A stretch of 64,000 nt of DNA. It comes from an uncultured Bacteroidales bacterium. GTDB taxonomy: Bacteria > Bacteroidota > Bacteroidia > Bacteroidales > WCHB1-69. Under the pieces are notes generated by a model, which did not search any database, was not told the origin of the DNA, and saw only the letters and a program-made list of their open reading frames with translations. How positions within the stretch are numbered: position 1 is the stretch's first letter; each line of letters begins with the position of its first letter. This document shows positions 1 through 64,000 of the stretch, in pieces. Both the position numbers and the translations under genes were made by a program. The stretch is taken from assembly GCA_900316305.1 (NCBI GenBank), contig ONCM01000013.1, positions 1-64,000 of the forward strand, given 5' to 3'.

Positions 1-1
1 C

Positions 2-283
2 GAAAAGCTGGCCATCATGGCGAAAGCCACCCACTTCAACCCCGTCGATATGGTGTGCGCCATCAAGAACTACAAGGGCGAGAAGTTCGACCTGCTGCAA
101 TATGTTGACCCCAACACGGGCTTCATTTCCTCCAAGTCATACAACGGCAAGATCTTGAAAGCCATGGAGTTGCCTGGTCTCTGGAACGGCGCGATGGCCG
201 ACTGGATCACCGTGTTCGTGGAGGTGCCGTTGGCCACGTTCAACCCCGTGAAGACGGTGTTTGATCTGCTGAAACGGAACTAG
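2..283 (+). CDS. DUF4301 family protein, C-terminal part
   Basis: The reading frame is open from the window edge (first in-frame codon at base 2) to TAG at 281-283, so only the last ~93 residues are present. The stretch HFNPVDMVC, the YVDPNTGFIS segment and the closing LPGLWNGAM...TVFVEVPL..FNPVKTV pattern match what I know of the end of DUF4301 proteins, a Bacteroidota family of unknown biochemical role (full length about 500 residues). No upstream neighbour is visible. The family call is recognition from memory of the C-terminus; the function is unknown. Confidence 0.75.
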   Translation, partial: EKLAIMAKATHFNPVDMVCAIKNYKGEKFDLLQYVDPNTGFISSKSYNGKILKAMELPGLWNGAMADWITVFVEVPLATFNPVKTVFDLLKRN

Positions 284-300
284 GACTTGAGACTTTTGGA

Positions 301-490
301 CGATGAAAGACGATGAAAGACGATGAAAGACGATGAAAGACGATGAATGAACGATGAAAGACGATGAATGAACGATGAAAGACGATGAATGGTATATTGT
401 ACCGTATTCCATTCATCGTTTTTCATCGATAATATTCATCGATAATATTCATCGATTAATTTCATCGATCAATTTTCATCGTAAAAAATC
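301..490. repeat. CGATGAAAGA tandem array with inverted TTCATCG arm
   Basis: Four perfect 10-bp CGATGAAAGA units start at 301, followed by variants with CGATGAATGA, to about 390. After a short centre (about 391-410) come six or so copies of the reverse complement TTCATCG, spaced 10-16 bp, to about 482. The two arms can pair into one long imperfect hairpin. The array fills the spacer between the DUF4301 gene and the TonB-like gene. The same CGATGAA word forms arrays at 20699, 23092 and 50782. Not CRISPR: there are no spacers of constant length. Confidence 0.85.
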
Positions 491-491
491 G

Positions 492-499
492 TATCTTCG
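492..499 (+). promoter_or_regulatory. -7 box TATCTTCG
   Basis: Fits the Bacteroidota -7 consensus TAnnTTTG with one mismatch; 24 bp before the ATG at 524, just after the CGATGAA array. Confidence 0.5.
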
Positions 500-523
500 C
501 CGCATCATTCAAAATCCCCCCAA

Positions 524-1222
524 ATGAATCCCGGCAAGAACAAATGCGCGTATTTGAAAGAGATACGGAAACGAATTGCCACGGAGAACGGCATCCCGCT
601 GGAGCAACGCGAGTGTACGTTCAAAGGCGAGTGTTCCGGTACGTGTCCCTTCTGCGAGGCGGAGATGCGTTACATCGAAAAGGAGCTCCATAAACGCAGA
701 ACCCTTGGAAAAGCAGTTACCGTTGCGGGTATTGCGCTGTCGTCGGTAATGCTGTTCCCCGCCTGTGGGCCGAAAAATGCGCTCCAAGGCGAACCCGAAC
801 TCCCCTCCGAGCCGGACACCACGCTGACCGTCACCGACACGGTGCCGGCGGACACGGTAGCGGAGATACCTGCGCCTCCGCCATGGGATCCCGGATACTC
901 GCCTTTATTGGGGTTGCTTGAAGAAGAACCCTGGTTCAGCGATGAGGGGTTTCCGCCTGAGTACGACACTCCGCAGCAATGGTTCAATAACCAGCTGCAG
1001 GATTCGGCATTACGGGCCAAAATTGTGGAAAATGTCCACAATGCCGTTTGGCTGGAATATACCACCAACGACAATGGATTTGTGGATGATGTGAAGATTT
1101 ACGGTTTGCCTAAAGATTCCATCGGACAGGAAATCAAGAAGGAGTTGAAATCCATCCTGTTCAAGATGCCCCAGTGGGACACCGCCAAAACGGAATCTCC
1201 ATATCACAGGGTTGCTTTGTGA
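524..1222 (+). CDS. single-span membrane protein with N-terminal Cys motif and TonB-like C-terminus
   Basis: 232 residues. The N-terminal ~60 residues are predicted cytosolic and hold a cysteine cluster (C8, then C31-x5-C37-x3-C41-x2-C44), which looks like a metal-binding or zinc-ribbon type motif. One membrane segment follows (about 64-80), then an acidic, proline- and threonine-rich linker (about 85-130). The last ~65 residues (DNGFVDDVKIYG ... ILFKMPQWD) resemble a degenerate TonB C-terminal domain. I infer an energy-transducer-like or sensor role in the inner membrane. The cysteine motif joined to a TonB-like fold is the notable point; no partner receptor gene is adjacent. Confidence 0.55.
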   Translation: MNPGKNKCAYLKEIRKRIATENGIPLEQRECTFKGECSGTCPFCEAEMRYIEKELHKRRTLGKAVTVAGIALSSVMLFPACGPKNALQGEPELPSEPDTTLTVTDTVPADTVAEIPAPPPWDPGYSPLLGLLEEEPWFSDEGFPPEYDTPQQWFNNQLQDSALRAKIVENVHNAVWLEYTTNDNGFVDDVKIYGLPKDSIGQEIKKELKSILFKMPQWDTAKTESPYHRVAL

Positions 1223-1350
1223 TGCTCGGATTGTGGCTGCCATAAATAATGAACAATCTTATGATGATTACGGATTTCCGGACGCCGTTGCAGCATTCGG
1301 AATTTTTATATTTTTGCCCGTTTTTCGTGCGGATGATGCGATGACGCACT

Positions 1351-1413
1351 GCCTCGGAGAGGCAACACGCGCGAAGCGCAATTAACCCCACACAAGCGCA
1401 GCGCAGTGTGGGG
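1351..1413 (+). repeat. two-hairpin repeat unit, copy 1
   Basis: Hairpin 1 is GCCTC-GGA-GAGGC (1351-1363). Hairpin 2 has stem CCCCACAC (1386-1393) and GTGTGGGG (1406-1413) around a GCG-rich loop. The unit ends 24 bp before the likely start of the flippase gene (1438), so it probably lies in its leader. Copies 2 and 3 are at 2975-3038 and 49854-49910 with the same architecture. Confidence 0.75.
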
Positions 1414-1437
1414 AAAAAACAACAAAACCGCAAACCA

Positions 1438-2934
1438 ATGGCTAACAACGAAGTCAAGAAACTGGCCGGACAGACGGTCATATACGGCGGGAGCACCGTA
1501 CTGGCGCGCCTCCTCAACTACCTGCTGGTGCCGCTCCATACCTACATCTTCCAAAACGCGTCGGATTACGGCGTGGTGGGCGAGCTCTACGCTTGGACCA
1601 GCCTCTTCATCGTGATCCTCACCTACGGCATGGAGACCGCCTTCTTCAAGTTTTCGCAGGACGACAGCATCAAAGACCGCGTCTATAGCACCGTGGTGGG
1701 GTCGCTGTTCGTCACCTCCACCCTCTTCATCGTGCTATGCGGAATCTACTCGCAGCCCATCGCCGACTGGCTGCAATACCCCAACCATCCCGAATATGTG
1801 CGCTGGTTCTCCGTGATTATCGGCGTGGATGCGCTCACCTCCATCTTCTTCGCACACCTGCGGTTTCAGAACCGGGCGATGACCTTTGCGGCGGTGAAAA
1901 TCACCAACATCCTCGTCAACGTGCTGCTCAACCTTTTCTTCCTGCTGCTCTGTCCGTGGCTGCTCACCAAGAACCCCGATTCCGCCTTCGTCAACGCGAT
2001 TTACAACCCTGAAATCGGGGTCGGCTACATCTTTATCGCCAACCTTGTGGCCAGCGTGGTCACCCTGCTGATGCTCTTCCCGGGTATCTTCAAGCAGAAG
2101 TTCGTCTTCGACTGGCAGCTGTGGAAGAAGATGTTCCGCTACGCCTTCCCGTTGCTGATTTTCGGTCTGGCCGGCATCGTGAACGAAACGATGGACCGTG
2201 TGCTGCTCAAGCGGCTGTCGCTCGTCCCCGACCCGCAAGCCTCCGTGGGCATCTACAGCGCTTGCTACAAGATCTCCATCATGATGACCATCTTCATCCA
2301 GGCTTTCAAATACGCTGCGGAGCCCTTCTTCTTCCGCAAAGCGAAGGACAAGGACGCGAAAGAGACCTACGCCGAAGTGATGACCGCCTTTGTGCTGGTC
2401 TGCTCGATCATCTTCGTGGGCATCATGCTCTACATCGACCTCGTGCAATATTTCGTTGGACCGGGCTACCGCGTGGGTCTGCCCATCGTGCCTATCTTGC
2501 TGATGGCCAACCTCTTCCTCGGTATCTTCTACAATCTTTCAATCTGGTACAAGCTCACCAGCCAGACCAAGTTCGGAGCCTACATCGCTATCTTCGGAGC
2601 GGTCATCACCCTGGTTCTCAACTGGTTGCTGATCCCGCGTTTCGACTATATGGGTGCAGCCTGGACCACCTTCGCCTGCTACTTCTCCATGATGGTCGTC
2701 TCCTACCTCCTCGGTCAGAAGTACTACCATGTCGATTACGACCTCAAGCGCATCCTCTTCTACCTCTTCTTCGCGGTGGCCGTCTATGGCCTGAGCCTCG
2801 GTGTCAATAAGCTTTTCGGCATCGAAAAGGTTTGGGTACGGTTGGCGGTGAACACGGTGATTTTGATCGGGTATTTGGGAGTGCTGGCGTGGATGAACCG
2901 GGAAGAACTTAAGAAGTTAGTAGTTAGAAGTTAG
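1438..2934 (+). CDS. polysaccharide biosynthesis flippase (Wzx/MATE-like)
   Basis: 498 residues, almost wholly hydrophobic, with about a dozen or more predicted membrane helices. The N-terminal pattern (LAGQTVIYGGSTVLARLLNY) and length match the MOP-superfamily lipopolysaccharide or O-antigen exporters that flip undecaprenyl-linked sugars across the inner membrane. The frame extends upstream to a GTG at 1408, but that would put the start inside the hairpin of repeat copy 1; ATG 1438 is preferred. The last codons (KKLVVRS and TAG) are written in a TTAG-type heptamer array, so the natural C-terminus has probably been replaced. The gene is bracketed by two direct copies of the two-hairpin repeat. 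Confidence 0.85.
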   Translation: MANNEVKKLAGQTVIYGGSTVLARLLNYLLVPLHTYIFQNASDYGVVGELYAWTSLFIVILTYGMETAFFKFSQDDSIKDRVYSTVVGSLFVTSTLFIVLCGIYSQPIADWLQYPNHPEYVRWFSVIIGVDALTSIFFAHLRFQNRAMTFAAVKITNILVNVLLNLFFLLLCPWLLTKNPDSAFVNAIYNPEIGVGYIFIANLVASVVTLLMLFPGIFKQKFVFDWQLWKKMFRYAFPLLIFGLAGIVNETMDRVLLKRLSLVPDPQASVGIYSACYKISIMMTIFIQAFKYAAEPFFFRKAKDKDAKETYAEVMTAFVLVCSIIFVGIMLYIDLVQYFVGPGYRVGLPIVPILLMANLFLGIFYNLSIWYKLTSQTKFGAYIAIFGAVITLVLNWLLIPRFDYMGAAWTTFACYFSMMVVSYLLGQKYYHVDYDLKRILFYLFFAVAVYGLSLGVNKLFGIEKVWVRLAVNTVILIGYLGVLAWMNREELKKLVVRS

Positions 2935-2947
2935 TAGTTAGCAGTTG
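2912..2947. repeat. heptamer array, TTAGTAG type
   Basis: Five units of period 7 (AAGTTAG, TAGTTAG, AAGTTAG, TAGTTAG, CAGTTG). The first units lie inside the flippase reading frame and provide its stop codon at 2932-2934. Confidence 0.8.
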
Positions 2948-2974
2948 TAACGGGAAGTATCAGATAAACTTTCG

Positions 2975-3038
2975 CGTGCCGGAGGCACGAAAGCTCAATA
3001 ACCCCATACAAGCGTAACGCAGTGGAGCGCAGTGTGGG
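2975..3038 (+). repeat. two-hairpin repeat unit, copy 2
   Basis: Hairpin 1 is CGTGCC-GGA-GGCACG (2975-2989); the linker AATAACCCCATAC is shared with the other copies; hairpin 2 closes with GTGTGGGG at 3031-3038. Direct orientation relative to copy 1, on the other side of the flippase gene. Confidence 0.75.
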
Positions 3039-3312
3039 GTAGCGGAAGCGACGCGGGACAGGCGTGCAGGATGCACGCTACTAACTCAGGAGCAAGTTGT
3101 TTGTCGTTTACCTATGATGCTGTAAAACAATCGAACACAAAACAACTAAAACTTTTTCTTTCAACAAACTGCAACCTTTCGAGTTTTTTGCATCATAATA
3201 ACAGACAATGTTGTTGTTTTTGCAGCGTCGTTTTCTTCAGATAATGTTTAATGGACTTCGCATCATCTGCGAAAACGATGTAAATAGTGACCAACCAGAA
3301 GTCCCCTATATT
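3039..3312. other. spacer without a recognised gene
   Basis: About 270 bp between repeat copy 2 and the membrane-protein gene. It contains a small GCGTGCA/TGCACGC hairpin near 3062-3078 and an A/T-rich tract. A TGTTTTTGC-like string near 3211 could be a weak -7 element. No coding sequence is supported; an in-frame extension of the next gene to 3208 is possible but lacks family support. Confidence 0.5.
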
Positions 3313-3915
3313 ATGAAAAAAGCAATATCAGAAAGTTTTTCCGAACACAAAACAGCGAAAATACTATTGATTGTCTCTGTCTTTTTGTGGGTGGTTTTCG
3401 TTATGGTGCGCTTGTTGCTTCCTAAAGGGACGTTCCTAATTGGACAAGCTGACGGCTGGCTGTTTGCTGCAGCGATGCTTTTTTCTTGGATTTCGTGCGG
3501 CTTTTGGCTGGCAATCCTTATCCGCCAGTGTCATTGGGGTGTCAAAATGGCTTCATGGTTTGCATATAGTTTTGCTACGATAGGCTGGTTATTCCTTTTT
3601 TATGTTGTAGGTTATGTCAAATTAGGCGTGCTACCCGACTGGTACGTCAAAGCCCAAAACAACAAACAGTATGCCATTCGAGGCTATTTTGACTGTTCGT
3701 TTTATACGATGTCCCTCTATCATAAAGAGGGCCTCTTGGAACGTCCTGTTTGCTTCCTTGACTATTACTATGATGTGGAAGACCTCACTTTATCTGTATT
3801 TGAAGACCATGATTCTGTCGTGGTAAAATGCAAAGACCTTTCGACTCAAACAAAACGGACCGACATATACCATTTCGACGGTAGCCTATACGAGAACATT
3901 ATTTTGGACGAATAA
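3313..3915 (+). CDS. hypothetical three-span membrane protein
   Basis: 200 residues from ATG 3313 (MKKAISESF). Three hydrophobic segments are visible at about residues 15-36, 48-70 and 80-100, followed by a soluble C-terminal half of about 90 residues with a run of aromatic residues (DYYYDVEDL). I do not recognise the family. It is more AT-rich than the flippase gene before it. It has no obvious operon partner; the next gene has its own -7 box just after the stop. Starts at 3208 or 3244 are possible but would add an unconserved-looking leader. Confidence 0.6.
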   Translation: MKKAISESFSEHKTAKILLIVSVFLWVVFVMVRLLLPKGTFLIGQADGWLFAAAMLFSWISCGFWLAILIRQCHWGVKMASWFAYSFATIGWLFLFYVVGYVKLGVLPDWYVKAQNNKQYAIRGYFDCSFYTMSLYHKEGLLERPVCFLDYYYDVEDLTLSVFEDHDSVVVKCKDLSTQTKRTDIYHFDGSLYENIILDE

Positions 3916-3918
3916 TCG

Positions 3919-3926
3919 TATCTTTG
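3919..3926 (+). promoter_or_regulatory. -7 box TATCTTTG
   Basis: Exact TAnnTTTG match 25 bp before the ATG of the propeller gene at 3952. Confidence 0.7.
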
Positions 3927-3951
3927 CCCCCAAATTCAAAAACGAAAAAAT

Positions 3952-4906
3952 ATGATAAAATACCTGAAAAACCTGATGTCGATTTGTTTATGCGTGATAT
4001 CGAGTGCGTTGTGTATCGGTCAGAACGTGAAGATTTACGACACCTCCAATTCCGGACTGATTGACAATGACCTTTGGGCCGTGGTAGTGGATCATGACGG
4101 CAACAAATGGTTGGGTACTCTCAAATACGGGTTGGTCAAATTCGACGGCGACACGTTCACCGTTTTCAACAAGGAGAACTCCGCCATCAAAGGCGATTGC
4201 GTGACGACGCTGTTCGTGGATTCAAAAGGGAACCTTTGGGCAGAATATTCACGCCCGGAGGAGGGAATCGTCAAGTTTGATGGTGAAAATTGGACGGTTT
4301 TCACAGCTGCCAGCTTGGGAGTCGAAAGCATTGATGTGCGAGACATCCGCGAAGCCTCCGACGGAGCAATATGGTTCGCCCTTGCTAACAAAGTGGTAAT
4401 ATACAAAGACGGGACTTGGTCCACGATGAAAATCCCCTACGATAATATTCTCTGCATGGATGTTCGGGAAGACGGCACCATCGTGCAGTACGCAGTTGCT
4501 CATTTATTCAAACGGGAAATGGAAAAAATACACGGAGAAGAATTCCGAACTGCAATTGGGCACCATCCGCGGTCTGAAGTTCCGTCCCGACGGCGCTTTG
4601 ATGATCGGTTATGGCGGCGGTTTCGGCGGCGGTGGACTCACTGTGCTGAGCAGCAACCTCAAAGTGTGGACCCATTACAACAAGTCCAACTCTCGGATTC
4701 CCGACCACATGATCCGCGACATTGAATACGACGGCAAAAACTACTGGATGGCCTCAAACAACGGATTGGTGAAAAAGGACGGGGTTGACATTTCTGCGGT
4801 TTTCTTCAGGGAAGGGATGTTCAAAAATGTGATCTCCGACATCGACCTCGAGGGCAAAATCCTATGGATTGCCACCAATTTCGGTCTGATCAAATATGAA
4901 CCATGA
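3952..4906 (+). pseudogene. secreted two-component-regulator-propeller protein, frameshifted
   Basis: The first frame (from 3952) has a signal peptide (ends near SALCIGQ) and repeats of the form VDHDGNKWLGT / FDGDTFTVF / DSKGNLWAEY typical of regulator-propeller (Reg_prop) blades. It stays convincing up to DGTIV near 4485 and then turns into low-quality sequence. The matching continuation (LLIYSNGKWKKYTE ... WIATNFGLIKYEP) is in the next frame and ends at 4906. A frameshift therefore lies between about 4482 and 4500. Comparing with the preceding blade, about two codons plus a frame change seem to be missing. Either a decayed gene or a base-calling error. The intact product would be a short secreted propeller of ~315 residues. 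Confidence 0.75.
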
Positions 4907-4944
4907 AGTTCTTAGGACAACTACAGGGCAAGTATAACACCCCA

Positions 4945-4970
4945 CAAGCACCCTACAAGTACCCTACAAG
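4945..4970. repeat. short 11-bp tandem array
   Basis: Two full units of CAAG(C/T)ACCCTA plus CAAG. It sits in the 333-bp spacer between the propeller gene and the T9SS cargo gene. Apart from this and the -7 box at 5123 I see nothing else in that spacer. Confidence 0.6.
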
Positions 4971-5122
4971 TTCCGGATGGCATACAGACAGATGATTCCA
5001 CACGTCACCCGCGACAGAAATACCTGCTAACGGTGAAAGGGTTGGCGTTATATCGCGGGGGCGAATATTTTTTTGTTTCTACAACGTGACATTTTGTCAA
5101 CATTCGTGTCCGTAAAAATTTG

Positions 5123-5130
5123 TATTTTTG
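5123..5130 (+). promoter_or_regulatory. -7 box TATTTTTG
   Basis: Exact TAnnTTTG match. It implies a leader of about 110 nt before the ATG of the T9SS cargo gene. Confidence 0.65.
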
Positions 5131-5239
5131 TCACTATATTTTTCATCTGAATATCTTGGCTTAAGCAATCGCAAAAACAGGTGAAAAAAAACGAGAATGA
5201 AAAATAGAAAGAACTTTATAGTATTAAATTAAAATCAAG

Positions 5240-6997
5240 ATGCTTATGAAAAAACATGTACTTTTTTTCGCGCTGATGTTTGCTGTAACATCCTTTTTGA
5301 CAGCGCAAACCGTTGTCTTTAGCGACAACTTTGATTCTTACACGGCTGGCAGCCACCTTGCCCAAGTTAATTCAGCTTGGACAACATGGACCAATGCGCC
5401 TGGTGGAAGTGACGATGGCGTTATTTCCAACGCTCAGGCTTATTCCGCGCCCAATTCTCTGTACATTGAGGAGGATATAGACCAAGTCTATCCTTTCAAC
5501 AGCTACACCAGCGGACACTATATCATCGAATTCAAACTATACATCCCCTCTGGGACTCATAACCCTTCAGGTCCGGGTGCCTATTTTAACGTCCAGCACA
5601 TCCTGCGCGGCCAATGGGCTTTGGAATGTTATTTCGACAACGACAGTACGGGTTATCTCCTCGTGGGCAACAGTCAGCACAACTTCAACTATTCCTACAA
5701 CACATGGATTCCTGTCCAGATGGATCTAGACTTGAACAACGACCAAGCCTCCCTTACCATTAACAACAACCTCATTCACAGCTGGCCATTTCACTATACG
5801 CTCAGTACCACCACTGGGGACAATCGGTTGGATGCTGTGAATCTATGTGCGGGAACCGTTGAGAGAAAGATCTTCTATGTGGATGATTTTGTGGTGACCG
5901 AGGTCTCCGCCGCGCAATTTGGCGCCTTTGAAGTCTCCCCGGAAAGCATGTTGCTGGGTGTGGCTTCCAATTCCACGGCCACAGAACCGATTATCATGGG
6001 CAATCCCGGTGAGGGTGCCATTAATTTCAGAGTTGTTCCGACTTACGACATCCCGAACCCGAACCCCACTTCAACGGGAGTGACCGACTTGCATTATTAC
6101 CAAGCTCAAACTCCCTATCAAGCCATCAACTCCTTCGATGGTAATTCCATAAATCTCGCAATTGGCATCCCATCCTCCGCATTGCAGTCGCATATCGGAA
6201 AAACACTCAACGAGATAGATGTTTACTTTTCCAGCAGTGTCGCCAACCCCAAAATACGTGTCTACGCCATGACCGACATGCTCGTCCAGAAGGGGCCTGG
6301 CGAGGTGGTTTATGAACAGACCTTCACTCCCGTGGACGGTTGGAACCATATACAGCTCACAACGCCCTACTTGATCGACGGAAGCGACCTTTGGTTCGGA
6401 ATAGCATACGTGGAAACAGGAATAGCCGGCCACATCTACTTGGACGGTTATACGGCTAACGAATATAGCTGTTGGGCCAATAACGGCAATGGTTGGCAGA
6501 ACCACTTCACCGGCTATGACTACAATTTGATGATTGGCGGTAAGATCGACGGAACGCCCATCGCCCCGTGGATCAACGTGGATCAACCCGACGGCACCAT
6601 CGCCCCCGGCGGCACCGTTACGGACAACATTACCGTGAACACCAACGGCATGAGCCTCGGCGAAACCCACACCGCCAAACTCCATTGCTACTCCAACGAC
6701 CCGGACAACAGTGCGGTAGTGATACCCGTCACCCTCACGATAACAACCGTTTCCGTCAACGAGCACAACCAGATAGAGGTGAGTGTCTATCCAAACCCGG
6801 CTGCCGACTATCTGCAGGTGAACTCCGAGGCAATCGAGCGCGTGGAGATCCACAACATGTCGGGTCAAAAGGTGTTCGACGGCTTCTATGGCGACAGCCA
6901 TGTGGTGATTCCCACCGACGGAATGGCGCCCGGCACATACGTCGTGACCGTGACCGGCAATGGCACAAAAACCACCAAACAGGTGGTTATCCGATAG
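5240..6997 (+). CDS. secreted protein with type IX secretion C-terminal sorting domain
   Basis: 585 residues. A signal peptide (MKKHVLFFALMFAVTS, cleavage after TAQ) is followed by a beta-rich domain (about 25-215) resembling a LamG/concanavalin fold, then an Ig-like or choice-of-anchor region (about 220-500). The last ~80 residues carry the Por secretion tail: VYPNPAADYLQV, an IHNMSGQKV motif and the closing GTYVVTVTGNGTKTTKQVVIR-like strand. This tail directs export across the outer membrane by the type IX system and surface attachment. The translation start could be ATG 5240 or 5246. Substrate unknown; it may be an adhesin or a carbohydrate-binding protein. An intrinsic terminator follows. 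Confidence 0.85.
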   Translation: MLMKKHVLFFALMFAVTSFLTAQTVVFSDNFDSYTAGSHLAQVNSAWTTWTNAPGGSDDGVISNAQAYSAPNSLYIEEDIDQVYPFNSYTSGHYIIEFKLYIPSGTHNPSGPGAYFNVQHILRGQWALECYFDNDSTGYLLVGNSQHNFNYSYNTWIPVQMDLDLNNDQASLTINNNLIHSWPFHYTLSTTTGDNRLDAVNLCAGTVERKIFYVDDFVVTEVSAAQFGAFEVSPESMLLGVASNSTATEPIIMGNPGEGAINFRVVPTYDIPNPNPTSTGVTDLHYYQAQTPYQAINSFDGNSINLAIGIPSSALQSHIGKTLNEIDVYFSSSVANPKIRVYAMTDMLVQKGPGEVVYEQTFTPVDGWNHIQLTTPYLIDGSDLWFGIAYVETGIAGHIYLDGYTANEYSCWANNGNGWQNHFTGYDYNLMIGGKIDGTPIAPWINVDQPDGTIAPGGTVTDNITVNTNGMSLGETHTAKLHCYSNDPDNSAVVIPVTLTITTVSVNEHNQIEVSVYPNPAADYLQVNSEAIERVEIHNMSGQKVFDGFYGDSHVVIPTDGMAPGTYVVTVTGNGTKTTKQVVIR

Positions 6998-7018
6998 TTA
7001 TCCTGTTTTTGAGGATTA

Positions 7019-7046
7019 CGGGCGGAGAATCTCCGCCCGTTTTTTG
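7019..7046 (+). terminator. intrinsic terminator after the T9SS cargo gene
   Basis: Perfect 9-bp stem CGGGCGGAG / CTCCGCCCG with an AAT loop, followed by seven T. It lies 21 bp after the stop codon. Confidence 0.9.
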
Positions 7047-7129
7047 TTTCCGGGAATCCAGTCGTTCCCTTGTCAACAACGTGCGCGCGTGTTTGCCGGT
7101 CGCTCTTCAAGCACTTTCCCGAAAACGTC

Positions 7130-7219
7130 AAATATTCCGATTCGATGGAGCAGGATGACATCGCCAACAGCGCGAAACACCTCGTGGAAATGTTTATTGC
7201 GGCCATCCTGGGAAATTAA
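7130..7219 (+). pseudogene. fossil C-terminal fragment of a family-4 glycosyltransferase
   Basis: The frame ending in TAA at 7217-7219 reads KYSDSMEQDDIANSAK then HLVEMFIAAILGN. It aligns closely with the last residues of the intact glycosyltransferase at 11312 (KYAESMEQYDIAHSVK, then GLVEMFEAAI). Nothing upstream of about 7130 is recognisable; the frame there runs back into the terminator of the previous gene. It is a 5'-truncated relic of a fourth paralogue, about 2.7 kb upstream of the intact trio, with the secreted BNR-type gene and the broken rnz between them. Confidence 0.8.
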
Positions 7220-7233
7220 TTCATAATAATTGC

Positions 7234-7241
7234 TATTTTTG
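7234..7241 (+). promoter_or_regulatory. -7 box TATTTTTG
   Basis: Exact consensus match 61 bp before the ATG at 7303. Confidence 0.65.
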
Positions 7242-7302
7242 CGCCTTCTTTAAAAGAAGGGAAAAATAGTTTTAAGACAAACAGCTTGTAATAAACGACA
7301 AT

Positions 7303-9432
7303 ATGGACAACAAGGAGAACCCTTTTAGGAGAAAGCATAATGCCCTATCCGGCAAAACACCTTTTATCGCCCTGCTGCTGATTGTCAGCGCGTTGTCGGC
7401 TTTTGCACAAAAGGAAAAGGATTTCAACGAACGCGTCTCTCCTTGGTTTTGGGGCGTGACGGTGTCGCCCGACGGCGGACTATGGTGTGCGAATGAACAC
7501 CAAGGACGTTTGTATCACGCCAAAGACATCCATTCCCTTTGGCATGGTGTGAAAACCATCGGCAAAGGGGATCCTGACAGTGAAAACTATGACGGCGGCG
7601 GGGAGATGTCACGCATCGTCTGCCCCGACAGCAACACCGTATTGATCTTCGGGGAAATTCATAACCCTTTCAAGCACAAACAAATCCGTAACGTATATTG
7701 GTATTCCGATGACAAAGGCAAAACGTGGGAGCCGAGGGTTTTCGCTGCCAACAAGTGTGTTATCAATACTTCATTTTGCGCTCCGTCGGGCGAGGTGTGG
7801 ATTGCGGGCGACTCCCTCTTCTATTCCGCCGACAAAGGACTTAGTTTTTTGAAAATCAATAATTTCCCAAAAACTCTTTCCTCAATTTCCATGAACAAAG
7901 ACCTGCGTACGGGCATCGCGGGTTGTTATGACAACGCCATTTTCTATACCGAAGACAATTGGACCACCTACCGAACCCTCCCCACCCCCTACAGCCAGCA
8001 TCTGCTCAAGGCGAACACTCCGCGCACCAGGATGGATTCATGGTATACAAAATGCATGGTCACAGGGATTTTCAAGGATTGGCTGATGGTTCACCAAGGT
8101 GACGAATGGTTTTACACATCACGCCAGAAAATCCAATGGGAGCGCTTTCCTGGCGGTTTTACCGTGCAGACGAAAGATATGGAAAACGAGGTGTTGCTGG
8201 TCACAACGGAAGCCGGTGACATCTTAAAGACTACTGATTTACAACACTTTGACACGGTTTTTCATACCATGGGAGTAGTTCCGAGAGGACTCCGTCTCTG
8301 CAATGGGAAGCTGTATGGCTATATCACGACGGATACGGACACCTACTTCTGCCTCTTCACTGGCGACAGTTGCATCCGCATGGGCTTTTTCAGCGACGAC
8401 CACCCGATTGCTGCCCCCTGGGAGCGGGCAACCATCGAGGACAATTGGTACTTACAATTTGAGGACGAGGATCTGGATGAGGACGAGGAAGACGATCATG
8501 CGGAAGCCTACCCTTGGGGATGGAATGAGAAGGACATCCTGCATTATGATCCAGTCAGGAAGCAATGGCACCGGGTGACCACTACGCCGTTCCTCATAAA
8601 GTTTATGTATCCTTACAGTGATCAACAACATCCTGGTCAACAGCAAGTTGCCGTAAGCGACGGAAAGAAGCTGTATGCCGTAAGTGAAAACGAGTCGCAG
8701 TTAAGGCCAGTCCATATTGAGCGGCCGTTAGAACAATTCCTCCAATATCCCGTTGTTCAAGTCGTCCTCTCCCCCTACACTCAGGGGTGTTTTCATCATT
8801 GGGGGGATGTCATCAACTATAACCGCAAAAACGATCTTTTTGTAGCGCAAAACCTTCGTTTGCGTGACTCCATCATGTCGGTGAACCTCGCTTTTCGCGC
8901 GGAAACGTTGGATTCTCTGCTGCGCGATCTCAACCTGCACTACGACACCGCCATCACCCAAGGGATGTTCGCGTTCACGCAGGCCGATTACGACACGGTG
9001 AAAAGCTATTACGAAAGAAACGATGACTATATCTTTAGATATGCCTCGAAGCAGGACATCCTGCATCTGAAGGATTCCGTTGCCACCCTTAGCGATTCGC
9101 TCTTACACTATATTCTGACCAGCGGTTTCCACGACGGCTGCACCACGACATGTTATTTCGAGGCCAAGATTGTGAACAGCAACGGCGACAAGCTGTATGT
9201 TCGCGGACATGACGGTTCGTGCAGTATTGGGGGCGAGCACCCCTACATGCTGCCGGTGGAAGCGCGTGTCGGCGAATACATCTTGCCGTGTACAAATATT
9301 TCCTTTATGAGATTCCTCGGCGACGCCATGCCGCAAGGTATGCTACTTCGCCACAATTTTTCCAATGTCGATGTACTGTTGAAGTGTTTGCGCTACCTCA
9401 CGCACCCTCGGGAAGAGTGGTGGGAGTGGTAA
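7303..9432 (+). CDS. secreted BNR/Asp-box repeat protein, function unknown
   Basis: 709 residues. A hydrophobic segment (about 20-35, ALLLIVSALSAFAQ) looks like a signal peptide with a longer N-region than usual. Motifs such as YSDDKGKTWEP and YSADKGLSF are Asp-box (BNR) turns of sialidase-like or Ycf48-like beta-propellers. An acidic run (DEDLDEDEEDD) occurs near residue 390. The C-terminal ~200 residues, with LRDSIMSV and TLSDSLLHY helices, do not resemble a propeller and I cannot assign them. There is no T9SS tail. The 3' end overlaps the convergent rnz remnant by 35 bp. Confidence 0.6.
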   Translation: MDNKENPFRRKHNALSGKTPFIALLLIVSALSAFAQKEKDFNERVSPWFWGVTVSPDGGLWCANEHQGRLYHAKDIHSLWHGVKTIGKGDPDSENYDGGGEMSRIVCPDSNTVLIFGEIHNPFKHKQIRNVYWYSDDKGKTWEPRVFAANKCVINTSFCAPSGEVWIAGDSLFYSADKGLSFLKINNFPKTLSSISMNKDLRTGIAGCYDNAIFYTEDNWTTYRTLPTPYSQHLLKANTPRTRMDSWYTKCMVTGIFKDWLMVHQGDEWFYTSRQKIQWERFPGGFTVQTKDMENEVLLVTTEAGDILKTTDLQHFDTVFHTMGVVPRGLRLCNGKLYGYITTDTDTYFCLFTGDSCIRMGFFSDDHPIAAPWERATIEDNWYLQFEDEDLDEDEEDDHAEAYPWGWNEKDILHYDPVRKQWHRVTTTPFLIKFMYPYSDQQHPGQQQVAVSDGKKLYAVSENESQLRPVHIERPLEQFLQYPVVQVVLSPYTQGCFHHWGDVINYNRKNDLFVAQNLRLRDSIMSVNLAFRAETLDSLLRDLNLHYDTAITQGMFAFTQADYDTVKSYYERNDDYIFRYASKQDILHLKDSVATLSDSLLHYILTSGFHDGCTTTCYFEAKIVNSNGDKLYVRGHDGSCSIGGEHPYMLPVEARVGEYILPCTNISFMRFLGDAMPQGMLLRHNFSNVDVLLKCLRYLTHPREEWWEW

Positions 9433-9764
9433 GAATTTTCACCGTCACCCCTTCGTCGGCCAACGTGACGTCAGGAAAATAGCGGGTGGCGCACTCCAGG
9501 AAGCAATCCTCCGTTTTGTATCGCGACGAAAAATGTCCCAGCAGCAGCTTGTCGGCATTGCATGCTTTGGCGAACTCGGCCGCCTGGCTTGCGGTGGAAT
9601 GGTCGTACTTGTAAGCCAAATCTTCGTCCCCTTCGCAGTAAGTGGCGTCATGGTAGAGCAGGTTCACGCCCTGAAGTAGCTCGGCATACTGCATCACCGG
9701 CCGGGTGTCGGAGAGTCGGCTTCGCGCTTCCGCAGCCAAGAATCGTGACGGTGAATTCTACCAT
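9398..9764 (-). pseudogene. rnz: ribonuclease Z with large internal deletion
   Basis: On the minus strand, ATG at 9764 begins MVEFTVTILGCGSAKPT, the normal start of the tRNA 3'-processing endonuclease RNase Z. After about 17 codons homology jumps, in a different frame, to the C-terminal part (SDTRPV, LLYHDATY, HSTASQAAEFA, LLLGHFSSRY). The central ~180 residues, with the HxHxDH metal motif, are absent. The product would be non-functional. RNase Z is normally essential where tRNA genes lack CCA, so another copy should exist or the assembly is wrong here. A plausible promoter remains upstream. Confidence 0.85.
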
Positions 9765-9787
9765 GGTGACATATATTTTCTCTGGGA

Positions 9788-9795
9788 CAAAAATA
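9788..9795 (-). promoter_or_regulatory. -7 box TATTTTTG (minus strand)
   Basis: The reverse complement of CAAAAATA; 23 bp before the ATG of the rnz remnant. Confidence 0.6.
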
Positions 9796-9852
9796 CAAAA
9801 GTATTGAATCAAATATGATGTGGTTTTAACAATAGCCGAGTGGAATAATTGT

Positions 9853-9860
9853 TACTTTTG
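9853..9860 (+). promoter_or_regulatory. -7 box TACTTTTG
   Basis: Exact consensus match upstream of the first glycosyltransferase, with a leader of about 55 nt. Confidence 0.7.
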
Positions 9861-9920
9861 CGCAATCGTTTGTCGGGCGGTTTATAACAGGGAATGGGAA
9901 CGATTCGAAACTATGAGCGT

Positions 9921-11078
9921 ATGAAGATATTATTTGTTATCAACAACTTTTATATCAAGGGAAACGGCCTTTCCGGATCGGCACGGCGCACCGTGAAGGC
10001 GCTTCGGGAGGCCGGACAGGAGGTGCGTGTGCTCTCCGCTGCTAATCCCGACCCCGAGGGTCCGCAGCCCGACTACGTGCTGGAAAAGTTCACCATGCCC
10101 TTTGTGCAGCCGCTGCTCACCCCGCAAGGCATCTCAATGGCCAAGAAAGACCCGAAGCTCATCGAAGAGGCCGTCCGCTGGGCGGATCTGGTGCATTTGG
10201 AGGAGGCTTTCACCTTGCAGTTCAAGACTTTGAATATCGCGAAACGGTTGGGCAAACCGGTGACCGCCACCTACCACTACCATCCCGAAAACGTGTTCAG
10301 TACCATGAAAATGGGTCGCTGGCATCTTCCGAACCGCTGCATGCTACTGACCTATCGGTTCGCGGTCTATAACCGTTGCGATATGATCCAATGCCCGACG
10401 GAAAACGTGAAGGAGCGGCTGCTCCGTTACCGCGTCAACGTGCCGATGCGGGTGATTTCCAACGGAGTGATTCCCGACGAATGTTTGCGTCCGGAAACAC
10501 CGCCGGCGGACTATTTCGACGAGAACCGCCCGCTGAAGGTGATCTGCATCGGACGCCTCTCCGACGAGAAAGACCAGCCCACCCTCTTCAAAGCCATGAA
10601 ATACAGCCAATTCGCCAAGCGCATACAGCTGCAATTTGCGGGACAGGGTCCGACCGAAAAAGCCCTGAAACGTCGTGGAAAAAAGCTCGTGGACGAAGGC
10701 GTGCTCACCTACATGCCCGAATTCGGGTTCTATTCGCATCAGGAGCTCTGTCAGCTGATGGCGGATGCCGACTTGTGCGTACACTGCGCCACCACCGAAG
10801 TGGAGGGTCTCAGTGTGATGGAGGCCCTGCAGCAGGGAACCGTACCCGTGATCGCCACCGCCAAATACAGCGCCACCGCCCAGTTCGCCCTTGACGACCG
10901 CAGCACTTTTCCCGGAAGAAATCCAAAAGCGTTAGCCCAGCGCATCGACTACTGGCTCTCCCACCCCAAAGAGCGCTGGGAAATGGGCAGGAAATACGTG
11001 GAATCAATGAAAAAATACGACATCTCCGCAAGCGTACAAGCGCTTATCAAGATGTTTGAGGAGGTGCTTCCTCACTGA
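9921..11078 (+). CDS. family 4 glycosyltransferase, paralogue 1
   Basis: 385 residues from ATG 9921; an upstream in-frame ATG at 9894 would add nine residues not shared with its two paralogues. GT-B fold: N-terminal Rossmann strand KILFVINNF and NGLSGSARRTV loop; C-terminal donor-binding half with VICIGRLSDEKDQPTL and the EX7E signature E293...E301 (EVEGLSVME). Retaining nucleotide-sugar transferase acting at the inner membrane face, probably on a lipid or polysaccharide acceptor. The diacylglycerol glucosyltransferase group is one possibility; substrate not readable. First of three tandem copies. Confidence 0.85.
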   Translation: MKILFVINNFYIKGNGLSGSARRTVKALREAGQEVRVLSAANPDPEGPQPDYVLEKFTMPFVQPLLTPQGISMAKKDPKLIEEAVRWADLVHLEEAFTLQFKTLNIAKRLGKPVTATYHYHPENVFSTMKMGRWHLPNRCMLLTYRFAVYNRCDMIQCPTENVKERLLRYRVNVPMRVISNGVIPDECLRPETPPADYFDENRPLKVICIGRLSDEKDQPTLFKAMKYSQFAKRIQLQFAGQGPTEKALKRRGKKLVDEGVLTYMPEFGFYSHQELCQLMADADLCVHCATTEVEGLSVMEALQQGTVPVIATAKYSATAQFALDDRSTFPGRNPKALAQRIDYWLSHPKERWEMGRKYVESMKKYDISASVQALIKMFEEVLPH

Positions 11079-11102
11079 TTAATGACTGCTTCCCTATTCC
11101 CC

Positions 11103-11160
11103 AAACCCCTAACCTCTTAAACCTTAAACCCTAAACCTTAAACCTTAAACCTTAAACCCT
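11103..11160. repeat. heptamer array, AAACCTT/AAACCCT type
   Basis: About six exact 7-bp units from 11118 (TAAACCT variants) preceded by degenerate ones. It fills the spacer between glycosyltransferases 1 and 2. Read on the minus strand the units are close to TTTAGGG. Confidence 0.85.
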
Positions 11161-11276
11161 ATTGCCTATAGGTTGTTGCCTCAAAAAGTCGACAGCCTTC
11201 CTTTTTTTTGCCAAAAACCAATAATCAACATTTAATCACATCTGATTATCAATAATTTACATTTACTAAAAAATGT

Positions 11277-11284
11277 TAATTTTG
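11277..11284 (+). promoter_or_regulatory. -7 box TAATTTTG
   Basis: Exact consensus match, 27 bp before the ATG of glycosyltransferase 2. Copies 2 and 3 therefore probably have their own promoter. Confidence 0.7.
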
Positions 11285-11311
11285 CCGCCGTGTTTTTGAA
11301 ATAGTGATTAT

Positions 11312-12484
11312 ATGAAGATTCTATTTGTAGTAAACAACATTTTCTGTCAAGGTAACGGTCTTGACGCTTCCGCACGGCGAACCGTTCAGGCACTTCGCGA
11401 TGCAGGACAAGACGTGCGTGTCCTTTCGTGCGAAAATGTGAACGACCCCAATGGTCCGCAACCAGAGTTTAGACAGAAGGAATTCATTTTCCCATTATTC
11501 CAGCCTATTATCAAAGCGCAAGGTTATTCTTTCGCCAAATGGAGAGGATCGGTCATTGAAGAAGCCGTTCGTTGGGCGGATGTCGTGCATATTGAAGAGC
11601 CGTTCTTCATCGAACATGCCGCCATGAATTGGGCAAAGAAACTTGGAAAACCGCTCACAGCAACCTATCACTTGCACCCCGAAAACATTTTCTACTCGCT
11701 CGGATTGGGCAATTGGTCGTTTCCAAACAATAGGCTCTTGCGATATTGGTCTCGCGTTTTCCTCGACAATTGCCTGTATGTGCAATGCCCTACTGAAAAC
11801 GTCCGGGAACGATTGAATAGTTTTCATGTCAAAGCTCATTGCATAACGCTTTCCAACGGATTGATTCCCGACAAATGTATTCGTCCTGCAACACCACCAG
11901 AGGGATATTATGACGAAAATCGTCCTTTAGAGGTGATTTACATCGGCCGTTTTTCTGGAGAAAAGGACCAGCCCACACTGCTTGAAGCCATGCGCTATAG
12001 CAAATACGCTCATCGAATTCAATTGCACTTCGCGGGTGGCGGCCCCAAAGAGAAGCAATACAAGCGTTTATCGTCAAAGCTCATGAAAGAGGGAGTGCTC
12101 AAATACGATCCCATTTTCGGGTTCTATAACCGAGATCAGCTACGCCAAATTGCCGCCAAAGCCGATTTGGCCGTGCATTGCGCCATCATCGAAGTGGAAG
12201 GTTTGAGCATCATGGAGGCCATGCAGCAGGCAGTGGTACCGGTGATTGCCGTTGGACATTGTTCCGGCACATCGCAATTCGCCTTGGATGATCGCAGCAA
12301 ATTCCCGACAAAAGATCCTAAAGCGCTCGCAAAGCGTATTGATTACTGGCTTGATCATCCGAAAGAGCGTTGGGAGATGGGGTTCAAGTACGCCGAATCG
12401 ATGGAGCAATATGACATTGCCCATAGCGTGAAAGGCCTCGTCGAGATGTTCGAAGCGGCGATTGATAAAAACAAAACCAAATAA
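11312..12484 (+). CDS. family 4 glycosyltransferase, paralogue 2
   Basis: 390 residues, collinear with paralogues 1 and 3. Conserved blocks: KILFVVNNIF, NGLDASARRTVQAL, the VIYIGRFSGEKDQPTL phosphate-binding region and EVEGLSIME (EX7E). The C-terminus KYAESMEQYDIAHSV is the closest match to the fossil fragment at 7130. Its codon use is visibly more AT-rich than paralogues 1 and 3, which suggests a different history, either older divergence or import. Sixteen bases separate it from paralogue 3, so the two are likely cotranscribed. Confidence 0.85.
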   Translation: MKILFVVNNIFCQGNGLDASARRTVQALRDAGQDVRVLSCENVNDPNGPQPEFRQKEFIFPLFQPIIKAQGYSFAKWRGSVIEEAVRWADVVHIEEPFFIEHAAMNWAKKLGKPLTATYHLHPENIFYSLGLGNWSFPNNRLLRYWSRVFLDNCLYVQCPTENVRERLNSFHVKAHCITLSNGLIPDKCIRPATPPEGYYDENRPLEVIYIGRFSGEKDQPTLLEAMRYSKYAHRIQLHFAGGGPKEKQYKRLSSKLMKEGVLKYDPIFGFYNRDQLRQIAAKADLAVHCAIIEVEGLSIMEAMQQAVVPVIAVGHCSGTSQFALDDRSKFPTKDPKALAKRIDYWLDHPKERWEMGFKYAESMEQYDIAHSVKGLVEMFEAAIDKNKTK

Positions 12485-12500
12485 TCATTAAACCTATACA

Positions 12501-13676
12501 ATGAAAATTCTATTTGTAGTAAACAACTTTTTCTGTGAAGGAAATGGCCTTGACGAATCGGCCAGACGAACCGTGAAGGCGCTGCGCGAGGCTGGACAGG
12601 AAGTGCGGGTGCTTTCGGGCAAAAATCTGGAAGACCCCAACGGTCCACACGCGGATTATGAGATGGAAAACTTCGATTTTCCGTTGGTACAGCCGATGCT
12701 CTCCTCCTTTGGCTACCATTTTGCCAAATGGAAGGGACCTCAGATTGAGGAGGCGGTCCGCTGGGCGGATGTCATTCACATGGAGGAGACCTTCTTCCTC
12801 CATCGTGCTGCCATGAAATGGGCATTGAAATTAGGAAAACCGCTTGTGGGCACCTATCACGTCCATCCGGAAAACATCATATTCAACGCCTTGGGATTCC
12901 GTGCCGGTTTCCTGACGTGCCAACTGATTTTGCGCCATTGGTGTCGCACATTCTATCGTCATTACAAATATATACAATGTCCTACGGAGAATGTCCGGGA
13001 ACGACTGGTTCGCCATCGCGTCAAAGCGCACTGTTTCACGCTCTCCAACGGTGTGATTCCCGATAAGTGCATTCGTCCGCTCACGCCGCCAGAGAACTAC
13101 TTCGACGAGAATCGTCCGCTCGACCTGATTTACATCGGTCGCACCGCTGTGGAGAAGGACCAACCGACTTTGTACAAGGCGATTCGTCTCAGCAAGTACG
13201 CGAAACGCATCCGGTTGCATATTGCAGGACGCGGTCCCAAGCTGAAGGAATACACGCGCATGGCCGAGAAGCTCTATGAAGACGGTGTGGTGGGCTATAA
13301 GCCGACCATTGGCTACTACAACCGCGATCAGCTGCGCGAACTGGCTGCCAATGCCGATTTGGCCGTCCATTGCGCCTACATTGAGGTGGAAGGCATGAGC
13401 ATTACAGAAGCATTGCAACAGGCCGTTGTGCCCGTGATCGCTACTGCCCGCCACTCCGGCACCGCCGCATACGCCTTGGACGACCGCAGCAAATTCCCCG
13501 CGAAAAACGCCAAAGTCCTCGCCGAGCGCATCGACTACTGGTTCGACCACCCGCAGGAGCGTTGGGAGATGGGCTTCAAATACGCCGAGTCGATGAACAA
13601 CTACGACATCAACACCGTGGTTGCGAAACGACTCATTGAGATGTATGAGGCGGCGATACGGGAACAGGAAAACTAA
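12501..13676 (+). CDS. family 4 glycosyltransferase, paralogue 3
   Basis: 391 residues, same architecture as its two neighbours: KILFVVNNFF start, NGLDESARRTVKAL loop, LIYIGRTAVEKDQPTL and EVEGMSITE (EX7E). The acceptor-binding loops (about residues 110-150) differ most between the three copies, which may mean different acceptors, for example sequential sugars on one glycolipid. This is inference. It ends just before the rsgA promoter. Confidence 0.85.
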   Translation: MKILFVVNNFFCEGNGLDESARRTVKALREAGQEVRVLSGKNLEDPNGPHADYEMENFDFPLVQPMLSSFGYHFAKWKGPQIEEAVRWADVIHMEETFFLHRAAMKWALKLGKPLVGTYHVHPENIIFNALGFRAGFLTCQLILRHWCRTFYRHYKYIQCPTENVRERLVRHRVKAHCFTLSNGVIPDKCIRPLTPPENYFDENRPLDLIYIGRTAVEKDQPTLYKAIRLSKYAKRIRLHIAGRGPKLKEYTRMAEKLYEDGVVGYKPTIGYYNRDQLRELAANADLAVHCAYIEVEGMSITEALQQAVVPVIATARHSGTAAYALDDRSKFPAKNAKVLAERIDYWFDHPQERWEMGFKYAESMNNYDINTVVAKRLIEMYEAAIREQEN

Positions 13677-13683
13677 AAAATTG

Positions 13684-13691
13684 TACTTTTG
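13684..13691 (+). promoter_or_regulatory. -7 box TACTTTTG
   Basis: Exact consensus match 56 bp before the rsgA ATG. The heptamer array at 13701 lies between the box and the gene, so it would be transcribed as leader. Confidence 0.7.
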
Positions 13692-13700
13692 CAGCCTATT

Positions 13701-13736
13701 AGCCAAAAGCCAAAAGCCAATAGCTAATAGCTAAAG
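13701..13736. repeat. heptamer array, CAAAAGC/TAATAGC type
   Basis: About five 7-bp units (CAAAAGC twice, CAATAGC, TAATAGC, TAAAG) in the rsgA leader. Same family as the arrays at 16530, 40645 and the second half of 59467. Confidence 0.8.
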
Positions 13737-13746
13737 TATAAGAGAA

Positions 13747-14682
13747 ATGCAAGGTTTAGTAACGAAATCCACAGGAAGTTGGTACTCAGTACTTAACGAG
13801 ACCACGGGCGAGCGGTTGGACTGCCGGTTGCGCGGTCAATTCCGCATCCACGGCATCAAGAACACCAACCCCGTCATCGTGGGCGACCGTGTGGAGTACG
13901 ACATCGAGAAAGACGGTACCGGGGTCATCAACCAAATCACCCCGCGCAAGAACTACATCGAGCGAAAATCCACCAACCTCTCGAAAATCCGCCACCTGAT
14001 TGCCGCCAATATCGACCTTGCGTTCTTGGTGATCACCTTGAAAGAACCGCGAACATCCCTCGGTTTCATCGACCGCTTCCTGGTTGCTGCCGAGGGATTC
14101 CGCATCCCCGTATGCTTAGTTTTCAACAAGATGGACCTCTACAATGAGGCCGAACTCGACGTGGTGGAGGAACTCTCGGAACTCTACCACCACATCGGTT
14201 ACCAAGTGATGCACACCTCCGTAGTGACAGGCATGGGCATCGACGAGTTACGGGAGAAAATCAGCGGTAACGTCTGCCTCTTCAGCGGGCATTCGGGCAC
14301 GGGCAAGTCCGCAATAATCAGCGCGATAGACCCGACGCTGAATCTGCGCACCGGCGACATCTCGAAGGTACATAACAAGGGAAAACACACCACCACTTTT
14401 GCGGAGATGTTCCCGCTGGCGGGCGGTTACATGGTCGATACTCCCGGCATCAAGGAGTTTGGACTGATACAATACACGAAAGAGGAAATCCGCGACTATT
14501 TTCCGGAAATTAGGGCGTTCAACAACCGCTGCAAGTTCGACGACTGCAGTCACACCCACGAGCCGGGCTGCCTGGTGCAGGAAGCGGTGGAAAACGGCGA
14601 GATTGCAATGTCGCGCTATCTCAACTACCTTGCCATCTTGGAGGCCGACGACATGAAGCTAGCGGACTGGGAACTGAGATAA
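13747..14682 (+). CDS. rsgA: ribosome small subunit-dependent GTPase A
   Basis: 311 residues, the normal length. N-terminal OB fold (about 1-70), then a circularly permuted GTPase: G4 NKMD at 127-130, G1 P-loop GHSGTGKS at 181-188, G3 DTPG at 231-234. A C-terminal zinc knuckle (C262, C267, H269, C275) follows. It is a late 30S assembly and quality-control factor that binds near the decoding site and hydrolyses GTP on release. It is preceded by its own -7 box, and nothing obviously cotranscribes with it. Confidence 0.95.
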   Translation: MQGLVTKSTGSWYSVLNETTGERLDCRLRGQFRIHGIKNTNPVIVGDRVEYDIEKDGTGVINQITPRKNYIERKSTNLSKIRHLIAANIDLAFLVITLKEPRTSLGFIDRFLVAAEGFRIPVCLVFNKMDLYNEAELDVVEELSELYHHIGYQVMHTSVVTGMGIDELREKISGNVCLFSGHSGTGKSAIISAIDPTLNLRTGDISKVHNKGKHTTTFAEMFPLAGGYMVDTPGIKEFGLIQYTKEEIRDYFPEIRAFNNRCKFDDCSHTHEPGCLVQEAVENGEIAMSRYLNYLAILEADDMKLADWELR

Positions 14683-14706
14683 TTAGCCGTTAGTAGTTAG
14701 CAGTTG
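14682..14706. repeat. heptamer array, TTAGTAG type
   Basis: About three units (TTAGCCG, TTAGTAG, TTAGCAG) starting directly at the rsgA stop codon. Confidence 0.7.
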
Positions 14707-14721
14707 AGGGTGGGCAATTCG

Positions 14722-15357
14722 CTAAGCATTATAGATTTCGAATGAATGGTCATCGTAAAAGAAGATGATCTTCTCCAACTTTTTTTCCTGAGGAGTCGTA
14801 GTTGTGCGGCGGTCACGTCGGACTGGCGCAGCGACCTGTTTGGGTTCCGCTGACTTGCGTGCGGGAGCTGCCTGCTTGCGTACGGGTATAGCAGGCGCGG
14901 GCGCAGGGGCAGCCAATTCGGGCTGCTTGACGGGTACCACCACCTCCGGTTCTTCCACAACATCAGTCGCAGGCTCTTCAACAGACTCGTCCACATCTTC
15001 TTCCAGGACATCGTCACCGGGTTCTGGCAAATTTTCATATTCGCCGAACAGATCGGTTTGCATCATGGATTTTGAATTCTCAGCGGGATATTCTTGAGCG
15101 ACCTCCGGAGCGTTTTCTGTAACGTTCTTGATCGGTTCCAATTCCTCGTTCCGCATCATATCGCCCATACCCATAATCAGCCACTCGGTGGAGAGCTCCG
15201 GATATTTTGCCAAAATCTTCCGGGCCACATCCAGACTAGGCTGGTTTCTTCCGGTTAACAAATGGGTCAACCCCGAACGGCTGATACCAATGTTGTCTGC
15301 AAAAGCCGCAGATGACAGTTGTGAATATTCAATCACTTGTTTGATCCTATCAATCAT
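14722..15357 (-). CDS. XRE-family HTH transcriptional regulator
   Basis: 211 residues from ATG 15357. The N-terminal ~65 residues are a Cro/CI-type helix-turn-helix (FADNIGISRSGLTHLLTGRNQPSL). Then comes a long low-complexity region rich in Glu, Val, Pro and Ala (about 90-185), ending in a short basic segment and EKIIFFYDDHSFEIYN. Bacteroidota carry many such regulators with disordered tails; the target is unknown. Convergent with rsgA, divergent from the long AT-rich spacer that it may control. Confidence 0.8.
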   Translation of the reverse strand: MIDRIKQVIEYSQLSSAAFADNIGISRSGLTHLLTGRNQPSLDVARKILAKYPELSTEWLIMGMGDMMRNEELEPIKNVTENAPEVAQEYPAENSKSMMQTDLFGEYENLPEPGDDVLEEDVDESVEEPATDVVEEPEVVVPVKQPELAAPAPAPAIPVRKQAAPARKSAEPKQVAAPVRRDRRTTTTPQEKKLEKIIFFYDDHSFEIYNA

Positions 15358-15412
15358 ATCTAATACATTTATAAATTCAAAAACATAAACAAACGTCACT
15401 TAAACGAATTTG

Positions 15413-15420
15413 CAAAAATA
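15413..15420 (-). promoter_or_regulatory. -7 box TATTTTTG (minus strand)
   Basis: The reverse complement of CAAAAATA, 56 bp before the XRE start. Confidence 0.65.
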
Positions 15421-15717
15421 CAAATTCTATCATATAAAGTGGATGAATATACGAATAGATTCTCCACAAGTTACAAACATATCCGAAAATGTTGTTATCA
15501 ACACGAAAAATCCCCCTGTTTAATTTTGTTGAAAAGTATTTAAACTAGTATTATAGATAATATATGTAATTATATTTTTATCAATATATTATAGATTAAA
15601 ATTATAATAAACAAGATAATGTTGATATAGGCGATATCTTATTTAACTTAATGATAAAAATAAACAATATAAATTATTTAACGTTAATATGTTGTTTATA
15701 TAGTAAATTAATTATAT

Positions 15718-15726
15718 TTATCCACA
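15718..15726 (+). other. DnaA box TTATCCACA
   Basis: Exact match to the consensus 9-mer, at the edge of the AT-rich tract. Confidence 0.5.
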
Positions 15727-16004
15727 GTACAGAACAACATACCAAGCAGAGTCCAATCCCGATTGTTTATAAATGTGCTTACGCAACGGTGACCCATGTC
15801 TCTATTGATTTACATTTGTGCATCTTTATAAATCTGTCATTATACAAATGTAACAACATTGACAATGGTTGTATTTATGTAAATCATATTTTATAGGCGT
15901 TCTAATTTCGGTTGTTGTGTTTGTGAAATGCATTATCATTGCATCATTCTTTTGTGATTACAATTGTAACACACCCGACTTCTGCCGTGTATATTTCGAC
16001 CTCT

Positions 16005-16048
16005 TTCATATTCATAATTCTACATTTTTCATTCTACATTCTACATTT
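16005..16048. repeat. heptamer array, ATTCTAC/ATTCATA type
   Basis: About five degenerate 7-bp units of ATTCATA, ATTCTAC and ATTTTTC in the AT-rich spacer. Same family as 25680 and 39397. Confidence 0.65.
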
Positions 16049-16095
16049 CTTTCAAATATTTGCTCAAATATTGAATTCTCGACGCGATAAAAACG

Positions 16096-16103
16096 TATTT
16101 TTG
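16096..16103 (+). promoter_or_regulatory. -7 box TATTTTTG
   Basis: Exact consensus match, 60 bp before the DUF486 start. Confidence 0.7.
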
Positions 16104-16163
16104 CCGCCGTTTTCGGAGGGGAACTACCCTACCCTTAACCAGTTATAGAATAGTATTATAGAT

Positions 16164-16532
16164 ATGAAAGGTGTATATACATTTTTGCTGCTGATATGTT
16201 CGAATGTGTTCATGACATTCGCGTGGTACAGTCATCTTAAACTGCAAAGTACAGCCTGGTTCAGCAAACTGTCGCTCCCGATGGTGATTCTCTTCAGCTG
16301 GGGTATCGCGCTGATCGAGTACTGCTTCATGGTGCCGGCCAACCGTATTGGCTTCATTGACAACGGCGGTCCGTTCAACCTCTGGCAGCTCAAGGTCATC
16401 CAGGAGTTCCTCTCGTTGACCATCTTCACCATCTTCATGTTGATCTTCTTCAAGGATCAGACCTTCACCGTCAACCATTTCATCGGATTCTGTTTTCTGA
16501 TCTTGGCGGTGTATTTCATTTTTAAAAAATAG
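16164..16532 (+). CDS. DUF486 / DMT-family small membrane protein
   Basis: 122 residues with four hydrophobic segments (about 5-22, 36-56, 72-92, 100-120). The blocks SNVFMTFAWYSHLK, SWGIALIEYCFMVPANRIG and LKVIQEFLSL are those I associate with DUF486, distant relatives of EamA/DMT transporters. Transport substrate unknown. Its TAG stop at 16530-16532 is the first base-triplet of a heptamer array. Confidence 0.85.
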   Translation: MKGVYTFLLLICSNVFMTFAWYSHLKLQSTAWFSKLSLPMVILFSWGIALIEYCFMVPANRIGFIDNGGPFNLWQLKVIQEFLSLTIFTIFMLIFFKDQTFTVNHFIGFCFLILAVYFIFKK

Positions 16533-16614
16533 CTATTGGCTATTAGCTTTTGGCTGTTAGCTTTTGGCTTCGTAATGACGATTTTGGGCCAACAGCCAAT
16601 GGCTAAAGGCTAAT
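16530..16614. repeat. heptamer array with inverted arms, TAGCTATTGGC type
   Basis: The left arm (16530-16570) has TATTGGC, TATTAGC, TTTTGGC, TGTTAGC and TTTTGGC units. The right arm (16590-16614) has the complementary CCAACAGCCAATGGC type. The arms can pair over a ~20-nt loop. The array starts at the DUF486 stop codon and may act as its terminator. Confidence 0.75.
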
Positions 16615-16756
16615 GTTGAATACAAGCGCTTGAAAACAAGCATTTTAGATGCTTTTGTAGAAAAAATCCATCGAAAAAAACAAACAGATACAATATAATT
16701 AACGATTTTCCGTTAAGATTGGCGTTTTTGAATAATGTATCATCAATCAATTGCCG

Positions 16757-16906
16757 ATGGATAAAAATTTTACACCTGTCATTAAAAAAGCGGTCAAAAA
16801 GGAGAAACCTTCGCGGAAAATCATCAACAATATCCTCAATTATTCCCAATCGCTCAGTGTTATCGCCGGAATCGCGGCGCAGCCGTTGCTTTTTATCAAC
16901 AACTAA
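16757..16906 (+). CDS. small conserved-looking protein, 49 residues
   Basis: Begins MDKNFTPVIKKAVKKEK and continues with a RKIINNILNYSQSLSVI segment, ending LLFINN. The INNILNYSQSLSV block followed by a short tail resembles small Bacteroidota proteins of unknown function that I have seen beside other genes (pattern NILNxSxxLxV). It lies 18 bp upstream of folK on the same strand, which suggests cotranscription. Base composition is coding-like and there is no overlapping alternative gene. Function unknown. Confidence 0.6.
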   Translation: MDKNFTPVIKKAVKKEKPSRKIINNILNYSQSLSVIAGIAAQPLLFINN

Positions 16907-16924
16907 CCTGTCGTAAGGAATTTT

Positions 16925-17356
16925 ATGCCGCATAGCGCCGTCATCGGACTGGGCAGCAACCTGGGGAACCGCCAATTCTATCTGCAGATGGCCAACTGTC
17001 TGATCGGATGGGAAGTGGGAGCTATTGTGCGTCGCTCCACCGTCATCGAGACCCCGGCCTGGGGCTTCGAGTCCGACCCTTTCCTGAACCAAGTGATCGT
17101 GGTGGAGACCGAGCTCTCCCCAATGGAACTGTTGGATACCCTGCAATCTATCGAACGCCGTCTGGGGCGCACGCAGAAGAGCACCGTGGTGGATGGAAAA
17201 CCCGTCTATCACGCCCGTACCATCGATCTGGACATTCTGGACTATGACCGCATGAAACTGCAAAACGACCGTCTCACGCTGCCGCATCCGCACATCGCGG
17301 AACGCGAGTTCGTGATGGTACCTTTGCGCGAACTAGGGATCGACATCGGTTATTAA
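16925..17356 (+). CDS. folK: 2-amino-4-hydroxy-6-hydroxymethyldihydropteridine pyrophosphokinase
   Basis: 143 residues, a typical short HPPK. Signatures: IGLGSNLGNR at the start, ETPAWGFESDPFLNQV, and the closing RTIDLDILDYD and LPHPHIAEREFVMVPL blocks, with the two Asp of DLDILD binding Mg-ATP. It transfers pyrophosphate from ATP to hydroxymethyl-dihydropterin in folate synthesis. Neighbours: the 49-residue ORF upstream and a deoxynucleoside kinase downstream, so part of a cofactor/nucleotide stretch. Confidence 0.95.
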   Translation: MPHSAVIGLGSNLGNRQFYLQMANCLIGWEVGAIVRRSTVIETPAWGFESDPFLNQVIVVETELSPMELLDTLQSIERRLGRTQKSTVVDGKPVYHARTIDLDILDYDRMKLQNDRLTLPHPHIAEREFVMVPLRELGIDIGY

Positions 17357-17407
17357 CCATAAACCATAAACTATAAACTATAAACTATAAACTATTAACC
17401 ATTAACT
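17354..17407. repeat. heptamer array, ATAAACT/ATAAACC type
   Basis: Seven units of period 7 fill the whole spacer from the folK stop codon to the ATG of the kinase. Confidence 0.85.
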
Positions 17408-18046
17408 ATGAAGATACCTTATAACTATGTCGTTGTGGAAGGAACTATCGGCGCGGGCAAGACCACCCTATCCACCATGCTGGCCCGCGACTACAACGCC
17501 GAGCTGGTCCTCGAACGTTTCGCTGACAACCCCTTTCTGGAGAAATTCTACAAGGATCCCGTCCATTATGCGTTCCCAGTGGAGATGACCTTCCTCATGG
17601 ATCGCTACCAGCAGCTCCGCAACCTGCTCACCGCCCGCGACCTCTTCACCGACTTCGTGCTGGGCGACTATTTTATTGACAAGTGTCTGCTTTTCTCCAA
17701 AAACAACCTTTCGCAGGACGAATTTGCCCTTTTCAAGAAGGTGTTCGACACCATTTCGGGTTTCCTGCCCAAACCTGACCTGATCCTTTACCTCTATACT
17801 AATCCCGACCGGTTGCTCAAGCAGATCGCCAAGCGCAACCGTGATTTCGAGAAAGACATCACCAAGGAATATCTCTCCGACATCCAGGAAAAATACCTTA
17901 CTTACTTCCGCGAAAACCAGCAGATTCCCATTCTGCTGCTGGACACCGAGAATGTGGATTTTGTGGAAAATCCGTCTGATTATCAGAAGATTAAAACGCT
18001 TGTAACCAACCATTATGAGGCTGGCATCCACCGCATCTTGTTTTAA
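17408..18046 (+). CDS. deoxynucleoside kinase (dAK/dGK type)
   Basis: 212 residues. P-loop VVVEGTIGAGKTTLS at about 8-22; the LVLERFADNPFLEKFY segment and a DYFIDKCLLF block are characteristic of the deoxyadenosine/deoxyguanosine kinase family. It uses ATP to phosphorylate salvaged purine deoxynucleosides. The start is fixed by the end of the heptamer array one base before the ATG. Thymidine kinase is excluded by the motifs. Confidence 0.9.
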   Translation: MKIPYNYVVVEGTIGAGKTTLSTMLARDYNAELVLERFADNPFLEKFYKDPVHYAFPVEMTFLMDRYQQLRNLLTARDLFTDFVLGDYFIDKCLLFSKNNLSQDEFALFKKVFDTISGFLPKPDLILYLYTNPDRLLKQIAKRNRDFEKDITKEYLSDIQEKYLTYFRENQQIPILLLDTENVDFVENPSDYQKIKTLVTNHYEAGIHRILF

Positions 18047-18106
18047 TCCACATTGTTGTATTGAAAATTATTTTCATATAAAATAGTATCGTAGTCATTT
18101 TTTTAC

Positions 18107-18114
18107 TACTTTTG
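18107..18114 (+). promoter_or_regulatory. -7 box TACTTTTG
   Basis: Exact consensus match, 48 bp before the ATG at 18163; probably drives 18163 through the pth gene. Confidence 0.7.
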
Positions 18115-18162
18115 CGCATTAAATTGGAATCGAAGAAATAAACAAATAAGTTATATAACGTT

Positions 18163-18843
18163 ATGAAAATTAGAAGATTAGTCGCTATCTTTCTGGCAAT
18201 TGTGGTGGTGATTTTGGCCATTTTTGCCGCACGCAGCATCATGCGTCCCGAAAAATTCAAAACAGTCTATGAATTCCGCAAGGAAGCCAACGTGCAGAAT
18301 CTGCTCGCCATCCGCAGCGCCCAGGCCGTGTACAAGAACGTCCACAAGGTCTATGCTGACGACATCGACAAGCTGGTTGATTTTGTCAACAACGGCACCG
18401 TGCAGATCGAGAAGAACGTCGGTGATTTCCCGGACACCATGAGCGAAGCACAGGCTTTCAAGTTGGGCCTGATCCACAAGGAAATCGTCGAAGTGCCTGC
18501 TATCGAGAAGATTCTGGACATCGACCACAAGATTCCGAAAGAGAGCTTCAAGAACTTCCAGTACATTCCTTTCTCCAACAAGGAGAAAAAGTACGAGATT
18601 CAGACCGACTCCCTTTCCAGCAAGACCTACACCATCCCGGTCTATCGTATCGAAGTGGGTTTGGACGATCTGCTCTACAACATGGAGAAGTCCATCACTC
18701 CTGAAGGCGCTGGTCCTCTGACCCGTCTCTGGAACAAGATTTTCTACAACGACCTTGCGAATGAAAAACAATACCGTTCCCAGTACGAAGGCATCTACAT
18801 GGGCTCGTTGACCGAGGCCAGCACTGCCGGCAGCTGGGAGTAA
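18163..18843 (+). CDS. hypothetical membrane-anchored protein
   Basis: 226 residues. One N-terminal membrane segment (about 6-24, VAIFLAIVVVILAIFAA) and then a soluble domain of about 200 residues. The pattern FRKEANVQNLLAIRSAQAVYKNVHKVYADDIDKLVDFVNNG resembles the N-terminal helix and following region of pseudopilin-like proteins, but there is no prepilin peptidase site. I have no family name. It starts a run of four genes (DUF3822, rsmD, pth) with gaps of 9 bp or less, so it likely belongs to that operon. Confidence 0.65.
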   Translation: MKIRRLVAIFLAIVVVILAIFAARSIMRPEKFKTVYEFRKEANVQNLLAIRSAQAVYKNVHKVYADDIDKLVDFVNNGTVQIEKNVGDFPDTMSEAQAFKLGLIHKEIVEVPAIEKILDIDHKIPKESFKNFQYIPFSNKEKKYEIQTDSLSSKTYTIPVYRIEVGLDDLLYNMEKSITPEGAGPLTRLWNKIFYNDLANEKQYRSQYEGIYMGSLTEASTAGSWE

Positions 18844-18852
18844 TCCCCTGTT

Positions 18853-19524
18853 ATGAACACATTATTTCGTGAATATTATGGAAAATCCATTCGCATTGCG
18901 CCGGATGGATTTTCGCTTTTTAAGCGTGAGGGAGACCGGCTGACCGCCAAGGAGTACCCCCACTCTTCCGACGCTCTTCTTTCCGTGGAGGCGCCGCAGT
19001 TCTTTGCTGGCAACGAGCAGGTCACCGTCATCTCGGCGCACCATATTCCCATGCTCGTGCCCGACGAGCTCTATCAGCCCGAAAAGGAGAAAGAGTATCT
19101 CAACTTGCAGTTCGATACCTCCCGACTGGGTCAGACCTTTTCGGACAAAATGGGGCACTATCAGGCGGTCTATTTCATGACCCAGAACGACAAGGACACG
19201 CTCTCCCGGCTGCCGTTCTCCCGGACGACCGTTGCCGAGCCTACCCTCTTCTACCGTTTCCTCTGCGAGCAGGACTCCGAAACCGCCCTTTTTGTCGCCT
19301 TGAACGACAAATTCACCGACATACTGGCGGTAAACAAGAAAGAGCCGCTCTTTCTGAATCGTTTCAACCTGGTGGAGCCTGCCGACACCTTATATTTTAT
19401 ATGTGATGTCATCAAACAGTTCAATCTGCATCAGCCGGACGTTTACCTGCATTTCTTCACAGACGAGAACAAGAAGCTGCTGCAGTTGCTGAAAGCGTAT
19501 CAGATGAAAACCAGTATCCTGTAA
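18853..19524 (+). CDS. DUF3822 family protein
   Basis: 223 residues. Recognised from its position directly upstream of rsmD and from YGKSIRIAPDGFSLFK near the start and LHFFTDENKKLLQLLK near the end. The fold is thought to be actin/hexokinase-like, and the role is unknown. Nine bases after the previous stop and two bases before rsmD, so clearly cotranscribed. Confidence 0.75.
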   Translation: MNTLFREYYGKSIRIAPDGFSLFKREGDRLTAKEYPHSSDALLSVEAPQFFAGNEQVTVISAHHIPMLVPDELYQPEKEKEYLNLQFDTSRLGQTFSDKMGHYQAVYFMTQNDKDTLSRLPFSRTTVAEPTLFYRFLCEQDSETALFVALNDKFTDILAVNKKEPLFLNRFNLVEPADTLYFICDVIKQFNLHQPDVYLHFFTDENKKLLQLLKAYQMKTSIL

Positions 19525-19526
19525 TT

Positions 19527-20099
19527 ATGCGAATTATCAGTGGAAAAAACCGCGGCCGTCATATCGTTGCCCCGACCAATCTGCCGGTGCGTCCCACCAT
19601 GGACATGGGCAAGGAGAGTCTGTTCAACATCCTGAACAACTATTTCTACCTGGACAATGTGCGGGTGCTGGACCTCTTTTCCGGTACCGGCAACATCACC
19701 TACGAATTCGCCTCCAGAGGAGCGTTGTCGGTGGTGGCTGTTGATGAGAACTTGCTGTGTACCAAATTCATACAAAAGACGATTGACACGCTGCATTATA
19801 ACGATCAGGTGACGGTGATCCGGCAGGATGCCTTCGCCTACACCGCTTCGTGCCGACAGCAGTTCAACATTATCTTCGCCGATCCGCCATACGACTTGCC
19901 AGATATCGAGAAGATTATCGATAATGTGTTCGAACACAACTTGTTGCTTCCTGACGGTTGGTTGGTGATGGAACATTCTGGAAAGCACGACTTTTCGGAG
20001 CATCCGAAGTTTTATGACCACCGTCGTTACGGGAAGCTGCATTTTTCATTTTTCGTCAATATGTCCGAGGAAGAAAGCGAGGAAGCGGATGGAGAATGA
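19527..20099 (+). CDS. rsmD: 16S rRNA (guanine966-N2)-methyltransferase
   Basis: 190 residues. N-terminal RIISGKNRGRHI, SAM-binding DLFSGTGN at 49-56, catalytic DPPY at 119-122. It methylates G966 of 16S rRNA on the assembling 30S. Its last 11 bases overlap the start of pth. Confidence 0.93.
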   Translation: MRIISGKNRGRHIVAPTNLPVRPTMDMGKESLFNILNNYFYLDNVRVLDLFSGTGNITYEFASRGALSVVAVDENLLCTKFIQKTIDTLHYNDQVTVIRQDAFAYTASCRQQFNIIFADPPYDLPDIEKIIDNVFEHNLLLPDGWLVMEHSGKHDFSEHPKFYDHRRYGKLHFSFFVNMSEEESEEADGE

Positions 20100-20724
20100 G
20101 AAGAAATACCTGATTGTGGGGTTGGGTAACGCCGAGCAGCAGTATGCCGGCACGCGCCACAACTACGGTTTTGAGGTGGCCAATGCGGTGGCCAACGAAT
20201 TCAAGACCACCTTCAAGAGCGACAGGCTGGCTTACGTGGCCCGCGCCTCCTTCAAGGGTCGGGAACTCGTGATCATCATGCCCACCACCTACATGAACCT
20301 CAGTGGCAAGGCCGTAAAATACTGGCTTGCGGAAGAGAACGTCGCTGTCGATCACTGTCTGGTCATCTACGATGACATCGACCTCCCGTTGGGCATCTTC
20401 AAGATGAAGCCCAAGGGCGGCGCGGGCACCCACAACGGCATCGGCAACATTATTGAGACGTTGGACACCACAGACATTCCGCGCATGCGTTGCGGTATCG
20501 GCAAAAACTACGCCCAAGGTTATCAGGTGGATTACGTGCTGGGACGTTTCTCCAGCGAGGAACTGAAATTGGTGGAGCCCTGCATTAAAAGGGCTGTGAG
20601 TGCGGTGAAGTCGTTCGTCACGGTGGGAATGTCGATGACGATGAACCAGTTCAACACGAAAGAGACGGAGCTGGGAAAGAAATTAGAGAGCGAGGAAGCG
20701 ATGAAAAACGAGAATGATCGATGA
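20089..20724 (+). CDS. pth: peptidyl-tRNA hydrolase
   Basis: 211 residues from ATG 20089, a start that overlaps rsmD by 11 bp. Signatures: LIVGLGNAEQQYAGTRHNYGF with catalytic H24, PTTYMNLSG, and KGGAGTHNGIGN. It cleaves peptidyl-tRNA released from ribosomes. The final residues (EAMKNENDR) and the TGA stop are written in CGATGAA-type repeat sequence, so the C-terminal tail looks like repeat-derived extension. Confidence 0.95.
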   Translation: MENEKKYLIVGLGNAEQQYAGTRHNYGFEVANAVANEFKTTFKSDRLAYVARASFKGRELVIIMPTTYMNLSGKAVKYWLAEENVAVDHCLVIYDDIDLPLGIFKMKPKGGAGTHNGIGNIIETLDTTDIPRMRCGIGKNYAQGYQVDYVLGRFSSEELKLVEPCIKRAVSAVKSFVTVGMSMTMNQFNTKETELGKKLESEEAMKNENDR

Positions 20725-20760
20725 AAAAAGCGATGAAAAACGATGAATAATACGATGAAA
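20699..20760. repeat. CGATGAA array
   Basis: Five CGATGA(A) words at irregular 9-15 bp spacing (near 20699, 20719, 20731, 20741, 20753). It contains the pth stop (CGATGA) and both possible starts of the next gene (20743, 20755). Confidence 0.8.
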
Positions 20761-21351
20761 AAACTGATTTTCTTAATGATGTTGGGGTTGTCTGTGTGGA
20801 CGCTCAGCGCTCAACGGAATAACGCTCAGAAGTGGTATCAGCTTGGGTTCAGGCTCTCCACCCAATTCCCGCTGGTTCGTGAATATTCCGATGTGGACTA
20901 CCTTGAGAATCAGAAGACGGTCCATTTTGGTGGCTTTTTCCGTGCGGGGAAGTACGTTTACGGCGAAATCGGTATCGGGTACCAATATTTCAGATGCCGC
21001 TATAACACCATAGATTATACTAGTGGTCAGGAGTTGTCCGACATCGTGGAGACGCGCTATCTCGTGATCCCCTTCAAGGCTGTCGGCGATGTACAGATTA
21101 ACAAGAACATCTCGTTCATGCCGATGGTGGGCGTCATCTACCAGCCGTTGTTGAAGGTTACCGAAAACACGATCGGATACAGCAAGAAGAACATCGAGAA
21201 CCATTGGGCCTTTTTCACCACCGGCTTCGACTGGCGCTTCGCCTTCATCACCGTAGGGGTGGATTATCGCATTGCGTTGCAGGATTTCTTCTACGACAAG
21301 GCGGGAAGGAACCCGCAATACATCGGCATTTCCCTGGGTGCTATCTTCTAA
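20743..21351 (+). CDS. outer-membrane beta-barrel protein
   Basis: 202 residues with signal peptide (KKLIFLMMLGLSVWTLSAQ). The rest alternates hydrophobic and polar residues as short beta strands (YVYGEIGIGYQYF, FFTTGFDWRFAFITVGVDYRIAL) and ends ISLGAIF, typical of small eight-strand barrels in the PorT/OmpW-like group. Substrate unknown. The ATG at 20743 and the one at 20755 both lie in CGATGAA repeat units; the second gives a cleaner signal peptide. Confidence 0.75.
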   Translation: MNNTMKKLIFLMMLGLSVWTLSAQRNNAQKWYQLGFRLSTQFPLVREYSDVDYLENQKTVHFGGFFRAGKYVYGEIGIGYQYFRCRYNTIDYTSGQELSDIVETRYLVIPFKAVGDVQINKNISFMPMVGVIYQPLLKVTENTIGYSKKNIENHWAFFTTGFDWRFAFITVGVDYRIALQDFFYDKAGRNPQYIGISLGAIF

Positions 21352-21414
21352 GCCTCTTGTTTCCAAAGAGATAAAAAAATCCGCCATCCTTGCAGCAAGT
21401 AACGGAAAAAAGTG

Positions 21415-21422
21415 TATTTTTG
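21415..21422 (+). promoter_or_regulatory. -7 box TATTTTTG for tRNA-Val
   Basis: Exact consensus match, 16 bp before the mature 5' end of the tRNA. Confidence 0.8.
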
Positions 21423-21438
21423 CACCGTCATTTTGACA

Positions 21439-21513
21439 GGGAGCTTAGCTCAGTTGGTTTAGAGCATCTGCCTTACAAGCAGAGGGTCACTAGTTCGAAT
21501 CTAGTAGTTCCCA
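21439..21513 (+). tRNA. tRNA-Val (UAC)
   Basis: 75 nt. Acceptor GGGAGCT pairs with AGTTCCC (one G-T), discriminator A at 21513. D-arm AGCTCAGTTGGTTTAGAGC; anticodon loop CTTACAA between TCTGC and GCAGA; T-loop GTTCGAATC. No CCA is encoded, so 3' trimming and CCA addition are needed; the CCA enzyme is at 59716. Confidence 0.97.
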
Positions 21514-21524
21514 CGAGACTGTAT

Positions 21525-21550
21525 AGCCGTCACATTGTGGCGGCTTTTTT
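21525..21550 (+). terminator. intrinsic terminator after tRNA-Val
   Basis: Nine-pair stem AGCCGTCAC / GTGGCGGCT (one wobble) with an ATT loop, running into six T. Confidence 0.9.
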
Positions 21551-21705
21551 GTTACCGTCCCCACCGGCACGGTGCTGTCCATCAGCCCGATGCGGGTATC
21601 GTCGTCGATTTCTTTTTATTGTTGACATATTATGCCTGTCATTTTGACCGTGTAATGTATAGCATAATTTTTGTAATAATAATTTTGATATGAAAACAGT
21701 CCTAC

Positions 21706-21780
21706 ACCCAAGTACTACCCAAGTAGTAGCCAAACCCACCCAAACCCTTTTGGCTTGGGTAGGACTTGGGTAAGGCTTGG
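21706..21780. repeat. CCCAAG/CTTGGG inverted array
   Basis: The left half has ACCCAAGTACT-type words, the right half the complementary GGCTTGGGTAGG and ACTTGGGTAAGG words about 11 bp apart. It could fold as one hairpin around TTTT. It lies in the 395-bp spacer after tRNA-Val. The only other thing I see there is half of the GTCTCTAC palindrome near 21825-21847 (GCGCTG...CAGCGCGTCTCTAC). Confidence 0.65.
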
Positions 21781-21908
21781 GAACGCGGGTGCTGGTTGTT
21801 TTGAACTGGTTGTGTCGTCCGCGCTGACATACGCAGCGCGTCTCTACAAATACCCCTCACCGATACGTTTCCCCGAAGATCGTCAAATCTCAAATGTCAT
21901 GAATATTC

Positions 21909-23099
21909 TCACCACATCTTCTTCGCCTCCAACTCTATCCGCTTTTCCTCACCGTTGGCGCCTAGGATGTCCAGAACCATTCTGGGTGCATCGAAAAGGT
22001 TGTATTCTTCCTCCCAGGAATAGTCTGCTACCGGGCGGCCGTTGACGGCTTTGATGGTGTCGCCCAAGGCCATTCCGGCATTGGCGGCGTCTCCATCACG
22101 GTAAAGCGCAGAGACAAGCCAGCCGGCACCGATGTCCGTGCGGTTGCGGAAACTGTAGTCAAAGGTGGGTTGGGGTGCTGAATCGGGCTCGAAACGGCGA
22201 AGGTAGAGCACGTTGCGTTTCGCATCGATGATCAGGTTGTATTTCGACCAGATGGCGTTACCGATAACCCCAAGATAGGATCTGTCGCTGAACGCCCCGG
22301 TACCTTCTGGAATGTAGCTGATGGATTCCCCGAAGATGGTGTCGTTTTCAAAACCAGTTCCAAGTCCAATCCACTCAGACATCATATTCACAACGACTTC
22401 CTGTTTTCGGTCGCCGAGTCCCAACTGATTCACGTCCAGCAGGTGTCTTTTTCCGCTGACGGTGTCCAGTCTGAAATCCTGGGTGGTCTGCGCGGTGAAA
22501 TCGACTGACGTGCCGCTTCCTGTGTCCATCAGATACCAGCCTTTGATCTCCGTTCCACCGACCAGTGTTCCCACCCAAATCTTGATCCGATCGTCTTCGT
22601 ATTGGATTGGCAACCGCTTGTATCCATCCGTATTGGGCAATCCTGACCGGTGCCATTTCAGATAACCGTTCTCGAAATTGATCTCAAGCGGACATTCAGC
22701 GATGTTTTTGATGCCCCAAATGCCGTCAATGTGACAATCCACCACATCCCGCAGTTTGAAAACGGGCACGTAGGGATATTGTTCTTCAACGCTCCCGATT
22801 TTCACCTTCGTGCGATCCAAAATAAGTGGAACAATGGTGGCACCGGCACCGCCTCCCACTTGGGCATTTCCAACGTGTTGAGGAATCCATTGACCATTGT
22901 TCAACCACACGCTGTCCACCCCGAAAATATCCGCAGCGCCAGTGTCAAATACGATATCCAAATCAACCGTGTCGTTGATGGTGGCTTGCACGTATAAATG
23001 TCCGCGATAGAGGAACGGTATGCTGTCGTTCTGCGCATCAGCCAGCAACTGACAGCCCGCGAAAACAACTGCCAATATCCAATGGAGTGATCGTTTCAT
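21909..23099 (-). CDS. retropepsin-like aspartic protease with PDZ domain
   Basis: 396 residues with a signal peptide ending near ADAQ. Two aspartic protease motifs are present in one chain: VFDTGAAD with D52 and YLMDTGSGTS with D192. The two lobes could form a single pepsin-like active site. A C-terminal PDZ-like domain (about 310-390: GAGWLVSAL, AGMALGDTIKAVNGRPV) follows. Probable periplasmic or cell-envelope protease. Its start codon ATGAAACGA lies in a CGATGAA repeat unit; the promoter is not visible. Confidence 0.8.
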   Translation of the reverse strand: MKRSLHWILAVVFAGCQLLADAQNDSIPFLYRGHLYVQATINDTVDLDIVFDTGAADIFGVDSVWLNNGQWIPQHVGNAQVGGGAGATIVPLILDRTKVKIGSVEEQYPYVPVFKLRDVVDCHIDGIWGIKNIAECPLEINFENGYLKWHRSGLPNTDGYKRLPIQYEDDRIKIWVGTLVGGTEIKGWYLMDTGSGTSVDFTAQTTQDFRLDTVSGKRHLLDVNQLGLGDRKQEVVVNMMSEWIGLGTGFENDTIFGESISYIPEGTGAFSDRSYLGVIGNAIWSKYNLIIDAKRNVLYLRRFEPDSAPQPTFDYSFRNRTDIGAGWLVSALYRDGDAANAGMALGDTIKAVNGRPVADYSWEEEYNLFDAPRMVLDILGANGEEKRIELEAKKMW

Positions 23100-23143
23100 C
23101 GCCTATTCATCGGTTTTCATCGATCATTCATCGTCCTTCATCG
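23092..23143. repeat. CGATGAA array (minus sense)
   Basis: Five TTCATCG/TTTCATCG words fill the spacer between lepB and the protease gene and include the protease start codon. Confidence 0.8.
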
Positions 23144-23144
23144 C

Positions 23145-24785
23145 TTACAGCCGAATCTTCCGGAACATCCGTTTCCACCGCACCTTGCCCTTGTCGCTCC
23201 AAGTCTTGAACTTGTCGATGGAGAGCCAGACGATGGAGGCTTTGCCTACAATATGGTCCTCAGGCACAAAACCCCAGAAACGGGAGTCGGCGGAGTTGTG
23301 GCGGTTGTCGCCCATCATGAAGTAGTAGTCCATTGCGAAGGTATAGCTGGTGGCGATTTGTCCGTCAATCAAGACCTTGCCGTCTTTCACCTGCAGTTCG
23401 TGACCTTCGTAGTTGTGGATGATCTTCTCGTACAGGGCGATATTTTCGGGCGAAATCTGCACCGTCATGCCCTTTTGCGGGATGGTGAGCGGACCGAAGA
23501 AGTCCTTGTTCCATTTGTAGTTGCTGTCATGCGGGAAGATATCGGGACTATAGACACCGTTCTCTTCGCTCAAAATCTGCACCTCGAAGCCCTTCTTCTC
23601 AATCGCCTGCCGCTGCTCGCTGTTCAGCATGGCCACATAGCGATTCAGATCGACCTGTTGCAGATCTTCCTCGTTGAGATTCAGGTTCTTACGTTCTTTT
23701 TTAGAGAGTTGCAGTCCGGCAGGATGGGAAATCAGGCAGGCAAACTGGATGCGGTCGGGATTCGTGGCCTTTTCTCCATTGATATAGACTTGACGGTCAA
23801 TGATTTGCAGTTTGTCGCCAGGGGTGCCGATACAGCGTTTTACGTAGTTTTCGCGTTTATCAACGGGACGAGCAATCACCTTATACTCACTCCAGACCAC
23901 TTCCCTACCCTTTCCGGGCGTATAGGCTCCGGGGTATTTCATGCGCATCTGCTGGATGTACTCCGGCGAATAGCGGCGGAAGAGGTTGTTCCGCTCTGCC
24001 ATACTGGCGTTGGGGTTGAACATCGCCTCAAACTCGCGCACGATGGCGTAATAGCTCTCAGCCTGACGTTCCACCACCACCGTGTCGCCATCGGGGTAGT
24101 TGAAGACCACCACATCGTTGCGCTTCACGGGATTGAGGGCCTTGGAACGCATGTACGGCAGCTTGATGATTTCGGAGTAGGACTTGGCAGCTTGCGTGCC
24201 GGGCAGTTTATTGTGAATGAACGGAATGGCCACCGGCGTCTGCGGAGCGCGTACCCCGTAAGCTATCTTACTAACGGACAAGAAATCACCGATCATCAGC
24301 GAGCTCTCCATAGAAGAGGTCGGGATGGTGTAGAGTTCGAACCAGCAAGCGCGGATGATATAGGCGGCGGCCACCGCGAAGATCAGTGCATCGCCCCACG
24401 AGCGGGCGGACGTCTTTTTCGGGCGTTCCAGATTTTCGGGTGTAATGTACTGTTCCTTCGGTGAAAAGCCCAAATAAGGCAGGTAGAAGGGGAAGAACAT
24501 CGTGCCGAGAATCAGCGGCAGATAGCTGTATTTGTTGAATTGCCGGATAGTCTCCCAAATCATGTAATAGAACATGAAAATGCCGAGATACGGGATTAGG
24601 AACAGCACCATCCACCACCATTTCTTGCCGATGACGACCTTGATCCACAACCAGATGTTGTAGAACGGGATCAGCGACTTCCACGGCTCAAGTCCGGCTT
24701 TCTTGAAAATGCCCCACATTCCGGCCTGCCAGCCGATGAAGGAGACGATTAATATTACGATTAAAGCGGTTTTCGAGATGAACAT
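23145..24785 (-). CDS. lepB: signal peptidase I, large Bacteroidales form
   Basis: 546 residues, about twice the length of E. coli-type core enzymes. The N-terminal ~110 residues hold three or four membrane helices (DUF5684-like). The catalytic core follows: TIPTSSMESSLMIGD with Ser158, YVKRCIGTPGDKL with Lys316, and MGDNRHNSADSRFWG near residue 490. A ~130-residue insertion separates Lys316 from the last box. It removes signal peptides at the outer face of the inner membrane. Part of the dapB-parAB neighbourhood. Confidence 0.93.
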   Translation of the reverse strand: MFISKTALIVILIVSFIGWQAGMWGIFKKAGLEPWKSLIPFYNIWLWIKVVIGKKWWWMVLFLIPYLGIFMFYYMIWETIRQFNKYSYLPLILGTMFFPFYLPYLGFSPKEQYITPENLERPKKTSARSWGDALIFAVAAAYIIRACWFELYTIPTSSMESSLMIGDFLSVSKIAYGVRAPQTPVAIPFIHNKLPGTQAAKSYSEIIKLPYMRSKALNPVKRNDVVVFNYPDGDTVVVERQAESYYAIVREFEAMFNPNASMAERNNLFRRYSPEYIQQMRMKYPGAYTPGKGREVVWSEYKVIARPVDKRENYVKRCIGTPGDKLQIIDRQVYINGEKATNPDRIQFACLISHPAGLQLSKKERKNLNLNEEDLQQVDLNRYVAMLNSEQRQAIEKKGFEVQILSEENGVYSPDIFPHDSNYKWNKDFFGPLTIPQKGMTVQISPENIALYEKIIHNYEGHELQVKDGKVLIDGQIATSYTFAMDYYFMMGDNRHNSADSRFWGFVPEDHIVGKASIVWLSIDKFKTWSDKGKVRWKRMFRKIRL

Positions 24786-24903
24786 TTTTAATAATGGTTA
24801 TTGGTTATGGGTTATTGGTTATTGAAGTTTATTGTTTAAGGTTTAAGGTTTAGGGTTTTGAAGGTTAAGGTTTAGGGTATAGAAGGTTAGGAGGTTATTG
24901 AAT
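24786..24903. repeat. heptamer arrays, GGTTATT then GGTTTAA type
   Basis: Four GGTTATT/GGTTATG units at about 24796-24826 are followed by AGGTTTA/AGGGTTT units to about 24900. Two heptamer families sit side by side in one spacer between dapB and lepB. Confidence 0.8.
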
Positions 24904-24909
24904 GGGGGA

Positions 24910-25663
<754 letters not shown>

Positions 25664-25679
25664 TATGACTATATATTTC

Positions 25680-25742
25680 GTTTATTCATAATTCATCATT
25701 CTACATTCTACATTCTTCATTCTACATTCTTCATTCTTCATT
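25680..25742. repeat. heptamer array, ATTCTAC/ATTCTTC type
   Basis: About eight 7-bp units between DUF5683 and dapB. The DUF5683 stop codon (TGA, 25738-25740) is inside the array. Confidence 0.85.
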
Positions 25743-26322
25743 TAAAAGACAGTACCAAACTCACCCCATACGACGGTTTCGTATTGATCGGGTTGGAGAA
25801 CACGGACGGACTCCAACGGATGGCCAGATCGTCAGAAACGTCGAAGTAGTAGAGATGGGCATCCACCATGGCGTCAATGAAGTTGAGGGTGTAGATGATA
25901 GCGGTGGCAGCGATGCAAATTTCCATATTCCGCTGCGCTTCCTGCTTCATGGCCAGAATATTCTCATCCGGATATTCGGCCAGTCCAGGTACTAGCTGAT
26001 CAATATTACCATCCCTACGATTGATGAATTCGCGACGGTAGAGCATCATGTCGGAGGCATACATCGTGAGAAAATAGCTGGAAGCCCCCAACATTGTGTA
26101 GATGATCGGCACTTTCCAGTATTTCCGGTTATAGATCTGTCCCCCTCCGGGAATGATGGAATAGAGAATGGCTGCTGTGGGACTGTGTTTGGCGACCCGC
26201 AGCGAATCGTGGGTTTTTACATGGGAGGTGTTAGGGGAGGTAATGTCTTGGGAATATGCGAACAGACTCATACAGAGCATGATAACTATTGCAAGAATCT
26301 GTTTCATATTTTTCATACGCAC
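25738..26322 (-). CDS. DUF5683 domain protein
   Basis: Up to 194 residues; starts at 26322, 26316 or 26307 are all possible. A signal peptide or anchor (QILAIVIMLCMSLFAYSQ) is followed by the DUF5683 core: HSPTAAILYSIIPGGGQIYNRKYWKVPIIY, then two more hydrophobic segments. Usually encoded next to parB in this phylum, as here. Membrane protein of unknown function; the GGGQIYN motif resembles those of small envelope proteins. Confidence 0.85.
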   Translation of the reverse strand: MRMKNMKQILAIVIMLCMSLFAYSQDITSPNTSHVKTHDSLRVAKHSPTAAILYSIIPGGGQIYNRKYWKVPIIYTMLGASSYFLTMYASDMMLYRREFINRRDGNIDQLVPGLAEYPDENILAMKQEAQRNMEICIAATAIIYTLNFIDAMVDAHLYYFDVSDDLAIRWSPSVFSNPINTKPSYGVSLVLSFK

Positions 26323-26355
26323 AAAATAAGTTGTAAGAACGTCAATTGTACGAAT

Positions 26356-27231
26356 TTATTGCAGCAAATCCAACAGCTTTTTCAGTTCTTCGTCAGAGGA
26401 GAAGGCGATCTGGATGCTACCCTTGCCGGTAATATCCTTTTTGATGTTCACTTTGGCGTTCAGTTTCTTGGAAATGGCCTTTTGTGCGGTGCGGACTTCA
26501 TCGGAAAGGGTGATTTTCACCTTGGATTTCTTGTTGCGCGCACCTTCGAGGGTCTTCTTCACCAGCGCTTCGGTATCGCGCACGGAGAGTTGCTCGTCCA
26601 CAATTTGCTTGGCAAGCTTGGCCTGCAGTTCTTCGTCTTCCACAACGACCAAGGCACGGGCGTGTCCCATGGAGATTTGGTTGTCGCGGACAGCTACCTG
26701 CACAGGGGTGGAGAGCTTGAGCAGACGCAAATAGTTGGAAATGGTGGCATTGGTCTTGCCGACCTTTCCGCCGAGCTCCTCCTGAGTAAAATGGCACTCG
26801 TCCATCAGCATCTGGTAACTGAGGGCGATTTCGAGAGCGTTCAGATCGGCACGCTGGATATTCTCGACCAACGCCATCTGGATGGAGAGGGCGTCATCGA
26901 CCGTGCGTACGAACGCGGGGATTTCGGTCAGACCGGCCATCTGTGCAGCCCGCAGACGACGTTCACCAGAGATGAGCTGGTACTTGCCGTTGCCTATCGG
27001 ACGCACCGTCACCGGTTGGATAAGTCCGTATGTTTTAATGGATTGCGCCAACTCATTCAACGATTCCTCATCAAACTTGGTGCGGGGTTGGTAGGGGTTG
27101 GCCTCAATGGAATCCACATGAATATTGGTATTGCCGCTCACCACTTGTGCGGCCTCTTTATGGACGGGAATCTCGATATTTCCTAGCATCGCACCCAATC
27201 CGCGTCCTAATGGTTTGTCATTCTTTGGCAT
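26356..27231 (-). CDS. parB: chromosome partitioning protein ParB
   Basis: 291 residues. Opens with LGRGLGAMLG; N-terminal CTP-binding ParB/Sulfiredoxin domain with SGERRLRAAQMAGL; central HTH (FTQEELGGKVGKTNATISNYLRLL) that reads parS; C-terminal dimerisation segment. It forms the centromere complex with ParA for chromosome segregation. No clear parS 16-mer was found in this window. Confidence 0.95.
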   Translation of the reverse strand: MPKNDKPLGRGLGAMLGNIEIPVHKEAAQVVSGNTNIHVDSIEANPYQPRTKFDEESLNELAQSIKTYGLIQPVTVRPIGNGKYQLISGERRLRAAQMAGLTEIPAFVRTVDDALSIQMALVENIQRADLNALEIALSYQMLMDECHFTQEELGGKVGKTNATISNYLRLLKLSTPVQVAVRDNQISMGHARALVVVEDEELQAKLAKQIVDEQLSVRDTEALVKKTLEGARNKKSKVKITLSDEVRTAQKAISKKLNAKVNIKKDITGKGSIQIAFSSDEELKKLLDLLQ

Positions 27232-27308
27232 AATATTTTGATTTTACTACCCCGCCCTTCGGGCACCCCTTCTAAAAGAAGGGGAATAGTCCTTCGACCG
27301 GAGTTGTT

Positions 27309-27349
27309 TCGTTTAACTGCTAACTACTAACTCCTAACTGCTAACTAAA
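27309..27349. repeat. heptamer array, TTAGTAG type (minus sense)
   Basis: About five units (CTAACTG, CTAACTA, CTAACTC). The parA stop codon (27345-27347) is inside it. A stretch just before it (27245-27300) looks like ordinary spacer. Confidence 0.85.
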
Positions 27350-28118
27350 CTGTGTAGCCGTTTTTCAGCAAGAACTCCTTGGCGAGGTTCATGTAGTTGA
27401 CGTGGCCCACGGACTTTATGTCATAGACGGCGATGGGCACTCCGTAACTGGGGGCTTCGCTGAGGCGTACGGTGCGGGTGATGACCGTGTCGAAGACGAT
27501 ATCGCGACAATGGAACCGGACGTCTTCATAGACAGCGTTGGCCGACTTGAAACGGTTGGTGTACATGGTCATGAGGATGCCTTCGATGGAGAGATTCGGG
27601 TTCATGTTGGACTGCACGATGCGTATGGTATTGAGCAGTTTGCCCAACCCTTCGAGGGCGAAATATTCGCACTGCACGGGGATGATGACTGAATCGGCGG
27701 CCACGAGGGCATTGAGGGTCACCAGTCCGAGCGACGGCGCACAGTCGATGAAGATGAAGTCGTAGTCGTTCTTGACGTCGGTGAGAGCGTCCCTCATGCG
27801 ATATTCGCGGCGGTCGTAGGAAATCATCTCGATTTCGGCGCCGACAAGGTGTATGGTGGCGGGCATCAGGAAGAGATTTGGGGTCTTGGTCTCGACCACG
27901 GCCTCGGAAGCCATCTTGCCGTTCACAATACAATCGTAAATGCTGATGGTGCTGTCGTCGGGATAGACACCCACACCGCTGGAGGCATTGCCCTGCGGGT
28001 CGGCATCCACGAGCAGCACACGGAAGTCGAGCAGGGCCAGCGACGCCGCAAGGTTCACCGCGGTGGTCGTCTTCCCTACTCCACCCTTCTGATTCACTAT
28101 CGCTACTATCTTCCCCAT
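27345..28118 (-). CDS. parA: chromosome partitioning ATPase ParA
   Basis: 257 residues. Deviant Walker A KGGVGKTTTAVNLA at the start, Walker B FIFIDCAPSLG and the DADPQGNAS block mark the Soj/ParA family. The ATP-dependent dimer binds the nucleoid and moves ParB-parS complexes. The start overlaps the DUF3276 stop by one base, so the two are translationally coupled; parB follows after a heptamer-bearing spacer. Confidence 0.95.
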   Translation of the reverse strand: MGKIVAIVNQKGGVGKTTTAVNLAASLALLDFRVLLVDADPQGNASSGVGVYPDDSTISIYDCIVNGKMASEAVVETKTPNLFLMPATIHLVGAEIEMISYDRREYRMRDALTDVKNDYDFIFIDCAPSLGLVTLNALVAADSVIIPVQCEYFALEGLGKLLNTIRIVQSNMNPNLSIEGILMTMYTNRFKSANAVYEDVRFHCRDIVFDTVITRTVRLSEAPSYGVPIAVYDIKSVGHVNYMNLAKEFLLKNGYTV

Positions 28119-28465
28119 TATAATGAAAGATCTATGTCGTCGAACGTAATTCCCAGATCCATGTCTTCGTTCTTCTCAAAGTTGTCATGCTCAAAGAAGT
28201 CATCCTCCTCAGGCACTGTGCCGTTCTCGATGAAATCAATGACACCGGACAATGCGTTCTTGAATTTCTCAAAGTCCTCCTTGTAGAGAAAAATCTTGTG
28301 CTTTTCATAGAAGAAGTTGCCGTTGTCCGCATTGAATTTGCGTTTGCTTTCAGTAATCGTCAGATACATCTCCTCGTTACGGCTTTTCTTCACATCAAAG
28401 AAATAGGTTCTTTTTCCAGCTTTTACCGCGCGAGAAAGCACTTCGTTTTTGTCTTGATTTTCCAT
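28118..28465 (-). CDS. DUF3276 / PUR-alpha-like nucleic-acid binding protein
   Basis: 115 residues. The KAGKRTYFFDVKKSRNEEMYLTITESKR repeat followed by KIFLYKEDFEKF fits the PUR-domain fold of bacterial PurA-like proteins (DUF3276), which bind single-stranded nucleic acid and dimerise. The C-terminus is very acidic (EEDDFFEHDNFEKNEDMD). First gene of a likely DUF3276-parA unit. Confidence 0.85.
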   Translation of the reverse strand: MENQDKNEVLSRAVKAGKRTYFFDVKKSRNEEMYLTITESKRKFNADNGNFFYEKHKIFLYKEDFEKFKNALSGVIDFIENGTVPEEDDFFEHDNFEKNEDMDLGITFDDIDLSL

Positions 28466-28501
28466 AATGACTGATACTTAATATTTATTCTAATGAGACT
28501 G

Positions 28502-28509
28502 CAAAAGTA
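28502..28509 (-). promoter_or_regulatory. -7 box TACTTTTG (minus strand)
   Basis: The reverse complement of CAAAAGTA, 37 bp before the DUF3276 start; likely drives DUF3276-parA. Confidence 0.7.
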
Positions 28510-28546
28510 CTGAAATTTTGCTAACGTCAATTATTTTTCCAAAAAT

Positions 28547-30484
28547 TTATTTTCTTTTTTGCGATTGTTGCTGCTTAAGCATCTGTTGCTGTTGCTTTTG
28601 CAACTCTTCCATCTTGAGCTGCCATTTAGACTTCTTGACCGGCTTCTTCATATTCTCCTGCATTTCGGCACGCAGCTTGTCTTCATCGATGGCCATGCGG
28701 AAAATCCACATCTGCAAGAAAGTGAGCAGGTTGAAGAGCAGGTAGTAGTACGTGAGGGCGGATGCGAAGTTGTTGAACATGAAGAGGAACATGATCGGCA
28801 TCATATACATCATGATGTTCATCATGCGCTGCTGGTCCTTGTTGCCCTGCGTGGGCGCCATCAGCTTCTGGTTCAGCCAAGTATAGACAACGGTGGCAAT
28901 CGTCATCAAGATGGTGAACAAGCTAAGGTGATCACCGAGCAGCGGCACATTGTGACCGAAGTCCCAGATAGAGTCATACGTGGAGAGGTCCTCAGCCCAA
29001 AGGAACGGCTGTTGGCGCAGCTCGTAAGCCGACGGGAAGAAGCGGTACATGGCGATTAGGATGGGCATCTGCAGCAGCATCGGCAGACAGCCACCCGCAG
29101 GCTTCACGCCCGCACTACGGTAGAGCGACATCGTGGCCTGCTGTTTCTTCATCATATCCTCATCCTTCGGATATTTCTCGTTGATGGCCTCGATTTCGGG
29201 TTTCAACGCCCGCATCTTGGCTGACGACATATAAGTTTTGTAACTGACCGGCAGCACAATAATCTTGATGAAGATGGTGAGTATCAGGATGATAAGTCCG
29301 TAACTCAAACCGTAAGCCTCTAACCAGTTGAACACTGGAATGATGATGAAACGGTTGATCCAATGCAACAGGAAGAATCCCCATCCCAGCGGCACCTGAC
29401 GTTCCAGCTTCGTGTCGTATTCCTTGAGCAAGCGGTACTGGTTCGGGCCGACAAACATATACATATCGAAATGGCCCTTGTTGAGATCCGCCAATTCGAA
29501 ATCCAGTTCGGCGGAACAATCCTTCAGAACCACCTTCTCTGATTTTTCCGGAACTTTCACCTCTAGTGTACCGGAGGTGAAGGGTTTGTCCTTGGTTACC
29601 AGACAGGTAGTGAAAAACTGTTGTTTGAAGGAGACCCACTTCAGCGGTGAGGTGAACTCCTTCTTGTCGGGCTTGCGCTCGTCGAGGTTATCCACTTCGT
29701 CGCTATTATCCATATAATATATAGAGGTGATGTTCTTCTCATAGTCGTAGTTTTTCTCCACATTCTTGGGTTTTGCATTCCACAGAATGGTGAAATTACG
29801 GCGATTCGGGTAGAGATAAGGCTCCATATTGACGACATTGATTTCATAATCAAACTTATAGTCGTCATTGGAGAAGGTGTAGAGATATTCGATGTAGGAT
29901 TTCTGATCTAGCACCTGACATTGAGCGGAGTCGGACTTGGTGTTAGGATAGAGTCTGAGGGAGAGCTTGTTATGCTGGGCGTCCACTACCAGTTCGTCCA
30001 CGTCGGCCACAAAGTAGCAGTCGGCGGTGGAGATTTCCGACTGGTCACGAAGCATCAGCTTCATCGCCATGCAGTTGGATCCGCCGTCATAGATGATGAG
30101 CGGCTGCTTTTCAGCATCTTTAGGGGTGTAGCGATAGACATCCTTCAGTTGGATCTGCTTGAGGTATCCGCCCTTCTTGCTGAAAAGGTAGTAAGCTTTG
30201 GCGGTCTCTACGGTATAGTCGCCATTCTCGTCCACCTGCGCATTGGAGAACCGTTGTGCGGGTGTGAGGGAGGTCACCGCCGGGGTTGTGCTATCCGTAA
30301 GCGTATCTGTTTGGTTATCAAGAGAGAGGGTTTTGGCAGCCTCTTCGGCCTCCTTTTGCAGTTCTTCCTCCATTTGCGCCTCTTGCGCAGCCCGTTGCTT
30401 CTTCACTTGGTTGGTCTGGTAGAAGCTGAAGCCCAGAAACAGGGCGAAAATCAGCAGCAGACCGATAACTGTATTCTTATCCAT
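28547..30484 (-). CDS. yidC: membrane protein insertase YidC
   Basis: 645 residues. N-terminal helix (about 5-22), a large periplasmic beta-sandwich (about 80-350), then the five-helix insertase core from about residue 365 (GWGFFLLHWINRFIIIPVFNWL), with the MKKQQATMSLYRSAGVKPAGGCLPMLLQMP coiled-coil and loop. The C-terminus is basic and glutamine-rich (LQKQQQQMLKQQQSQKRK), which may bind ribosomes. It inserts proteins into the inner membrane with or without Sec. Confidence 0.95.
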   Translation of the reverse strand: MDKNTVIGLLLIFALFLGFSFYQTNQVKKQRAAQEAQMEEELQKEAEEAAKTLSLDNQTDTLTDSTTPAVTSLTPAQRFSNAQVDENGDYTVETAKAYYLFSKKGGYLKQIQLKDVYRYTPKDAEKQPLIIYDGGSNCMAMKLMLRDQSEISTADCYFVADVDELVVDAQHNKLSLRLYPNTKSDSAQCQVLDQKSYIEYLYTFSNDDYKFDYEINVVNMEPYLYPNRRNFTILWNAKPKNVEKNYDYEKNITSIYYMDNSDEVDNLDERKPDKKEFTSPLKWVSFKQQFFTTCLVTKDKPFTSGTLEVKVPEKSEKVVLKDCSAELDFELADLNKGHFDMYMFVGPNQYRLLKEYDTKLERQVPLGWGFFLLHWINRFIIIPVFNWLEAYGLSYGLIILILTIFIKIIVLPVSYKTYMSSAKMRALKPEIEAINEKYPKDEDMMKKQQATMSLYRSAGVKPAGGCLPMLLQMPILIAMYRFFPSAYELRQQPFLWAEDLSTYDSIWDFGHNVPLLGDHLSLFTILMTIATVVYTWLNQKLMAPTQGNKDQQRMMNIMMYMMPIMFLFMFNNFASALTYYYLLFNLLTFLQMWIFRMAIDEDKLRAEMQENMKKPVKKSKWQLKMEELQKQQQQMLKQQQSQKRK

Positions 30485-30505
30485 TTTTCAAATTTAAATT
30501 GGCGG

Positions 30506-30513
30506 CAAAAGTA
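30506..30513 (-). promoter_or_regulatory. -7 box TACTTTTG (minus strand)
   Basis: The reverse complement of CAAAAGTA, 22 bp before the yidC start. Confidence 0.75.
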
Positions 30514-30565
30514 CAAAAAAAATCGGAACGGCTGACAAGGGATGTGAGACGTTTGAGGCGGGGTT

Positions 30566-30593
30566 GTAGAGACGTTTCATGAAACGTCTCTAC
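30566..30593. repeat. 28-bp perfect palindrome, GTAGAGACG type
   Basis: The half GTAGAGACGTTTCA is followed by its exact reverse complement. The stop codon (TAG, 30590-30592) of the Sel1/TPR gene lies inside it. Confidence 0.9.
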
Positions 30594-32638
30594 GGGGTTT
30601 CTTTCCAATCCTTCATGAGGAGGTCGATCTGATTCTGGACCTCCCGATAGCTGATGTATCCCCAGGTGCGGACCTCCACATAGCAACGCAGAGCCTCGTC
30701 GTAGTCTTTCGGAACACCTTTGCCGTAATGGTAGAGTTTCCCCAACTGGAAGAGGCATTTTAAGTTGCCGAAATCATCGTCCCCTTTCCGATACCAGTAG
30801 GCGGCCTTCTCGTAACTTTTATATTCGCCGGGAGAATTCTCATAAAATTGTCCCAGCAGAAAGTAGGGTTCCCCGTCTTCGGCGTTCTCAACAGCCTCGT
30901 GGAGCCAGTAGAAAGCCTCGTCGTATCCTTGCTGATCATTGCGACTCATGCAGATCTTGGCCAAATCCATCTGGGCCTGCACATCGCCCTGGGCGGCAGC
31001 CGCATGATACCAGCGGAGGGCTTCGTCGGGATTGCGCTTCCCGAGCGTCGAGTTCCAATAGCAGTGACCCAGCACCTGCTGCGCCTTCGCGTAACCGTTC
31101 TCCGCCGCCCTCAAGTACCATTTCCGGGCCTCCTCATAGTCTTTGCAAATTCCATCCCCTTTGAAATAGCGCTCTCCCAACTGGTATTGGGCCTCTGGAA
31201 CGTCACGCTCGGCCCGCGACTTGATGATCCGTACCTCCTCGGTGATTTCTTCATCCATAACATAATAGCCGCAAAAGCAATCCGTATACTTCATGGATCT
31301 TTTCCGCTCCGCCATCAAGGGCCTGTAATACAACGGCATACGTTTGGCAAACTGCTGATAGATTCCCATCGCCTCCGAAAAAGCCTGCTTTGCGCGGTTG
31401 GAATAACACATCCGGAAGAGCAGCATACCGTAACGATAAGAGGCGTCCGCCCACAAGGGCAGCGCCGCATCGGGGTTATCCACGGCCAGACGACGGTAGA
31501 TGTCCAGCACCTCCATCCATAGTTTCTCAAGGTCCGGCGTGCAGTTATACAGATCCCCGAACCCTAACGAAAGCTCCAGCTGGAGGGCATAGTTGCTCAG
31601 TGCTAATGCCAGTTCCGGGAGGCCGTTTTCGGGGTCCTCTTCCGCCAGCTCCCTACAAAGCGGCAGCGCCCGTTCGTAATTGAGGAGGTTCCGGCTTTCC
31701 ATCATAGTCTCGTCCAGAAAACTGGCATAGTCGAGCAGCAGAGCCGCGAAGTCCTTCTTGGAGAAACACTTACTGCCGCACGTGACGCAAGTTCTATAGA
31801 TGGATTCGATTTCCTGGTCCAAAGACTTTATTACCGACATCAAGCGGTCGGGTCTGTCCACCTGCAGCAGTTGCAGCCGCAGCAGGGCCTCCATGATCCG
31901 GTTCTCTCCGGTGGTGAGGTCGCCCTCGCGGACCGCCTTCCGCAATTCCGTCTTGATTTTCGGCAGTTCGAGAACCTTCAGCGCCTCCTGATAGTCCCCC
32001 TGCCAAAAGAGTTCTTCGGCCCGTTTCCAACGAGGGCCGGCCGAGGGTCGCGACTTGCGGACAACCAGCAGGGCCGCATCCGTCAGTTTGGATGCCAGTC
32101 TCGTCAGCGGTTTCATTTCCCACCGCACAGCGCTCTCCCGATACGACTCTTTCGTTTTCTCCTCCGAATCCTCTCCTTCGCTCCTGAGGAATTTGTCCAG
32201 CAGCATCGACAAGCCGTAGTCTTTTCCCGCAGCCTGCTGCACCTTCTCCATTATTTTGCTGTATTGGGGATTGTTGCGCACGTAAGGGATATTCCTCAGC
32301 GGTAGCATCGGCACCCCGAGAACCGTCAGTTCGTTGTATCTCACTGCGACCATGCCGTCATAGAGACCGTTCAGTGCGGTCTGCAGTTGCAGCACGAACT
32401 GCACTGCGCGGGTCTCCTCGTCGCCGGAGAGATGGAAACGAATAGGATCCTCTGTAGAGACGCGGTGCACCACGTCTCTACATTCGGTTTTGTCGTCCTC
32501 CAAATCCCATTCCACCCTGCCGATTTGCAACCCCATCGGCGCCATCGTCGCATTGAGTTGCTCGACCAGAATCTCGACCAGCGTCCGCTCGTCGGGCAGT
32601 TCGGCATGGGGTTCTATGAAGATGTTGATTTCGCGCAT
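30590..32638 (-). CDS. Sel1/TPR repeat protein
   Basis: 682 residues. The N-terminal ~120 residues are a distinct domain; helical repeats follow. From about residue 455 there are clear Sel1-like repeats (AQYQLGERYFKGDGICKDYEEARKW type units). No signal peptide, so probably cytosolic and scaffold-like. Residues CRDVVHRVST near position 55 are encoded by a GTAGAGACG palindrome inserted in frame, and the stop codon is in another copy of that palindrome. Ligand unknown. Confidence 0.8.
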   Translation of the reverse strand: MREINIFIEPHAELPDERTLVEILVEQLNATMAPMGLQIGRVEWDLEDDKTECRDVVHRVSTEDPIRFHLSGDEETRAVQFVLQLQTALNGLYDGMVAVRYNELTVLGVPMLPLRNIPYVRNNPQYSKIMEKVQQAAGKDYGLSMLLDKFLRSEGEDSEEKTKESYRESAVRWEMKPLTRLASKLTDAALLVVRKSRPSAGPRWKRAEELFWQGDYQEALKVLELPKIKTELRKAVREGDLTTGENRIMEALLRLQLLQVDRPDRLMSVIKSLDQEIESIYRTCVTCGSKCFSKKDFAALLLDYASFLDETMMESRNLLNYERALPLCRELAEEDPENGLPELALALSNYALQLELSLGFGDLYNCTPDLEKLWMEVLDIYRRLAVDNPDAALPLWADASYRYGMLLFRMCYSNRAKQAFSEAMGIYQQFAKRMPLYYRPLMAERKRSMKYTDCFCGYYVMDEEITEEVRIIKSRAERDVPEAQYQLGERYFKGDGICKDYEEARKWYLRAAENGYAKAQQVLGHCYWNSTLGKRNPDEALRWYHAAAAQGDVQAQMDLAKICMSRNDQQGYDEAFYWLHEAVENAEDGEPYFLLGQFYENSPGEYKSYEKAAYWYRKGDDDFGNLKCLFQLGKLYHYGKGVPKDYDEALRCYVEVRTWGYISYREVQNQIDLLMKDWKETP
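32454..32481. repeat. 28-bp palindrome inside the Sel1/TPR gene
   Basis: Halves GTAGAGACGCGGTG and CACCACGTCTCTAC pair at 13 of 14 positions; flanking T and A extend it to 30 bp. It is in frame and encodes RDVVHRVS-T on the minus strand. Confidence 0.9.
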
Positions 32639-32671
32639 GGGAACCTTACAAATGATCTATAAAAGCAAACG

Positions 32672-32679
32672 CAAAAATA
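32672..32679 (-). promoter_or_regulatory. -7 box TATTTTTG (minus strand)
   Basis: The reverse complement of CAAAAATA, 34 bp before the Sel1/TPR start. Confidence 0.7.
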
Positions 32680-32717
32680 CAAATTTTGTGGATAAAAACA
32701 CCGTCCCGAAAATTGTG

Positions 32718-32725
32718 TACTTTTG
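32718..32725 (+). promoter_or_regulatory. -7 box TACTTTTG
   Basis: Exact consensus match, 22 bp before the ATG at 32747. Divergent from the box at 32672. Confidence 0.75.
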
Positions 32726-32746
32726 CCGCCCAAAATTGGAAAAACG

Positions 32747-32962
32747 ATGAGAAGAATTATTGTATCCGCCATTGCAATCGTGGCATGTCTGGCTTTGCAG
32801 GCGCAAAACATCCGCGTGAATTACAGTGGCGTTCCGGACAGCAACTGTGAACAGCCCTCTGCCAGCCAGCCCAACTTCTTCTTCCCCAATCCCTACGACC
32901 AAGACCTGCCGAGCCGCGGAATCGGCCCTGACAATGTGGATAGAAACGGGAAGGGGGAATAA
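32747..32962 (+). CDS. small secreted protein, 71 residues
   Basis: MRRIIVSAIAIVACLALQAQ is a strong signal peptide. The mature part is only ~50 residues (SGVPDSNCEQPSASQPNFFF ... DLPSRGIGPDNVDRNGKGE), proline- and asparagine-rich and probably unstructured. A consensus promoter and normal spacing support expression. Function unknown. Convergent with the GreA-like gene. Confidence 0.65.
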   Translation: MRRIIVSAIAIVACLALQAQNIRVNYSGVPDSNCEQPSASQPNFFFPNPYDQDLPSRGIGPDNVDRNGKGE

Positions 32963-32972
32963 CAAACTCTTA

Positions 32973-33470
32973 TTACGAAATTGAAAGGATTTCCATCTGC
33001 ATCTCGCCCTGCGGGGTGTTGAAGGAGACCGTTTCCCCTACCTTCTTGTTCATCAACACTTTGCTGAGCGGCGAAAGGAACGAGATTTTGCCCTTCATGA
33101 TGTTGGCTTCATCAACCCCGACAATCTGGTATTGCGCTATCTGGTTGTTTTTCAGATTCTTGAACTTGATAGTCGCACCAAATGCGACATCATTTTGCCG
33201 TTGTGGGTCGTAGTCGAGCACGCGGGCGGAATGGATGCGCTCCTCCAGCAGACGGAGTTTGCCTGTTAGGTAGTTGTTGTTGACGCGGGCGTCGTTGTTA
33301 TCAACCCCCTCGTACTGTTTGCGTTCACGGAGAATATCCTCGCGCTCGGCCCTCAGTTCCTCCAGTCCGGCGGTGGTGACGAAATTCTCCACCCCGGCAG
33401 GCAGAAACGCCCTCGGCGTCAGCATCGGGACCTCTTCTTGGTCGCCCTCTTTGACAAATCCTCTGCTCAT
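32973..33470 (-). CDS. GreA/GreB family transcription elongation factor
   Basis: 165 residues from ATG 33470 (MSRGFVKEGDQEE). N-terminal antiparallel coiled-coil (TTAGLEELRAEREDILRERKQYEG) that reaches into the RNA polymerase secondary channel, then the C-terminal FKBP-like domain with ISFLSPLSKVLMNKKVGETVSF. It rescues backtracked polymerase by stimulating transcript cleavage. The MSRGFVKEGDQEEVPML leader is typical of this phylum. GreA and GreB cannot be told apart from sequence alone. Confidence 0.9.
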   Translation of the reverse strand: MSRGFVKEGDQEEVPMLTPRAFLPAGVENFVTTAGLEELRAEREDILRERKQYEGVDNNDARVNNNYLTGKLRLLEERIHSARVLDYDPQRQNDVAFGATIKFKNLKNNQIAQYQIVGVDEANIMKGKISFLSPLSKVLMNKKVGETVSFNTPQGEMQMEILSIS

Positions 33471-33489
33471 AATCGGTGAATTTAGAGTG

Positions 33490-33497
33490 CAAAAATA
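33490..33497 (-). promoter_or_regulatory. -7 box TATTTTTG (minus strand)
   Basis: The reverse complement of CAAAAATA, 20 bp before the GreA-like start at 33470; it supports that start over the upstream in-frame one at 33500. Confidence 0.75.
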
Positions 33498-33540
33498 CAA
33501 TTTTTACGCTTGTGTTGTATCCTTGAGAAATACGATTTTA

Positions 33541-33611
33541 AGTTTCAGGTTTCAGGTTTCAAGTAGCAATTTCGAAATCTCACTTGAAACATGAAACATG
33601 AAACATGAAAC
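33541..33611. repeat. heptamer array with inverted arms, GTTTCAG/CATGAAA type
   Basis: Left: AGTTTCAGGTTTCAGGTTTC (period 7). Right: four GAAACAT units (period 7), the approximate complement. Together they make a hairpin upstream of the mfd promoter. Confidence 0.8.
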
Positions 33612-33620
33612 TAATTTTCG

Positions 33621-33628
33621 TACTTTTG
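33621..33628 (+). promoter_or_regulatory. -7 box TACTTTTG
   Basis: Exact consensus match, 16 bp before mfd ATG 33644. An in-frame ATG at 33605 would be upstream of the promoter and is rejected. Confidence 0.75.
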
Positions 33629-33643
33629 CCGACTTTTTCGATT

Positions 33644-36600
33644 ATGACCCTAAACGAACTTAAAAAGAAATATTACCGGTCTGAATCTGAGGCACTTGCC
33701 AACGCATTGAAGACGAATGTCTCCGGTTCGGTTTATGCCATTCAGGGCGTGAAAGGCTCCGCACAGGCCTTCATCGCGGCGCAGATATCCGAAAACCTCA
33801 CCAATACCCAGCTCTTTCTCTTCCGCGACAGCGAGGAGGCCGCCTTCTTCTACAGCGACATGGAGATGCTGCTCAACGACCGCAGTAACTCTCTGCAGGA
33901 CAAGCGAGTACTCTACCTGCCGTCATCCTACAAGCGCAACAGCCGCTGGAGCGAGACCGACTCTTCCAATGTAAAGCTCCGCGCCGAAATCCTCCACAAG
34001 CTCTCGCAACCCGACCATCAACCGCTGATTCTCGTCTCCTACCCCGAAGGCGTGGCAGAAACCGTTGTCACCCAAGAGTTTATAGACCGAAAATCTTTCT
34101 CCGTGAAGCGCGGCGAGGAGATCCTCACCGACGACTTCCTCAACAAACTCTACGAATTGGAGTACCTGCCCGAGGATTTCGTTTATGAACCCGGACAGTT
34201 CGCGTGGCGCGGCAACATCTTCGACATCTTCTCTTACTCCGAGGAATACCCTATCCGTGTTGAATTTGAGGGCGACTGCATTGAGTCCATCCGCTTCTTC
34301 AACCCGGAAACGCAGCTGTCTGTCAAGGAGTTGGAGCAGGTCTATATCATGACACCCATCGTGCAGTCGGAGGCTTCCGGCAACCGCGTGCCGCTCTTCT
34401 CTGTATTGCCCGAGACCTGCGTCATTTGGCAGATGCACGCCGCCAACATCGCCTCCACCATCCATACTGCCTATCAGGATATTGCTGATAATGAATACTT
34501 TGCCGAAGACGAGATTCCCATCATCAACAAGAAAACCTACTTGAAGGAAGTGGCGAATTTCCAACGGGTATATGTCAACACCCAAGAGGTTGACTCCCCC
34601 ACCCTGACCCTCGATTTCAACATGCAGCCGCAACACGACTTCGACAAGAGTTTCGACTACCTGCTGTTGGAATGGATTGAGAATCTGGAACATGGCATCC
34701 AAAACTACTTCTTGTCGGAGACGCAGTCGCAGCTCGACCGCCTCTACAAGGTGATGATCGACATCCTCGACAAGTACAACCGGCAGAACGACGCTGCGTT
34801 CAAGATCGAACAGCTCTACACGCCGTTGCGCGAGGTGCTGCACGAAGGATTCACCGACGCGGACCACAAAATCGCACTCTACACTGACCACCAGTTCTGG
34901 AACAAGTTCCAACGCATGGTGCTCCGCGACCGCTACAAAAAGAGCGAAGCACTGACACTCAGGGAGATATACGACTTGCAACCCGGAGATTACGTCACCC
35001 ACATCGACCACGGCATCGGCGTCTATGAAGGTCTGCAGAAGATGCAGATGGGCGACAGCACGCAGGAGGTCATCAAAATCAGCTACAAGGACGGCGACAC
35101 GCTCTTCTTGAGCATCCACGCGTTGCACAAGATCAGCAAATACGTGGGCAAGGAGGGCACTCCGCCGACCATCCACCGCCTCAGTTCCGGCAGCTGGGAA
35201 AAGCTGAAAGAGCGTACCAAGAAGAGGGTCAAGGAGTTAGCCATCGACCTGATCAAGCTCTACTCTGAGCGCAAGGCCAAGAAGGGGTTCGCCTATTCGC
35301 CCGACAACTTCCTGCAAAGCACCCTGGAGTCGTCCTTCATCTACGAAGACACCCCCGACCAGATCAAGACATTGGCGGAAGTGAAGGCCGACATGGAGAG
35401 CGACCATCCGATGGACCGCCTTATCTGTGGTGACGTAGGGTTCGGCAAGACCGAAATCGCCATTCGAGCGGCGTTCAAGGCCGTGTGCGACAGCAAACAG
35501 GTGGCTGTTTTGGTGCCCACCACCGTGCTCTCCATGCAGCACTACTATACTTTTAGTGAGAGATTGGCCAATATGCCGTGTAACATCGCGTATATCAACC
35601 GGTTCAAGAGCACGAAAGAGATTAAGGAGACGCTGAAACGAGTGAAGGAAGGCAAAGTCGATATCCTCATCGGTACGCACCGCATCTTGAGCAAAGACGT
35701 GGTTTTCAAAGATTTGGGGTTGTTGATTATCGACGAAGAGCAAAAGTTCGGAGTGGCGGCGAAAGAGAAGATCCGCGAGATGCGCACCACCATTGACACC
35801 CTCACCATGTCTGCGACGCCCATCCCGCGCACACTGCAGTTCTCGCTCATCGGTGCCCGCGACATCTCCGTCATCACGACTCCTCCACCCAACCGTCAGC
35901 CCATCGACACGCAAGTACACGTCTTCGACGAGGACATCATGCGCGATGCCATCCAGTTCGAGTTGAATCGTGGTGGACAGGTATTTGTGATTCATAATAA
36001 GATTCAGAACATCAAAGAATTAGCAGGTTTAATTCAACGATTAGTTCCGAAGGCGCGAGTAGCCATCGGACACGGTCAGATGGAGGGCGATCAGCTCGAA
36101 AAGATCATGACGCAGTTCATCAACGGCGAGTACGATGTGCTGGTTTCCACCACCATTGTGGAGTCCGGTTTGGACATCGTGAATGCCAACACCATGATCA
36201 TCAATGATGCGCAGAACTTCGCCCTCAACGTGTTGCACCAGCTGCGCGGGCGTGTGGGTCGCAACAACCAGAAAGCCTACTGCTACCTCTTCATCAAGCC
36301 GTGGGACACCCTCAACGACCAGGCGCGCAAGCGGCAGCGGCATCCACATTGCCCTCAGGGATTTGGACATCCGCGGTGCCGGCGACATCCTCGGCGCGGA
36401 CCAGAGCGGCTTCATCAACGAGATGGGCTACGACATGTACCAGAAGATCCTCAACGAGGCCATCCAGGAGATGAAAGACGCCGGCGACGAGGGTCTTGGC
36501 GACCTGCAGATGGCCGACAACAGCGCGTTGTTGCGCCGCGAGTGCTCTTTGGAAACCGACATCGAGGCGTTGTTCCCCTCCACGTACATCTCCAACGTCA

Positions 36601-36998
36601 CCGAGCGCATGAACCTCTACAAGGAGCTGGAATCCATCAAGGAGGAGAGCAAGTTGGAGGAATTCCGCAAGAAAATCACCGACATCTTCGGTCCGATGCC
36701 ACGCGAAACCGAGGAACTGATGCAGACTATCCCGTTACGCATGCTCGCCGCCGACCTTCACTTCGAGAAGATCGTCCTCAAGAAAAAGGTCTTCCACGGC
36801 TACTTCACTGGCAACTCGCATTCCCCCTACTTCCAATCCGACGAATTCGGCAAGTTCCTGCTCTTCATGCAGACGAACCATCCCGTCGTCCAGCTCAAGG
36901 AGGCCAACCACAAGCTGGTTTGCAGCATCCACAACATCCCGACCTTCAAGGCGGCGTATCATTGGCTGGGGAAGATGCAGCAGGCAGTTAGGAGTTAG
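33644..36998 (+). pseudogene. mfd: transcription-repair coupling factor Mfd, disrupted by a ~32-nt deletion
   Basis: From MTLNELKKKYY the frame covers the UvrB-like N-terminal domains, the RNA polymerase-interaction domain (about 450-520), and the RecG-like motor with GDVGFGKTE (Walker A) and IIDEEQKFG. At about 36332, after LNDQARKR, the frame is lost; the continuation GSGIHIALRDLDIRGAGDILG is in another frame and runs to TAG 36998. Homologues have about ten residues between ARKR and GSG, so ~32 nt are missing. Truncation would remove motif VI and the C-terminal domain. The last residues (AVRS) and stop are heptamer-derived. Real decay or assembly error. Confidence 0.85.
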
Positions 36999-37011
36999 TA
37001 GTTAGCAATTG
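36984..37011. repeat. heptamer array, TTAGGAG/TTAGTAG type
   Basis: Three to four units; codes AVRS and the stop codon of the mfd frame (TAG 36996-36998). Confidence 0.8.
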
Positions 37012-37029
37012 GCGGTCGGTAGTTTCAGC

Positions 37030-37063
37030 TCCCTGTCGAAGCAAGCGACGTATTCGTCGCGCC
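37030..37063. repeat. left REP-like inverted repeat
   Basis: TCCCTGTCGAAGCAAGCGAC then GTATTCGTCGCGCC. Inner stem GCGACG (37045-37050) / CGTCGC (37055-37060) with a TATT loop. Confidence 0.85.
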
Positions 37064-37119
37064 AAACACACCATTTGGATGAAAAGTTCCCGCCGCGCCA
37101 CCCCGAAGCAAAAAATTGC

Positions 37120-37127
37120 TACTTTTG
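37120..37127 (+). promoter_or_regulatory. -7 box TACTTTTG
   Basis: Exact consensus match, 25 bp before the transposase ATG. The element carries its own promoter. Confidence 0.75.
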
Positions 37128-37151
37128 CACCTTGGAACAAAAGAAAAACTT

Positions 37152-38153
37152 ATGAAACCTAAAGACAAAAGACCTCTGCCGAAGGCACACCGCCGCTGCC
37201 TTCAAAACGACTACCACGGGCGGTGCATCTACATGATTACGTTATGTACAGAAGGGCGTGTTCCGATATTGGGCACGCTGGAGGGCGACTATCCTGAAGC
37301 CGCATTCATCCGCCCCACCCCGCTTGGAGAAAAGGTTTTGCAGTGTTGGAAAAACATTCCCGCATTGCAAAAGCAATTTGCGGCGAAGAAAAGTAAGCAA
37401 ACGGGCGAAAAGTGCCAGCGCAACATTTCGCTGATTGCTGCTCAACTTATGCCCGACCACTTCCACGGGGTCATCTTTGTAAGAGAGGAAATGGACATTT
37501 CTGTAGGAGATGTGGTGAGAGGGTTTATGGTGGGCTGTACGAAAGCCTACAACGCCCTACTACTCACGCCTTCCGACGAAAAGCCTTTAAAACCGCTATG
37601 GGAGAAAGGTTACCACGACAGGATTCTGCGCCACGCCGGACAGTTGCAGAACATGATCAACTATGTGTGGGACAACCCCCGCCGATTGATGATGAAACGG
37701 CAACACTCCGATTGGTTTGCCGTGCTTCGGAATGTCAGATTTGGAGGGCATACGTTCTCCACCGTGGGCAATCTGCATTTGCTGGATTCACCTCTTTGCA
37801 CTGTTCATGTCAGAAGCAAATGGTCAGAGACCGAACGGCGGAACTACATGAACCATTGTATCGTTTCTGCGAGACAAGGTGCAGTGTTGATCGGCCCTTT
37901 TATCAGCCCATGGGAAAAGATGGTACTGGAGGCCGCCTTGCGCGAAGGGCTGCCGGTAATCCAGCTCGTTCCGGACGGCTTTTCAAACTACTACAAGCCC
38001 TCAGGAGGCTTCCTCGACGCCTGCAGCCGAGGGAAAATGCTTTTCATGACAGAAGCCATCTCTGAAGCCCCCTTCGCCAAGCGGATTTCGCGCGAAGAGT
38101 GCATCGCGCTGAATGCCCTTGCCTGCGAGTTGGCCTCGCAACAATCCAGCTGA
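37152..38153 (+). CDS. REP-associated tyrosine transposase (RAYT) with C-terminal Rossmann-like extension
   Basis: 333 residues. The N-terminal ~190 are a Y1/HUH transposase: HUH motif LMPDHFHGVIF with H103 and H105; the LWEKGYHDRILR segment; and the helix MINYVWDNPRR with the presumed catalytic Y171. The C-terminal ~110 residues (MNHCIVSARQGAVLIGPFIS, AALREGLPVIQLVPDG, LDACSRGKMLFMTE) look like a DprA/SLOG-type nucleotide-binding fold. Typical RAYTs stop at ~200 residues, so this is a fused or extended form. It would cut single-stranded REP DNA 5' of the hairpin. The role of the extension is unknown. Confidence 0.85.
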   Translation: MKPKDKRPLPKAHRRCLQNDYHGRCIYMITLCTEGRVPILGTLEGDYPEAAFIRPTPLGEKVLQCWKNIPALQKQFAAKKSKQTGEKCQRNISLIAAQLMPDHFHGVIFVREEMDISVGDVVRGFMVGCTKAYNALLLTPSDEKPLKPLWEKGYHDRILRHAGQLQNMINYVWDNPRRLMMKRQHSDWFAVLRNVRFGGHTFSTVGNLHLLDSPLCTVHVRSKWSETERRNYMNHCIVSARQGAVLIGPFISPWEKMVLEAALREGLPVIQLVPDGFSNYYKPSGGFLDACSRGKMLFMTEAISEAPFAKRISREECIALNALACELASQQSS

Positions 38154-38177
38154 GATTCGTGCGGGTGGCTGGATGGC

Positions 38178-38211
38178 GGCGCGACGAATACGTCGCTTGC
38201 CGGTACAGGGA
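38178..38211. repeat. right REP-like inverted repeat
   Basis: Reads GGCGCGACGAATACGTCGCT then TGCCGGTACAGGGA: the reverse complement of the left copy, with a few differences around the CCGGTA segment. Confidence 0.85.
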
Positions 38212-38283
38212 CGGGTGAAGGATTAAATGAGTTTACCACCGTATCTTCTTGGCAGAACGAGTTTTTTTGTCCGATATTTTTCC

Positions 38284-38291
38284 TACCTTTG
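38284..38291 (+). promoter_or_regulatory. -7 box TACCTTTG
   Basis: Exact consensus match, 45 bp before ATG 38336. Confidence 0.7.
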
Positions 38292-38335
38292 CACCCCGGC
38301 CCCAACCATCATGGGGCTACATCAATCTTTTGATT

Positions 38336-39358
38336 ATGAGCACTATAGAAAACATATCCCTCCACCTTGTGGGGAATTCCGGAGCGGCGGAAGGACTCGT
38401 CCTGGCGCAGGAAGGCCTTCAGCTGTCCGACAGCGTGCGCGAACTGCTCACCGACTATTTCCTCTCCCCCTTCTCCTCCGAAGAACTCTTCGAACTCTAC
38501 CACGACAGCGGCATTGAGTTCAACGTGGTCTATGGCGCGGCGTCAAGGATCTTCGACGACCCCGAAACACTCCACGAGCAGTCGGTGAACCTCGCCAAAC
38601 ACCTCTACGAGCAGAGCTCCCACCCGAAAATCAAGGGCGGGGAGTTCTACACGGTCTATTTCCGCGACTGCATCGTGGATGGCGACACCGTGGATGCCGT
38701 CGGACTGTTCAAGTCGGAGAACAAGGACACGTTCCTGCGGGTGCTGCACGAGGGCGGCAACTTCAACCTCGAAAGCGAGCAGGGCATCAACATCAAGAAG
38801 CTCGACAAGGGCTGCCTTATCTTCAACAAGGAGCGCGAAAACGGCTATGTGGTGGCCGTGGTCGATAACACCAACCGCGGCATCGAGGCGCAATACTGGA
38901 TGGACGACTTCCTGCACGTGCGCCAGCGCAAGGACGGCTACGCGAACACGCAGAACGCCATGGCCCTAGCCAAGAACTTCGTCACCAAGGCGCTGCCCGA
39001 GCAGTTCGAGGTCTCCAAGGCCGACCAGATCGACCTGCTGAACCGCTCCTTAGAGTTCTTCAAGGAGAACGACACCTTCGAGATGGAGGAGTTCGCCAAC
39101 GAGGTCATCGAACAGCCCGAAGTCATCGAGAGCTTCCGCCAGTACAAACGGAGCTTCGAGGAGGAGAACGACGTGGTGATCGACGACAGCTTCGACATCT
39201 CCGACTACGCCTTCCGCCGCCAACAACGTTCCTACAAGCGCGTCATCCGCCTCGATCGCAGGATCCAAATCATTATCGACGGCAATCGCGACAACGTAGA
39301 GCAGGGCGAGGACGAACGCGGGAAGTTCTATAAGGTATATTACAGCGAGGAGGAGTAG
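38336..39358 (+). CDS. nucleoid-associated protein (37-kDa, YejK/NdpA-like)
   Basis: 340 residues from ATG 38336; an upstream in-frame start at 38249 precedes the promoter and is rejected. The KIKGGEFYTVYFRDCIVDGDTVDAVGLFKSENKDTFL region and GCLIFNKERENGYVVAVVDNTN are features of the NA37 nucleoid-associated family. Probably binds DNA. The exact role in the Bacteroidota is not known. Acidic C-terminus (EQGEDERGKFYKVYYSEEE). Confidence 0.8.
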   Translation: MSTIENISLHLVGNSGAAEGLVLAQEGLQLSDSVRELLTDYFLSPFSSEELFELYHDSGIEFNVVYGAASRIFDDPETLHEQSVNLAKHLYEQSSHPKIKGGEFYTVYFRDCIVDGDTVDAVGLFKSENKDTFLRVLHEGGNFNLESEQGINIKKLDKGCLIFNKERENGYVVAVVDNTNRGIEAQYWMDDFLHVRQRKDGYANTQNAMALAKNFVTKALPEQFEVSKADQIDLLNRSLEFFKENDTFEMEEFANEVIEQPEVIESFRQYKRSFEEENDVVIDDSFDISDYAFRRQQRSYKRVIRLDRRIQIIIDGNRDNVEQGEDERGKFYKVYYSEEE

Positions 39359-39396
39359 AATAGGCAATAGTCAACAAGCATTAGTGGATTTTGTAT

Positions 39397-39449
39397 ATTC
39401 ATAATTCATAATTCATAATTCTTAATTCTGCATTCTACATTCTACATTC
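39397..39449. repeat. heptamer array, ATTCATA then ATTCTAC type
   Basis: Seven and a half contiguous 7-bp units (ATTCATA x3, ATTCTTA, ATTCTGC, ATTCTAC x2, ATTC). It ends exactly at the ATG of the THUMP-like gene and is the cleanest array in the window. Confidence 0.9.
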
Positions 39450-40661
39450 ATGCAACATATCAACGAACCCACCCTCCAGTACATCTCCGCCCACGCCTCC
39501 GACGACGTGACCCATCTCGCCCTGCATCCCTCCAGGGACCCGCAGGTCGATATGAGCGTGGCGCTGCAACAGATCGCCGGACGGCAGAAAGCCAAGGAGA
39601 AGCTGCCCGAGTGGTACGCCACCGAGGGTATTCTCTATCCGAAAAAGGTCTCCATGGAGCAGTGCTCGTCGTCGCAAACGGCTGAGTATAAGGCATCCCT
39701 AGTGGAAGGGAAATCCTTCGCAGACTTCAGCGGCGGATTCGGGGTGGACACCGTCGCTTTCGCCAAAAAGTTCGCGAAAGGCTGGTACGTGGAACCGCAA
39801 GAAGAACTCTGCGAACTTTTTCAACACAACTGCAAAGTGCTGGATATCAACAATGTTGATATCATCAACGGTACGATGGAGGACAACCTTGCCTCCATTG
39901 AGCACTTGGACATGATCTACCTTGACCCGTCCCGACGCGACACGCACGGTCGGCGGGTGGTCTCCTTGTCGGACTGCACCCCCAACCTCCTCGAATGGAA
40001 ATCCGCCCTATTGGAACGTTGTAACATCTTGATGGTCAAAATGTCCCCAATGATCGACATTTTCCAAACATTGCGGGATTTGCCCGAAACGTACGCGGTA
40101 CACGTGGTGGCCGTGGAGGGGGAATGTAAGGAGGTTTTATTCCTATTGTCCCGTGGAGACGCGCCATGGCACGTCTCTACAACGTCCCCAACCATCGTTG
40201 CCGTCGATATTAACAAAACCGCCACATTCCGTGTTGAAACCATCTTGAAAACCGAACACACCACCCCACCCCAAATCGCCATAGAATTAGGCACTTACCT
40301 CTACGAACCCAACGCCGCCGTGATGAAGGCCGGCATCTTCAACGCCCTGTCGCAAAAGTTCCAAATTTCGAAACTGGCGAAGAACACCAACCTATTCACA
40401 TCCAACGAATTGCACGAGAATTTTCCAGGTCGCGTTTTCACCATTGAGGCCGTCCATGAGTTTCACCCGCGCAAAACGGCCAAGGAACTCTCGCACCTCG
40501 AAAGCGCCAGCATCGCCGTGCGAAACTTTCCGCTGACGGCAGAGGAATTACGTAAAACGCTGAAAATCAAAGACGGGAATACGTGTTATCTGTTCGGGTG
40601 CACACTTTGGGATGGAAGGAAAGTGGTGGTGGTTGGAGACAAGTTGGCTATTAACTATTAG
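39450..40661 (+). CDS. THUMP-like class I SAM-dependent methyltransferase
   Basis: 403 residues. Rossmann methyltransferase: FADFSGGFGVDTVAFAKKF (motif I, about 90-108), IYLDPSRRDTHGRRV (catalytic-type DPSR loop), then a C-terminal THUMP-like domain (GTYLYEPNAAVMKAGIF, ENFPGRVFTIEAVHEF). RNA is the likely substrate. Residues RGDAPWHVST near 235-245 are encoded by an inserted GTGGAGACG palindrome, and the C-terminus KLAINY plus TAG is heptamer-derived. Confidence 0.8.
   Translation: MQHINEPTLQYISAHASDDVTHLALHPSRDPQVDMSVALQQIAGRQKAKEKLPEWYATEGILYPKKVSMEQCSSSQTAEYKASLVEGKSFADFSGGFGVDTVAFAKKFAKGWYVEPQEELCELFQHNCKVLDINNVDIINGTMEDNLASIEHLDMIYLDPSRRDTHGRRVVSLSDCTPNLLEWKSALLERCNILMVKMSPMIDIFQTLRDLPETYAVHVVAVEGECKEVLFLLSRGDAPWHVSTTSPTIVAVDINKTATFRVETILKTEHTTPPQIAIELGTYLYEPNAAVMKAGIFNALSQKFQISKLAKNTNLFTSNELHENFPGRVFTIEAVHEFHPRKTAKELSHLESASIAVRNFPLTAEELRKTLKIKDGNTCYLFGCTLWDGRKVVVVGDKLAINY
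40153..40180. repeat. 28-bp palindrome inside the THUMP-like gene
   Basis: Halves GTGGAGACGCGCCA and TGGCACGTCTCTAC pair at 12 of 14 positions. In frame, encoding RGDAPWHVST, the same R-D...H-VST pattern as the copy at 32454. Confidence 0.85.
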
Positions 40662-40716
40662 CTATTGGCTGTTAGCTAAAAGCAAAAAGCCAAAGGCCAA
40701 AAGCTAAAAGCTAACA
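40645..40716. repeat. heptamer array with inverted arms, TATTAGC / CAAAAGC type
   Basis: The left half has TATTAAC, TATTAGC, TATTGGC and TGTTAGC units; the right half has AAAAGC-type units. It fills the convergent spacer and supplies the stop codons of both neighbours: TAG 40659-40661 on plus and TAG 40711-40713 on minus. Confidence 0.85.
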
Positions 40717-41469
40717 TTCCATTATCTGCTCTGACACTAAGCGATACAATTCCTTTAATCGATCGTCAGACAGTGTGGAGATCTGCGCCCGCATCACGTT
40801 CACGTCGCCGCGCACGGCGGGACCAGTTTGCGCCTCTGCCGGTGTCATCTGCGAGACCTTCTCCACAGTCTGGCGCAAAACCGGCAACAGAATTTCAAAC
40901 GGTAAACCATTTTCTTTCAGTAGTTTATACGCAATCTGGTACATGGCGTTGCTGAAATTGCAGGCGAAAACCGCCGCCACATGCATCTTCGCACGCTGGG
41001 CTTCCGAAACTTCGTAACAAGTTGGGGAAAGCTCGCGGGCCAACTCCCACATCAGCGTCTTGTGCTCGCCAGCGAAGTCGGACTCTAAGCACAACGGGAC
41101 TTCCAACTTCCTCATATCCTGTGACTTCGTAAAGGTCTGCAAAGGATATATAACGCCGTATTGTTCTGCATAATCTTTCAGACACTGGCAGGAAACCGTG
41201 CCTGAGGTCGTAAAGGCCAACGGCAGTTTGAAAGGCAGCAACGGCAGTATCTCGTCGTAGGCCTTATCCGCCAATGCGAATATAAATATTTGATTATCAG
41301 GATTTAATTTCCGAATATCTTCGATAGCTTCCGCGTTGAGCAAATCGGCCAGCGTTTGGGCGTGTTCCAAATGCCGACTGAACACCTGCGTAATCGGAAA
41401 GCGGGGATTACCCTGCAAACGCTGGGCGATCCACGTCGCCACATTTCCAGAACCTATCAGCGTAATCAT
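40711..41469 (-). CDS. Rossmann-like and DUF2520 domain protein
   Basis: 252 residues. N-terminal NAD(P)-binding LIGSGNVATWIAQRL, a FTTSGTVSC block, then a C-terminal helical DUF2520 domain (HVAAVFACNFSNAMYQIAY). It resembles ketopantoate/pyrroline-carboxylate reductase-like dehydrogenases; substrate unknown. The start overlaps the nucleoside kinase stop by one base (ATGA), so the pair is coupled. Confidence 0.85.
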   Translation of the reverse strand: MITLIGSGNVATWIAQRLQGNPRFPITQVFSRHLEHAQTLADLLNAEAIEDIRKLNPDNQIFIFALADKAYDEILPLLPFKLPLAFTTSGTVSCQCLKDYAEQYGVIYPLQTFTKSQDMRKLEVPLCLESDFAGEHKTLMWELARELSPTCYEVSEAQRAKMHVAAVFACNFSNAMYQIAYKLLKENGLPFEILLPVLRQTVEKVSQMTPAEAQTGPAVRGDVNVMRAQISTLSDDRLKELYRLVSEQIMEC

Positions 41470-43136
41470 CAGAGAGTAAAGAAACTACCACCGACAAACT
41501 CACGCAAGATAGAGGTTCCCGGAAGGGATGTTACGGGGATGGTCTTGAAGAATGAGAGCATTTTGATCAAGCGTGTAGCCTCGGCATATTCGGGAACCGT
41601 TTCCGGAACGTTGTACAGGATCGGCATCGCGTAGGGTTTGAGCACTGAAAGCTCGAACACCAGCGAGGTATTGATCATCACATCGGCGTTCTCCTGATAC
41701 GGGAAGATGTTCTTTTCTTCGCCGCGCCGCACACTGGGCCAACGGCGTATTGTATCCACCGCAGAATATCCACGATAGTTGTAATCGCGTACAATCCTGC
41801 GTATCAACCGGTTATCGGAAGTCGGGATCGGATTCTGACGATCCAAAGAAAGGGAAGTGAGCGCAGACACGAACACCTTGAACTTAATCTCTTCCGGCAC
41901 CTGTGCGGTCAATTCGGGATTGAGGCAGTGGATACCTTCGATTACCAAGATGGCGTTCCCCCTCAGTTTCAGGGTTTTGCCAGTCCATATTTTTTTGCCT
42001 TGGGTGAAATCGAACGTGGGGATTTCCACCTCTTCACCGGCAAGAAGGCGATTGAGGGTATTGTTGAACAACGGCAAATCGATGGCGTACAACGATTCGA
42101 AGTCATACTCGCCATTTTCATCCTTCGGGGTATCGTCGCGCTCCACGAAAAAGTCATCCACGGAAATCGGCACCGGATAGTAACCCAACACCGCCAATTG
42201 CACCGACAAACGGCGGCATGAGGTGGTCTTGCCCGAGCTGGAGGGACCACTGATCAACACCATCTTCACGTCTCCGCGCTGATAAATCATGTCCGCCACA
42301 CGCGCCATCTGCTTTTCTTGATAAGCCTCAGCCACCAACACCCCGGACTGTATCTGGACACTGTTAGAAAATTTGTTCAAATTGAAAACGTACGGCACCC
42401 CCATAGTTTCCACCCATTGTTTATCTAACTTATAGACAGAGAACAATTTAGGGAACGTACGAGTTTTGGCCATCGCATTGATATTTTTCTTGGAAGGCAA
42501 TTTCAACAACAATCCTTCCTCGTATTTCTCAAGGCCAAACGTGGTCAGATAACCCGTGGAGGGAAGCAAAAAACCATAATAGTAGTTAATACTTTTGCCC
42601 AGTTGATAGACAGAAGTGAAGATTTTGTCGCGATTCTTGAAAAACTCGTACTTATCTTCCAATCCATGCTCCTGAAACGCTTTGATGGCATCTTGGGTCA
42701 ACATCTCCTCACGGACGAAGGGGAGATCGCGACTCACCACATCCTTCATGAAGAGGTAAAGCACCTTCACCAACTTATCGGTAATAGGACCGTCCAAATT
42801 CTCCAAGGTGCAATATCTCCCTCCTGATATGGAGTGCTTGATGCGAAGTTTCACATCCTTCGGAAGAAGGGAATCAACGGCATGGAAAAGCAGGAAATAG
42901 AGAGAACGCATATAACCGTTCCGACCGTAATTACTGTAATAATCGAAGAAATCGACTATCGCCGGTTTTGTCAGACGGAACGACATATCGCGTTCCTTGT
43001 TGTTCACCAACGCACCAAAATATGGGTTTTCGGGCTTTAATTTGGCTTTGCGCACAAACTCCTGAAGCGTGATTCCACACGGCACTTCAATTTCCTTGTT
43101 GATATTCTTGCAACAAATTTTAACGGTGTTCTTCAT
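41469..43136 (-). CDS. nucleoside kinase with N-terminal TGS-like domain (uridine kinase-like)
   Basis: 555 residues. Residues 1-60 resemble a TGS domain (IEVPCGITLQEFVRKAKL); a threonyl-tRNA-synthetase-like second domain follows to about 200. The C-terminal ~250 residues are a phosphoribulokinase/uridine kinase fold: P-loop ISGPSSSGKTTSCRRL, SVDDFFVERDDTP and IEGIHCLNPELT. Role probably pyrimidine salvage or a regulatory kinase. Own promoter upstream. Confidence 0.85.
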   Translation of the reverse strand: MKNTVKICCKNINKEIEVPCGITLQEFVRKAKLKPENPYFGALVNNKERDMSFRLTKPAIVDFFDYYSNYGRNGYMRSLYFLLFHAVDSLLPKDVKLRIKHSISGGRYCTLENLDGPITDKLVKVLYLFMKDVVSRDLPFVREEMLTQDAIKAFQEHGLEDKYEFFKNRDKIFTSVYQLGKSINYYYGFLLPSTGYLTTFGLEKYEEGLLLKLPSKKNINAMAKTRTFPKLFSVYKLDKQWVETMGVPYVFNLNKFSNSVQIQSGVLVAEAYQEKQMARVADMIYQRGDVKMVLISGPSSSGKTTSCRRLSVQLAVLGYYPVPISVDDFFVERDDTPKDENGEYDFESLYAIDLPLFNNTLNRLLAGEEVEIPTFDFTQGKKIWTGKTLKLRGNAILVIEGIHCLNPELTAQVPEEIKFKVFVSALTSLSLDRQNPIPTSDNRLIRRIVRDYNYRGYSAVDTIRRWPSVRRGEEKNIFPYQENADVMINTSLVFELSVLKPYAMPILYNVPETVPEYAEATRLIKMLSFFKTIPVTSLPGTSILREFVGGSFFTL

Positions 43137-43153
43137 TGTCTCGAAAATTTTGG

Positions 43154-43161
43154 CAAAGGTA
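43154..43161 (-). promoter_or_regulatory. -7 box TACCTTTG (minus strand)
   Basis: The reverse complement of CAAAGGTA, 18 bp before the kinase start. Confidence 0.7.
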
Positions 43162-43230
43162 CATTTTTTTACTTTTACTTTGACTTTGAACTTTGAAATA
43201 TACTTTTGGCTATTCCCTACTCCCTCTACC

Positions 43231-44064
43231 CTATTGTCTTATCCTCCACGCTTCCCAATCGATCTCTTTTTCAATCTGATTCTCGACATCATCGGGCAGT
43301 TGACAGAAGAAGTCGAGACCAGTAAGGCGTTCCACGTCATCAACCGTGCGACAGTAGTAGTTCAGGTTGTGGTGGGTGCCGTTGTTGGCGTAAACAAAAC
43401 CGACGGCCTTCCATTCGCCGCGCATGTCACAGAGCACGACCTTGAAAAAGGAGTCCGGCACGGCAATGCAGTTCTCCCCTATCGTTTCGGGATGTTTGGA
43501 AACGATGGGACCGCACACCACATAGACCTTGCCGAAAAAGTTGGCCCAGCCGCGCACACGGTTCTCCAGGTAATTCCAGTCGCCCTCGTTGAAGGTGTGG
43601 TTCTGCGGACAGATGTTGCTTAGGTAGAAGCACTCGCGCATGGCCGTCGCATCCCATTTCATGTCGCCGGCAGGCACCAGATGTCCGCGGTCGTAGGAGG
43701 TGTTCTTGTAGTCCCACCATTGCGCGGTCGCCCCCTTCACCTGTGGGTCGGGGTCGAACTTGGTGTACCGTTCCACCGGACCTGTAGTCTGTTCGTCCGT
43801 CAGCGAGTAAGCCACCCAGTTCGCCAGTCTCCATCCCTCGTTGTAATCTACAGTATATGCCTTATGCTCAATCTGTTGAGAATATTCCCGCGTCCGTGTA
43901 TAAGCGGGGATCTCGAGTGCCCCTTCGGGCACGATGGCGGTCTGCGCAGAACGGGAGACACTATTCGCCCTAGCTCCGGCTTTTCCTTTCGTGGCGACAC
44001 TGGCCACGATCAACACGACGGCGAACACCGCCGCCAAGATTATCATTATCGTTTTTTTATTCAT
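43231..44064 (-). CDS. DNA/RNA non-specific endonuclease
   Basis: 277 residues from ATG 44064; eleven more residues are possible from 44097. N-terminal signal anchor (IMIILAAVFAVVLIVASV), then the beta-beta-alpha-metal nuclease fold with the DRGH motif (D125, H128) followed by LVPAGDMKWD and the Asn-bearing NICPQNHTFNEGDWNYLE helix. Mg-dependent, cuts both strands of DNA and RNA; anchored in the envelope. Likely nutritional or in defence against foreign DNA. Probably transcribed after recX and rng. Confidence 0.9.
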   Translation of the reverse strand: MNKKTIMIILAAVFAVVLIVASVATKGKAGARANSVSRSAQTAIVPEGALEIPAYTRTREYSQQIEHKAYTVDYNEGWRLANWVAYSLTDEQTTGPVERYTKFDPDPQVKGATAQWWDYKNTSYDRGHLVPAGDMKWDATAMRECFYLSNICPQNHTFNEGDWNYLENRVRGWANFFGKVYVVCGPIVSKHPETIGENCIAVPDSFFKVVLCDMRGEWKAVGFVYANNGTHHNLNYYCRTVDDVERLTGLDFFCQLPDDVENQIEKEIDWEAWRIRQ

Positions 44065-44155
44065 CGTACGTATATATTTCGTTACTGCCACCGCCATTCC
44101 GGCGCCGACGGTAGGAGGCGGCGGAATCTCGGACTCGCCAGGGAACGCATTATCG

Positions 44156-44593
44156 TTACAACTCCTTCATCACTTCTGCTATGCTGTACCCTTTCGAAAG
44201 CAGATGTCGTATAAGCTTCTCGCGGGCGTTCTCCACATCGGGGTGCGACCGGTTCCACTTCTTGATAGCATTGCGCAGGCGGTCAGCATAGTCATCATCG
44301 GAGATTTTCTCGCAGGCGCTATGGATGAGTGCCGAAGGGATGCCTTTCGCACGTAAGGCCGCCACGATCTTCTGGCGTCCCCAAGTGGCTTTCACTTTGC
44401 TGCGCACAAAGGATTCCACGTAACGGCTTTCGTCAAGGAATCCGTTTTCCTTCAGCGATTTCAACACGGCCTCTTCCTGACTCTCAGAAAGACGAAATGA
44501 CGTGAGCTTCCGTCTCACGTCATTTTCACAACGTTCCTGCCAAGCGCAGAAACGCTCCATTTTGCTCATGATGTCGGAGGGTATCTCCATCAT
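44156..44593 (-). CDS. recX: regulatory protein RecX
   Basis: 145 residues from ATG 44593 (alternative 44590; a longer frame to 44644 overlaps rng). Three-helix repeats: CENDVRRKLTSFRLSESQEEAVLKSLKENGFLDESRYVESFVRSK, then WGRQKIVAALRAKGI. It modulates RecA filaments. recA is not in the window. The start overlaps or touches the rng stop, so translation is probably coupled. Confidence 0.85.
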   Translation of the reverse strand: MMEIPSDIMSKMERFCAWQERCENDVRRKLTSFRLSESQEEAVLKSLKENGFLDESRYVESFVRSKVKATWGRQKIVAALRAKGIPSALIHSACEKISDDDYADRLRNAIKKWNRSHPDVENAREKLIRHLLSKGYSIAEVMKEL

Positions 44594-44594
44594 G

Positions 44595-46181
44595 TTAATC
44601 TCTGGCAGGTTCATTCCACAGGATGATTTCTTCCCCATGCTCATTCAGATAATGAACCTCGGTCAGACGGCTGCTCTGGTTTGAGACCACTCTGACCAGC
44701 TTTTTGTATTGCCAGCACCACTTCATCCGGATGGACGGGAACCCTTTGGTCAGGTAGGCATAGACAAACGGATGCGCCACCACGGTGATTTTGGGCTCGT
44801 GCTGTTTTTCGTAGAGGAAATCCAAGGCATTGGCAATCTCATCCTCAATAACGATCGGGGGTTTGATTTTGCCGGTACCCTTGCAGGTCGGACAGACTTC
44901 CGTATTTTCAATGATTGTGGCTTGACGCACACGCTGACGGGTGATTTGTATCAGTCCGAACTTGTTGAGCGGCAGGATGGTATGTTTGGCTTTGTCGTTG
45001 CGCATAAACTCCGCCATCGCCTTGTTGAGGGTATTCTTGTTGGCAGAGTCATGCAGATCAACAAAGTCGATGGTGATGATGCCGCCCATATCTCTCAAAC
45101 GCAGCTGACGGGCAATTTCCTGTGCCGCTATCATATTGGTGTTCAGAGCGTTCTGCTCCGGTGTTTGGGAAGATTTCACACGATTTCCGCTGTTCACGTC
45201 GATGACGTGCATAGCTTCCGTGTGTTCAATAATCAGATAAACGCCATTTTTGACGGTGATCACCTTGCCGAAAGAGCCTTTGATCTGCTTGGCAACGTTG
45301 AAATGGTCGAAAATGGGACGTTTGTCGGTGTAGAGGTTGACGATGGCCTCCTGCTCGGGCGCGTGCACGTGCAGGTAGTTCTTCACTTCCGTGAACATTT
45401 CAGGCGTATCGACATAAATGGCGTGGAAGGAGTCGTTGAGGAAGTCGCGAAGCAGCGAAGCCACGCGGTTCTCCTCCTGGGCAAGACGCACAGGGGCTTT
45501 GGAAGCGAAAAGATTCTCGACGGTTGTATCCCAACGGTAACGCAGCATGTCAAGGTCGGCACTGAGCTCCTCCACGGACTTGTGCTCCGCCACAGTGCGG
45601 ATGATGATGCCGAAGTTGCGGGGACGGATGCTCTGCACAGCCGTGCGGAGGCGTTTGCGCTCCTCGCTACTCTTAATTTTCTGGGAAACAGAGACTTTGT
45701 CTCCAAAGGGGACCAGCACTAGATAACGGCCAGCGAAGGAAATTTCGGTGGTGATGCGAGGACCTTTCGTGGAAATGGGCTCCTTGGCGACCTGCACCAT
45801 AATCTGTTGTCCGGAGGTCAGCACATCGCTGATCTTGCCGTTTTTGGGGATATCCTCAAGGTATTGCACCCGACTGATACTGCGTTTGCCGGTTGTAATT
45901 GCCTGACTGACAAACGCGTTGATGGTTCTGCCATTGATGCCGAGGTCAAGATAGTGCAGGAAAGCTTCGCGTTCGCTGCCCACATCGACAAAAGCTGCAT
46001 TCAAACCGGGCATGATCTTCTTGACTTTGCCCAAGTAGATGTCCCCCACTGAAAACTGTGCGGAGGACTTCTCGGTATGAATTTCCATCAACTTCTTGTC
46101 TTCCAACAGCGCTACCTGAACTTCGTTCGTGTGCGAAGTGATGATAATTTCTTTTGTGATTTCTTCTTGATTGTTCTCCAT
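44595..46181 (-). CDS. rng: ribonuclease E/G family protein
   Basis: 528 residues. S1 domain near the N-terminus (VGDIYLGKVKKIMPGLNAAFVDVG), the catalytic DNase I-like subdomain with IDVNSGN and IITIDFVDL (metal-binding Asp residues), and the CPTCKGTGKI zinc link. Length matches RNase G rather than the long RNase E. Processes 5' ends of rRNA and initiates mRNA decay. Preceded by a hairpin and the small AURKAIP1-like gene. Confidence 0.92.
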   Translation of the reverse strand: MENNQEEITKEIIITSHTNEVQVALLEDKKLMEIHTEKSSAQFSVGDIYLGKVKKIMPGLNAAFVDVGSEREAFLHYLDLGINGRTINAFVSQAITTGKRSISRVQYLEDIPKNGKISDVLTSGQQIMVQVAKEPISTKGPRITTEISFAGRYLVLVPFGDKVSVSQKIKSSEERKRLRTAVQSIRPRNFGIIIRTVAEHKSVEELSADLDMLRYRWDTTVENLFASKAPVRLAQEENRVASLLRDFLNDSFHAIYVDTPEMFTEVKNYLHVHAPEQEAIVNLYTDKRPIFDHFNVAKQIKGSFGKVITVKNGVYLIIEHTEAMHVIDVNSGNRVKSSQTPEQNALNTNMIAAQEIARQLRLRDMGGIITIDFVDLHDSANKNTLNKAMAEFMRNDKAKHTILPLNKFGLIQITRQRVRQATIIENTEVCPTCKGTGKIKPPIVIEDEIANALDFLYEKQHEPKITVVAHPFVYAYLTKGFPSIRMKWCWQYKKLVRVVSNQSSRLTEVHYLNEHGEEIILWNEPARD

Positions 46182-46193
46182 ACTATAATAAAG

Positions 46194-46230
46194 AAAACTA
46201 AATGACTCAATGGATAAGTCATTTAGTTTT
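46194..46230 (-). terminator. 14-bp hairpin between the small basic-protein gene and rng
   Basis: Perfect stem AAAACTAAATGACT / AGTCATTTAGTTTT with a 9-nt loop. On the minus strand it follows the small gene at 46252 and runs into a T-rich TTCTTTATTATAG. It could be a terminator, or a leader hairpin regulating rng, since RNase E/G mRNAs are often self-regulated. Confidence 0.65.
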
Positions 46231-46251
46231 CATTTAAGAACGCGCAAAAGG

Positions 46252-46341
46252 CTATCTGTTCTTATGTCTGTTCTTTCTTAGTCTTTTTTTGCGCTTGTGC
46301 GTATTCATTTTCGCACGTTTACGTTTTTTTCCGCTAGGCAT
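46252..46341 (-). CDS. small basic AURKAIP1/COX24-like ribosomal protein, 29 residues
   Basis: Sequence begins MPSGKKRKRAKMNTHKRKKR and ends LRKNRHKNR, over half Lys/Arg. This MPSGKKRKR...THKRKKR pattern is the small AURKAIP1/COX24 (mitochondrial mS38-like) protein known in Bacteroidota and reported, as I recall, on the Flavobacterium ribosome. It would bind rRNA. It lies between HU and rng, with a strong hairpin after it. Easily missed because of its size. Confidence 0.85.
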   Translation of the reverse strand: MPSGKKRKRAKMNTHKRKKRLRKNRHKNR

Positions 46342-46367
46342 AATGAAATTTATTGAATGATTATGAA

Positions 46368-46652
46368 TTATTTCGTGTTTTTCTTGACTGCTTCAACGAA
46401 GTCCTTGCAAGGTTTGAAGGCGGGGATGTTATGAGCCTTGATAGTGATGGTTTGGTTCTTGGAGATGTTGCGGGCAGTTTTCTCAGCTCTGTGTTTCACA
46501 ATGTAGCTGCCGAAGCCTCTCAAATAAACGTTCTCACCATTGATCATGGTCTTCTTGACAGATTCCATGAAAGCTTCAACGATAGTCTGCACGCTATTCT
46601 TTTCATAACCGGTGCGGTTGGAAATTTCATTAACGATTTCTGCTTTAGTCAT
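46368..46652 (-). CDS. HU-family DNA-binding protein
   Basis: 94 residues. MTKAEIVNEISNRTGYEKNSVQTIVEAFMESVKKTMINGENVYLRGFGSYIVKHRAEKTARN matches the HU/IHF fold: two helices, then the beta arm with RGFGSF-like and R-A-E-K-T-A-R-N motif. Dimeric bender of DNA. Its own promoter is just upstream; the small ribosomal-protein gene follows 26 bp later. Confidence 0.95.
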   Translation of the reverse strand: MTKAEIVNEISNRTGYEKNSVQTIVEAFMESVKKTMINGENVYLRGFGSYIVKHRAEKTARNISKNQTITIKAHNIPAFKPCKDFVEAVKKNTK

Positions 46653-46692
46653 AATTTTATTCGTTTAATTGTTACTAAATTTTTTCGGGCTG

Positions 46693-46700
46693 CAAAAATA
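46693..46700 (-). promoter_or_regulatory. -7 box TATTTTTG (minus strand)
   Basis: The reverse complement of CAAAAATA, 41 bp before the HU start. Confidence 0.75.
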
Positions 46701-46725
46701 CAATAATTTCTTTATAATCCAACAC

Positions 46726-47598
46726 TTATACAAAAAAAAGTTGAATTTTTTCGAAAATCCTTTTGGCGAGGCGGCTTGTGCCCACTCTGAAGAGGTCGGG
46801 CGTAACCCACTCTTTACCCATATTTTGCCTCCAAATATGCAAATATGTGTATGCTTGTTGCAATTCCGAGAGGCCTCCGGCTACTTTTATACCCACTTTT
46901 TTGCCCGTATCATGGTAATGTTGCTGTATGGCGAACATCATCACCCAGAAGGCTTCCGGGGTGGCATTGACGGCTATTTTTCCGGTCGAAGTCTTGAGGA
47001 AATCGGCCCCTGCATGGATGGCCAACTGGGATGCGCGGTATATATTTTGGGAAGAAACCAGCTCTCCGGTTTCCAAAATCACTTTCAATTTCTGCTTTGC
47101 ACAAGCCTTCCGGATGGCACTGATCTCATCAAAAACCTGCTGGTATTTTCCCTCCAAAAACGCACCTCTGGAGATCACCATGTCAATCTCATCGGCACCC
47201 TGCTCCACGGCGTACTTCACTTCCGCCACTTTCAAATCAATGGGGAGCTGTCCCGACGGAAATCCGCCGGCCACGGATGCCACATGGATATCCGTACCCG
47301 CCAACTTCTCCTTCGCCAACGACACAAACGGCGAATAGACGCAAACAGAAGCGGTGGAGGAAATCCCTTTCTCATCATCGCGGAAGGAGATGGCCGTATC
47401 GCACAATTCCGACACCTTCTTGTGCGTATCAGAGCCTTCCAAGGTGGTTAAGTCCACACAGCGCAGGAGTTCTTTGCACATTTCCAGTTCCTCTTTATCC
47501 GTGTACGTGAAAGTCATATCCGTTCTCAAACGGTTCCGAAATTGAGCCTCCGAGAAGGGGAATTTCTGGATGGTTATCTTTTTTTGATTGTCTGTCAT
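46726..47598 (-). CDS. deoC: deoxyribose-phosphate aldolase
   Basis: 290 residues from ATG 47598 (MTDNQKK). TIM barrel with CVDLTTLEG, SVCVYSPFV, the Schiff-base lysine region DFLKTSTGK and the second lysine in GIKVAGG. Cleaves 2-deoxyribose 5-phosphate to glyceraldehyde 3-phosphate and acetaldehyde. Starts 4 bp after the PorV-like gene, so part of the RlmL-PorV-deoC run. Complements the deoxynucleoside kinase in salvage. Confidence 0.95.
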   Translation of the reverse strand: MTDNQKKITIQKFPFSEAQFRNRLRTDMTFTYTDKEELEMCKELLRCVDLTTLEGSDTHKKVSELCDTAISFRDDEKGISSTASVCVYSPFVSLAKEKLAGTDIHVASVAGGFPSGQLPIDLKVAEVKYAVEQGADEIDMVISRGAFLEGKYQQVFDEISAIRKACAKQKLKVILETGELVSSQNIYRASQLAIHAGADFLKTSTGKIAVNATPEAFWVMMFAIQQHYHDTGKKVGIKVAGGLSELQQAYTYLHIWRQNMGKEWVTPDLFRVGTSRLAKRIFEKIQLFFV

Positions 47599-47602
47599 GA
47601 TA

Positions 47603-48682
47603 TTATTTTTTAAATTTGTCAAGTCCTACCTTTAAAGATATAATATGTGAGTACTGTGCGATGGAGAGGTTGCCCAAATCGGTGAAAGCATAATCGATGG
47701 CTACAATATTCTTTATATTAAGGCCAATACCGAAATTGATCTGCAAGGTGGTTTTCATCTTTCCGTCGAAGTCGGGCTCGCGTTGGAAATTGCCCAGTCC
47801 GAAACGCAATGCGACAATCTTCTTGTAGTCGAACTCCATTCCTAAATGGGGATCAACACTCATGAAATTGCTTTTTATCAACGAATTACGCTTGCCGTCG
47901 AAAGTACAGTCCAGTCCGATGGCGAAGGTACCGTGGAAGCCTTTGCCGAAGTGGACGGTCTTACCGCCGCCCAACAACAACGCCGGCATCGTCATTTCCA
48001 GCTCGTTTTCGGGAATCTCGTTGCCAGTTTCCTCAAAAACGGCGATGACATCGTCCGTGAGCGAATAACGCCACGCATTGAAGGTGGAAGTCCCGTCACG
48101 GAGCATCAGTCCTGCCTGCCAGCCTTTGCGATGGTACTGCAAACCAAAGTCCAGCCCAAAGCCCCAAGAATTGGCGAATTTGCCAATTTTCCGATAGACG
48201 ACCTTGGCATTCGCGCCAACGGAAAGCCCCTGCACCTGTGGGAACGCATACGCGTAACTCAACAGGAAGGCATTGTCGGCAGCAGAGAAATACGTAATTC
48301 TATCGTAATCCACATTCCCTTGATCGTCAATCAATTGGGTGGTATTCATAATATTGTCCACTCCGAAACGGATGTAGGAAAACGCGACCGCCTGGTTGGA
48401 GTCAATCTTAAACCCGATGCCACCGTAGTCGTATTTGGCGATGCCCGCAAAATACTCGGCATGCATCAGCGCCAGCTGGTAGCGTTTGTCCATGCGGGTC
48501 AAACCGGCAGGATTCCAGTAGGCGGAGGTGATGTCGTCCGTGATGGCGCACATCGTGTTCGACATGCCCAGACCACGCGCACCGACGCCCAAAGAGAGGA
48601 ATTCGTTGCTGTACTTGCTCTGCGCATGCACCCCCAAGGCGCACATCGCAACCAAAACCAATATGGCGGCTAAGCGTCTCAT
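47603..48682 (-). CDS. PorV/PorQ family outer-membrane protein
   Basis: 359 residues from ATG 48682, which overlaps the RlmL-like stop by one base (ATGA). Signal peptide (RRLAAILVLVAMCALGVHAQ), then the FadL-like pattern LSLGVGARGLGMSNTMCAITDDITSAYWNPAGL, typical of PorV and PorQ, the outer-membrane shuttles of the type IX secretion system. The rest is beta-barrel, ending SHIISLKVGLDKFKK. With a T9SS cargo protein at 5240 the genome probably uses this system. PorV and PorQ cannot be separated from this sequence alone. Confidence 0.85.
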   Translation of the reverse strand: MRRLAAILVLVAMCALGVHAQSKYSNEFLSLGVGARGLGMSNTMCAITDDITSAYWNPAGLTRMDKRYQLALMHAEYFAGIAKYDYGGIGFKIDSNQAVAFSYIRFGVDNIMNTTQLIDDQGNVDYDRITYFSAADNAFLLSYAYAFPQVQGLSVGANAKVVYRKIGKFANSWGFGLDFGLQYHRKGWQAGLMLRDGTSTFNAWRYSLTDDVIAVFEETGNEIPENELEMTMPALLLGGGKTVHFGKGFHGTFAIGLDCTFDGKRNSLIKSNFMSVDPHLGMEFDYKKIVALRFGLGNFQREPDFDGKMKTTLQINFGIGLNIKNIVAIDYAFTDLGNLSIAQYSHIISLKVGLDKFKK

Positions 48683-49839
48683 CAGTGCTGTTTTTGTTGT
48701 ATTACGTGTTGCTTGCGATCGCCGGCAAAAAGTTCGTACTCCTGAAACATACACTCCAACGAACCGTTCAGCATCGGCCATCTATGGGAGGGCTTCAGCC
48801 CGATATACTTCAGTGCGTCAACGTCAGAACTGATGATGTATGCCCGGCAACCCGCATAGCGTTTCTTCAGCGTGTCACCGATTTCACGGTAGAGGGTATT
48901 GATGTCATCCACGGAAAGCCGCTCCCCGTAAGGCGGGTTCATCATCACCACGGAAGGGCGGCGTTCAGGGTCTGAGTGACGCATGTCTTGTCGTTCCAGA
49001 ACGATAAAATCTTGCAAACGAGCCTTTTGAACGTTAGCGCGGGCAACATCCAGAAAACGGCCATCAATATCAGATCCATAGAAGTTAATATCGACATCGT
49101 CCTTGATGTCGGCTTCGTCACGCACACTCTTCCAGAGCTGGCGGTTGAAATTCTTCCACTGGTAGAAACCATATTCGCGACGGTAGAAGCCAGCTGGGAT
49201 GTTGAGCGCCTGCATAGCGGCCTCGATGAGCAGTGTTGCGCCGCCGCACATGGGGTCGATAAAGTCGCAAGAGCCCTTCCAGCCGCTCATCCGGACCATC
49301 GCTGCGGCGGTCACCTCGTTGAGTGGTGCCGGATGGTTGCGCACCTTGTAGCCACGTTTGTGCAACGACTCGCCCGAGCTGTCCATAAATAGCTGGGCCT
49401 CATTCTTATAGACATGCAGGTGGAACTGCACATCGGGATAATCCTTATCGACAGAAGGACGGCGGTCGTACTTCTCACGGAAACGGTCGCAGATGGCATC
49501 CTTCGCCAACACAGAGGCATACAGCGGCGTTTTGAAGATGGAATCGACGATGGTGGCGTGCACCGCCAGAGTACCGTCGGGCGAAAGACACTCTTCTGCG
49601 GGGAAATCGTAGATCTGCTCGTAGAACTGCCGGTTGTTGTTGAAAGTAAACTGCTTGCGGCGCCACAGGATACGCAAGGCCGTGCGACAAAAGTAGTTGG
49701 CACGGTACAGCATCGCCATGTCGCCTTCAAAGGCAACCGCCCGACTCAGCTTCTGACAGTTCTCCGCACCCAACTCATGCAGTTCTTTGAAAAGCTCGGT
49801 CTCCAGTCCGGCAAAGGTTTTCGCAACAAAGTACTCCAT
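48682..49839 (-). CDS. THUMP domain class I methyltransferase, RlmL-like
   Basis: 385 residues. N-terminal ferredoxin-like and THUMP domain (about 1-155), then a Rossmann methyltransferase with FIDPMCGGATLLIEAAM (motif I) and MMNPPYGERLS (NPPY for N2-guanine methylation). It matches the N-terminal half of E. coli RlmKL, which modifies G2445 of 23S rRNA. The leader carries two-hairpin repeat copy 3, 14 bp before the ATG. Confidence 0.9.
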   Translation of the reverse strand: MEYFVAKTFAGLETELFKELHELGAENCQKLSRAVAFEGDMAMLYRANYFCRTALRILWRRKQFTFNNNRQFYEQIYDFPAEECLSPDGTLAVHATIVDSIFKTPLYASVLAKDAICDRFREKYDRRPSVDKDYPDVQFHLHVYKNEAQLFMDSSGESLHKRGYKVRNHPAPLNEVTAAAMVRMSGWKGSCDFIDPMCGGATLLIEAAMQALNIPAGFYRREYGFYQWKNFNRQLWKSVRDEADIKDDVDINFYGSDIDGRFLDVARANVQKARLQDFIVLERQDMRHSDPERRPSVVMMNPPYGERLSVDDINTLYREIGDTLKKRYAGCRAYIISSDVDALKYIGLKPSHRWPMLNGSLECMFQEYELFAGDRKQHVIQQKQH

Positions 49840-49853
49840 ATTTTCACTATTAT

Positions 49854-49910
49854 CCCCACACTGCGGCTTGCGCCTTGTGTGGGGTTATTAAAATTTTGTC
49901 TCTTCGAGAC
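49854..49910 (-). repeat. two-hairpin repeat unit, copy 3
   Basis: On the minus strand: hairpin 1 GTCTC-GAA-GAGAC (49910-49898), an AATAACCCCACACAAGGCGC linker, and hairpin 2 ending GTGTGGGG (49854-49861). Sense orientation in the leader of the RlmL-like gene, like copy 1 before the flippase. Confidence 0.75.
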
Positions 49911-49926
49911 TGCTTAAGGAAAACTA

Positions 49927-50682
49927 TTAATTTTGCGCTAATTTTGCGCGGTTATCGATGCGTTCCCATTTGCGGAACCAGCTGCGGATCTTGAGGCCGA
50001 TGACGCCGAAGATGGCCTCGCGGAAGATACCGGAGCTCATCTTGGAAACGCCCAACGTTCTGTCCTTGAAGACAATGGGAACCTCCACAATCTTGAATCC
50101 CAGCTTCCAAACCGTGAACTTCATCTCAATCTGGAAACCGTAACCGATATGCTTGATCTTGTCGAAATCGATGGCGTTGAGGGTGTCGGCGCGATAGCAG
50201 ACAAAGCCGGCGGTGGTGTCCTTCACGGGCACACCCAGCACGGTGCGCACGTATGCAGAACCGTAGTAGGACATCAGCAGACGACCCATCGGCCAGTTCA
50301 ATACATTGACGCCCTGACAGTAACGGGAACCGACAGCCATATCGGCGTTTTGCGTTTCGCAGGCATCATACAAGCGCTGCAGGTCATGCGGGTCGTGCGA
50401 GAAGTCGGCATCCATCTCGAAAAGATAATCGTAGCCACGAGCCAGTCCCCACTTGAAGCCGTGGATGTAGGCCGTGCCCAATCCCAATTTGCCAGTGCGT
50501 TCCTCAATGAAGAGGCGTCCCTCGAATTCGGGAATCAGCGACTTCACGATATCCGCCGTGCCATCCGGCGAATTGTCGTCAATAATCAATATGTGGACAT
50601 CAATCAGGTCATAAATTGCCCGGATGATGTTCTCAATGTTCTCTTTTTCCTTGTACGTCGGTATAATTACAAGTCTTTTCAT
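49927..50682 (-). CDS. polyprenol monophosphomannose synthase (GT2)
   Basis: 251 residues. RLVIIPTYKEKENIENII, IDDNSPDGTADIVKSL and EMDADFSHDPHDL (DxD metal site) are the dolichyl-phosphate mannose synthase signatures. The C-terminal region contains amphipathic helices and no membrane span. It makes polyprenyl-phosphate-mannose (or glucose) from GDP-mannose for envelope glycosylation. Promoter not seen; preceded by repeat arrays. Confidence 0.9.
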   Translation of the reverse strand: MKRLVIIPTYKEKENIENIIRAIYDLIDVHILIIDDNSPDGTADIVKSLIPEFEGRLFIEERTGKLGLGTAYIHGFKWGLARGYDYLFEMDADFSHDPHDLQRLYDACETQNADMAVGSRYCQGVNVLNWPMGRLLMSYYGSAYVRTVLGVPVKDTTAGFVCYRADTLNAIDFDKIKHIGYGFQIEMKFTVWKLGFKIVEVPIVFKDRTLGVSKMSSGIFREAIFGVIGLKIRSWFRKWERIDNRAKLAQN

Positions 50683-50688
50683 ATATAG

Positions 50689-50741
50689 TTTAAGGTTTAA
50701 TGTTTACGGGTTTAATAATGGTTATTGGTTATTGGTTATTG
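50689..50741. repeat. heptamer array, GGTTTAA / GGTTATT type
   Basis: A degenerate GTTTAAGGTTTAATG part followed by three clean GGTTATT units (50719-50741). Same family as 24786. Confidence 0.75.
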
Positions 50742-50781
50742 AATTAGAAGGTTGATTAACGACACTATTAGTAATTTTATT

Positions 50782-50840
50782 GTTCATCGTTTTTCATCGT
50801 TTTTCATCGCTCATTCATCGCTCATTCATCGCATCATCGC
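50782..50840. repeat. CGATGAA array (minus sense)
   Basis: Six TTCATCG / TTTTTCATCG words. The stop codon of the EEP-family gene (TGA at 50834-50836) lies in a CGATGA unit of this array. Confidence 0.85.
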
Positions 50841-51856
50841 GTCAGCACAATGTACACCGGCAAATGGTCGCTATAGCCGCCTTGGTAGTTGCCGCCGGCG
50901 AAAGTACGGTAGGGATAGTCCATGTAGGAGCCGGATTTGGTAAACAAGTAGTCTTTGCGGAAGATGTGTGCCGAGCGGAACTTATAGGTGCCCGGAACCG
51001 CATTCACGAGTCCGCCGGAGATGATGATGTTGTCGAGCATCTCCCAAGAGTCGCGATAAGCGTAAGAGCCAAGACCGTCGCGGAAAAGTTTCCACATCGG
51101 GTTGTAAAGGTCGTATTGGGTGAGATTTTCGGGCTTCGTTTTGGTGTTCATCTCCGCAATAATGCACTTGGAGGTCGGATTGTCGTTCAAGTCTCCCATG
51201 TAGATAAACTTGGCGTTGGGACGAGAATGGAGCACGGAATCGGCAATCTGACGGCCCAGCTGACCGGCTGCAATACGGCCGGGAAGGCTCCGTTTCTCGC
51301 CACCCGACTTGGAAGGCCAGTGGTTGACGACAATGTCCAAAGTGTCAACACCGTCCAAAATGCCGGTCATCAGCCATTGGTCACGGGTGATAAAGTCGGG
51401 GTTGTTGGGGACAATCGTCGGGAAAGCTCTGGTACTGAGAATTTTGAAACGGGAGGCATCATAGAAGAAGGCCACATCCACACCACGGCGATCGGGTGAT
51501 TCGTGGTGACAAACAGAGAGACGATAGGGTTTCAGGAGTTCGGTAGCTGCCAGATCCAGCAGAACCTGTTCGTTTTCAATTTCGGAAACCCCCAGCACCA
51601 CCAGGCCGCCCTCCAGCCTTGCCATCTCGGCAATCACTTTAGAGAGACTCTTTAACTTAGCCTCGTAACGCGCTGAACCCCAGCGGTAATCACCGTCAGG
51701 AAGAAACTGTTCGTCGTTCTTGAGCGGATCGTCAATCGTATCAAATAGGTTTTCAACATTATAAAAGCCTACAACCGCCTTATTATGAGACGATTGCGCA
51801 ATCGCGCACAGGGTCATCACGCACAGGACTAGTATCAAGGATATCTTTCTCATACT
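50834..51856 (-). CDS. endonuclease/exonuclease/phosphatase family protein, secreted
   Basis: 340 residues from ATG 51856. Signal peptide (RKISLILVLCVMTLCAIAQ), then GFYNVENLFDTIDDP, LGVSEIENEQVL (metal Glu), IVVNHWPSKSGGE (catalytic His) and YMGDLNDNPTS, and the closing SDHLPVYIVL (SDH). This is the DNase I/EEP fold; the variant with NVENLFDT is common in Bacteroidota. Substrate probably nucleic acid or phospho-diester; periplasmic. Confidence 0.85.
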   Translation of the reverse strand, partial: SMRKISLILVLCVMTLCAIAQSSHNKAVVGFYNVENLFDTIDDPLKNDEQFLPDGDYRWGSARYEAKLKSLSKVIAEMARLEGGLVVLGVSEIENEQVLLDLAATELLKPYRLSVCHHESPDRRGVDVAFFYDASRFKILSTRAFPTIVPNNPDFITRDQWLMTGILDGVDTLDIVVNHWPSKSGGEKRSLPGRIAAGQLGRQIADSVLHSRPNAKFIYMGDLNDNPTSKCIIAEMNTKTKPENLTQYDLYNPMWKLFRDGLGSYAYRDSWEMLDNIIISGGLVNAVPGTYKFRSAHIFRKDYLFTKSGSYMDYPYRTFAGGNYQGGYSDHLPVYIVLTR

Positions 51857-51873
51857 GTATTTTTCAAAACCTG

Positions 51874-51881
51874 CAAAAATA
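51874..51881 (-). promoter_or_regulatory. -7 box TATTTTTG (minus strand)
   Basis: The reverse complement of CAAAAATA, 18 bp before the EEP start at 51856. Confidence 0.75.
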
Positions 51882-51950
51882 CAAAAAATATCGTACCGAA
51901 CAATCAACAATAATTTTGGTTTTTTAGTGAAGAATGACGGAAAGGGCAAT

Positions 51951-51980
51951 GAAAAGGGCGCAGCCCAACGACCGCGCCCT
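51951..51980 (-). terminator. intrinsic terminator after the VWA lipoprotein gene
   Basis: Minus-strand stem AGGGCGC / GCGCCCT with a 12-nt loop followed by TTTTC; 24 bp after the stop of the lipoprotein gene. Confidence 0.8.
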
Positions 51981-52003
51981 ATTGGAAAAATATGTATTCT
52001 TAA

Positions 52004-53140
52004 TTATTTCTTGCCGTTGTTGACATTAGCCAGCGTTTGGACAAATTGTCTGGCGCTCTCCTGCATGTGGACGAAATCATCGCCCAAAGAGGTGGTACAG
52101 TCGAGAACAAGAATGATCATGGCACTGTTCTTCTCCTCTGAGACGGTGGTCGAACTTGCCGGATTGAATTCAGTCTCTTTATCCCACGCACCAGTGCTGG
52201 TTTGCTTCCACAGTTTGATATTGTTCAAATCCGTTTGTGAGACGGGACTGCCATCCAAGTAAGTCATATTTTGGAACATGAAGGTGTAATATGCTCCTTG
52301 TGAGGCAGAAGAGGGTATAGAAGAAGCCCCTTGGGAAAAACCGTAGTATATCACATTGTCAAGCGTTCTAGTGCCGTTGGAAGTGCGACGATACGTGGCC
52401 TCGATGAATTTCGTCGAGGTGGTGGCCGACGCGACGTTGTCGAACGTGAAACGCAGACGCTGACCGTCATCATAACCGCCAGGCACATTCACGCCCAAAT
52501 TCACAGAAGTGGAGATGGAATAGAGGCTGGAGGCAATCTCGGAGAAACGTGCCATAGCCTCACTCATATTCGACACCTGAAACACATTGTTGTCGCTGCT
52601 GGAAAGCTTCCGCAAGGTCTCCATAAACTGAGCCTCGTCAGTAACATCGCTACCCTTCAACCCGATGGAATAGGCCGAAACGTTCACGCCATGTATCGGC
52701 TGATTCATGATCATGTCGTGCAAGGCATTGCGATAAGCGGTGGTACTGCCATAACCTTCCGGGTCGTATTGACTATTGGCGGTCGAAATGTTGTCCAGGC
52801 CGTCTGTGAAGGTCACCAAAGCGACATTCTTCAATTCCACAGGCTTAGGATATGCCCTCAATTTCTTCAAGGCCGTATAATCAGCATAAAACAATGCCGT
52901 GCCGTTGCCCGGAGTCAGGTTGCTGATAAAATCATTGAATTTTTGGTACGTGGAACTATTCAAGAGCGTTATGTCTTTCACGTACAACTGGTTGTTAAAC
53001 CCGATAACCCCCAAATAAATCCCCTCCTTGGCACTAGGTGTAGGCGTAGGTTGAGGCTGAACGGGGTCTTTATCGCAGGCTCCGCCCAAGATGATGAGCA
53101 AAACTGCGAAACAAAGCGGAATAATTGTTTTTTTCAACAT
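52004..53140 (-). CDS. lipoprotein with VWA-like domain
   Basis: 378 residues. Lipobox around Cys (ILGGACDKD) after a hydrophobic leader. The middle part resembles a von Willebrand A fold: GNGTALFYADYTALKKLRAYP and LVTFTDGLDNIST. The usual DxSxS metal site is replaced by VIGFNNQ, so the MIDAS is probably defective. C-terminal Ig-like strands. Anchored in the envelope; ligand unknown. Similar lipoproteins are frequent in Bacteroidales without known role. Confidence 0.7.
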   Translation of the reverse strand: MLKKTIIPLCFAVLLIILGGACDKDPVQPQPTPTPSAKEGIYLGVIGFNNQLYVKDITLLNSSTYQKFNDFISNLTPGNGTALFYADYTALKKLRAYPKPVELKNVALVTFTDGLDNISTANSQYDPEGYGSTTAYRNALHDMIMNQPIHGVNVSAYSIGLKGSDVTDEAQFMETLRKLSSSDNNVFQVSNMSEAMARFSEIASSLYSISTSVNLGVNVPGGYDDGQRLRFTFDNVASATTSTKFIEATYRRTSNGTRTLDNVIYYGFSQGASSIPSSASQGAYYTFMFQNMTYLDGSPVSQTDLNNIKLWKQTSTGAWDKETEFNPASSTTVSEEKNSAMIILVLDCTTSLGDDFVHMQESARQFVQTLANVNNGKK

Positions 53141-53168
53141 AGGATTGGTTATTAAGTTTATAAATTTC

Positions 53169-53195
53169 GAATTATGAATTATGAATTATGAATTG
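53169..53195. repeat. heptamer array, GAATTAT type
   Basis: Three GAATTAT units plus GAATTG. It encodes the last residues (FIIHNS) and stop of asd on the minus strand. Confidence 0.85.
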
Positions 53196-54155
53196 CATAA
53201 TTTGGACGGCGTTGGTGGCAGCGCCTTTGCGGAGGTTGTCGGCCACCACCCAAAGGTTCAGGGAGTTGGGCTGTGAGAAGTCGCGGCGGATACGTCCGAC
53301 GAAGACATCGTCCAAACCCTCAGCATATTTCGGCATAGGATAGACATTCTCGGCGGGCGCGTCCAACACCTTCACGCCGGGCATATTGTTCAGGAGCTCG
53401 TAAACTTCGGCGAGGTCGTAATCCTGATGGAACTCCACATTCACGGCTTCGGAATGGCCACCCGTAACAGGCACACGCACAACCGTGGAGGTGACCTGTA
53501 TATTGTTATCTCTCAAAATCTTACGAGTCTCATTCAACAGTTTCATCTCTTCGGTAGTGTAACCGTTGTCGGTGAAATTACCACCGTGGGGGAAGAGGTT
53601 CATGTCGATGGGATGCGGATAGGCGGGTTCGCAAGGCTGACCGGCACGTTCGCTCATCAGCTGATCCACGGCCTTCTTGCCCGTGCCCGTGATAGACTGG
53701 TAGGTCGCCACCACCAATCTCTTGATTTTGAAACGCTTATGTAAGGGAGCCAGTGCCATCACCATCTGAATGGTGGAGCAGTTGGGGTTGGCAATGATCT
53801 TGTCGTTCGGAGTAATGACATCACCGTTGATTTCGGGAACCACCAGCGGAATGTTCGGGTCGCTGCGCCATGCGGCGGAATTGTCGATGACCACCGTACC
53901 GACGGCGGCGAATTTCGGGGCATATTCGAGGGAGGCGGAACTACCTGCTGAGAAGATGGCGAAATCCGGTTTCTGCGCTATGGCATCCTCCACGGACACT
54001 ACGGCGACCTCACGGTCTCCGAACATCACCTTCTTTCCGACAGATTTTGAAGAGGCGGCCGGAATGAATTCGCAGTCCGCAAAACCTCTTTCAACCAACA
54101 CTTTACGCATAACTCCACCTACCAATCCGGTGGCTCCGACAAGAGCGATTTTCAT
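53172..54155 (-). CDS. asd: aspartate-semialdehyde dehydrogenase
   Basis: 327 residues. GATGLVGGVMRKVL at the start (NADP), catalytic Cys126 in NPNCSTIQM, SERAGQ-type substrate region and the HSEAVNVEF motif with the catalytic His. Reduces aspartyl phosphate on the route to lysine, threonine and methionine; dapB is in the same window. The last codons FIIHNS and TAA are three reads of the heptamer AATTCAT, so the C-terminal end is repeat-derived. Confidence 0.95.
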   Translation of the reverse strand: MKIALVGATGLVGGVMRKVLVERGFADCEFIPAASSKSVGKKVMFGDREVAVVSVEDAIAQKPDFAIFSAGSSASLEYAPKFAAVGTVVIDNSAAWRSDPNIPLVVPEINGDVITPNDKIIANPNCSTIQMVMALAPLHKRFKIKRLVVATYQSITGTGKKAVDQLMSERAGQPCEPAYPHPIDMNLFPHGGNFTDNGYTTEEMKLLNETRKILRDNNIQVTSTVVRVPVTGGHSEAVNVEFHQDYDLAEVYELLNNMPGVKVLDAPAENVYPMPKYAEGLDDVFVGRIRRDFSQPNSLNLWVVADNLRKGAATNAVQIMQFIIHNS

Positions 54156-54206
54156 AATTTTTTGATTAATCTAAAAAAAGTTATCAACAATACTTGATTT
54201 ACGCGG

Positions 54207-54214
54207 CAAAAGTA
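54207..54214 (-). promoter_or_regulatory. -7 box TACTTTTG (minus strand)
   Basis: The reverse complement of CAAAAGTA, 52 bp before the asd start. One base from the opposite-strand box at 54216. Confidence 0.75.
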
Positions 54215-54215
54215 G

Positions 54216-54223
54216 TATTTTTG
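54216..54223 (+). promoter_or_regulatory. -7 box TATTTTTG
   Basis: Exact consensus match, 27 bp before ATG 54250, back to back with the asd box. Confidence 0.75.
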
Positions 54224-54249
54224 CAAACATAAAACCTAAACAAAAAATT

Positions 54250-55980
54250 ATGAACGTAAAAACTTTGAAAGCATTGTTGCTTATTGAAATTTTTTTTGTG
54301 ATCCACAATGGGCTTCTGGGACAAACAAACTCAGAACCAAAACGTTACGACATTGTTTTTAGTGAAATAATGTCCAAGCCAACCCCACAAATCGGGCTGC
54401 CGGCGGTGGAATACATTGAGTTGCACAACCGTCTCCCCTACCCCTGCAAGCTGCAAAAATGGCGGCTCACGTTGGGAAATACCGCCAAAAACCTTCCAGA
54501 CATCACCATCGACAGTGGCGGATACGTGGTGCTTATCGCACAGAAAAACGAGGAGGCTTTTGCCCCGTATTGCGACCATCTCGTCACCCTTTCTTCGCTC
54601 TCCATCACCGATGGCGGACAGGCACTTACGCTATACAACGCCAATGGAGAAGTCATCCATTACGTGAGTTTTAAGTCCTCTTGGCACAGCGAGCAAATCA
54701 AGAAGGAAGGAGGTTGGTCGTTGGAGATGATCGACGAGGATTGGCCTTGTGCAGGTCCATGGAACTGGGACTCCTCCATTGACCCCAGCGGCGGCACGCC
54801 TGGTAAGCCTAATTCTATCCGCAACACAATGTACAACAACGATATGCCAGCGATTTCGGGAGTCACCATGGTTGACTCGGCTACGTTACGAGTCCATTTT
54901 ACCAAAACCTTGACGGAAGATGTGCTTGACAACGAAGAGCTGTTCCGGACGGAACCGTATGTCAACATCCAGAAAATTAGCGAGATGCCTCCTAACTTCG
55001 CTTCTCTTGACATCCGATTTGCAGAATCCCTGCAACCCGACCTCCGCTATCAGCTGCATCTTTCGGGTGAACTGCAAGATTGCGGCGGGAACCGCTATTC
55101 CGTACAAGAGGAGATACCGTTTGGCATTGCAGTTCCACCCGAACGGAACGATCTGGTCATCAACGAAATCCTGACCAATCCATTGGACGGGGAGGCTGCA
55201 GATTATCTGGAAATCTACAACCGCTCCGAGCATATCATCGATTTGAAAGATATCAAGGTCGGATATGGCGGGGACACCCTGCCCCAAAAAGCGATTACCG
55301 CCGCTTCGAAGGGGTGGCAGCTGCTCCCGAAAAGCTATGTGGCGCTGTGCAAACAACGTGAGATCACCCTACAGCAGTACATCTGCAAAGACGCATCCCG
55401 ATTGCTGGAGTGCGACTCGTTGCCGGACTTTGCCATCGGAAAGGGAACTATCCATTTGACAGACAGAAGTTTGCGACCGATTGACAAATTCGCTTACTCG
55501 GAAGAGATGCACTATCCCAAACTCTTGACTACCAAGGGCGTGAGTCTGGAGCGACTCTATCCGAACTTGCCCACGCAGGACGCGAGCAACTGGCGGTCGG
55601 CTGCGGAAGATGCAGGATTTGGAACTCCGGGGTACCAAAACTCCCAAAGCGGTTCCGCACTGGCAACGGACGAATTCGAGATTGTTCCAAATGTCTTTTC
55701 GCCCGACAATGACGGTTTTGAGGACTATGCAGAGATTCTCTGCACGTTCAAAGAGGAGGAGAACCGCACGACCGTCATCATCTACAACAACCAAGGATAT
55801 CCCGTCAAACATCTAACAAACAATGTGCTATGCGGAACGATGGCCCGTTTCCGCTGGGATGGAGATGACGACAAACTACAATCCGCTCCGGCGGGCATGT
55901 ATGTGGTACAAATTGAAAGCTGGAATCTGCGCTCGCAAAAGACAACACGAAAGCGTAAGGTGGTCTCTATCTATCGATAG
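54250..55980 (+). CDS. secreted lamin-tail domain protein with gliding/T9SS-type C-terminus
   Basis: 576 residues. Signal peptide (KALLLIEIFFVIHNGLLGQ). Two lamin-tail (LTD) domains: about 35-165 (FSEIMSKPTPQIGLPAVEYIELHNR) and about 305-440 (VINEILTNPLDGEAADYLEIYNRS). Between them is an Ig-like domain. The end (NVFSPDNDGFEDYAEI, VIIYNNQGYPVKHL, WDGDDD, PAGMYVVQIESW) resembles the CHU/FlgD-like C-terminal domain of type B T9SS cargo. Surface or secreted protein, perhaps binding other envelope material. The 3' end overlaps the convergent MBL gene by 14 bp. Confidence 0.85.
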   Translation: MNVKTLKALLLIEIFFVIHNGLLGQTNSEPKRYDIVFSEIMSKPTPQIGLPAVEYIELHNRLPYPCKLQKWRLTLGNTAKNLPDITIDSGGYVVLIAQKNEEAFAPYCDHLVTLSSLSITDGGQALTLYNANGEVIHYVSFKSSWHSEQIKKEGGWSLEMIDEDWPCAGPWNWDSSIDPSGGTPGKPNSIRNTMYNNDMPAISGVTMVDSATLRVHFTKTLTEDVLDNEELFRTEPYVNIQKISEMPPNFASLDIRFAESLQPDLRYQLHLSGELQDCGGNRYSVQEEIPFGIAVPPERNDLVINEILTNPLDGEAADYLEIYNRSEHIIDLKDIKVGYGGDTLPQKAITAASKGWQLLPKSYVALCKQREITLQQYICKDASRLLECDSLPDFAIGKGTIHLTDRSLRPIDKFAYSEEMHYPKLLTTKGVSLERLYPNLPTQDASNWRSAAEDAGFGTPGYQNSQSGSALATDEFEIVPNVFSPDNDGFEDYAEILCTFKEEENRTTVIIYNNQGYPVKHLTNNVLCGTMARFRWDGDDDKLQSAPAGMYVVQIESWNLRSQKTTRKRKVVSIYR

Positions 55981-56737
55981 TCGCCTGCAAACCATCGTAG
56001 CCCAAGGTCACATGCGGTGGTAGCATCTTCTCCACATCGGCGTATAGGCCCATGTGGTGGGAAGAGTGTGTCAGGAAGGCGCGTTTGGGTTTAAGGATGT
56101 CTATAAAGTTCAACGCCTGTTCGAGGTTGAAGTGGGAATAGTGCTTATCATGGTGCAACGCATTGACCACCAGCACTTCCAAACCTTGCAGGAGGGCCAT
56201 TTCAGATTCCGCCACGAAGCTAGCGTCCGTGATGTAAGCGAACGGGCCGATCCGGTAGCCTAAGATGGGAAGGGTAAGATGCCGAACTTGAATAGGCTGT
56301 ATTTCAACATTTTGGACGTAGAACTTATCATGTCGGACGGCATGGAGTTGGAATGCGGGCGCACCCGGATAGGGATGTTCCTTGAAAGCATAGTCGTAGT
56401 CCTTCCGCACGACGTTCAGTACGCGTTGCATACCGTAGATGTCCATAGGTTTCTGTCGCCGGAAATAGATAGGCCGAATATCGTCCAACCCGGCCAGGTG
56501 ATCTTTGTGCTCGTGCGTGAGAAGCACGGCATCCACATCTGTAATTCGCTCACGCAAAAGCTGTTGACGGAGATCCGGACCGGAATCAATGAGCAGGTGC
56601 ACACCATCAACCTCCACGAAAGCGGAGGTGCGCAGACGGTGGTCGCGCGGATCCGCAGAACGGCAGACCTCGCATTGGCAACCCACCACCGGAACGCCCT
56701 GTGAGGTACCTGTACCCAATAATGTAATCTTCATCAT
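55967..56737 (-). CDS. MBL-fold metallo-hydrolase, PhnP-like
   Basis: 256 residues from ATG 56737 (alternative 56734); the longer frame to 56809 would start upstream of the promoter. MKITLLGTGTSQGVPVVGCQCEVCRS is followed by the THEHKDHLAGLDDI metal motif and a late HSSHHMG segment, as in PhnP and lipoate-pathway-associated phosphodiesterases. Binds two metal ions. Likely a cyclic phosphate or nucleotide phosphodiesterase. Confidence 0.85.
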   Translation of the reverse strand: MMKITLLGTGTSQGVPVVGCQCEVCRSADPRDHRLRTSAFVEVDGVHLLIDSGPDLRQQLLRERITDVDAVLLTHEHKDHLAGLDDIRPIYFRRQKPMDIYGMQRVLNVVRKDYDYAFKEHPYPGAPAFQLHAVRHDKFYVQNVEIQPIQVRHLTLPILGYRIGPFAYITDASFVAESEMALLQGLEVLVVNALHHDKHYSHFNLEQALNFIDILKPKRAFLTHSSHHMGLYADVEKMLPPHVTLGYDGLQATIDR

Positions 56738-56759
56738 AAACGATCCGAAAAAAGCGCGG

Positions 56760-56767
56760 CAAAAATA
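56760..56767 (-). promoter_or_regulatory. -7 box TATTTTTG (minus strand)
   Basis: The reverse complement of CAAAAATA, 23 bp before the MBL start. Confidence 0.75.
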
Positions 56768-56768
56768 C

Positions 56769-56815
56769 AAAAAAAGAGAAATGGAGCCGCCCATTTCAGG
56801 CAGTTCCATTTCTCT
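56769..56815 (-). terminator. intrinsic terminator of clpB
   Basis: Minus strand: 11-bp stem AGAGAAATGGA / TCCATTTCTCT enclosing a smaller GCC/GGC hairpin and followed by seven T. It is 21 bp after the clpB stop and immediately upstream of the MBL promoter. Confidence 0.85.
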
Positions 56816-56835
56816 CTGCTTAATATTGTAGTAGC

Positions 56836-59436
56836 TTACTTTTTCTTGTAGAAGACAAACTTGCCGTCGTCCAAGGAATCGACCATGATGGTGTCGCCGG
56901 GCGCGATTTCATCAGAAAGCAGCAGCTTCGAGAGCTCGTTCATAATCTGCTTTTGGATGACTCGTTTCAGCGGACGGGCACCGAACATCGGATCGTAGCC
57001 CAAGTCGGCCAAGAGCTTCATCGCGTAGTCGCTGAACTCGATGTTCAGGTTGCGCTGTGCCAACAGACTGCGCAAGTTGTTGAGTTGCAAGTTAATGATA
57101 TCCTTGATCTCACGCTTCGACAGCGGCTGGAACATCACAATCTCGTCGATACGGTTCAGGAACTCGGGCTTCAACGTCTTCTTCAACATCTCGTTGAGTT
57201 CGGCCTTGGTTTTCTGGAAAATCTCCTCCTCGGACTGTCCGTTCGAATTGGTGTAATTCTCTTGGATGATATTCGAGCCAAGGTTGGACGTCATGATGAT
57301 GATGGTGTTCTTGAAGTCGGCCACCCTACCCTTGTTGTCAGTGAGTCGCCCGTCGTCGAGCACTTGCAGCAGCACATTGAACACGTCGGGATGTGCTTTC
57401 TCGATTTCGTCGAACAGGATCACAGAGTAGGGTTTCCGGCGCACCTTTTCGGTGAGCTGACCGCCCTCGTCGTACCCCACGTATCCTGGAGGCGAACCGA
57501 TAAGTCGGGAGACGGAGTAGGACTCCTGGAACTCGCTCATATCGAACCGCGTCATGGCCTCCTCCGTGTTGAAGAGGTACTCGGCCAACGCCTTGGCCAG
57601 CTCGGTCTTACCGACACCCGTGGTGCCCATGAAGATGAAGGAACCCAACGGTCTGCGTGCGTCCTGCAAGCCGGCACGGCTGCGGCGGATGGCGTCAGAA
57701 ACAGCGGTGATAGCCTCATCCTGACCGATGACACGTTTGTGCAATTCCTCTTCCAAGTGCAGCAGTTTCGATTTCTCGCTCTGCATCATCTTGGTGACGG
57801 GGATGCCGGTCCAGCGCGCCACCACCTCGGCGATGTCGTCGGCGGTGACTTTTTCATCGATCATGGCATTGCCATCTTGCAGTTTTTCCAGTTCTTCCTG
57901 AAGCTTAACGATCTGGTCCTCATCGTTTTTGATGAGTCCGTAGCGAAGTTCCGCCACTCGACCGTAGTTGCCCTGGCGTTCTTGGTCGGCAGCTTCCAGC
58001 TTATAGGCTTCGATTTCGTCCTTGCAGTGCTGGATTTTGTCCATAATTTCCTTCTCGCTGCGCCATTTCGTGGAAAGCGCGTTGCGTTTCTCCTGCAATT
58101 CAGCGATGGTCTTGCTCAGTTGCTCCACCTTCGCATCATCTTTCTCGATTTTCAGCGCCTCGCGCTCAATTTCGAGTTGGGAGATACGGTGTTGCACATC
58201 GTCCAGTTCTTCGGGCACGGAGTTGATCTCCAGTTTCAACTTGGCAGCGGCCTCATCGATCAGGTCGATGGCTTTATCGGGCAGGAAACGGTCGCCGATA
58301 TACCGTTGTGACAGCTCCACAGCCGCGATGATAGCCTCGTCCATAATCTTCACCTGATGGTGATTCTCATAACGTTCCTTCAGTCCACGAAGGATGGAGA
58401 TGGCGCTGTATTTGTCTGGTTCATCGATTTTTACCGGTTGGAAACGACGCTCCAAAGCCTTGTCTTTCTCGAAGTATTTCTGGTACTCGTCCAGCGTGGT
58501 GGCACCGATGGAACGCAGTTCGCCACGAGCCAGAGCGGGTTTCAAGATGTTGGCGGCATCCATGGCACCTTCGCCGGATGCGCCCGCACCCACGAGGGTG
58601 TGGATTTCATCGATGAAGAGGATGATTTCGCCGTTCGACTCGATCACCTCGTTCACGACGCTCTTCAGACGCTCCTCAAACTCACCTTTGTACTTGGCAC
58701 CGGCAATCAACGCACCCATATCCAAAGAGTACAACTTCTTGGTTTTCAGATTCTCGGGAACATCGCCGCTCACCAGACGTTGTGCCAGACCTTCGGCGAT
58801 GGCCGTCTTGCCGACACCCGCCTCACCGATCAGGATCGGGTTGTTCTTGGTACGGCGCGACAAGATCTGCAGCACCCGACGGATCTCCTCGTCACGGCCG
58901 ATGACTGGGTCAAGTTTGCCCTTCTTGGCCATCTCGTTGAGATTCTTGGCGTACTTGTTCAGCGCGTTGTAGGTTTCCTCTTGGTTCTCACCGGAAACTT
59001 TCTTGCCGTTATGCAGTTCCGCGATAGCGGCTTTCAGGCCTTTCTCCGTGACGCCAGCATCTTTCAGCATCTGAGCGGCTTGACCGCCGGCCATGAGAAC
59101 ACCGTAGAGCAGATGTTCCAGCGCCATGTACTCGTCGCCAGAGCTGTCGCAGAACATAGCGGCCTTTTGCATAGCGGTTTGCGTGGTACCGCCGAGGTAG
59201 ATTTCATTACCGCTGCTCTTGGGCAGACGGTTGATTTCGCGCTCCACCGCCTGCTTGAGCGTGGCGGGGTTGCACGACTGTTTCTTCAGCAGGAAAGGAA
59301 TGACGTTGTCATCCGTGTCGAGCATGGATTTGAGGATGTGCAGGGTATCAACCTGCTGATTCTGATTGCGCGCCGCCAACATCTGGGCATTGCCAATCAC
59401 TTCTTGGGTTTTAATTGTTAAGTTATTAGGGTTCAT
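56836..59436 (-). CDS. clpB: ATP-dependent chaperone ClpB
   Basis: 866 residues, full length. Clp N-domain (1-145), first AAA+ with [17 protein letters not shown] (Walker A), the long coiled-coil M-domain (about 400-520), second AAA+ with [14 protein letters not shown] and the C-terminal D2-small domain. Disaggregase that works with DnaK. Heat-shock regulation is likely, but no CIRCE element is visible upstream; only a Bacteroidota -7 box at 59564. Confidence 0.97.
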
Positions 59437-59466
59437 ATTTTCAAAATTTAAGGGGTTAATAATTCA

Positions 59467-59550
59467 GTGAGCAGTTAGCAGTTAGTAGTTAGTAGTTAGC
59501 AGTTTAAGGGAAACGTGATAGCTAACAGCCAACAGCTAAAAGCTAAAAGC
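59467..59550. repeat. heptamer arrays, TTAGCAG/TTAGTAG then TAAAAGC type
   Basis: About five TTAG units (59471-59505), then ACAGCCA, ACAGCTA and AAAGCTA units (59520-59550). Two families in one spacer upstream of clpB. Confidence 0.85.
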
Positions 59551-59563
59551 ACGAAACTAATTG

Positions 59564-59571
59564 CAAATATA
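59564..59571 (-). promoter_or_regulatory. -7 box TATATTTG (minus strand)
   Basis: The reverse complement of CAAATATA; clpB candidate promoter, which would transcribe the heptamer arrays as leader. Confidence 0.55.
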
Positions 59572-59647
59572 TTGCCAACGCCAAAAACATGACAAATTGT
59601 CAGTAAAAGTCGATTTCTTGACATATTTAATATATTGAAGGAAATGT

Positions 59648-59655
59648 TATCTTTG
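59648..59655 (+). promoter_or_regulatory. -7 box TATCTTTG
   Basis: Exact consensus match before the CCA-enzyme gene, with a leader of 45-60 nt depending on the start. Confidence 0.7.
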
Positions 59656-59715
59656 CAGCCTCGTTGAAAAAAGGCGAGGTTGTTTACGAATCACGATCTA
59701 ATGTCTAGTGTAATA

Positions 59716-61146
59716 ATGTCATACGAGCAATATCTTACCCATCCGATATACCCGTTTGTGCGCCATGCGGCGGACGAACTGGGCTATGACGCGTACGTGG
59801 TGGGCGGTGTGGTGCGCGACATCATCATGCGCCGCCACAACACGGATATTGACATCGTGACGGTGGGCAGCGGCATCGAACTGGCACGCCACACCGCCGC
59901 ACTGATCTCGCCCGACCTCCACGTCAACGTCTATCGCAACTTCGGCACCGCGCAATTCAACTTCGAAAGCAGTGTCATCGAGTTCGTGGGAGCACGCCGC
60001 GAGTCTTACAACCGCGACTCCCGTAAACCCATTGTCGAGGACGGCACCCTGGAGGATGACCAGCTGCGCCGCGACTTCACCATTAACGCCATGGCCATCT
60101 CCCTCAACGGCGACCACCCCTTCACGCTCGTAGATCCGTTCAACGGCATCCAGGACATCGCCGACAAAATCATCCGCACGCCCTGTGACCCCGACCGCAC
60201 TTTTTCCGATGACCCACTGCGAATGATGCGCGCCATCCGTTTCGCCACCCAACTCAACTTCAATATCTACCCAGAGACCTTCGAAGCCATCCAGCGCAAC
60301 GCCGAACGCCTCGATATCATCTCCGAGGAGCGCATCATGGAGGAGTTCAACAAAATCCTGCACTGTATCCGGCCTTCCAGAGGCATCAAACTGCTCGACG
60401 AGAGCGGTCTGTTGGAACGGTTCCTGCCCGAGGTGATTGCTCTCAAAGGCGTGGAAAGCATCAACGGCAAAGGCCATAAGGACAACTACTTGCACACCCT
60501 TGAGGTGGTCGATAACGTAGCGATGAGTTCCACCAACGTCTGGCTGGTGTGGGCCGCGCTGCTCCACGACATCGCCAAGCCCGTCACTAAACGCTTCGAC
60601 CCCATCCATGGATGGTCGTTCCACGGTCACGAAGTGGTGGGCGCAAAGATGGCCTCCAAAATCTTCCATCGTTTGAAACTACCTGTCAACGAAAGACTTA
60701 AATACGTACAGAAGCTCGTCAACCTGCACTTGCGTCCCATCGCGCTGGTGGAAGACAACATCACCGACTCCGCCGTCCGACGGCTGCTTTTCGAAGCTGG
60801 CGATGACATCGACGACCTGATGATGCTATGCGAGGCCGATATTACCTCCAAAAACTCCGACAAGATCAAGCGTTACCACAAGAACTTCGAGATTGTGCGC
60901 GACAAACTGATCGAAATCGAGGAGAAGGACCGTCTGCGCAACTGGCAGCCGCCCATCAACGGTCAGGACATCATGATTGCCTTCAACCTCACCCCTTGCA
61001 GAACCATCGGCGACATCAAGGACGTAGTGTGTAACGCCATCCTCGATGGCGACATCGAGAACACCCGCGAGGCCGCCTACAAATGCATGCTTGAGGCTGG
61101 TATCAACATGGGACTAACTCCCATACCCAATCTTCCCGAATTATGA
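59716..61146 (+). CDS. cca: CCA tRNA nucleotidyltransferase, HD-domain form
   Basis: 476 residues from ATG 59716 (MSYEQYL); an in-frame ATG at 59701 is also possible. Class II polymerase core: VVGGVVRDIIMRRHNTDIDIVTVG (GGxxRD and DxD), RRDFTINAMAISL, DPLRMMRAIRFATQL. C-terminal HD domain WAALLHDIAKP. It adds or repairs CCA on tRNA 3' ends; needed here because tRNA-Val has no encoded CCA. The stop overlaps the next gene start (ATGA). Confidence 0.93.
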   Translation: MSYEQYLTHPIYPFVRHAADELGYDAYVVGGVVRDIIMRRHNTDIDIVTVGSGIELARHTAALISPDLHVNVYRNFGTAQFNFESSVIEFVGARRESYNRDSRKPIVEDGTLEDDQLRRDFTINAMAISLNGDHPFTLVDPFNGIQDIADKIIRTPCDPDRTFSDDPLRMMRAIRFATQLNFNIYPETFEAIQRNAERLDIISEERIMEEFNKILHCIRPSRGIKLLDESGLLERFLPEVIALKGVESINGKGHKDNYLHTLEVVDNVAMSSTNVWLVWAALLHDIAKPVTKRFDPIHGWSFHGHEVVGAKMASKIFHRLKLPVNERLKYVQKLVNLHLRPIALVEDNITDSAVRRLLFEAGDDIDDLMMLCEADITSKNSDKIKRYHKNFEIVRDKLIEIEEKDRLRNWQPPINGQDIMIAFNLTPCRTIGDIKDVVCNAILDGDIENTREAAYKCMLEAGINMGLTPIPNLPEL

Positions 61147-61538
61147 AAAGATCCATATACATTCTTATTCCGTTGTGCGTCCTTGTGACCCTGTTTTCCA
61201 GTTGCAAAAGCAAGAAAATGGTCATGGAGAAGCCCGACAATCTGATTAACCGCATCACGTTGGTCAATATTCTGGCGGAAAGCTACATCATTGAGAGCAC
61301 CCTGCAGTTCAGTCCAGTGGACTCCATCCCCAAGGACGAAATGGCCCGCCGTTACTACAAAGACCTATTTGATCGATATAAAATCACAAACGAGCAATTT
61401 GAGTCCTCCATTGCCTACTACGTCAGCGAGGAGAAATCCGCCGAGAAGCTCTTGAACGATGCTTCTGCGTTGATTATCAGCAAGAAAGAAGAATTGTTCG
61501 TCAAAGACACCATCTCTTCCACCAATTTTCCGTATTAA
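61143..61538 (+). CDS. DUF4296 lipoprotein
   Basis: 131 residues. Lipobox at LFSSCKSK after a short hydrophobic leader. DUF4296-type region: LVNILAESYIIESTLQFSP, DEMARRYYKDLFDRYKITNEQFESSIAYYVSEEKSAEKLLNDA. Envelope lipoprotein of unknown function, common in Bacteroidales. Translationally coupled to cca (4-bp overlap). Confidence 0.85.
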   Translation: MKRSIYILIPLCVLVTLFSSCKSKKMVMEKPDNLINRITLVNILAESYIIESTLQFSPVDSIPKDEMARRYYKDLFDRYKITNEQFESSIAYYVSEEKSAEKLLNDASALIISKKEELFVKDTISSTNFPY

Positions 61539-61568
61539 CCCGTCAAAGCATTATATTTCTTTGGAACT

Positions 61569-62939
61569 ATGTTATTTAAGAACGCTTTTGAACAGCAACC
61601 TTCTCTGCGATACGTATATGAAAATATGCGGTTCGACTCCGGTTTGGGCCGTCAGTACCTGCTGAATCTGCCTTTTCAGACGGATGCCACCGCTCTCGCT
61701 GCCGAATTCGACCAGCTGGAGGCCGTGATTGCCCTCAGTCAGGACGAAAACTGCCGTCCCACGCTCTCTCATCTCCGTCAGCAGATCCACCAACTCAACA
61801 ACATCGCCCCCACCCTGCTCGCGCTCGCCAACGGAGCCGTACTCGACGATGTTCAACTCTTTGAGATAAAGAAAACGGCCATTTTGACGAAAGTGATTGC
61901 TCAGGACGTGGAGAATTTGGAAATCTCATGGTTGCAATACGCACCCATGGACGAGGTGATTGCCATTTTGGATCCGGAGCATACGCATATCCCGCATTTC
62001 TACGTCTATTCCGCTTACGATGAAGACTTGGCTTGTCTGCGCGAGAAGATCAAAGCGGCCGGGGATTCGCAGGAGGCGGAGACATATCGTTTTCAGGCCC
62101 AGAAGATTGAGGATCAGTTACGGGCAAAACTCAGCGACCAGCTACGGCCTCATCAGGAGGCGTTGTCCAACAACCTGCGGAACACCGCACGGCTGGACCT
62201 GCTCATCGCCAAGTCAAGATTGGCTGCGGAGTGGCATGCCTGCAAACCCGTCATTGGCGACCGACACGTGCTCACCGACATCATCAACCCGGAAATTGCG
62301 GCGGCACTGGCGGTGAAAGGCCGTAACTTCCAGCCCGTCAGCATCTCCTTCGGGCGCGAAACCGTCCTCATCACGGGCGCGAACATGGCCGGCAAGTCGG
62401 TGCTGCTACAGACGGTAGCCCTCGCGCAGTACCTGTTCCAGTTCGGATTCTTCCTGCCAGCCGAAGCGGCGACGCTGCCCGTCGTGGACGAGGTCATCAC
62501 CAGCATCGGCGACCGGCAGTCGGCCCTTAGCGGTTTGTCCTCCTTCGCCGTCGAAGTGCTCACCATCGACCGCATCATCAAGACCGCCCGCGAAGGTAAG
62601 CGCGTGCTCGCCCTTGTGGATGAGCTCGCCCGCACCACCAACCCCGACGAAGGCAAACGGATGGTCAACGGATTCATCCGCCTCAGTCGCAAACTATCGC
62701 TGACGGCCATCGTGACCACCCACTACAGCGGTCTCGATGTCGATTGCCGACGGATGCGTGTCAAAGGGCTCCAGATCCCTGACGGCATCAACTCGCTCAG
62801 TATCGGACACATAGCCGACTATATGGACTACTCCCTCGTCGAAACGCACAACGACGACGTTCCTAAAGAGGCGTTCACCATTGCCCGACTGCTGCGTGTG
62901 GATGACGAGTTCCTGACCGAGTGCGGATCCACCGAATAA
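61569..62939 (+). CDS. MutS-like ATPase, short form
   Basis: 456 residues. The C-terminal half is a MutS ATPase: Walker A VLITGANMAGKSVLLQTVAL, the signature-helix region SALSGLSSFAVEV, Walker B VLALVDELARTTNPDEG and the HYSGLD switch. The N-terminal half lacks the mismatch-binding domain of true MutS. Short MutS relatives include KamC, the reactivase ATPase of lysine 5,6-aminomutase, which is known in lysine-fermenting Bacteroidales; this could be it or another MutS-like protein. No lysine fermentation genes are visible to decide. Confidence 0.75.
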   Translation: MLFKNAFEQQPSLRYVYENMRFDSGLGRQYLLNLPFQTDATALAAEFDQLEAVIALSQDENCRPTLSHLRQQIHQLNNIAPTLLALANGAVLDDVQLFEIKKTAILTKVIAQDVENLEISWLQYAPMDEVIAILDPEHTHIPHFYVYSAYDEDLACLREKIKAAGDSQEAETYRFQAQKIEDQLRAKLSDQLRPHQEALSNNLRNTARLDLLIAKSRLAAEWHACKPVIGDRHVLTDIINPEIAAALAVKGRNFQPVSISFGRETVLITGANMAGKSVLLQTVALAQYLFQFGFFLPAEAATLPVVDEVITSIGDRQSALSGLSSFAVEVLTIDRIIKTAREGKRVLALVDELARTTNPDEGKRMVNGFIRLSRKLSLTAIVTTHYSGLDVDCRRMRVKGLQIPDGINSLSIGHIADYMDYSLVETHNDDVPKEAFTIARLLRVDDEFLTECGSTE

Positions 62940-62962
62940 CGAACGAACCTCGAAAAAAAATG

Positions 62963-62970
62963 TATTTTTG
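62963..62970 (+). promoter_or_regulatory. -7 box TATTTTTG
   Basis: Exact consensus match upstream of the HdrC-like gene; the 8-bp array follows it. Confidence 0.7.
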
Positions 62971-62979
62971 CGCTCTTTT

Positions 62980-63050
62980 GTAAAGCTTAAAAGCTTAAAA
63001 GCTTAAAAGCTTACAAGCTTACAAGCTTACAAGATTACAAGATTAAAGAT
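62980..63050. repeat. 8-bp tandem array, AAAAGCTT/ACAAGCTT type
   Basis: Units of period 8: AAAAGCTT several times, ACAAGCTT twice, ACAAGATT twice, drifting to AAAGATT of period 7. The leader of the HdrC-like operon. Confidence 0.85.
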
Positions 63051-63086
63051 TAAAGGTTAATGGTCAACAGTCAATGTTAATGTAAG

Positions 63087-63428
63087 ATGGCAGATTTTGG
63101 ATTTAAGATAAAACAGACACGCTCTTTCAACCTGAGTCAGGCGGACTTGCGCAAGGCGGACCGTCTGTTGGAAGAGGTTCCCTCATACCGTTTGTGCATC
63201 GGGTGCGGCGGCTGCACGGCCACCTGCTCGGCTCGGCAGTTCACGGACTTCGACATCCGGAAAGTGCACAACACCTTCCGTCGCGGACAGTACGACAAAC
63301 TCGCCGACGAACTTCGCAAATGCATGTTGTGCGGGAAATGCACCCTCGTGTGCCCGCGCGGCGTGAACCTTCGCTCCCTGATCATCAATATGCGCCAATT
63401 GTTAACCCCCTCTAACGAAACTTTCTAA
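63087..63428 (+). CDS. 4Fe-4S dicluster protein, HdrC-like
   Basis: 113 residues. Two cysteine clusters, CIGCGGCTATC and CMLCGKCTLVCPRG, bind two 4Fe-4S centres, as in the C subunit of heterodisulfide reductase and related electron-transfer complexes. Cytoplasmic small subunit. The next gene (membrane b-type subunit) is 3 bp away, which supports a membrane redox complex. Electron donor unknown. Confidence 0.85.
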   Translation: MADFGFKIKQTRSFNLSQADLRKADRLLEEVPSYRLCIGCGGCTATCSARQFTDFDIRKVHNTFRRGQYDKLADELRKCMLCGKCTLVCPRGVNLRSLIINMRQLLTPSNETF

Positions 63429-63431
63429 ACT

Positions 63432-64000
63432 ATGGCAAACTTCCATCCTTTCGTCGTACCTTTCGTGTTTGGCGCTCTCGCCCTCTTTGTCATTTGCGGC
63501 TACAAATACGTCCGCTGGATCAAACAATTTGACCGCAAACAGCAGAAACTCATCAAGAAAAACATGTTCTCCACGCGGATTTTCCCCGCAATCAAGGAGA
63601 TGTTCAACGAATGTCTGCTGCACCTGCGCATCACCAAGAAAAATTGGCGGTTAGGCTATATGCACCGCAGCATCGCCTTCGGTTGGTTCCTGCTCATCGT
63701 GGTGGGCGCCATTGAGAGCCGCATCGGCATCAAGGGACCGTTCCACTTCTGGTGCGCCATCTTTTACCGCTTCTTCCACCATAACCCGCCCGTCAACGGC
63801 ACCGAGGTGTTCTTCACCCAGCTCATGGATCTGATCCTGCTTTACGTGCTTTCGGGTATTTTCCTTGCTTTTGTCAAGAAGATTCACTCCCGCGTCCTCG
63901 GCATGAAGCGCACCACGAAGCACACCGTGATGGACACGACCGTCAAGATTGCATTGTGGGCCATCTTCCCGCTGCGGCTCCTGAGCGAGGCCGTCACCGC
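63432..64000 (+). CDS. membrane subunit of Hdr-like redox complex, partial
   Basis: Open from ATG 63432 to the window end (189 codons). Three membrane segments are visible so far: VVPFVFGALALFVICG, FGWFLLIVVGAI and LMDLILLYVLSGIFLAF. A further helix begins near the end (IALWAIFPLRLLSEAV). Its His residues near the helices (MHRSIAFGWF) are candidate haem b ligands as in NarI/HdrE-like proteins. In this phylum such proteins usually continue into an (Fe-S)-binding CCG domain after the window. Confidence 0.8.
   Translation, partial: MANFHPFVVPFVFGALALFVICGYKYVRWIKQFDRKQQKLIKKNMFSTRIFPAIKEMFNECLLHLRITKKNWRLGYMHRSIAFGWFLLIVVGAIESRIGIKGPFHFWCAIFYRFFHHNPPVNGTEVFFTQLMDLILLYVLSGIFLAFVKKIHSRVLGMKRTTKHTVMDTTVKIALWAIFPLRLLSEAVT

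What the first reader, a model, noticed from the sequence alone, without database searches (positions are those of the whole stretch)
2912..63050. Different 7-bp tandem arrays in most large spacers
Arrays with an exact 7-bp period occur at 2912, 11103, 13701, 14682, 16005, 16530, 17354, 24786, 25680, 27309, 33541, 36984, 39397, 40645, 50689, 53169 and 59467; an 8-bp one is at 62980 and an 11-bp one at 4945. The heptamer word differs by place (TTAGTAG, AAACCTT, ATAAACT, GGTTATT, ATTCATA, CAAAAGC, CATGAAA), so only the period is shared, as if the mechanism fixes length and not sequence. Heptanucleotide STRRs are known from cyanobacteria; I do not know of a description in Bacteroidota. A replication or repair process with a 7-nt footprint is one inference.
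Basis: partly seen in the sequence, partly recalled or inferred. Interest (0 to 1): 0.78.

Follow-up and report, generated by a model that had tools for sequence, protein, structure and literature searches.

The report
Polar 7-base repeats between bacterial genes
Gaps between genes in a group of uncultured gut bacteria are often filled with short 7-base repeats that keep changing their word but mostly point away from the neighbouring gene, which ties a known but unexplained 7-base habit of bacterial genomes to a directional rule that can be tested.

Summary
The window has 19 period-7 arrays against 0.03 in shuffles, and Tandem Repeats Finder has a period-7 row at or near all 17 listed positions. 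A 272 kb sample of the same genome, from contigs not picked for arrays, has 55. Between related species, 17 of 29 well-anchored spacer indels of 4 nt or more are multiples of 7 (two of these lie in 8-mer arrays).

"Only the period is shared" is incomplete. Words form one mutational network (64 classes in 271 arrays), and arrays are polar: the strand with G>C runs 5'->3' away from the nearest gene at stop and start edges alike (208 outward, 54 inward; held-out part 36:10). Neighbouring arrays of opposite type are ordered G-type then C-type 43 times, never the reverse. Codon content, hairpins, reverse transcriptase and Ku do not by themselves explain this.

Intergenic heptamer repeats are known in many prokaryotes, including Bacteroidota, and the 7-nt polymerase idea is in print. 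The same polarity is printed for single words in Xanthomonas and Nostoc. New here is a many-word version in one Bacteroidales genus. The cause is unsettled; I favour slippage during synthesis running from gene edge into spacer.

The parts
2915..2946 (+). array AGTTAGN; holds the stop codon of the upstream ORF (1408-2934 +)
   Evidence: strand given here and below is the one with G>C
11116..11158 (-). array AAACCYT (RC GGTTTAR)
13701..13734 (-). array AGCYAAN (RC NTTRGCT), 12 bp before the rsgA start
14683..14705 (+). short array TTAGCAG starting right after the rsgA stop
   Evidence: only; not found by the scorer
16017..16047 (-). array ATTCNNN (RC of AATGNAG)
   Evidence: 16023-16047
16532..16570 (+). 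array GCTNTTR
17355..17406 (-). array AACYATN ending 1 bp before the start of the deoxynucleoside-kinase-like gene 17408
24795..24824 (+). array GGTTATN (alpha family), 9 bp upstream of the lepB start (lepB on -)
24827..24858 (+). array GTTTAAG, same spacer
25684..25742 (-). array ATTCTAC/ATTCTTC between the stop of ORF 25738-26322 (-) and the start of dapB (-)
   Evidence: the ORF 25738-26322 has homologues in relatives, but the gene model took another ORF as right neighbour
27314..27346 (-). array AGTTAGN (on -) beginning at the parA stop codon, parA-parB spacer
33542..33561 (+). array GTTTCAG, left arm of an inverted pair
33585..33611 (.). array TGAAACA, right arm of the inverted pair (G = C)
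36986..37005 (+). short array AGTTAGN holding the stop codon of ORF 33605-36991
   Evidence: passes only the looser score
39397..39449 (-). array ATTCATA then ATTCTAC, ending at the ATG at 39450
40648..40714 (.). inverted arrays GCTATTN then AGCYAAA between convergent ORFs
50688..50715 (+). short array GTTTAAG
50719..50741 (+). array GGTTATT (alpha family)
53169..53194 (+). array GAATTAT
59465..59504 (+). array CAGTTAG, left arm in a divergent spacer
59520..59550 (-). array AGCTAAN, right arm in the same spacer
63039..63074 (+). array AAGGTTA next to the 8-bp array 62982-63047

Best explanation
These are heptanucleotide short tandem repeats (the LSSR/STRR kind) that invade and fill non-coding spacers up to the edges of functional sequence. 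Shown: they gain and lose whole 7-nt units, change word between sister species at the same locus, and are strand-polar relative to gene edges. Inferred: units are added by slippage during DNA synthesis whose growing 3' end runs from the gene edge into the spacer (for example repair synthesis after breaks or gaps inside the spacer). The C-poor strand is the one being extended, and selection removes arrays that enter genes. The two arms of a spacer then point toward each other with independent words, which is what is seen. Why the step is 7 nt remains open. My confidence is about 0.85 for unit-wise slippage and homogenisation, and about 0.35 that the polarity comes from the direction of synthesis rather than from selection on orientation.
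For: Period-7 peak. Indels between sister species in steps of 7: 17 of 29 well-anchored indels >=4 nt (the two 56-nt ones are 8-mer arrays, so 15 lie in heptamer arrays). The parA-parB spacer differs in word among array-bearing congeners: by eye, 13 of 14 loci with ParB >=82% have clear heptamers and one is degenerate. Polarity: 208 outward, 54 inward, 9 ties over 271 placed arrays; own-genome sample fetched after the rule was formed 36:10, p=1.6e-4; one vote per word class 46:10, 3 ties; using word orientation without G/C, 163 of 191 arrays in the class-majority outward orientation, null mean 120, maximum of 2000 null draws 135. Adjacent arrays in one spacer: G-then-C 43, C-then-G 0, GG 15, CC 10, with words in the two arms no more alike than shuffled (2 same class against 1.4; within one substitution 8 against 4.2, shuffle maximum 11). 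G-C skew in arrays is 0.39 (stop side) and 0.53 (start side) by the counts; in array-free spacers it is within 0.02 except 0.078 in the 20 nt before starts, and in array-bearing spacers with arrays masked it lies between -0.07 and 0.095. Words neutral for stop and start codons are still polar, 80:14. Five other Bacteroidales families pooled 18:6 (<15 nt from a gene 14:1); Nostoc plasmid 16:6, p=0.05, but only 7:5 within 15 nt of a gene.
Against: No break, gap or nascent strand was observed; polarity is the only support for the direction of synthesis. Stop-side arrays 15 nt or more from the gene are not polar (17:18) and those starting 3-40 nt after the stop are only 22:12, whereas start-side ones stay polar to about 80 nt; a purely geometric process should treat both alike. 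Families alpha and gamma have conserved ends and most often four exact cores, which looks like a copied or constrained element rather than free slippage. The genus has no Ku match (0 of 40), so classical end joining is not on hand. MutS domain I is found in 37 of 40, so loss of mismatch repair is not the general cause.
Confidence: 0.4

Rival explanations
1. Selection on orientation: arrays arise in either orientation, but only C-poor sense words survive after stops and only G-poor sense words survive before starts (extra stops, no spurious starts, open leader).
For: At stop edges words with a stop codon on one strand only have it on the sense strand in 50 of 66, at start edges in 46 of 68; before starts, words with start codons on one strand only have them on the sense strand in just 13 of 67. 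In stop-adjacent arrays the stop codon is inside the array in 47 of 100 and repeated at +7 in 30 of 100, against 21 of 713 genes without an array at the stop. Loss of stop-side polarity beyond 15 nt fits it.
Against: Words neutral for stop and start codons are still 80:14. Arrays beginning 0-15 nt after the stop are still 27:5. Array-free spacers show almost no such skew. Two unrelated pressures would have to give the same outward strand for the same word at both edges (18 of 24 classes agree, 6 do not).
Confidence: 0.3
2. Dispersed small elements: a few ~30-nt elements with internal 7-nt periodicity and fixed ends (AAT(GGTTATN)xTGA; YAGTTAG..CAGTT) are copied between spacers, and slippage only modifies them later.
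For: alpha ends are conserved over 55 copies (left, 48 with full flank: A 47, A 40, T 42; right: T 49, G 54, A 51 of 55; of these only the middle left A and the last right A break the period); four exact cores in 31 of 55 alpha and 25 of 45 gamma copies. Four full units is the modal array size, 128 of 325. A Y1-type transposase is found in 36 of 40 genomes: in all 22 that have the ATAACC pattern and in 14 of the 18 that lack it.
Against: Arrays of other words vary from 2 to 12 or more units. I identified no target duplication. Y1 transposases are also common in species without the ATAACC pattern (14 of 18). It does not explain orientation relative to genes.
Confidence: 0.2
3. Telomerase-like or DRT-type reverse transcription adds 7-nt units to DNA ends.
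For: Telomere-like polarity and fixed end phase; a tandem-repeat-making bacterial RT is in print (PMC12632851, start of abstract in a search listing). RVT_1 is found in 7 of 22 genomes with the ATAACC pattern and 2 of 18 without.
Against: No RVT_1 match in the window's own 97% complete, array-rich genome, nor in 14 further genomes with the pattern.
Confidence: 0.03
4. Sites for an RNA- or DNA-binding factor (Rho-type C-rich loading sites, quadruplexes, hairpins, Csp-type heptamer binding).
For: Preferred four-unit size in two families; alpha arrays lie mostly on start edges (28 start, 9 stop over three classes) and start-edge arrays most often end 1-13 nt from the start.
Against: YC dinucleotides on the inward strand are not clearly enriched over permuted words (0.76 vs 0.73). 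The two arms are not complementary beyond shuffles. Wobble palindromes are not enriched (0.80 vs 0.80). Of the 40 commonest classes printed only three have three adjacent G. Words turn over between species.
Confidence: 0.1

Closest known systems
Heptanucleotide long simple sequence repeats / STRRs of cyanobacteria and other prokaryotes (Mrazek 2007 as cited in PMC4679880; PMC6344855)
   Same: Period 7, head to tail, intergenic, genome-wide, different words
   Different: Here dozens of words in one genus linked by single substitutions, with a measured polarity and unit-step indels between sister species
GGGAATC (Xanthomonas) and GGGGA(C/T)T (Nostoc) quadruplex heptamers, PMC4692102
   Same: In all three organisms the G-rich repeat lies close to genes on the non-coding strand upstream or the coding strand downstream, including overlap with stop codons; in Xanthomonas also convergent pairs and a preference for four units
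   Different: G4-forming words, discussed there as possible regulation; pairs are few in Nostoc. Here most words cannot form such quadruplexes
TAACTGA direct repeats of Beggiatoaceae, Cyanobacteria and five Bacteroidetes, PMC4679880
   Same: Intergenic heptamers; in Flexibacter litoralis 12 of 14 sets forward before starts and one set reverse right after a stop, i.e. the same outward strand (my reading of that text)
   Different: TAACTGA is not among the word classes listed for this genus

Membership tests
Heptanucleotide LSSR/STRR arrays | Excess of tandem period 7 over other periods and over shuffled sequence | tested here: met
Heptanucleotide LSSR/STRR arrays | Mostly intergenic | tested here: met
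   18 of 266 arrays inside predicted genes, 9 at ends of stretches
Heptanucleotide LSSR/STRR arrays | Unit copy number varies between relatives at the same locus | tested here: met
   between species; within one species not testable with these tools
G-quadruplex heptamers (GGGNATC type) | Runs of three or more G in each unit, four units | tested here: not met
   not met for most words: 3 of the 40 commonest classes printed have three adjacent G; the commonest (AGCAGTT, ATTGGTT, AATTATG, AATGTAG) have at most two
TAACTGA repeat family | Word TAACTGA | tested here: not met
   class AACTGAT absent from both full class lists (31 and 57 classes); an array of this class occurs in the Nostoc plasmid L192
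Telomerase-like / DRT repeat synthesis | A reverse transcriptase in the genome | tested here: not met
   no match in G000; 9 of 40 genomes of the genus, own included in the 40
Phase-variation simple repeats | Copy number switches expression of a surface gene within a population | not testable with these tools
   needs strains or reads

The most novel reading that the evidence does not exclude
A general polar process in bacteria adds 7-nt units to DNA 3' ends that point from gene edges into spacers, preferring C-poor words, without a reverse transcriptase. The separate published heptamer families in Xanthomonas, Nostoc and Beggiatoaceae and the many words found here would all be products of this one process, which would make bacterial spacers look like two fused telomere-like ends.
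Probability: 0.2. Interest if true: 0.85.

Novelty: new variant of a known kind. Interest (0 to 1): 0.6.

Why it matters
The prevalence of tandem heptamers between bacterial genes is stated as having no clear clue to function in PMC6344855 (passages). A polarity rule that holds for dozens of words, at both ends of genes and in spacers of all three gene arrangements, restricts the answer. It speaks against quadruplexes and codon content as general reasons, and it offers a direct experiment (flip or seed an array at a gene edge and count gained units). It also shows a genus with array-rich and array-poor species for comparative work.

Tried and rejected
Reverse transcriptase and Ku end joining: not present where needed. 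Loss of MutS as general cause: domain found in 37 of 40 genomes. Y1/RAYT transposase as the driver: found in 36 of 40, including 14 of 18 genomes without the ATAACC pattern; but all four genomes without a Y1 match also lack the pattern, so this is not excluded. Stop or start codon content as the whole reason for polarity: codon-neutral words still 80:14. Hairpins between the two arms: words not complementary beyond shuffles. Wobble-palindrome (4+3) explanation of the 7-nt step: 0.80 observed vs 0.80 permuted. Rho loading (YC spacing): 0.76 vs 0.73. Spacer composition as the source of the skew: small outside arrays. A whole-locus alignment was too noisy and was replaced by gene-anchored spacers. 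Search of plasmids with a pure repeat gave no match; the tool filters low complexity.

Limits of the counts: gene models are longest non-overlapping ORFs, not a trained gene finder, and some neighbours are wrong (for example the right neighbour of window 25684-25742). The first own-genome sample was mostly chosen from contigs with ATTC arrays; the second came from other contigs, so it is if anything poorer. Contigs of other families were chosen because one search listed arrays there. Of 325 arrays, 271 could be placed relative to a nearer gene edge; those inside genes, at ends of stretches or about equally far from both genes were dropped, and 9 had G = C. The pool includes arrays from other genomes (four were found there). 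Arrays of one word are related by descent, so single-array p-values overstate independence; the word-class votes are the fairer test. Arrays that overlap predicted starts show no bias (5:4). Trichormus plasmid A showed only 2 arrays in 100 kb and no outward case. The modal size of four units is partly shaped by the detection limit near 2.6 units. The output was cut in the middle.
Full report
What was checked. The window is part of a 95,543-base contig of a 3.28 Mb, 99-contig genome. Its nearest named relatives are uncultured Bacteroidales MAGs, many with titles naming rumen or other ruminant stomachs. Tandem Repeats Finder has a period-7 row at or within 17 bases of all 17 listed positions. 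The window holds 19 arrays at a strict score, against 0.03 in shuffles. In 272 kb of the same genome from contigs not picked for arrays there are 55, with period 6 and 8 at 3 and 7. In 15 genomes of the genus (about 1.18 Mb, own genome included) there are 266 arrays and one in shuffled sequence. About half of window spacers of 100-600 bp carry one (10 of 19), so 'most large spacers' is slightly too strong.

Relatives. Of 40 genomes of the genus (own included), 36 have a ParB match at E 4.2e-79 or better and one more only a weak one. Loci with ParB at 82% identity or more have 47-162 nt from the parA stop codon to the parB ATG, with heptamers whose word differs: TTAGCAG, GAATAGT, GAGTTTA, GTTCAAA, ATTCATA, GATAATG, GGTTATT, AATAACC. 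The more distant loci printed have 14-27 nt and none (read by eye; 13 of 14 near loci clear, one degenerate). Gene-anchored alignments of 38 spacers between three species pairs gave 29 well-flanked indels of 4 nt or more, 17 of them multiples of 7 (two 56-nt cases are 8-mer arrays). One spacer shows the same first block but a different second word in the two species (spacer 29), which I read as local homogenisation. The pattern (ATAACCN)3 occurs in 22 of 40 genomes and is concentrated in the array-rich clade.

Polarity. Reading each array outward from the nearest gene edge, the outward strand has G>C in 208 arrays, G<C in 54 and neither in 9. The first sample showed it at stop edges within 15 nt or overlapping (81:15) and at start edges at 0-15 nt (46:4), but not for the few that overlap starts (5:4). 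The rule was formed on that sample and then tested on own-genome stretches fetched later: 36:10, with array pairs GC 6, CC 3, GG 1. In co-directional spacers the stop-adjacent arrays more than 60 nt from the next start are 49 G-type to 1 C-type on the sense strand, and start-adjacent arrays more than 60 nt from the stop are 26 C-type to 2 G-type. Spacers with two or more arrays read G-first, C-last in 37, C-first, G-last in 0, same type in 9, in co-directional, convergent and divergent spacers; over adjacent pairs of the enlarged set it is 43:0 with 25 same-type. One vote per word gives 46:10. Without using G or C at all, 163 of 191 arrays keep their word's majority outward orientation, against 120 expected. 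Results against the rule: stop-side arrays 15 nt or more away show none (17:18), 6 of 24 words disagree between edges, and the Trichormus plasmid gave nothing usable. Five other Bacteroidales families, sampled from contigs known to hold arrays, pooled 18:6; a Nostoc plasmid 16:6, though 7:5 close to genes.

Words and ends. 271 placed arrays use 64 word classes where independent permuted words would give about 194, and the classes form one cluster under single substitutions, with 118 links against 55 for permuted words. So the sequence drifts inside a linked dictionary rather than being free. Two families have conserved ends: alpha AAT-(GGTTATN)-TGA in 55 copies and gamma YAGTTAG-...-CAGTT in 45, with four exact cores the commonest state (31 of 55 and 25 of 45). 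Array length overall has its mode at four full units, 128 of 325; detection begins near 2.6 units, so the lower side of that distribution is partly the threshold. Stop-adjacent arrays often start inside the stop codon: the codon lies in the array in 47 of 100, and is repeated at +7 in 30 of 100 against 21 of 713 other genes.

Mechanism. Shown: unit-step turnover between species, gene-edge polarity, independence of the two arms. Not the cause, as far as tested: reverse transcriptase (absent from the own genome), Ku, MutS loss, codon content alone, hairpins, Rho-like spacing. Y1 transposases are in 22 of 22 genomes with the ATAACC pattern and 14 of 18 without, which leaves room for a copying step. 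Two readings of the polarity stay open. In the first, synthesis that grows from the gene edge into the spacer slips in 7-nt steps and favours C-poor products. In the second, orientation is selected for different reasons at stops and at starts. The first explains in one step why spacers look symmetric whatever the gene directions; the second explains better why stop-side polarity fades beyond 15 nt. I lean slightly to the first. The step of 7 itself remains unexplained.

Known and new. [quoted passage not shown] The 7-nt polymerase idea is Mrazek et al. 2007, seen only as cited in PMC4679880 and PMC4692102. PMC4679880 reports TAACTGA arrays in five Bacteroidetes and notes other heptamer arrays beside them. 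[quoted passage not shown] for Xanthomonas also convergent pairs and a majority of four units, while pairs are few in Nostoc. That is the same polarity, discussed there in terms of quadruplexes. In six literature searches on heptamer repeats I found no account of the rule for many words in one genome or in Bacteroidales; subscription papers are mostly not held. Hence: a new variant of a known kind.

Noticed in passing
299-391, 422-481, 20696-20764, 23094-23144, 50783-50844: A second repeat family with fixed core TTCATCG/CGATGAA and variable linker. In 704 kb of the own genome successive cores within 40 nt lie mostly 10 (57), 11 (21), 12 (13) or 14 (13) nt apart, with 13 (3), 8 (4) and a few others, near a helical turn. 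In G021/G014 related TCATCG arrays have period 8. Here the core is fixed and the period varies, the opposite of the heptamers.
   Followed up: partly
L225 (G000 C68) 10106-12801, minus strand: mutS of the window's own genome lies in two ORFs (127 and 771 aa) overlapping by 4 nt in different frames; a MAG error or a real lesion. Other array-rich relatives with a MutS match have a long open frame there, so the split is not needed for arrays.
   Followed up: partly
spacers of L053, L095, G021C21, G040C208; window 27232-27344: REP-like palindromes (GGTCGAAGGACC...CCCC, GTAGAGACG...CGTCTCTAC) recur between or beside the arrays of different words.
   Followed up: no
G001-G055: Within one genus, species with ParB at 67-73% identity have 0-10 matches of the ATAACC pattern, against up to 203 in the nearer clade (G003 of the near clade has only 4), and 14-27 nt parA-parB spacers where printed; a natural array-rich/array-poor comparison.
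   Followed up: partly
62982-63047: An 8-bp array (AAAGCTTA) continues into a 7-bp one (63039-63074), a change of period inside one array.
   Followed up: no
L192, L226-L228 (Nostoc plasmid pNPM1): 26 period-7 arrays in 200 kb against 6 of period 8 and 0 or 1 for periods 5, 6, 9, 10 and 11, words such as CAGGAGT, AATTGCG and a TAACTGA-class array.
   Followed up: partly
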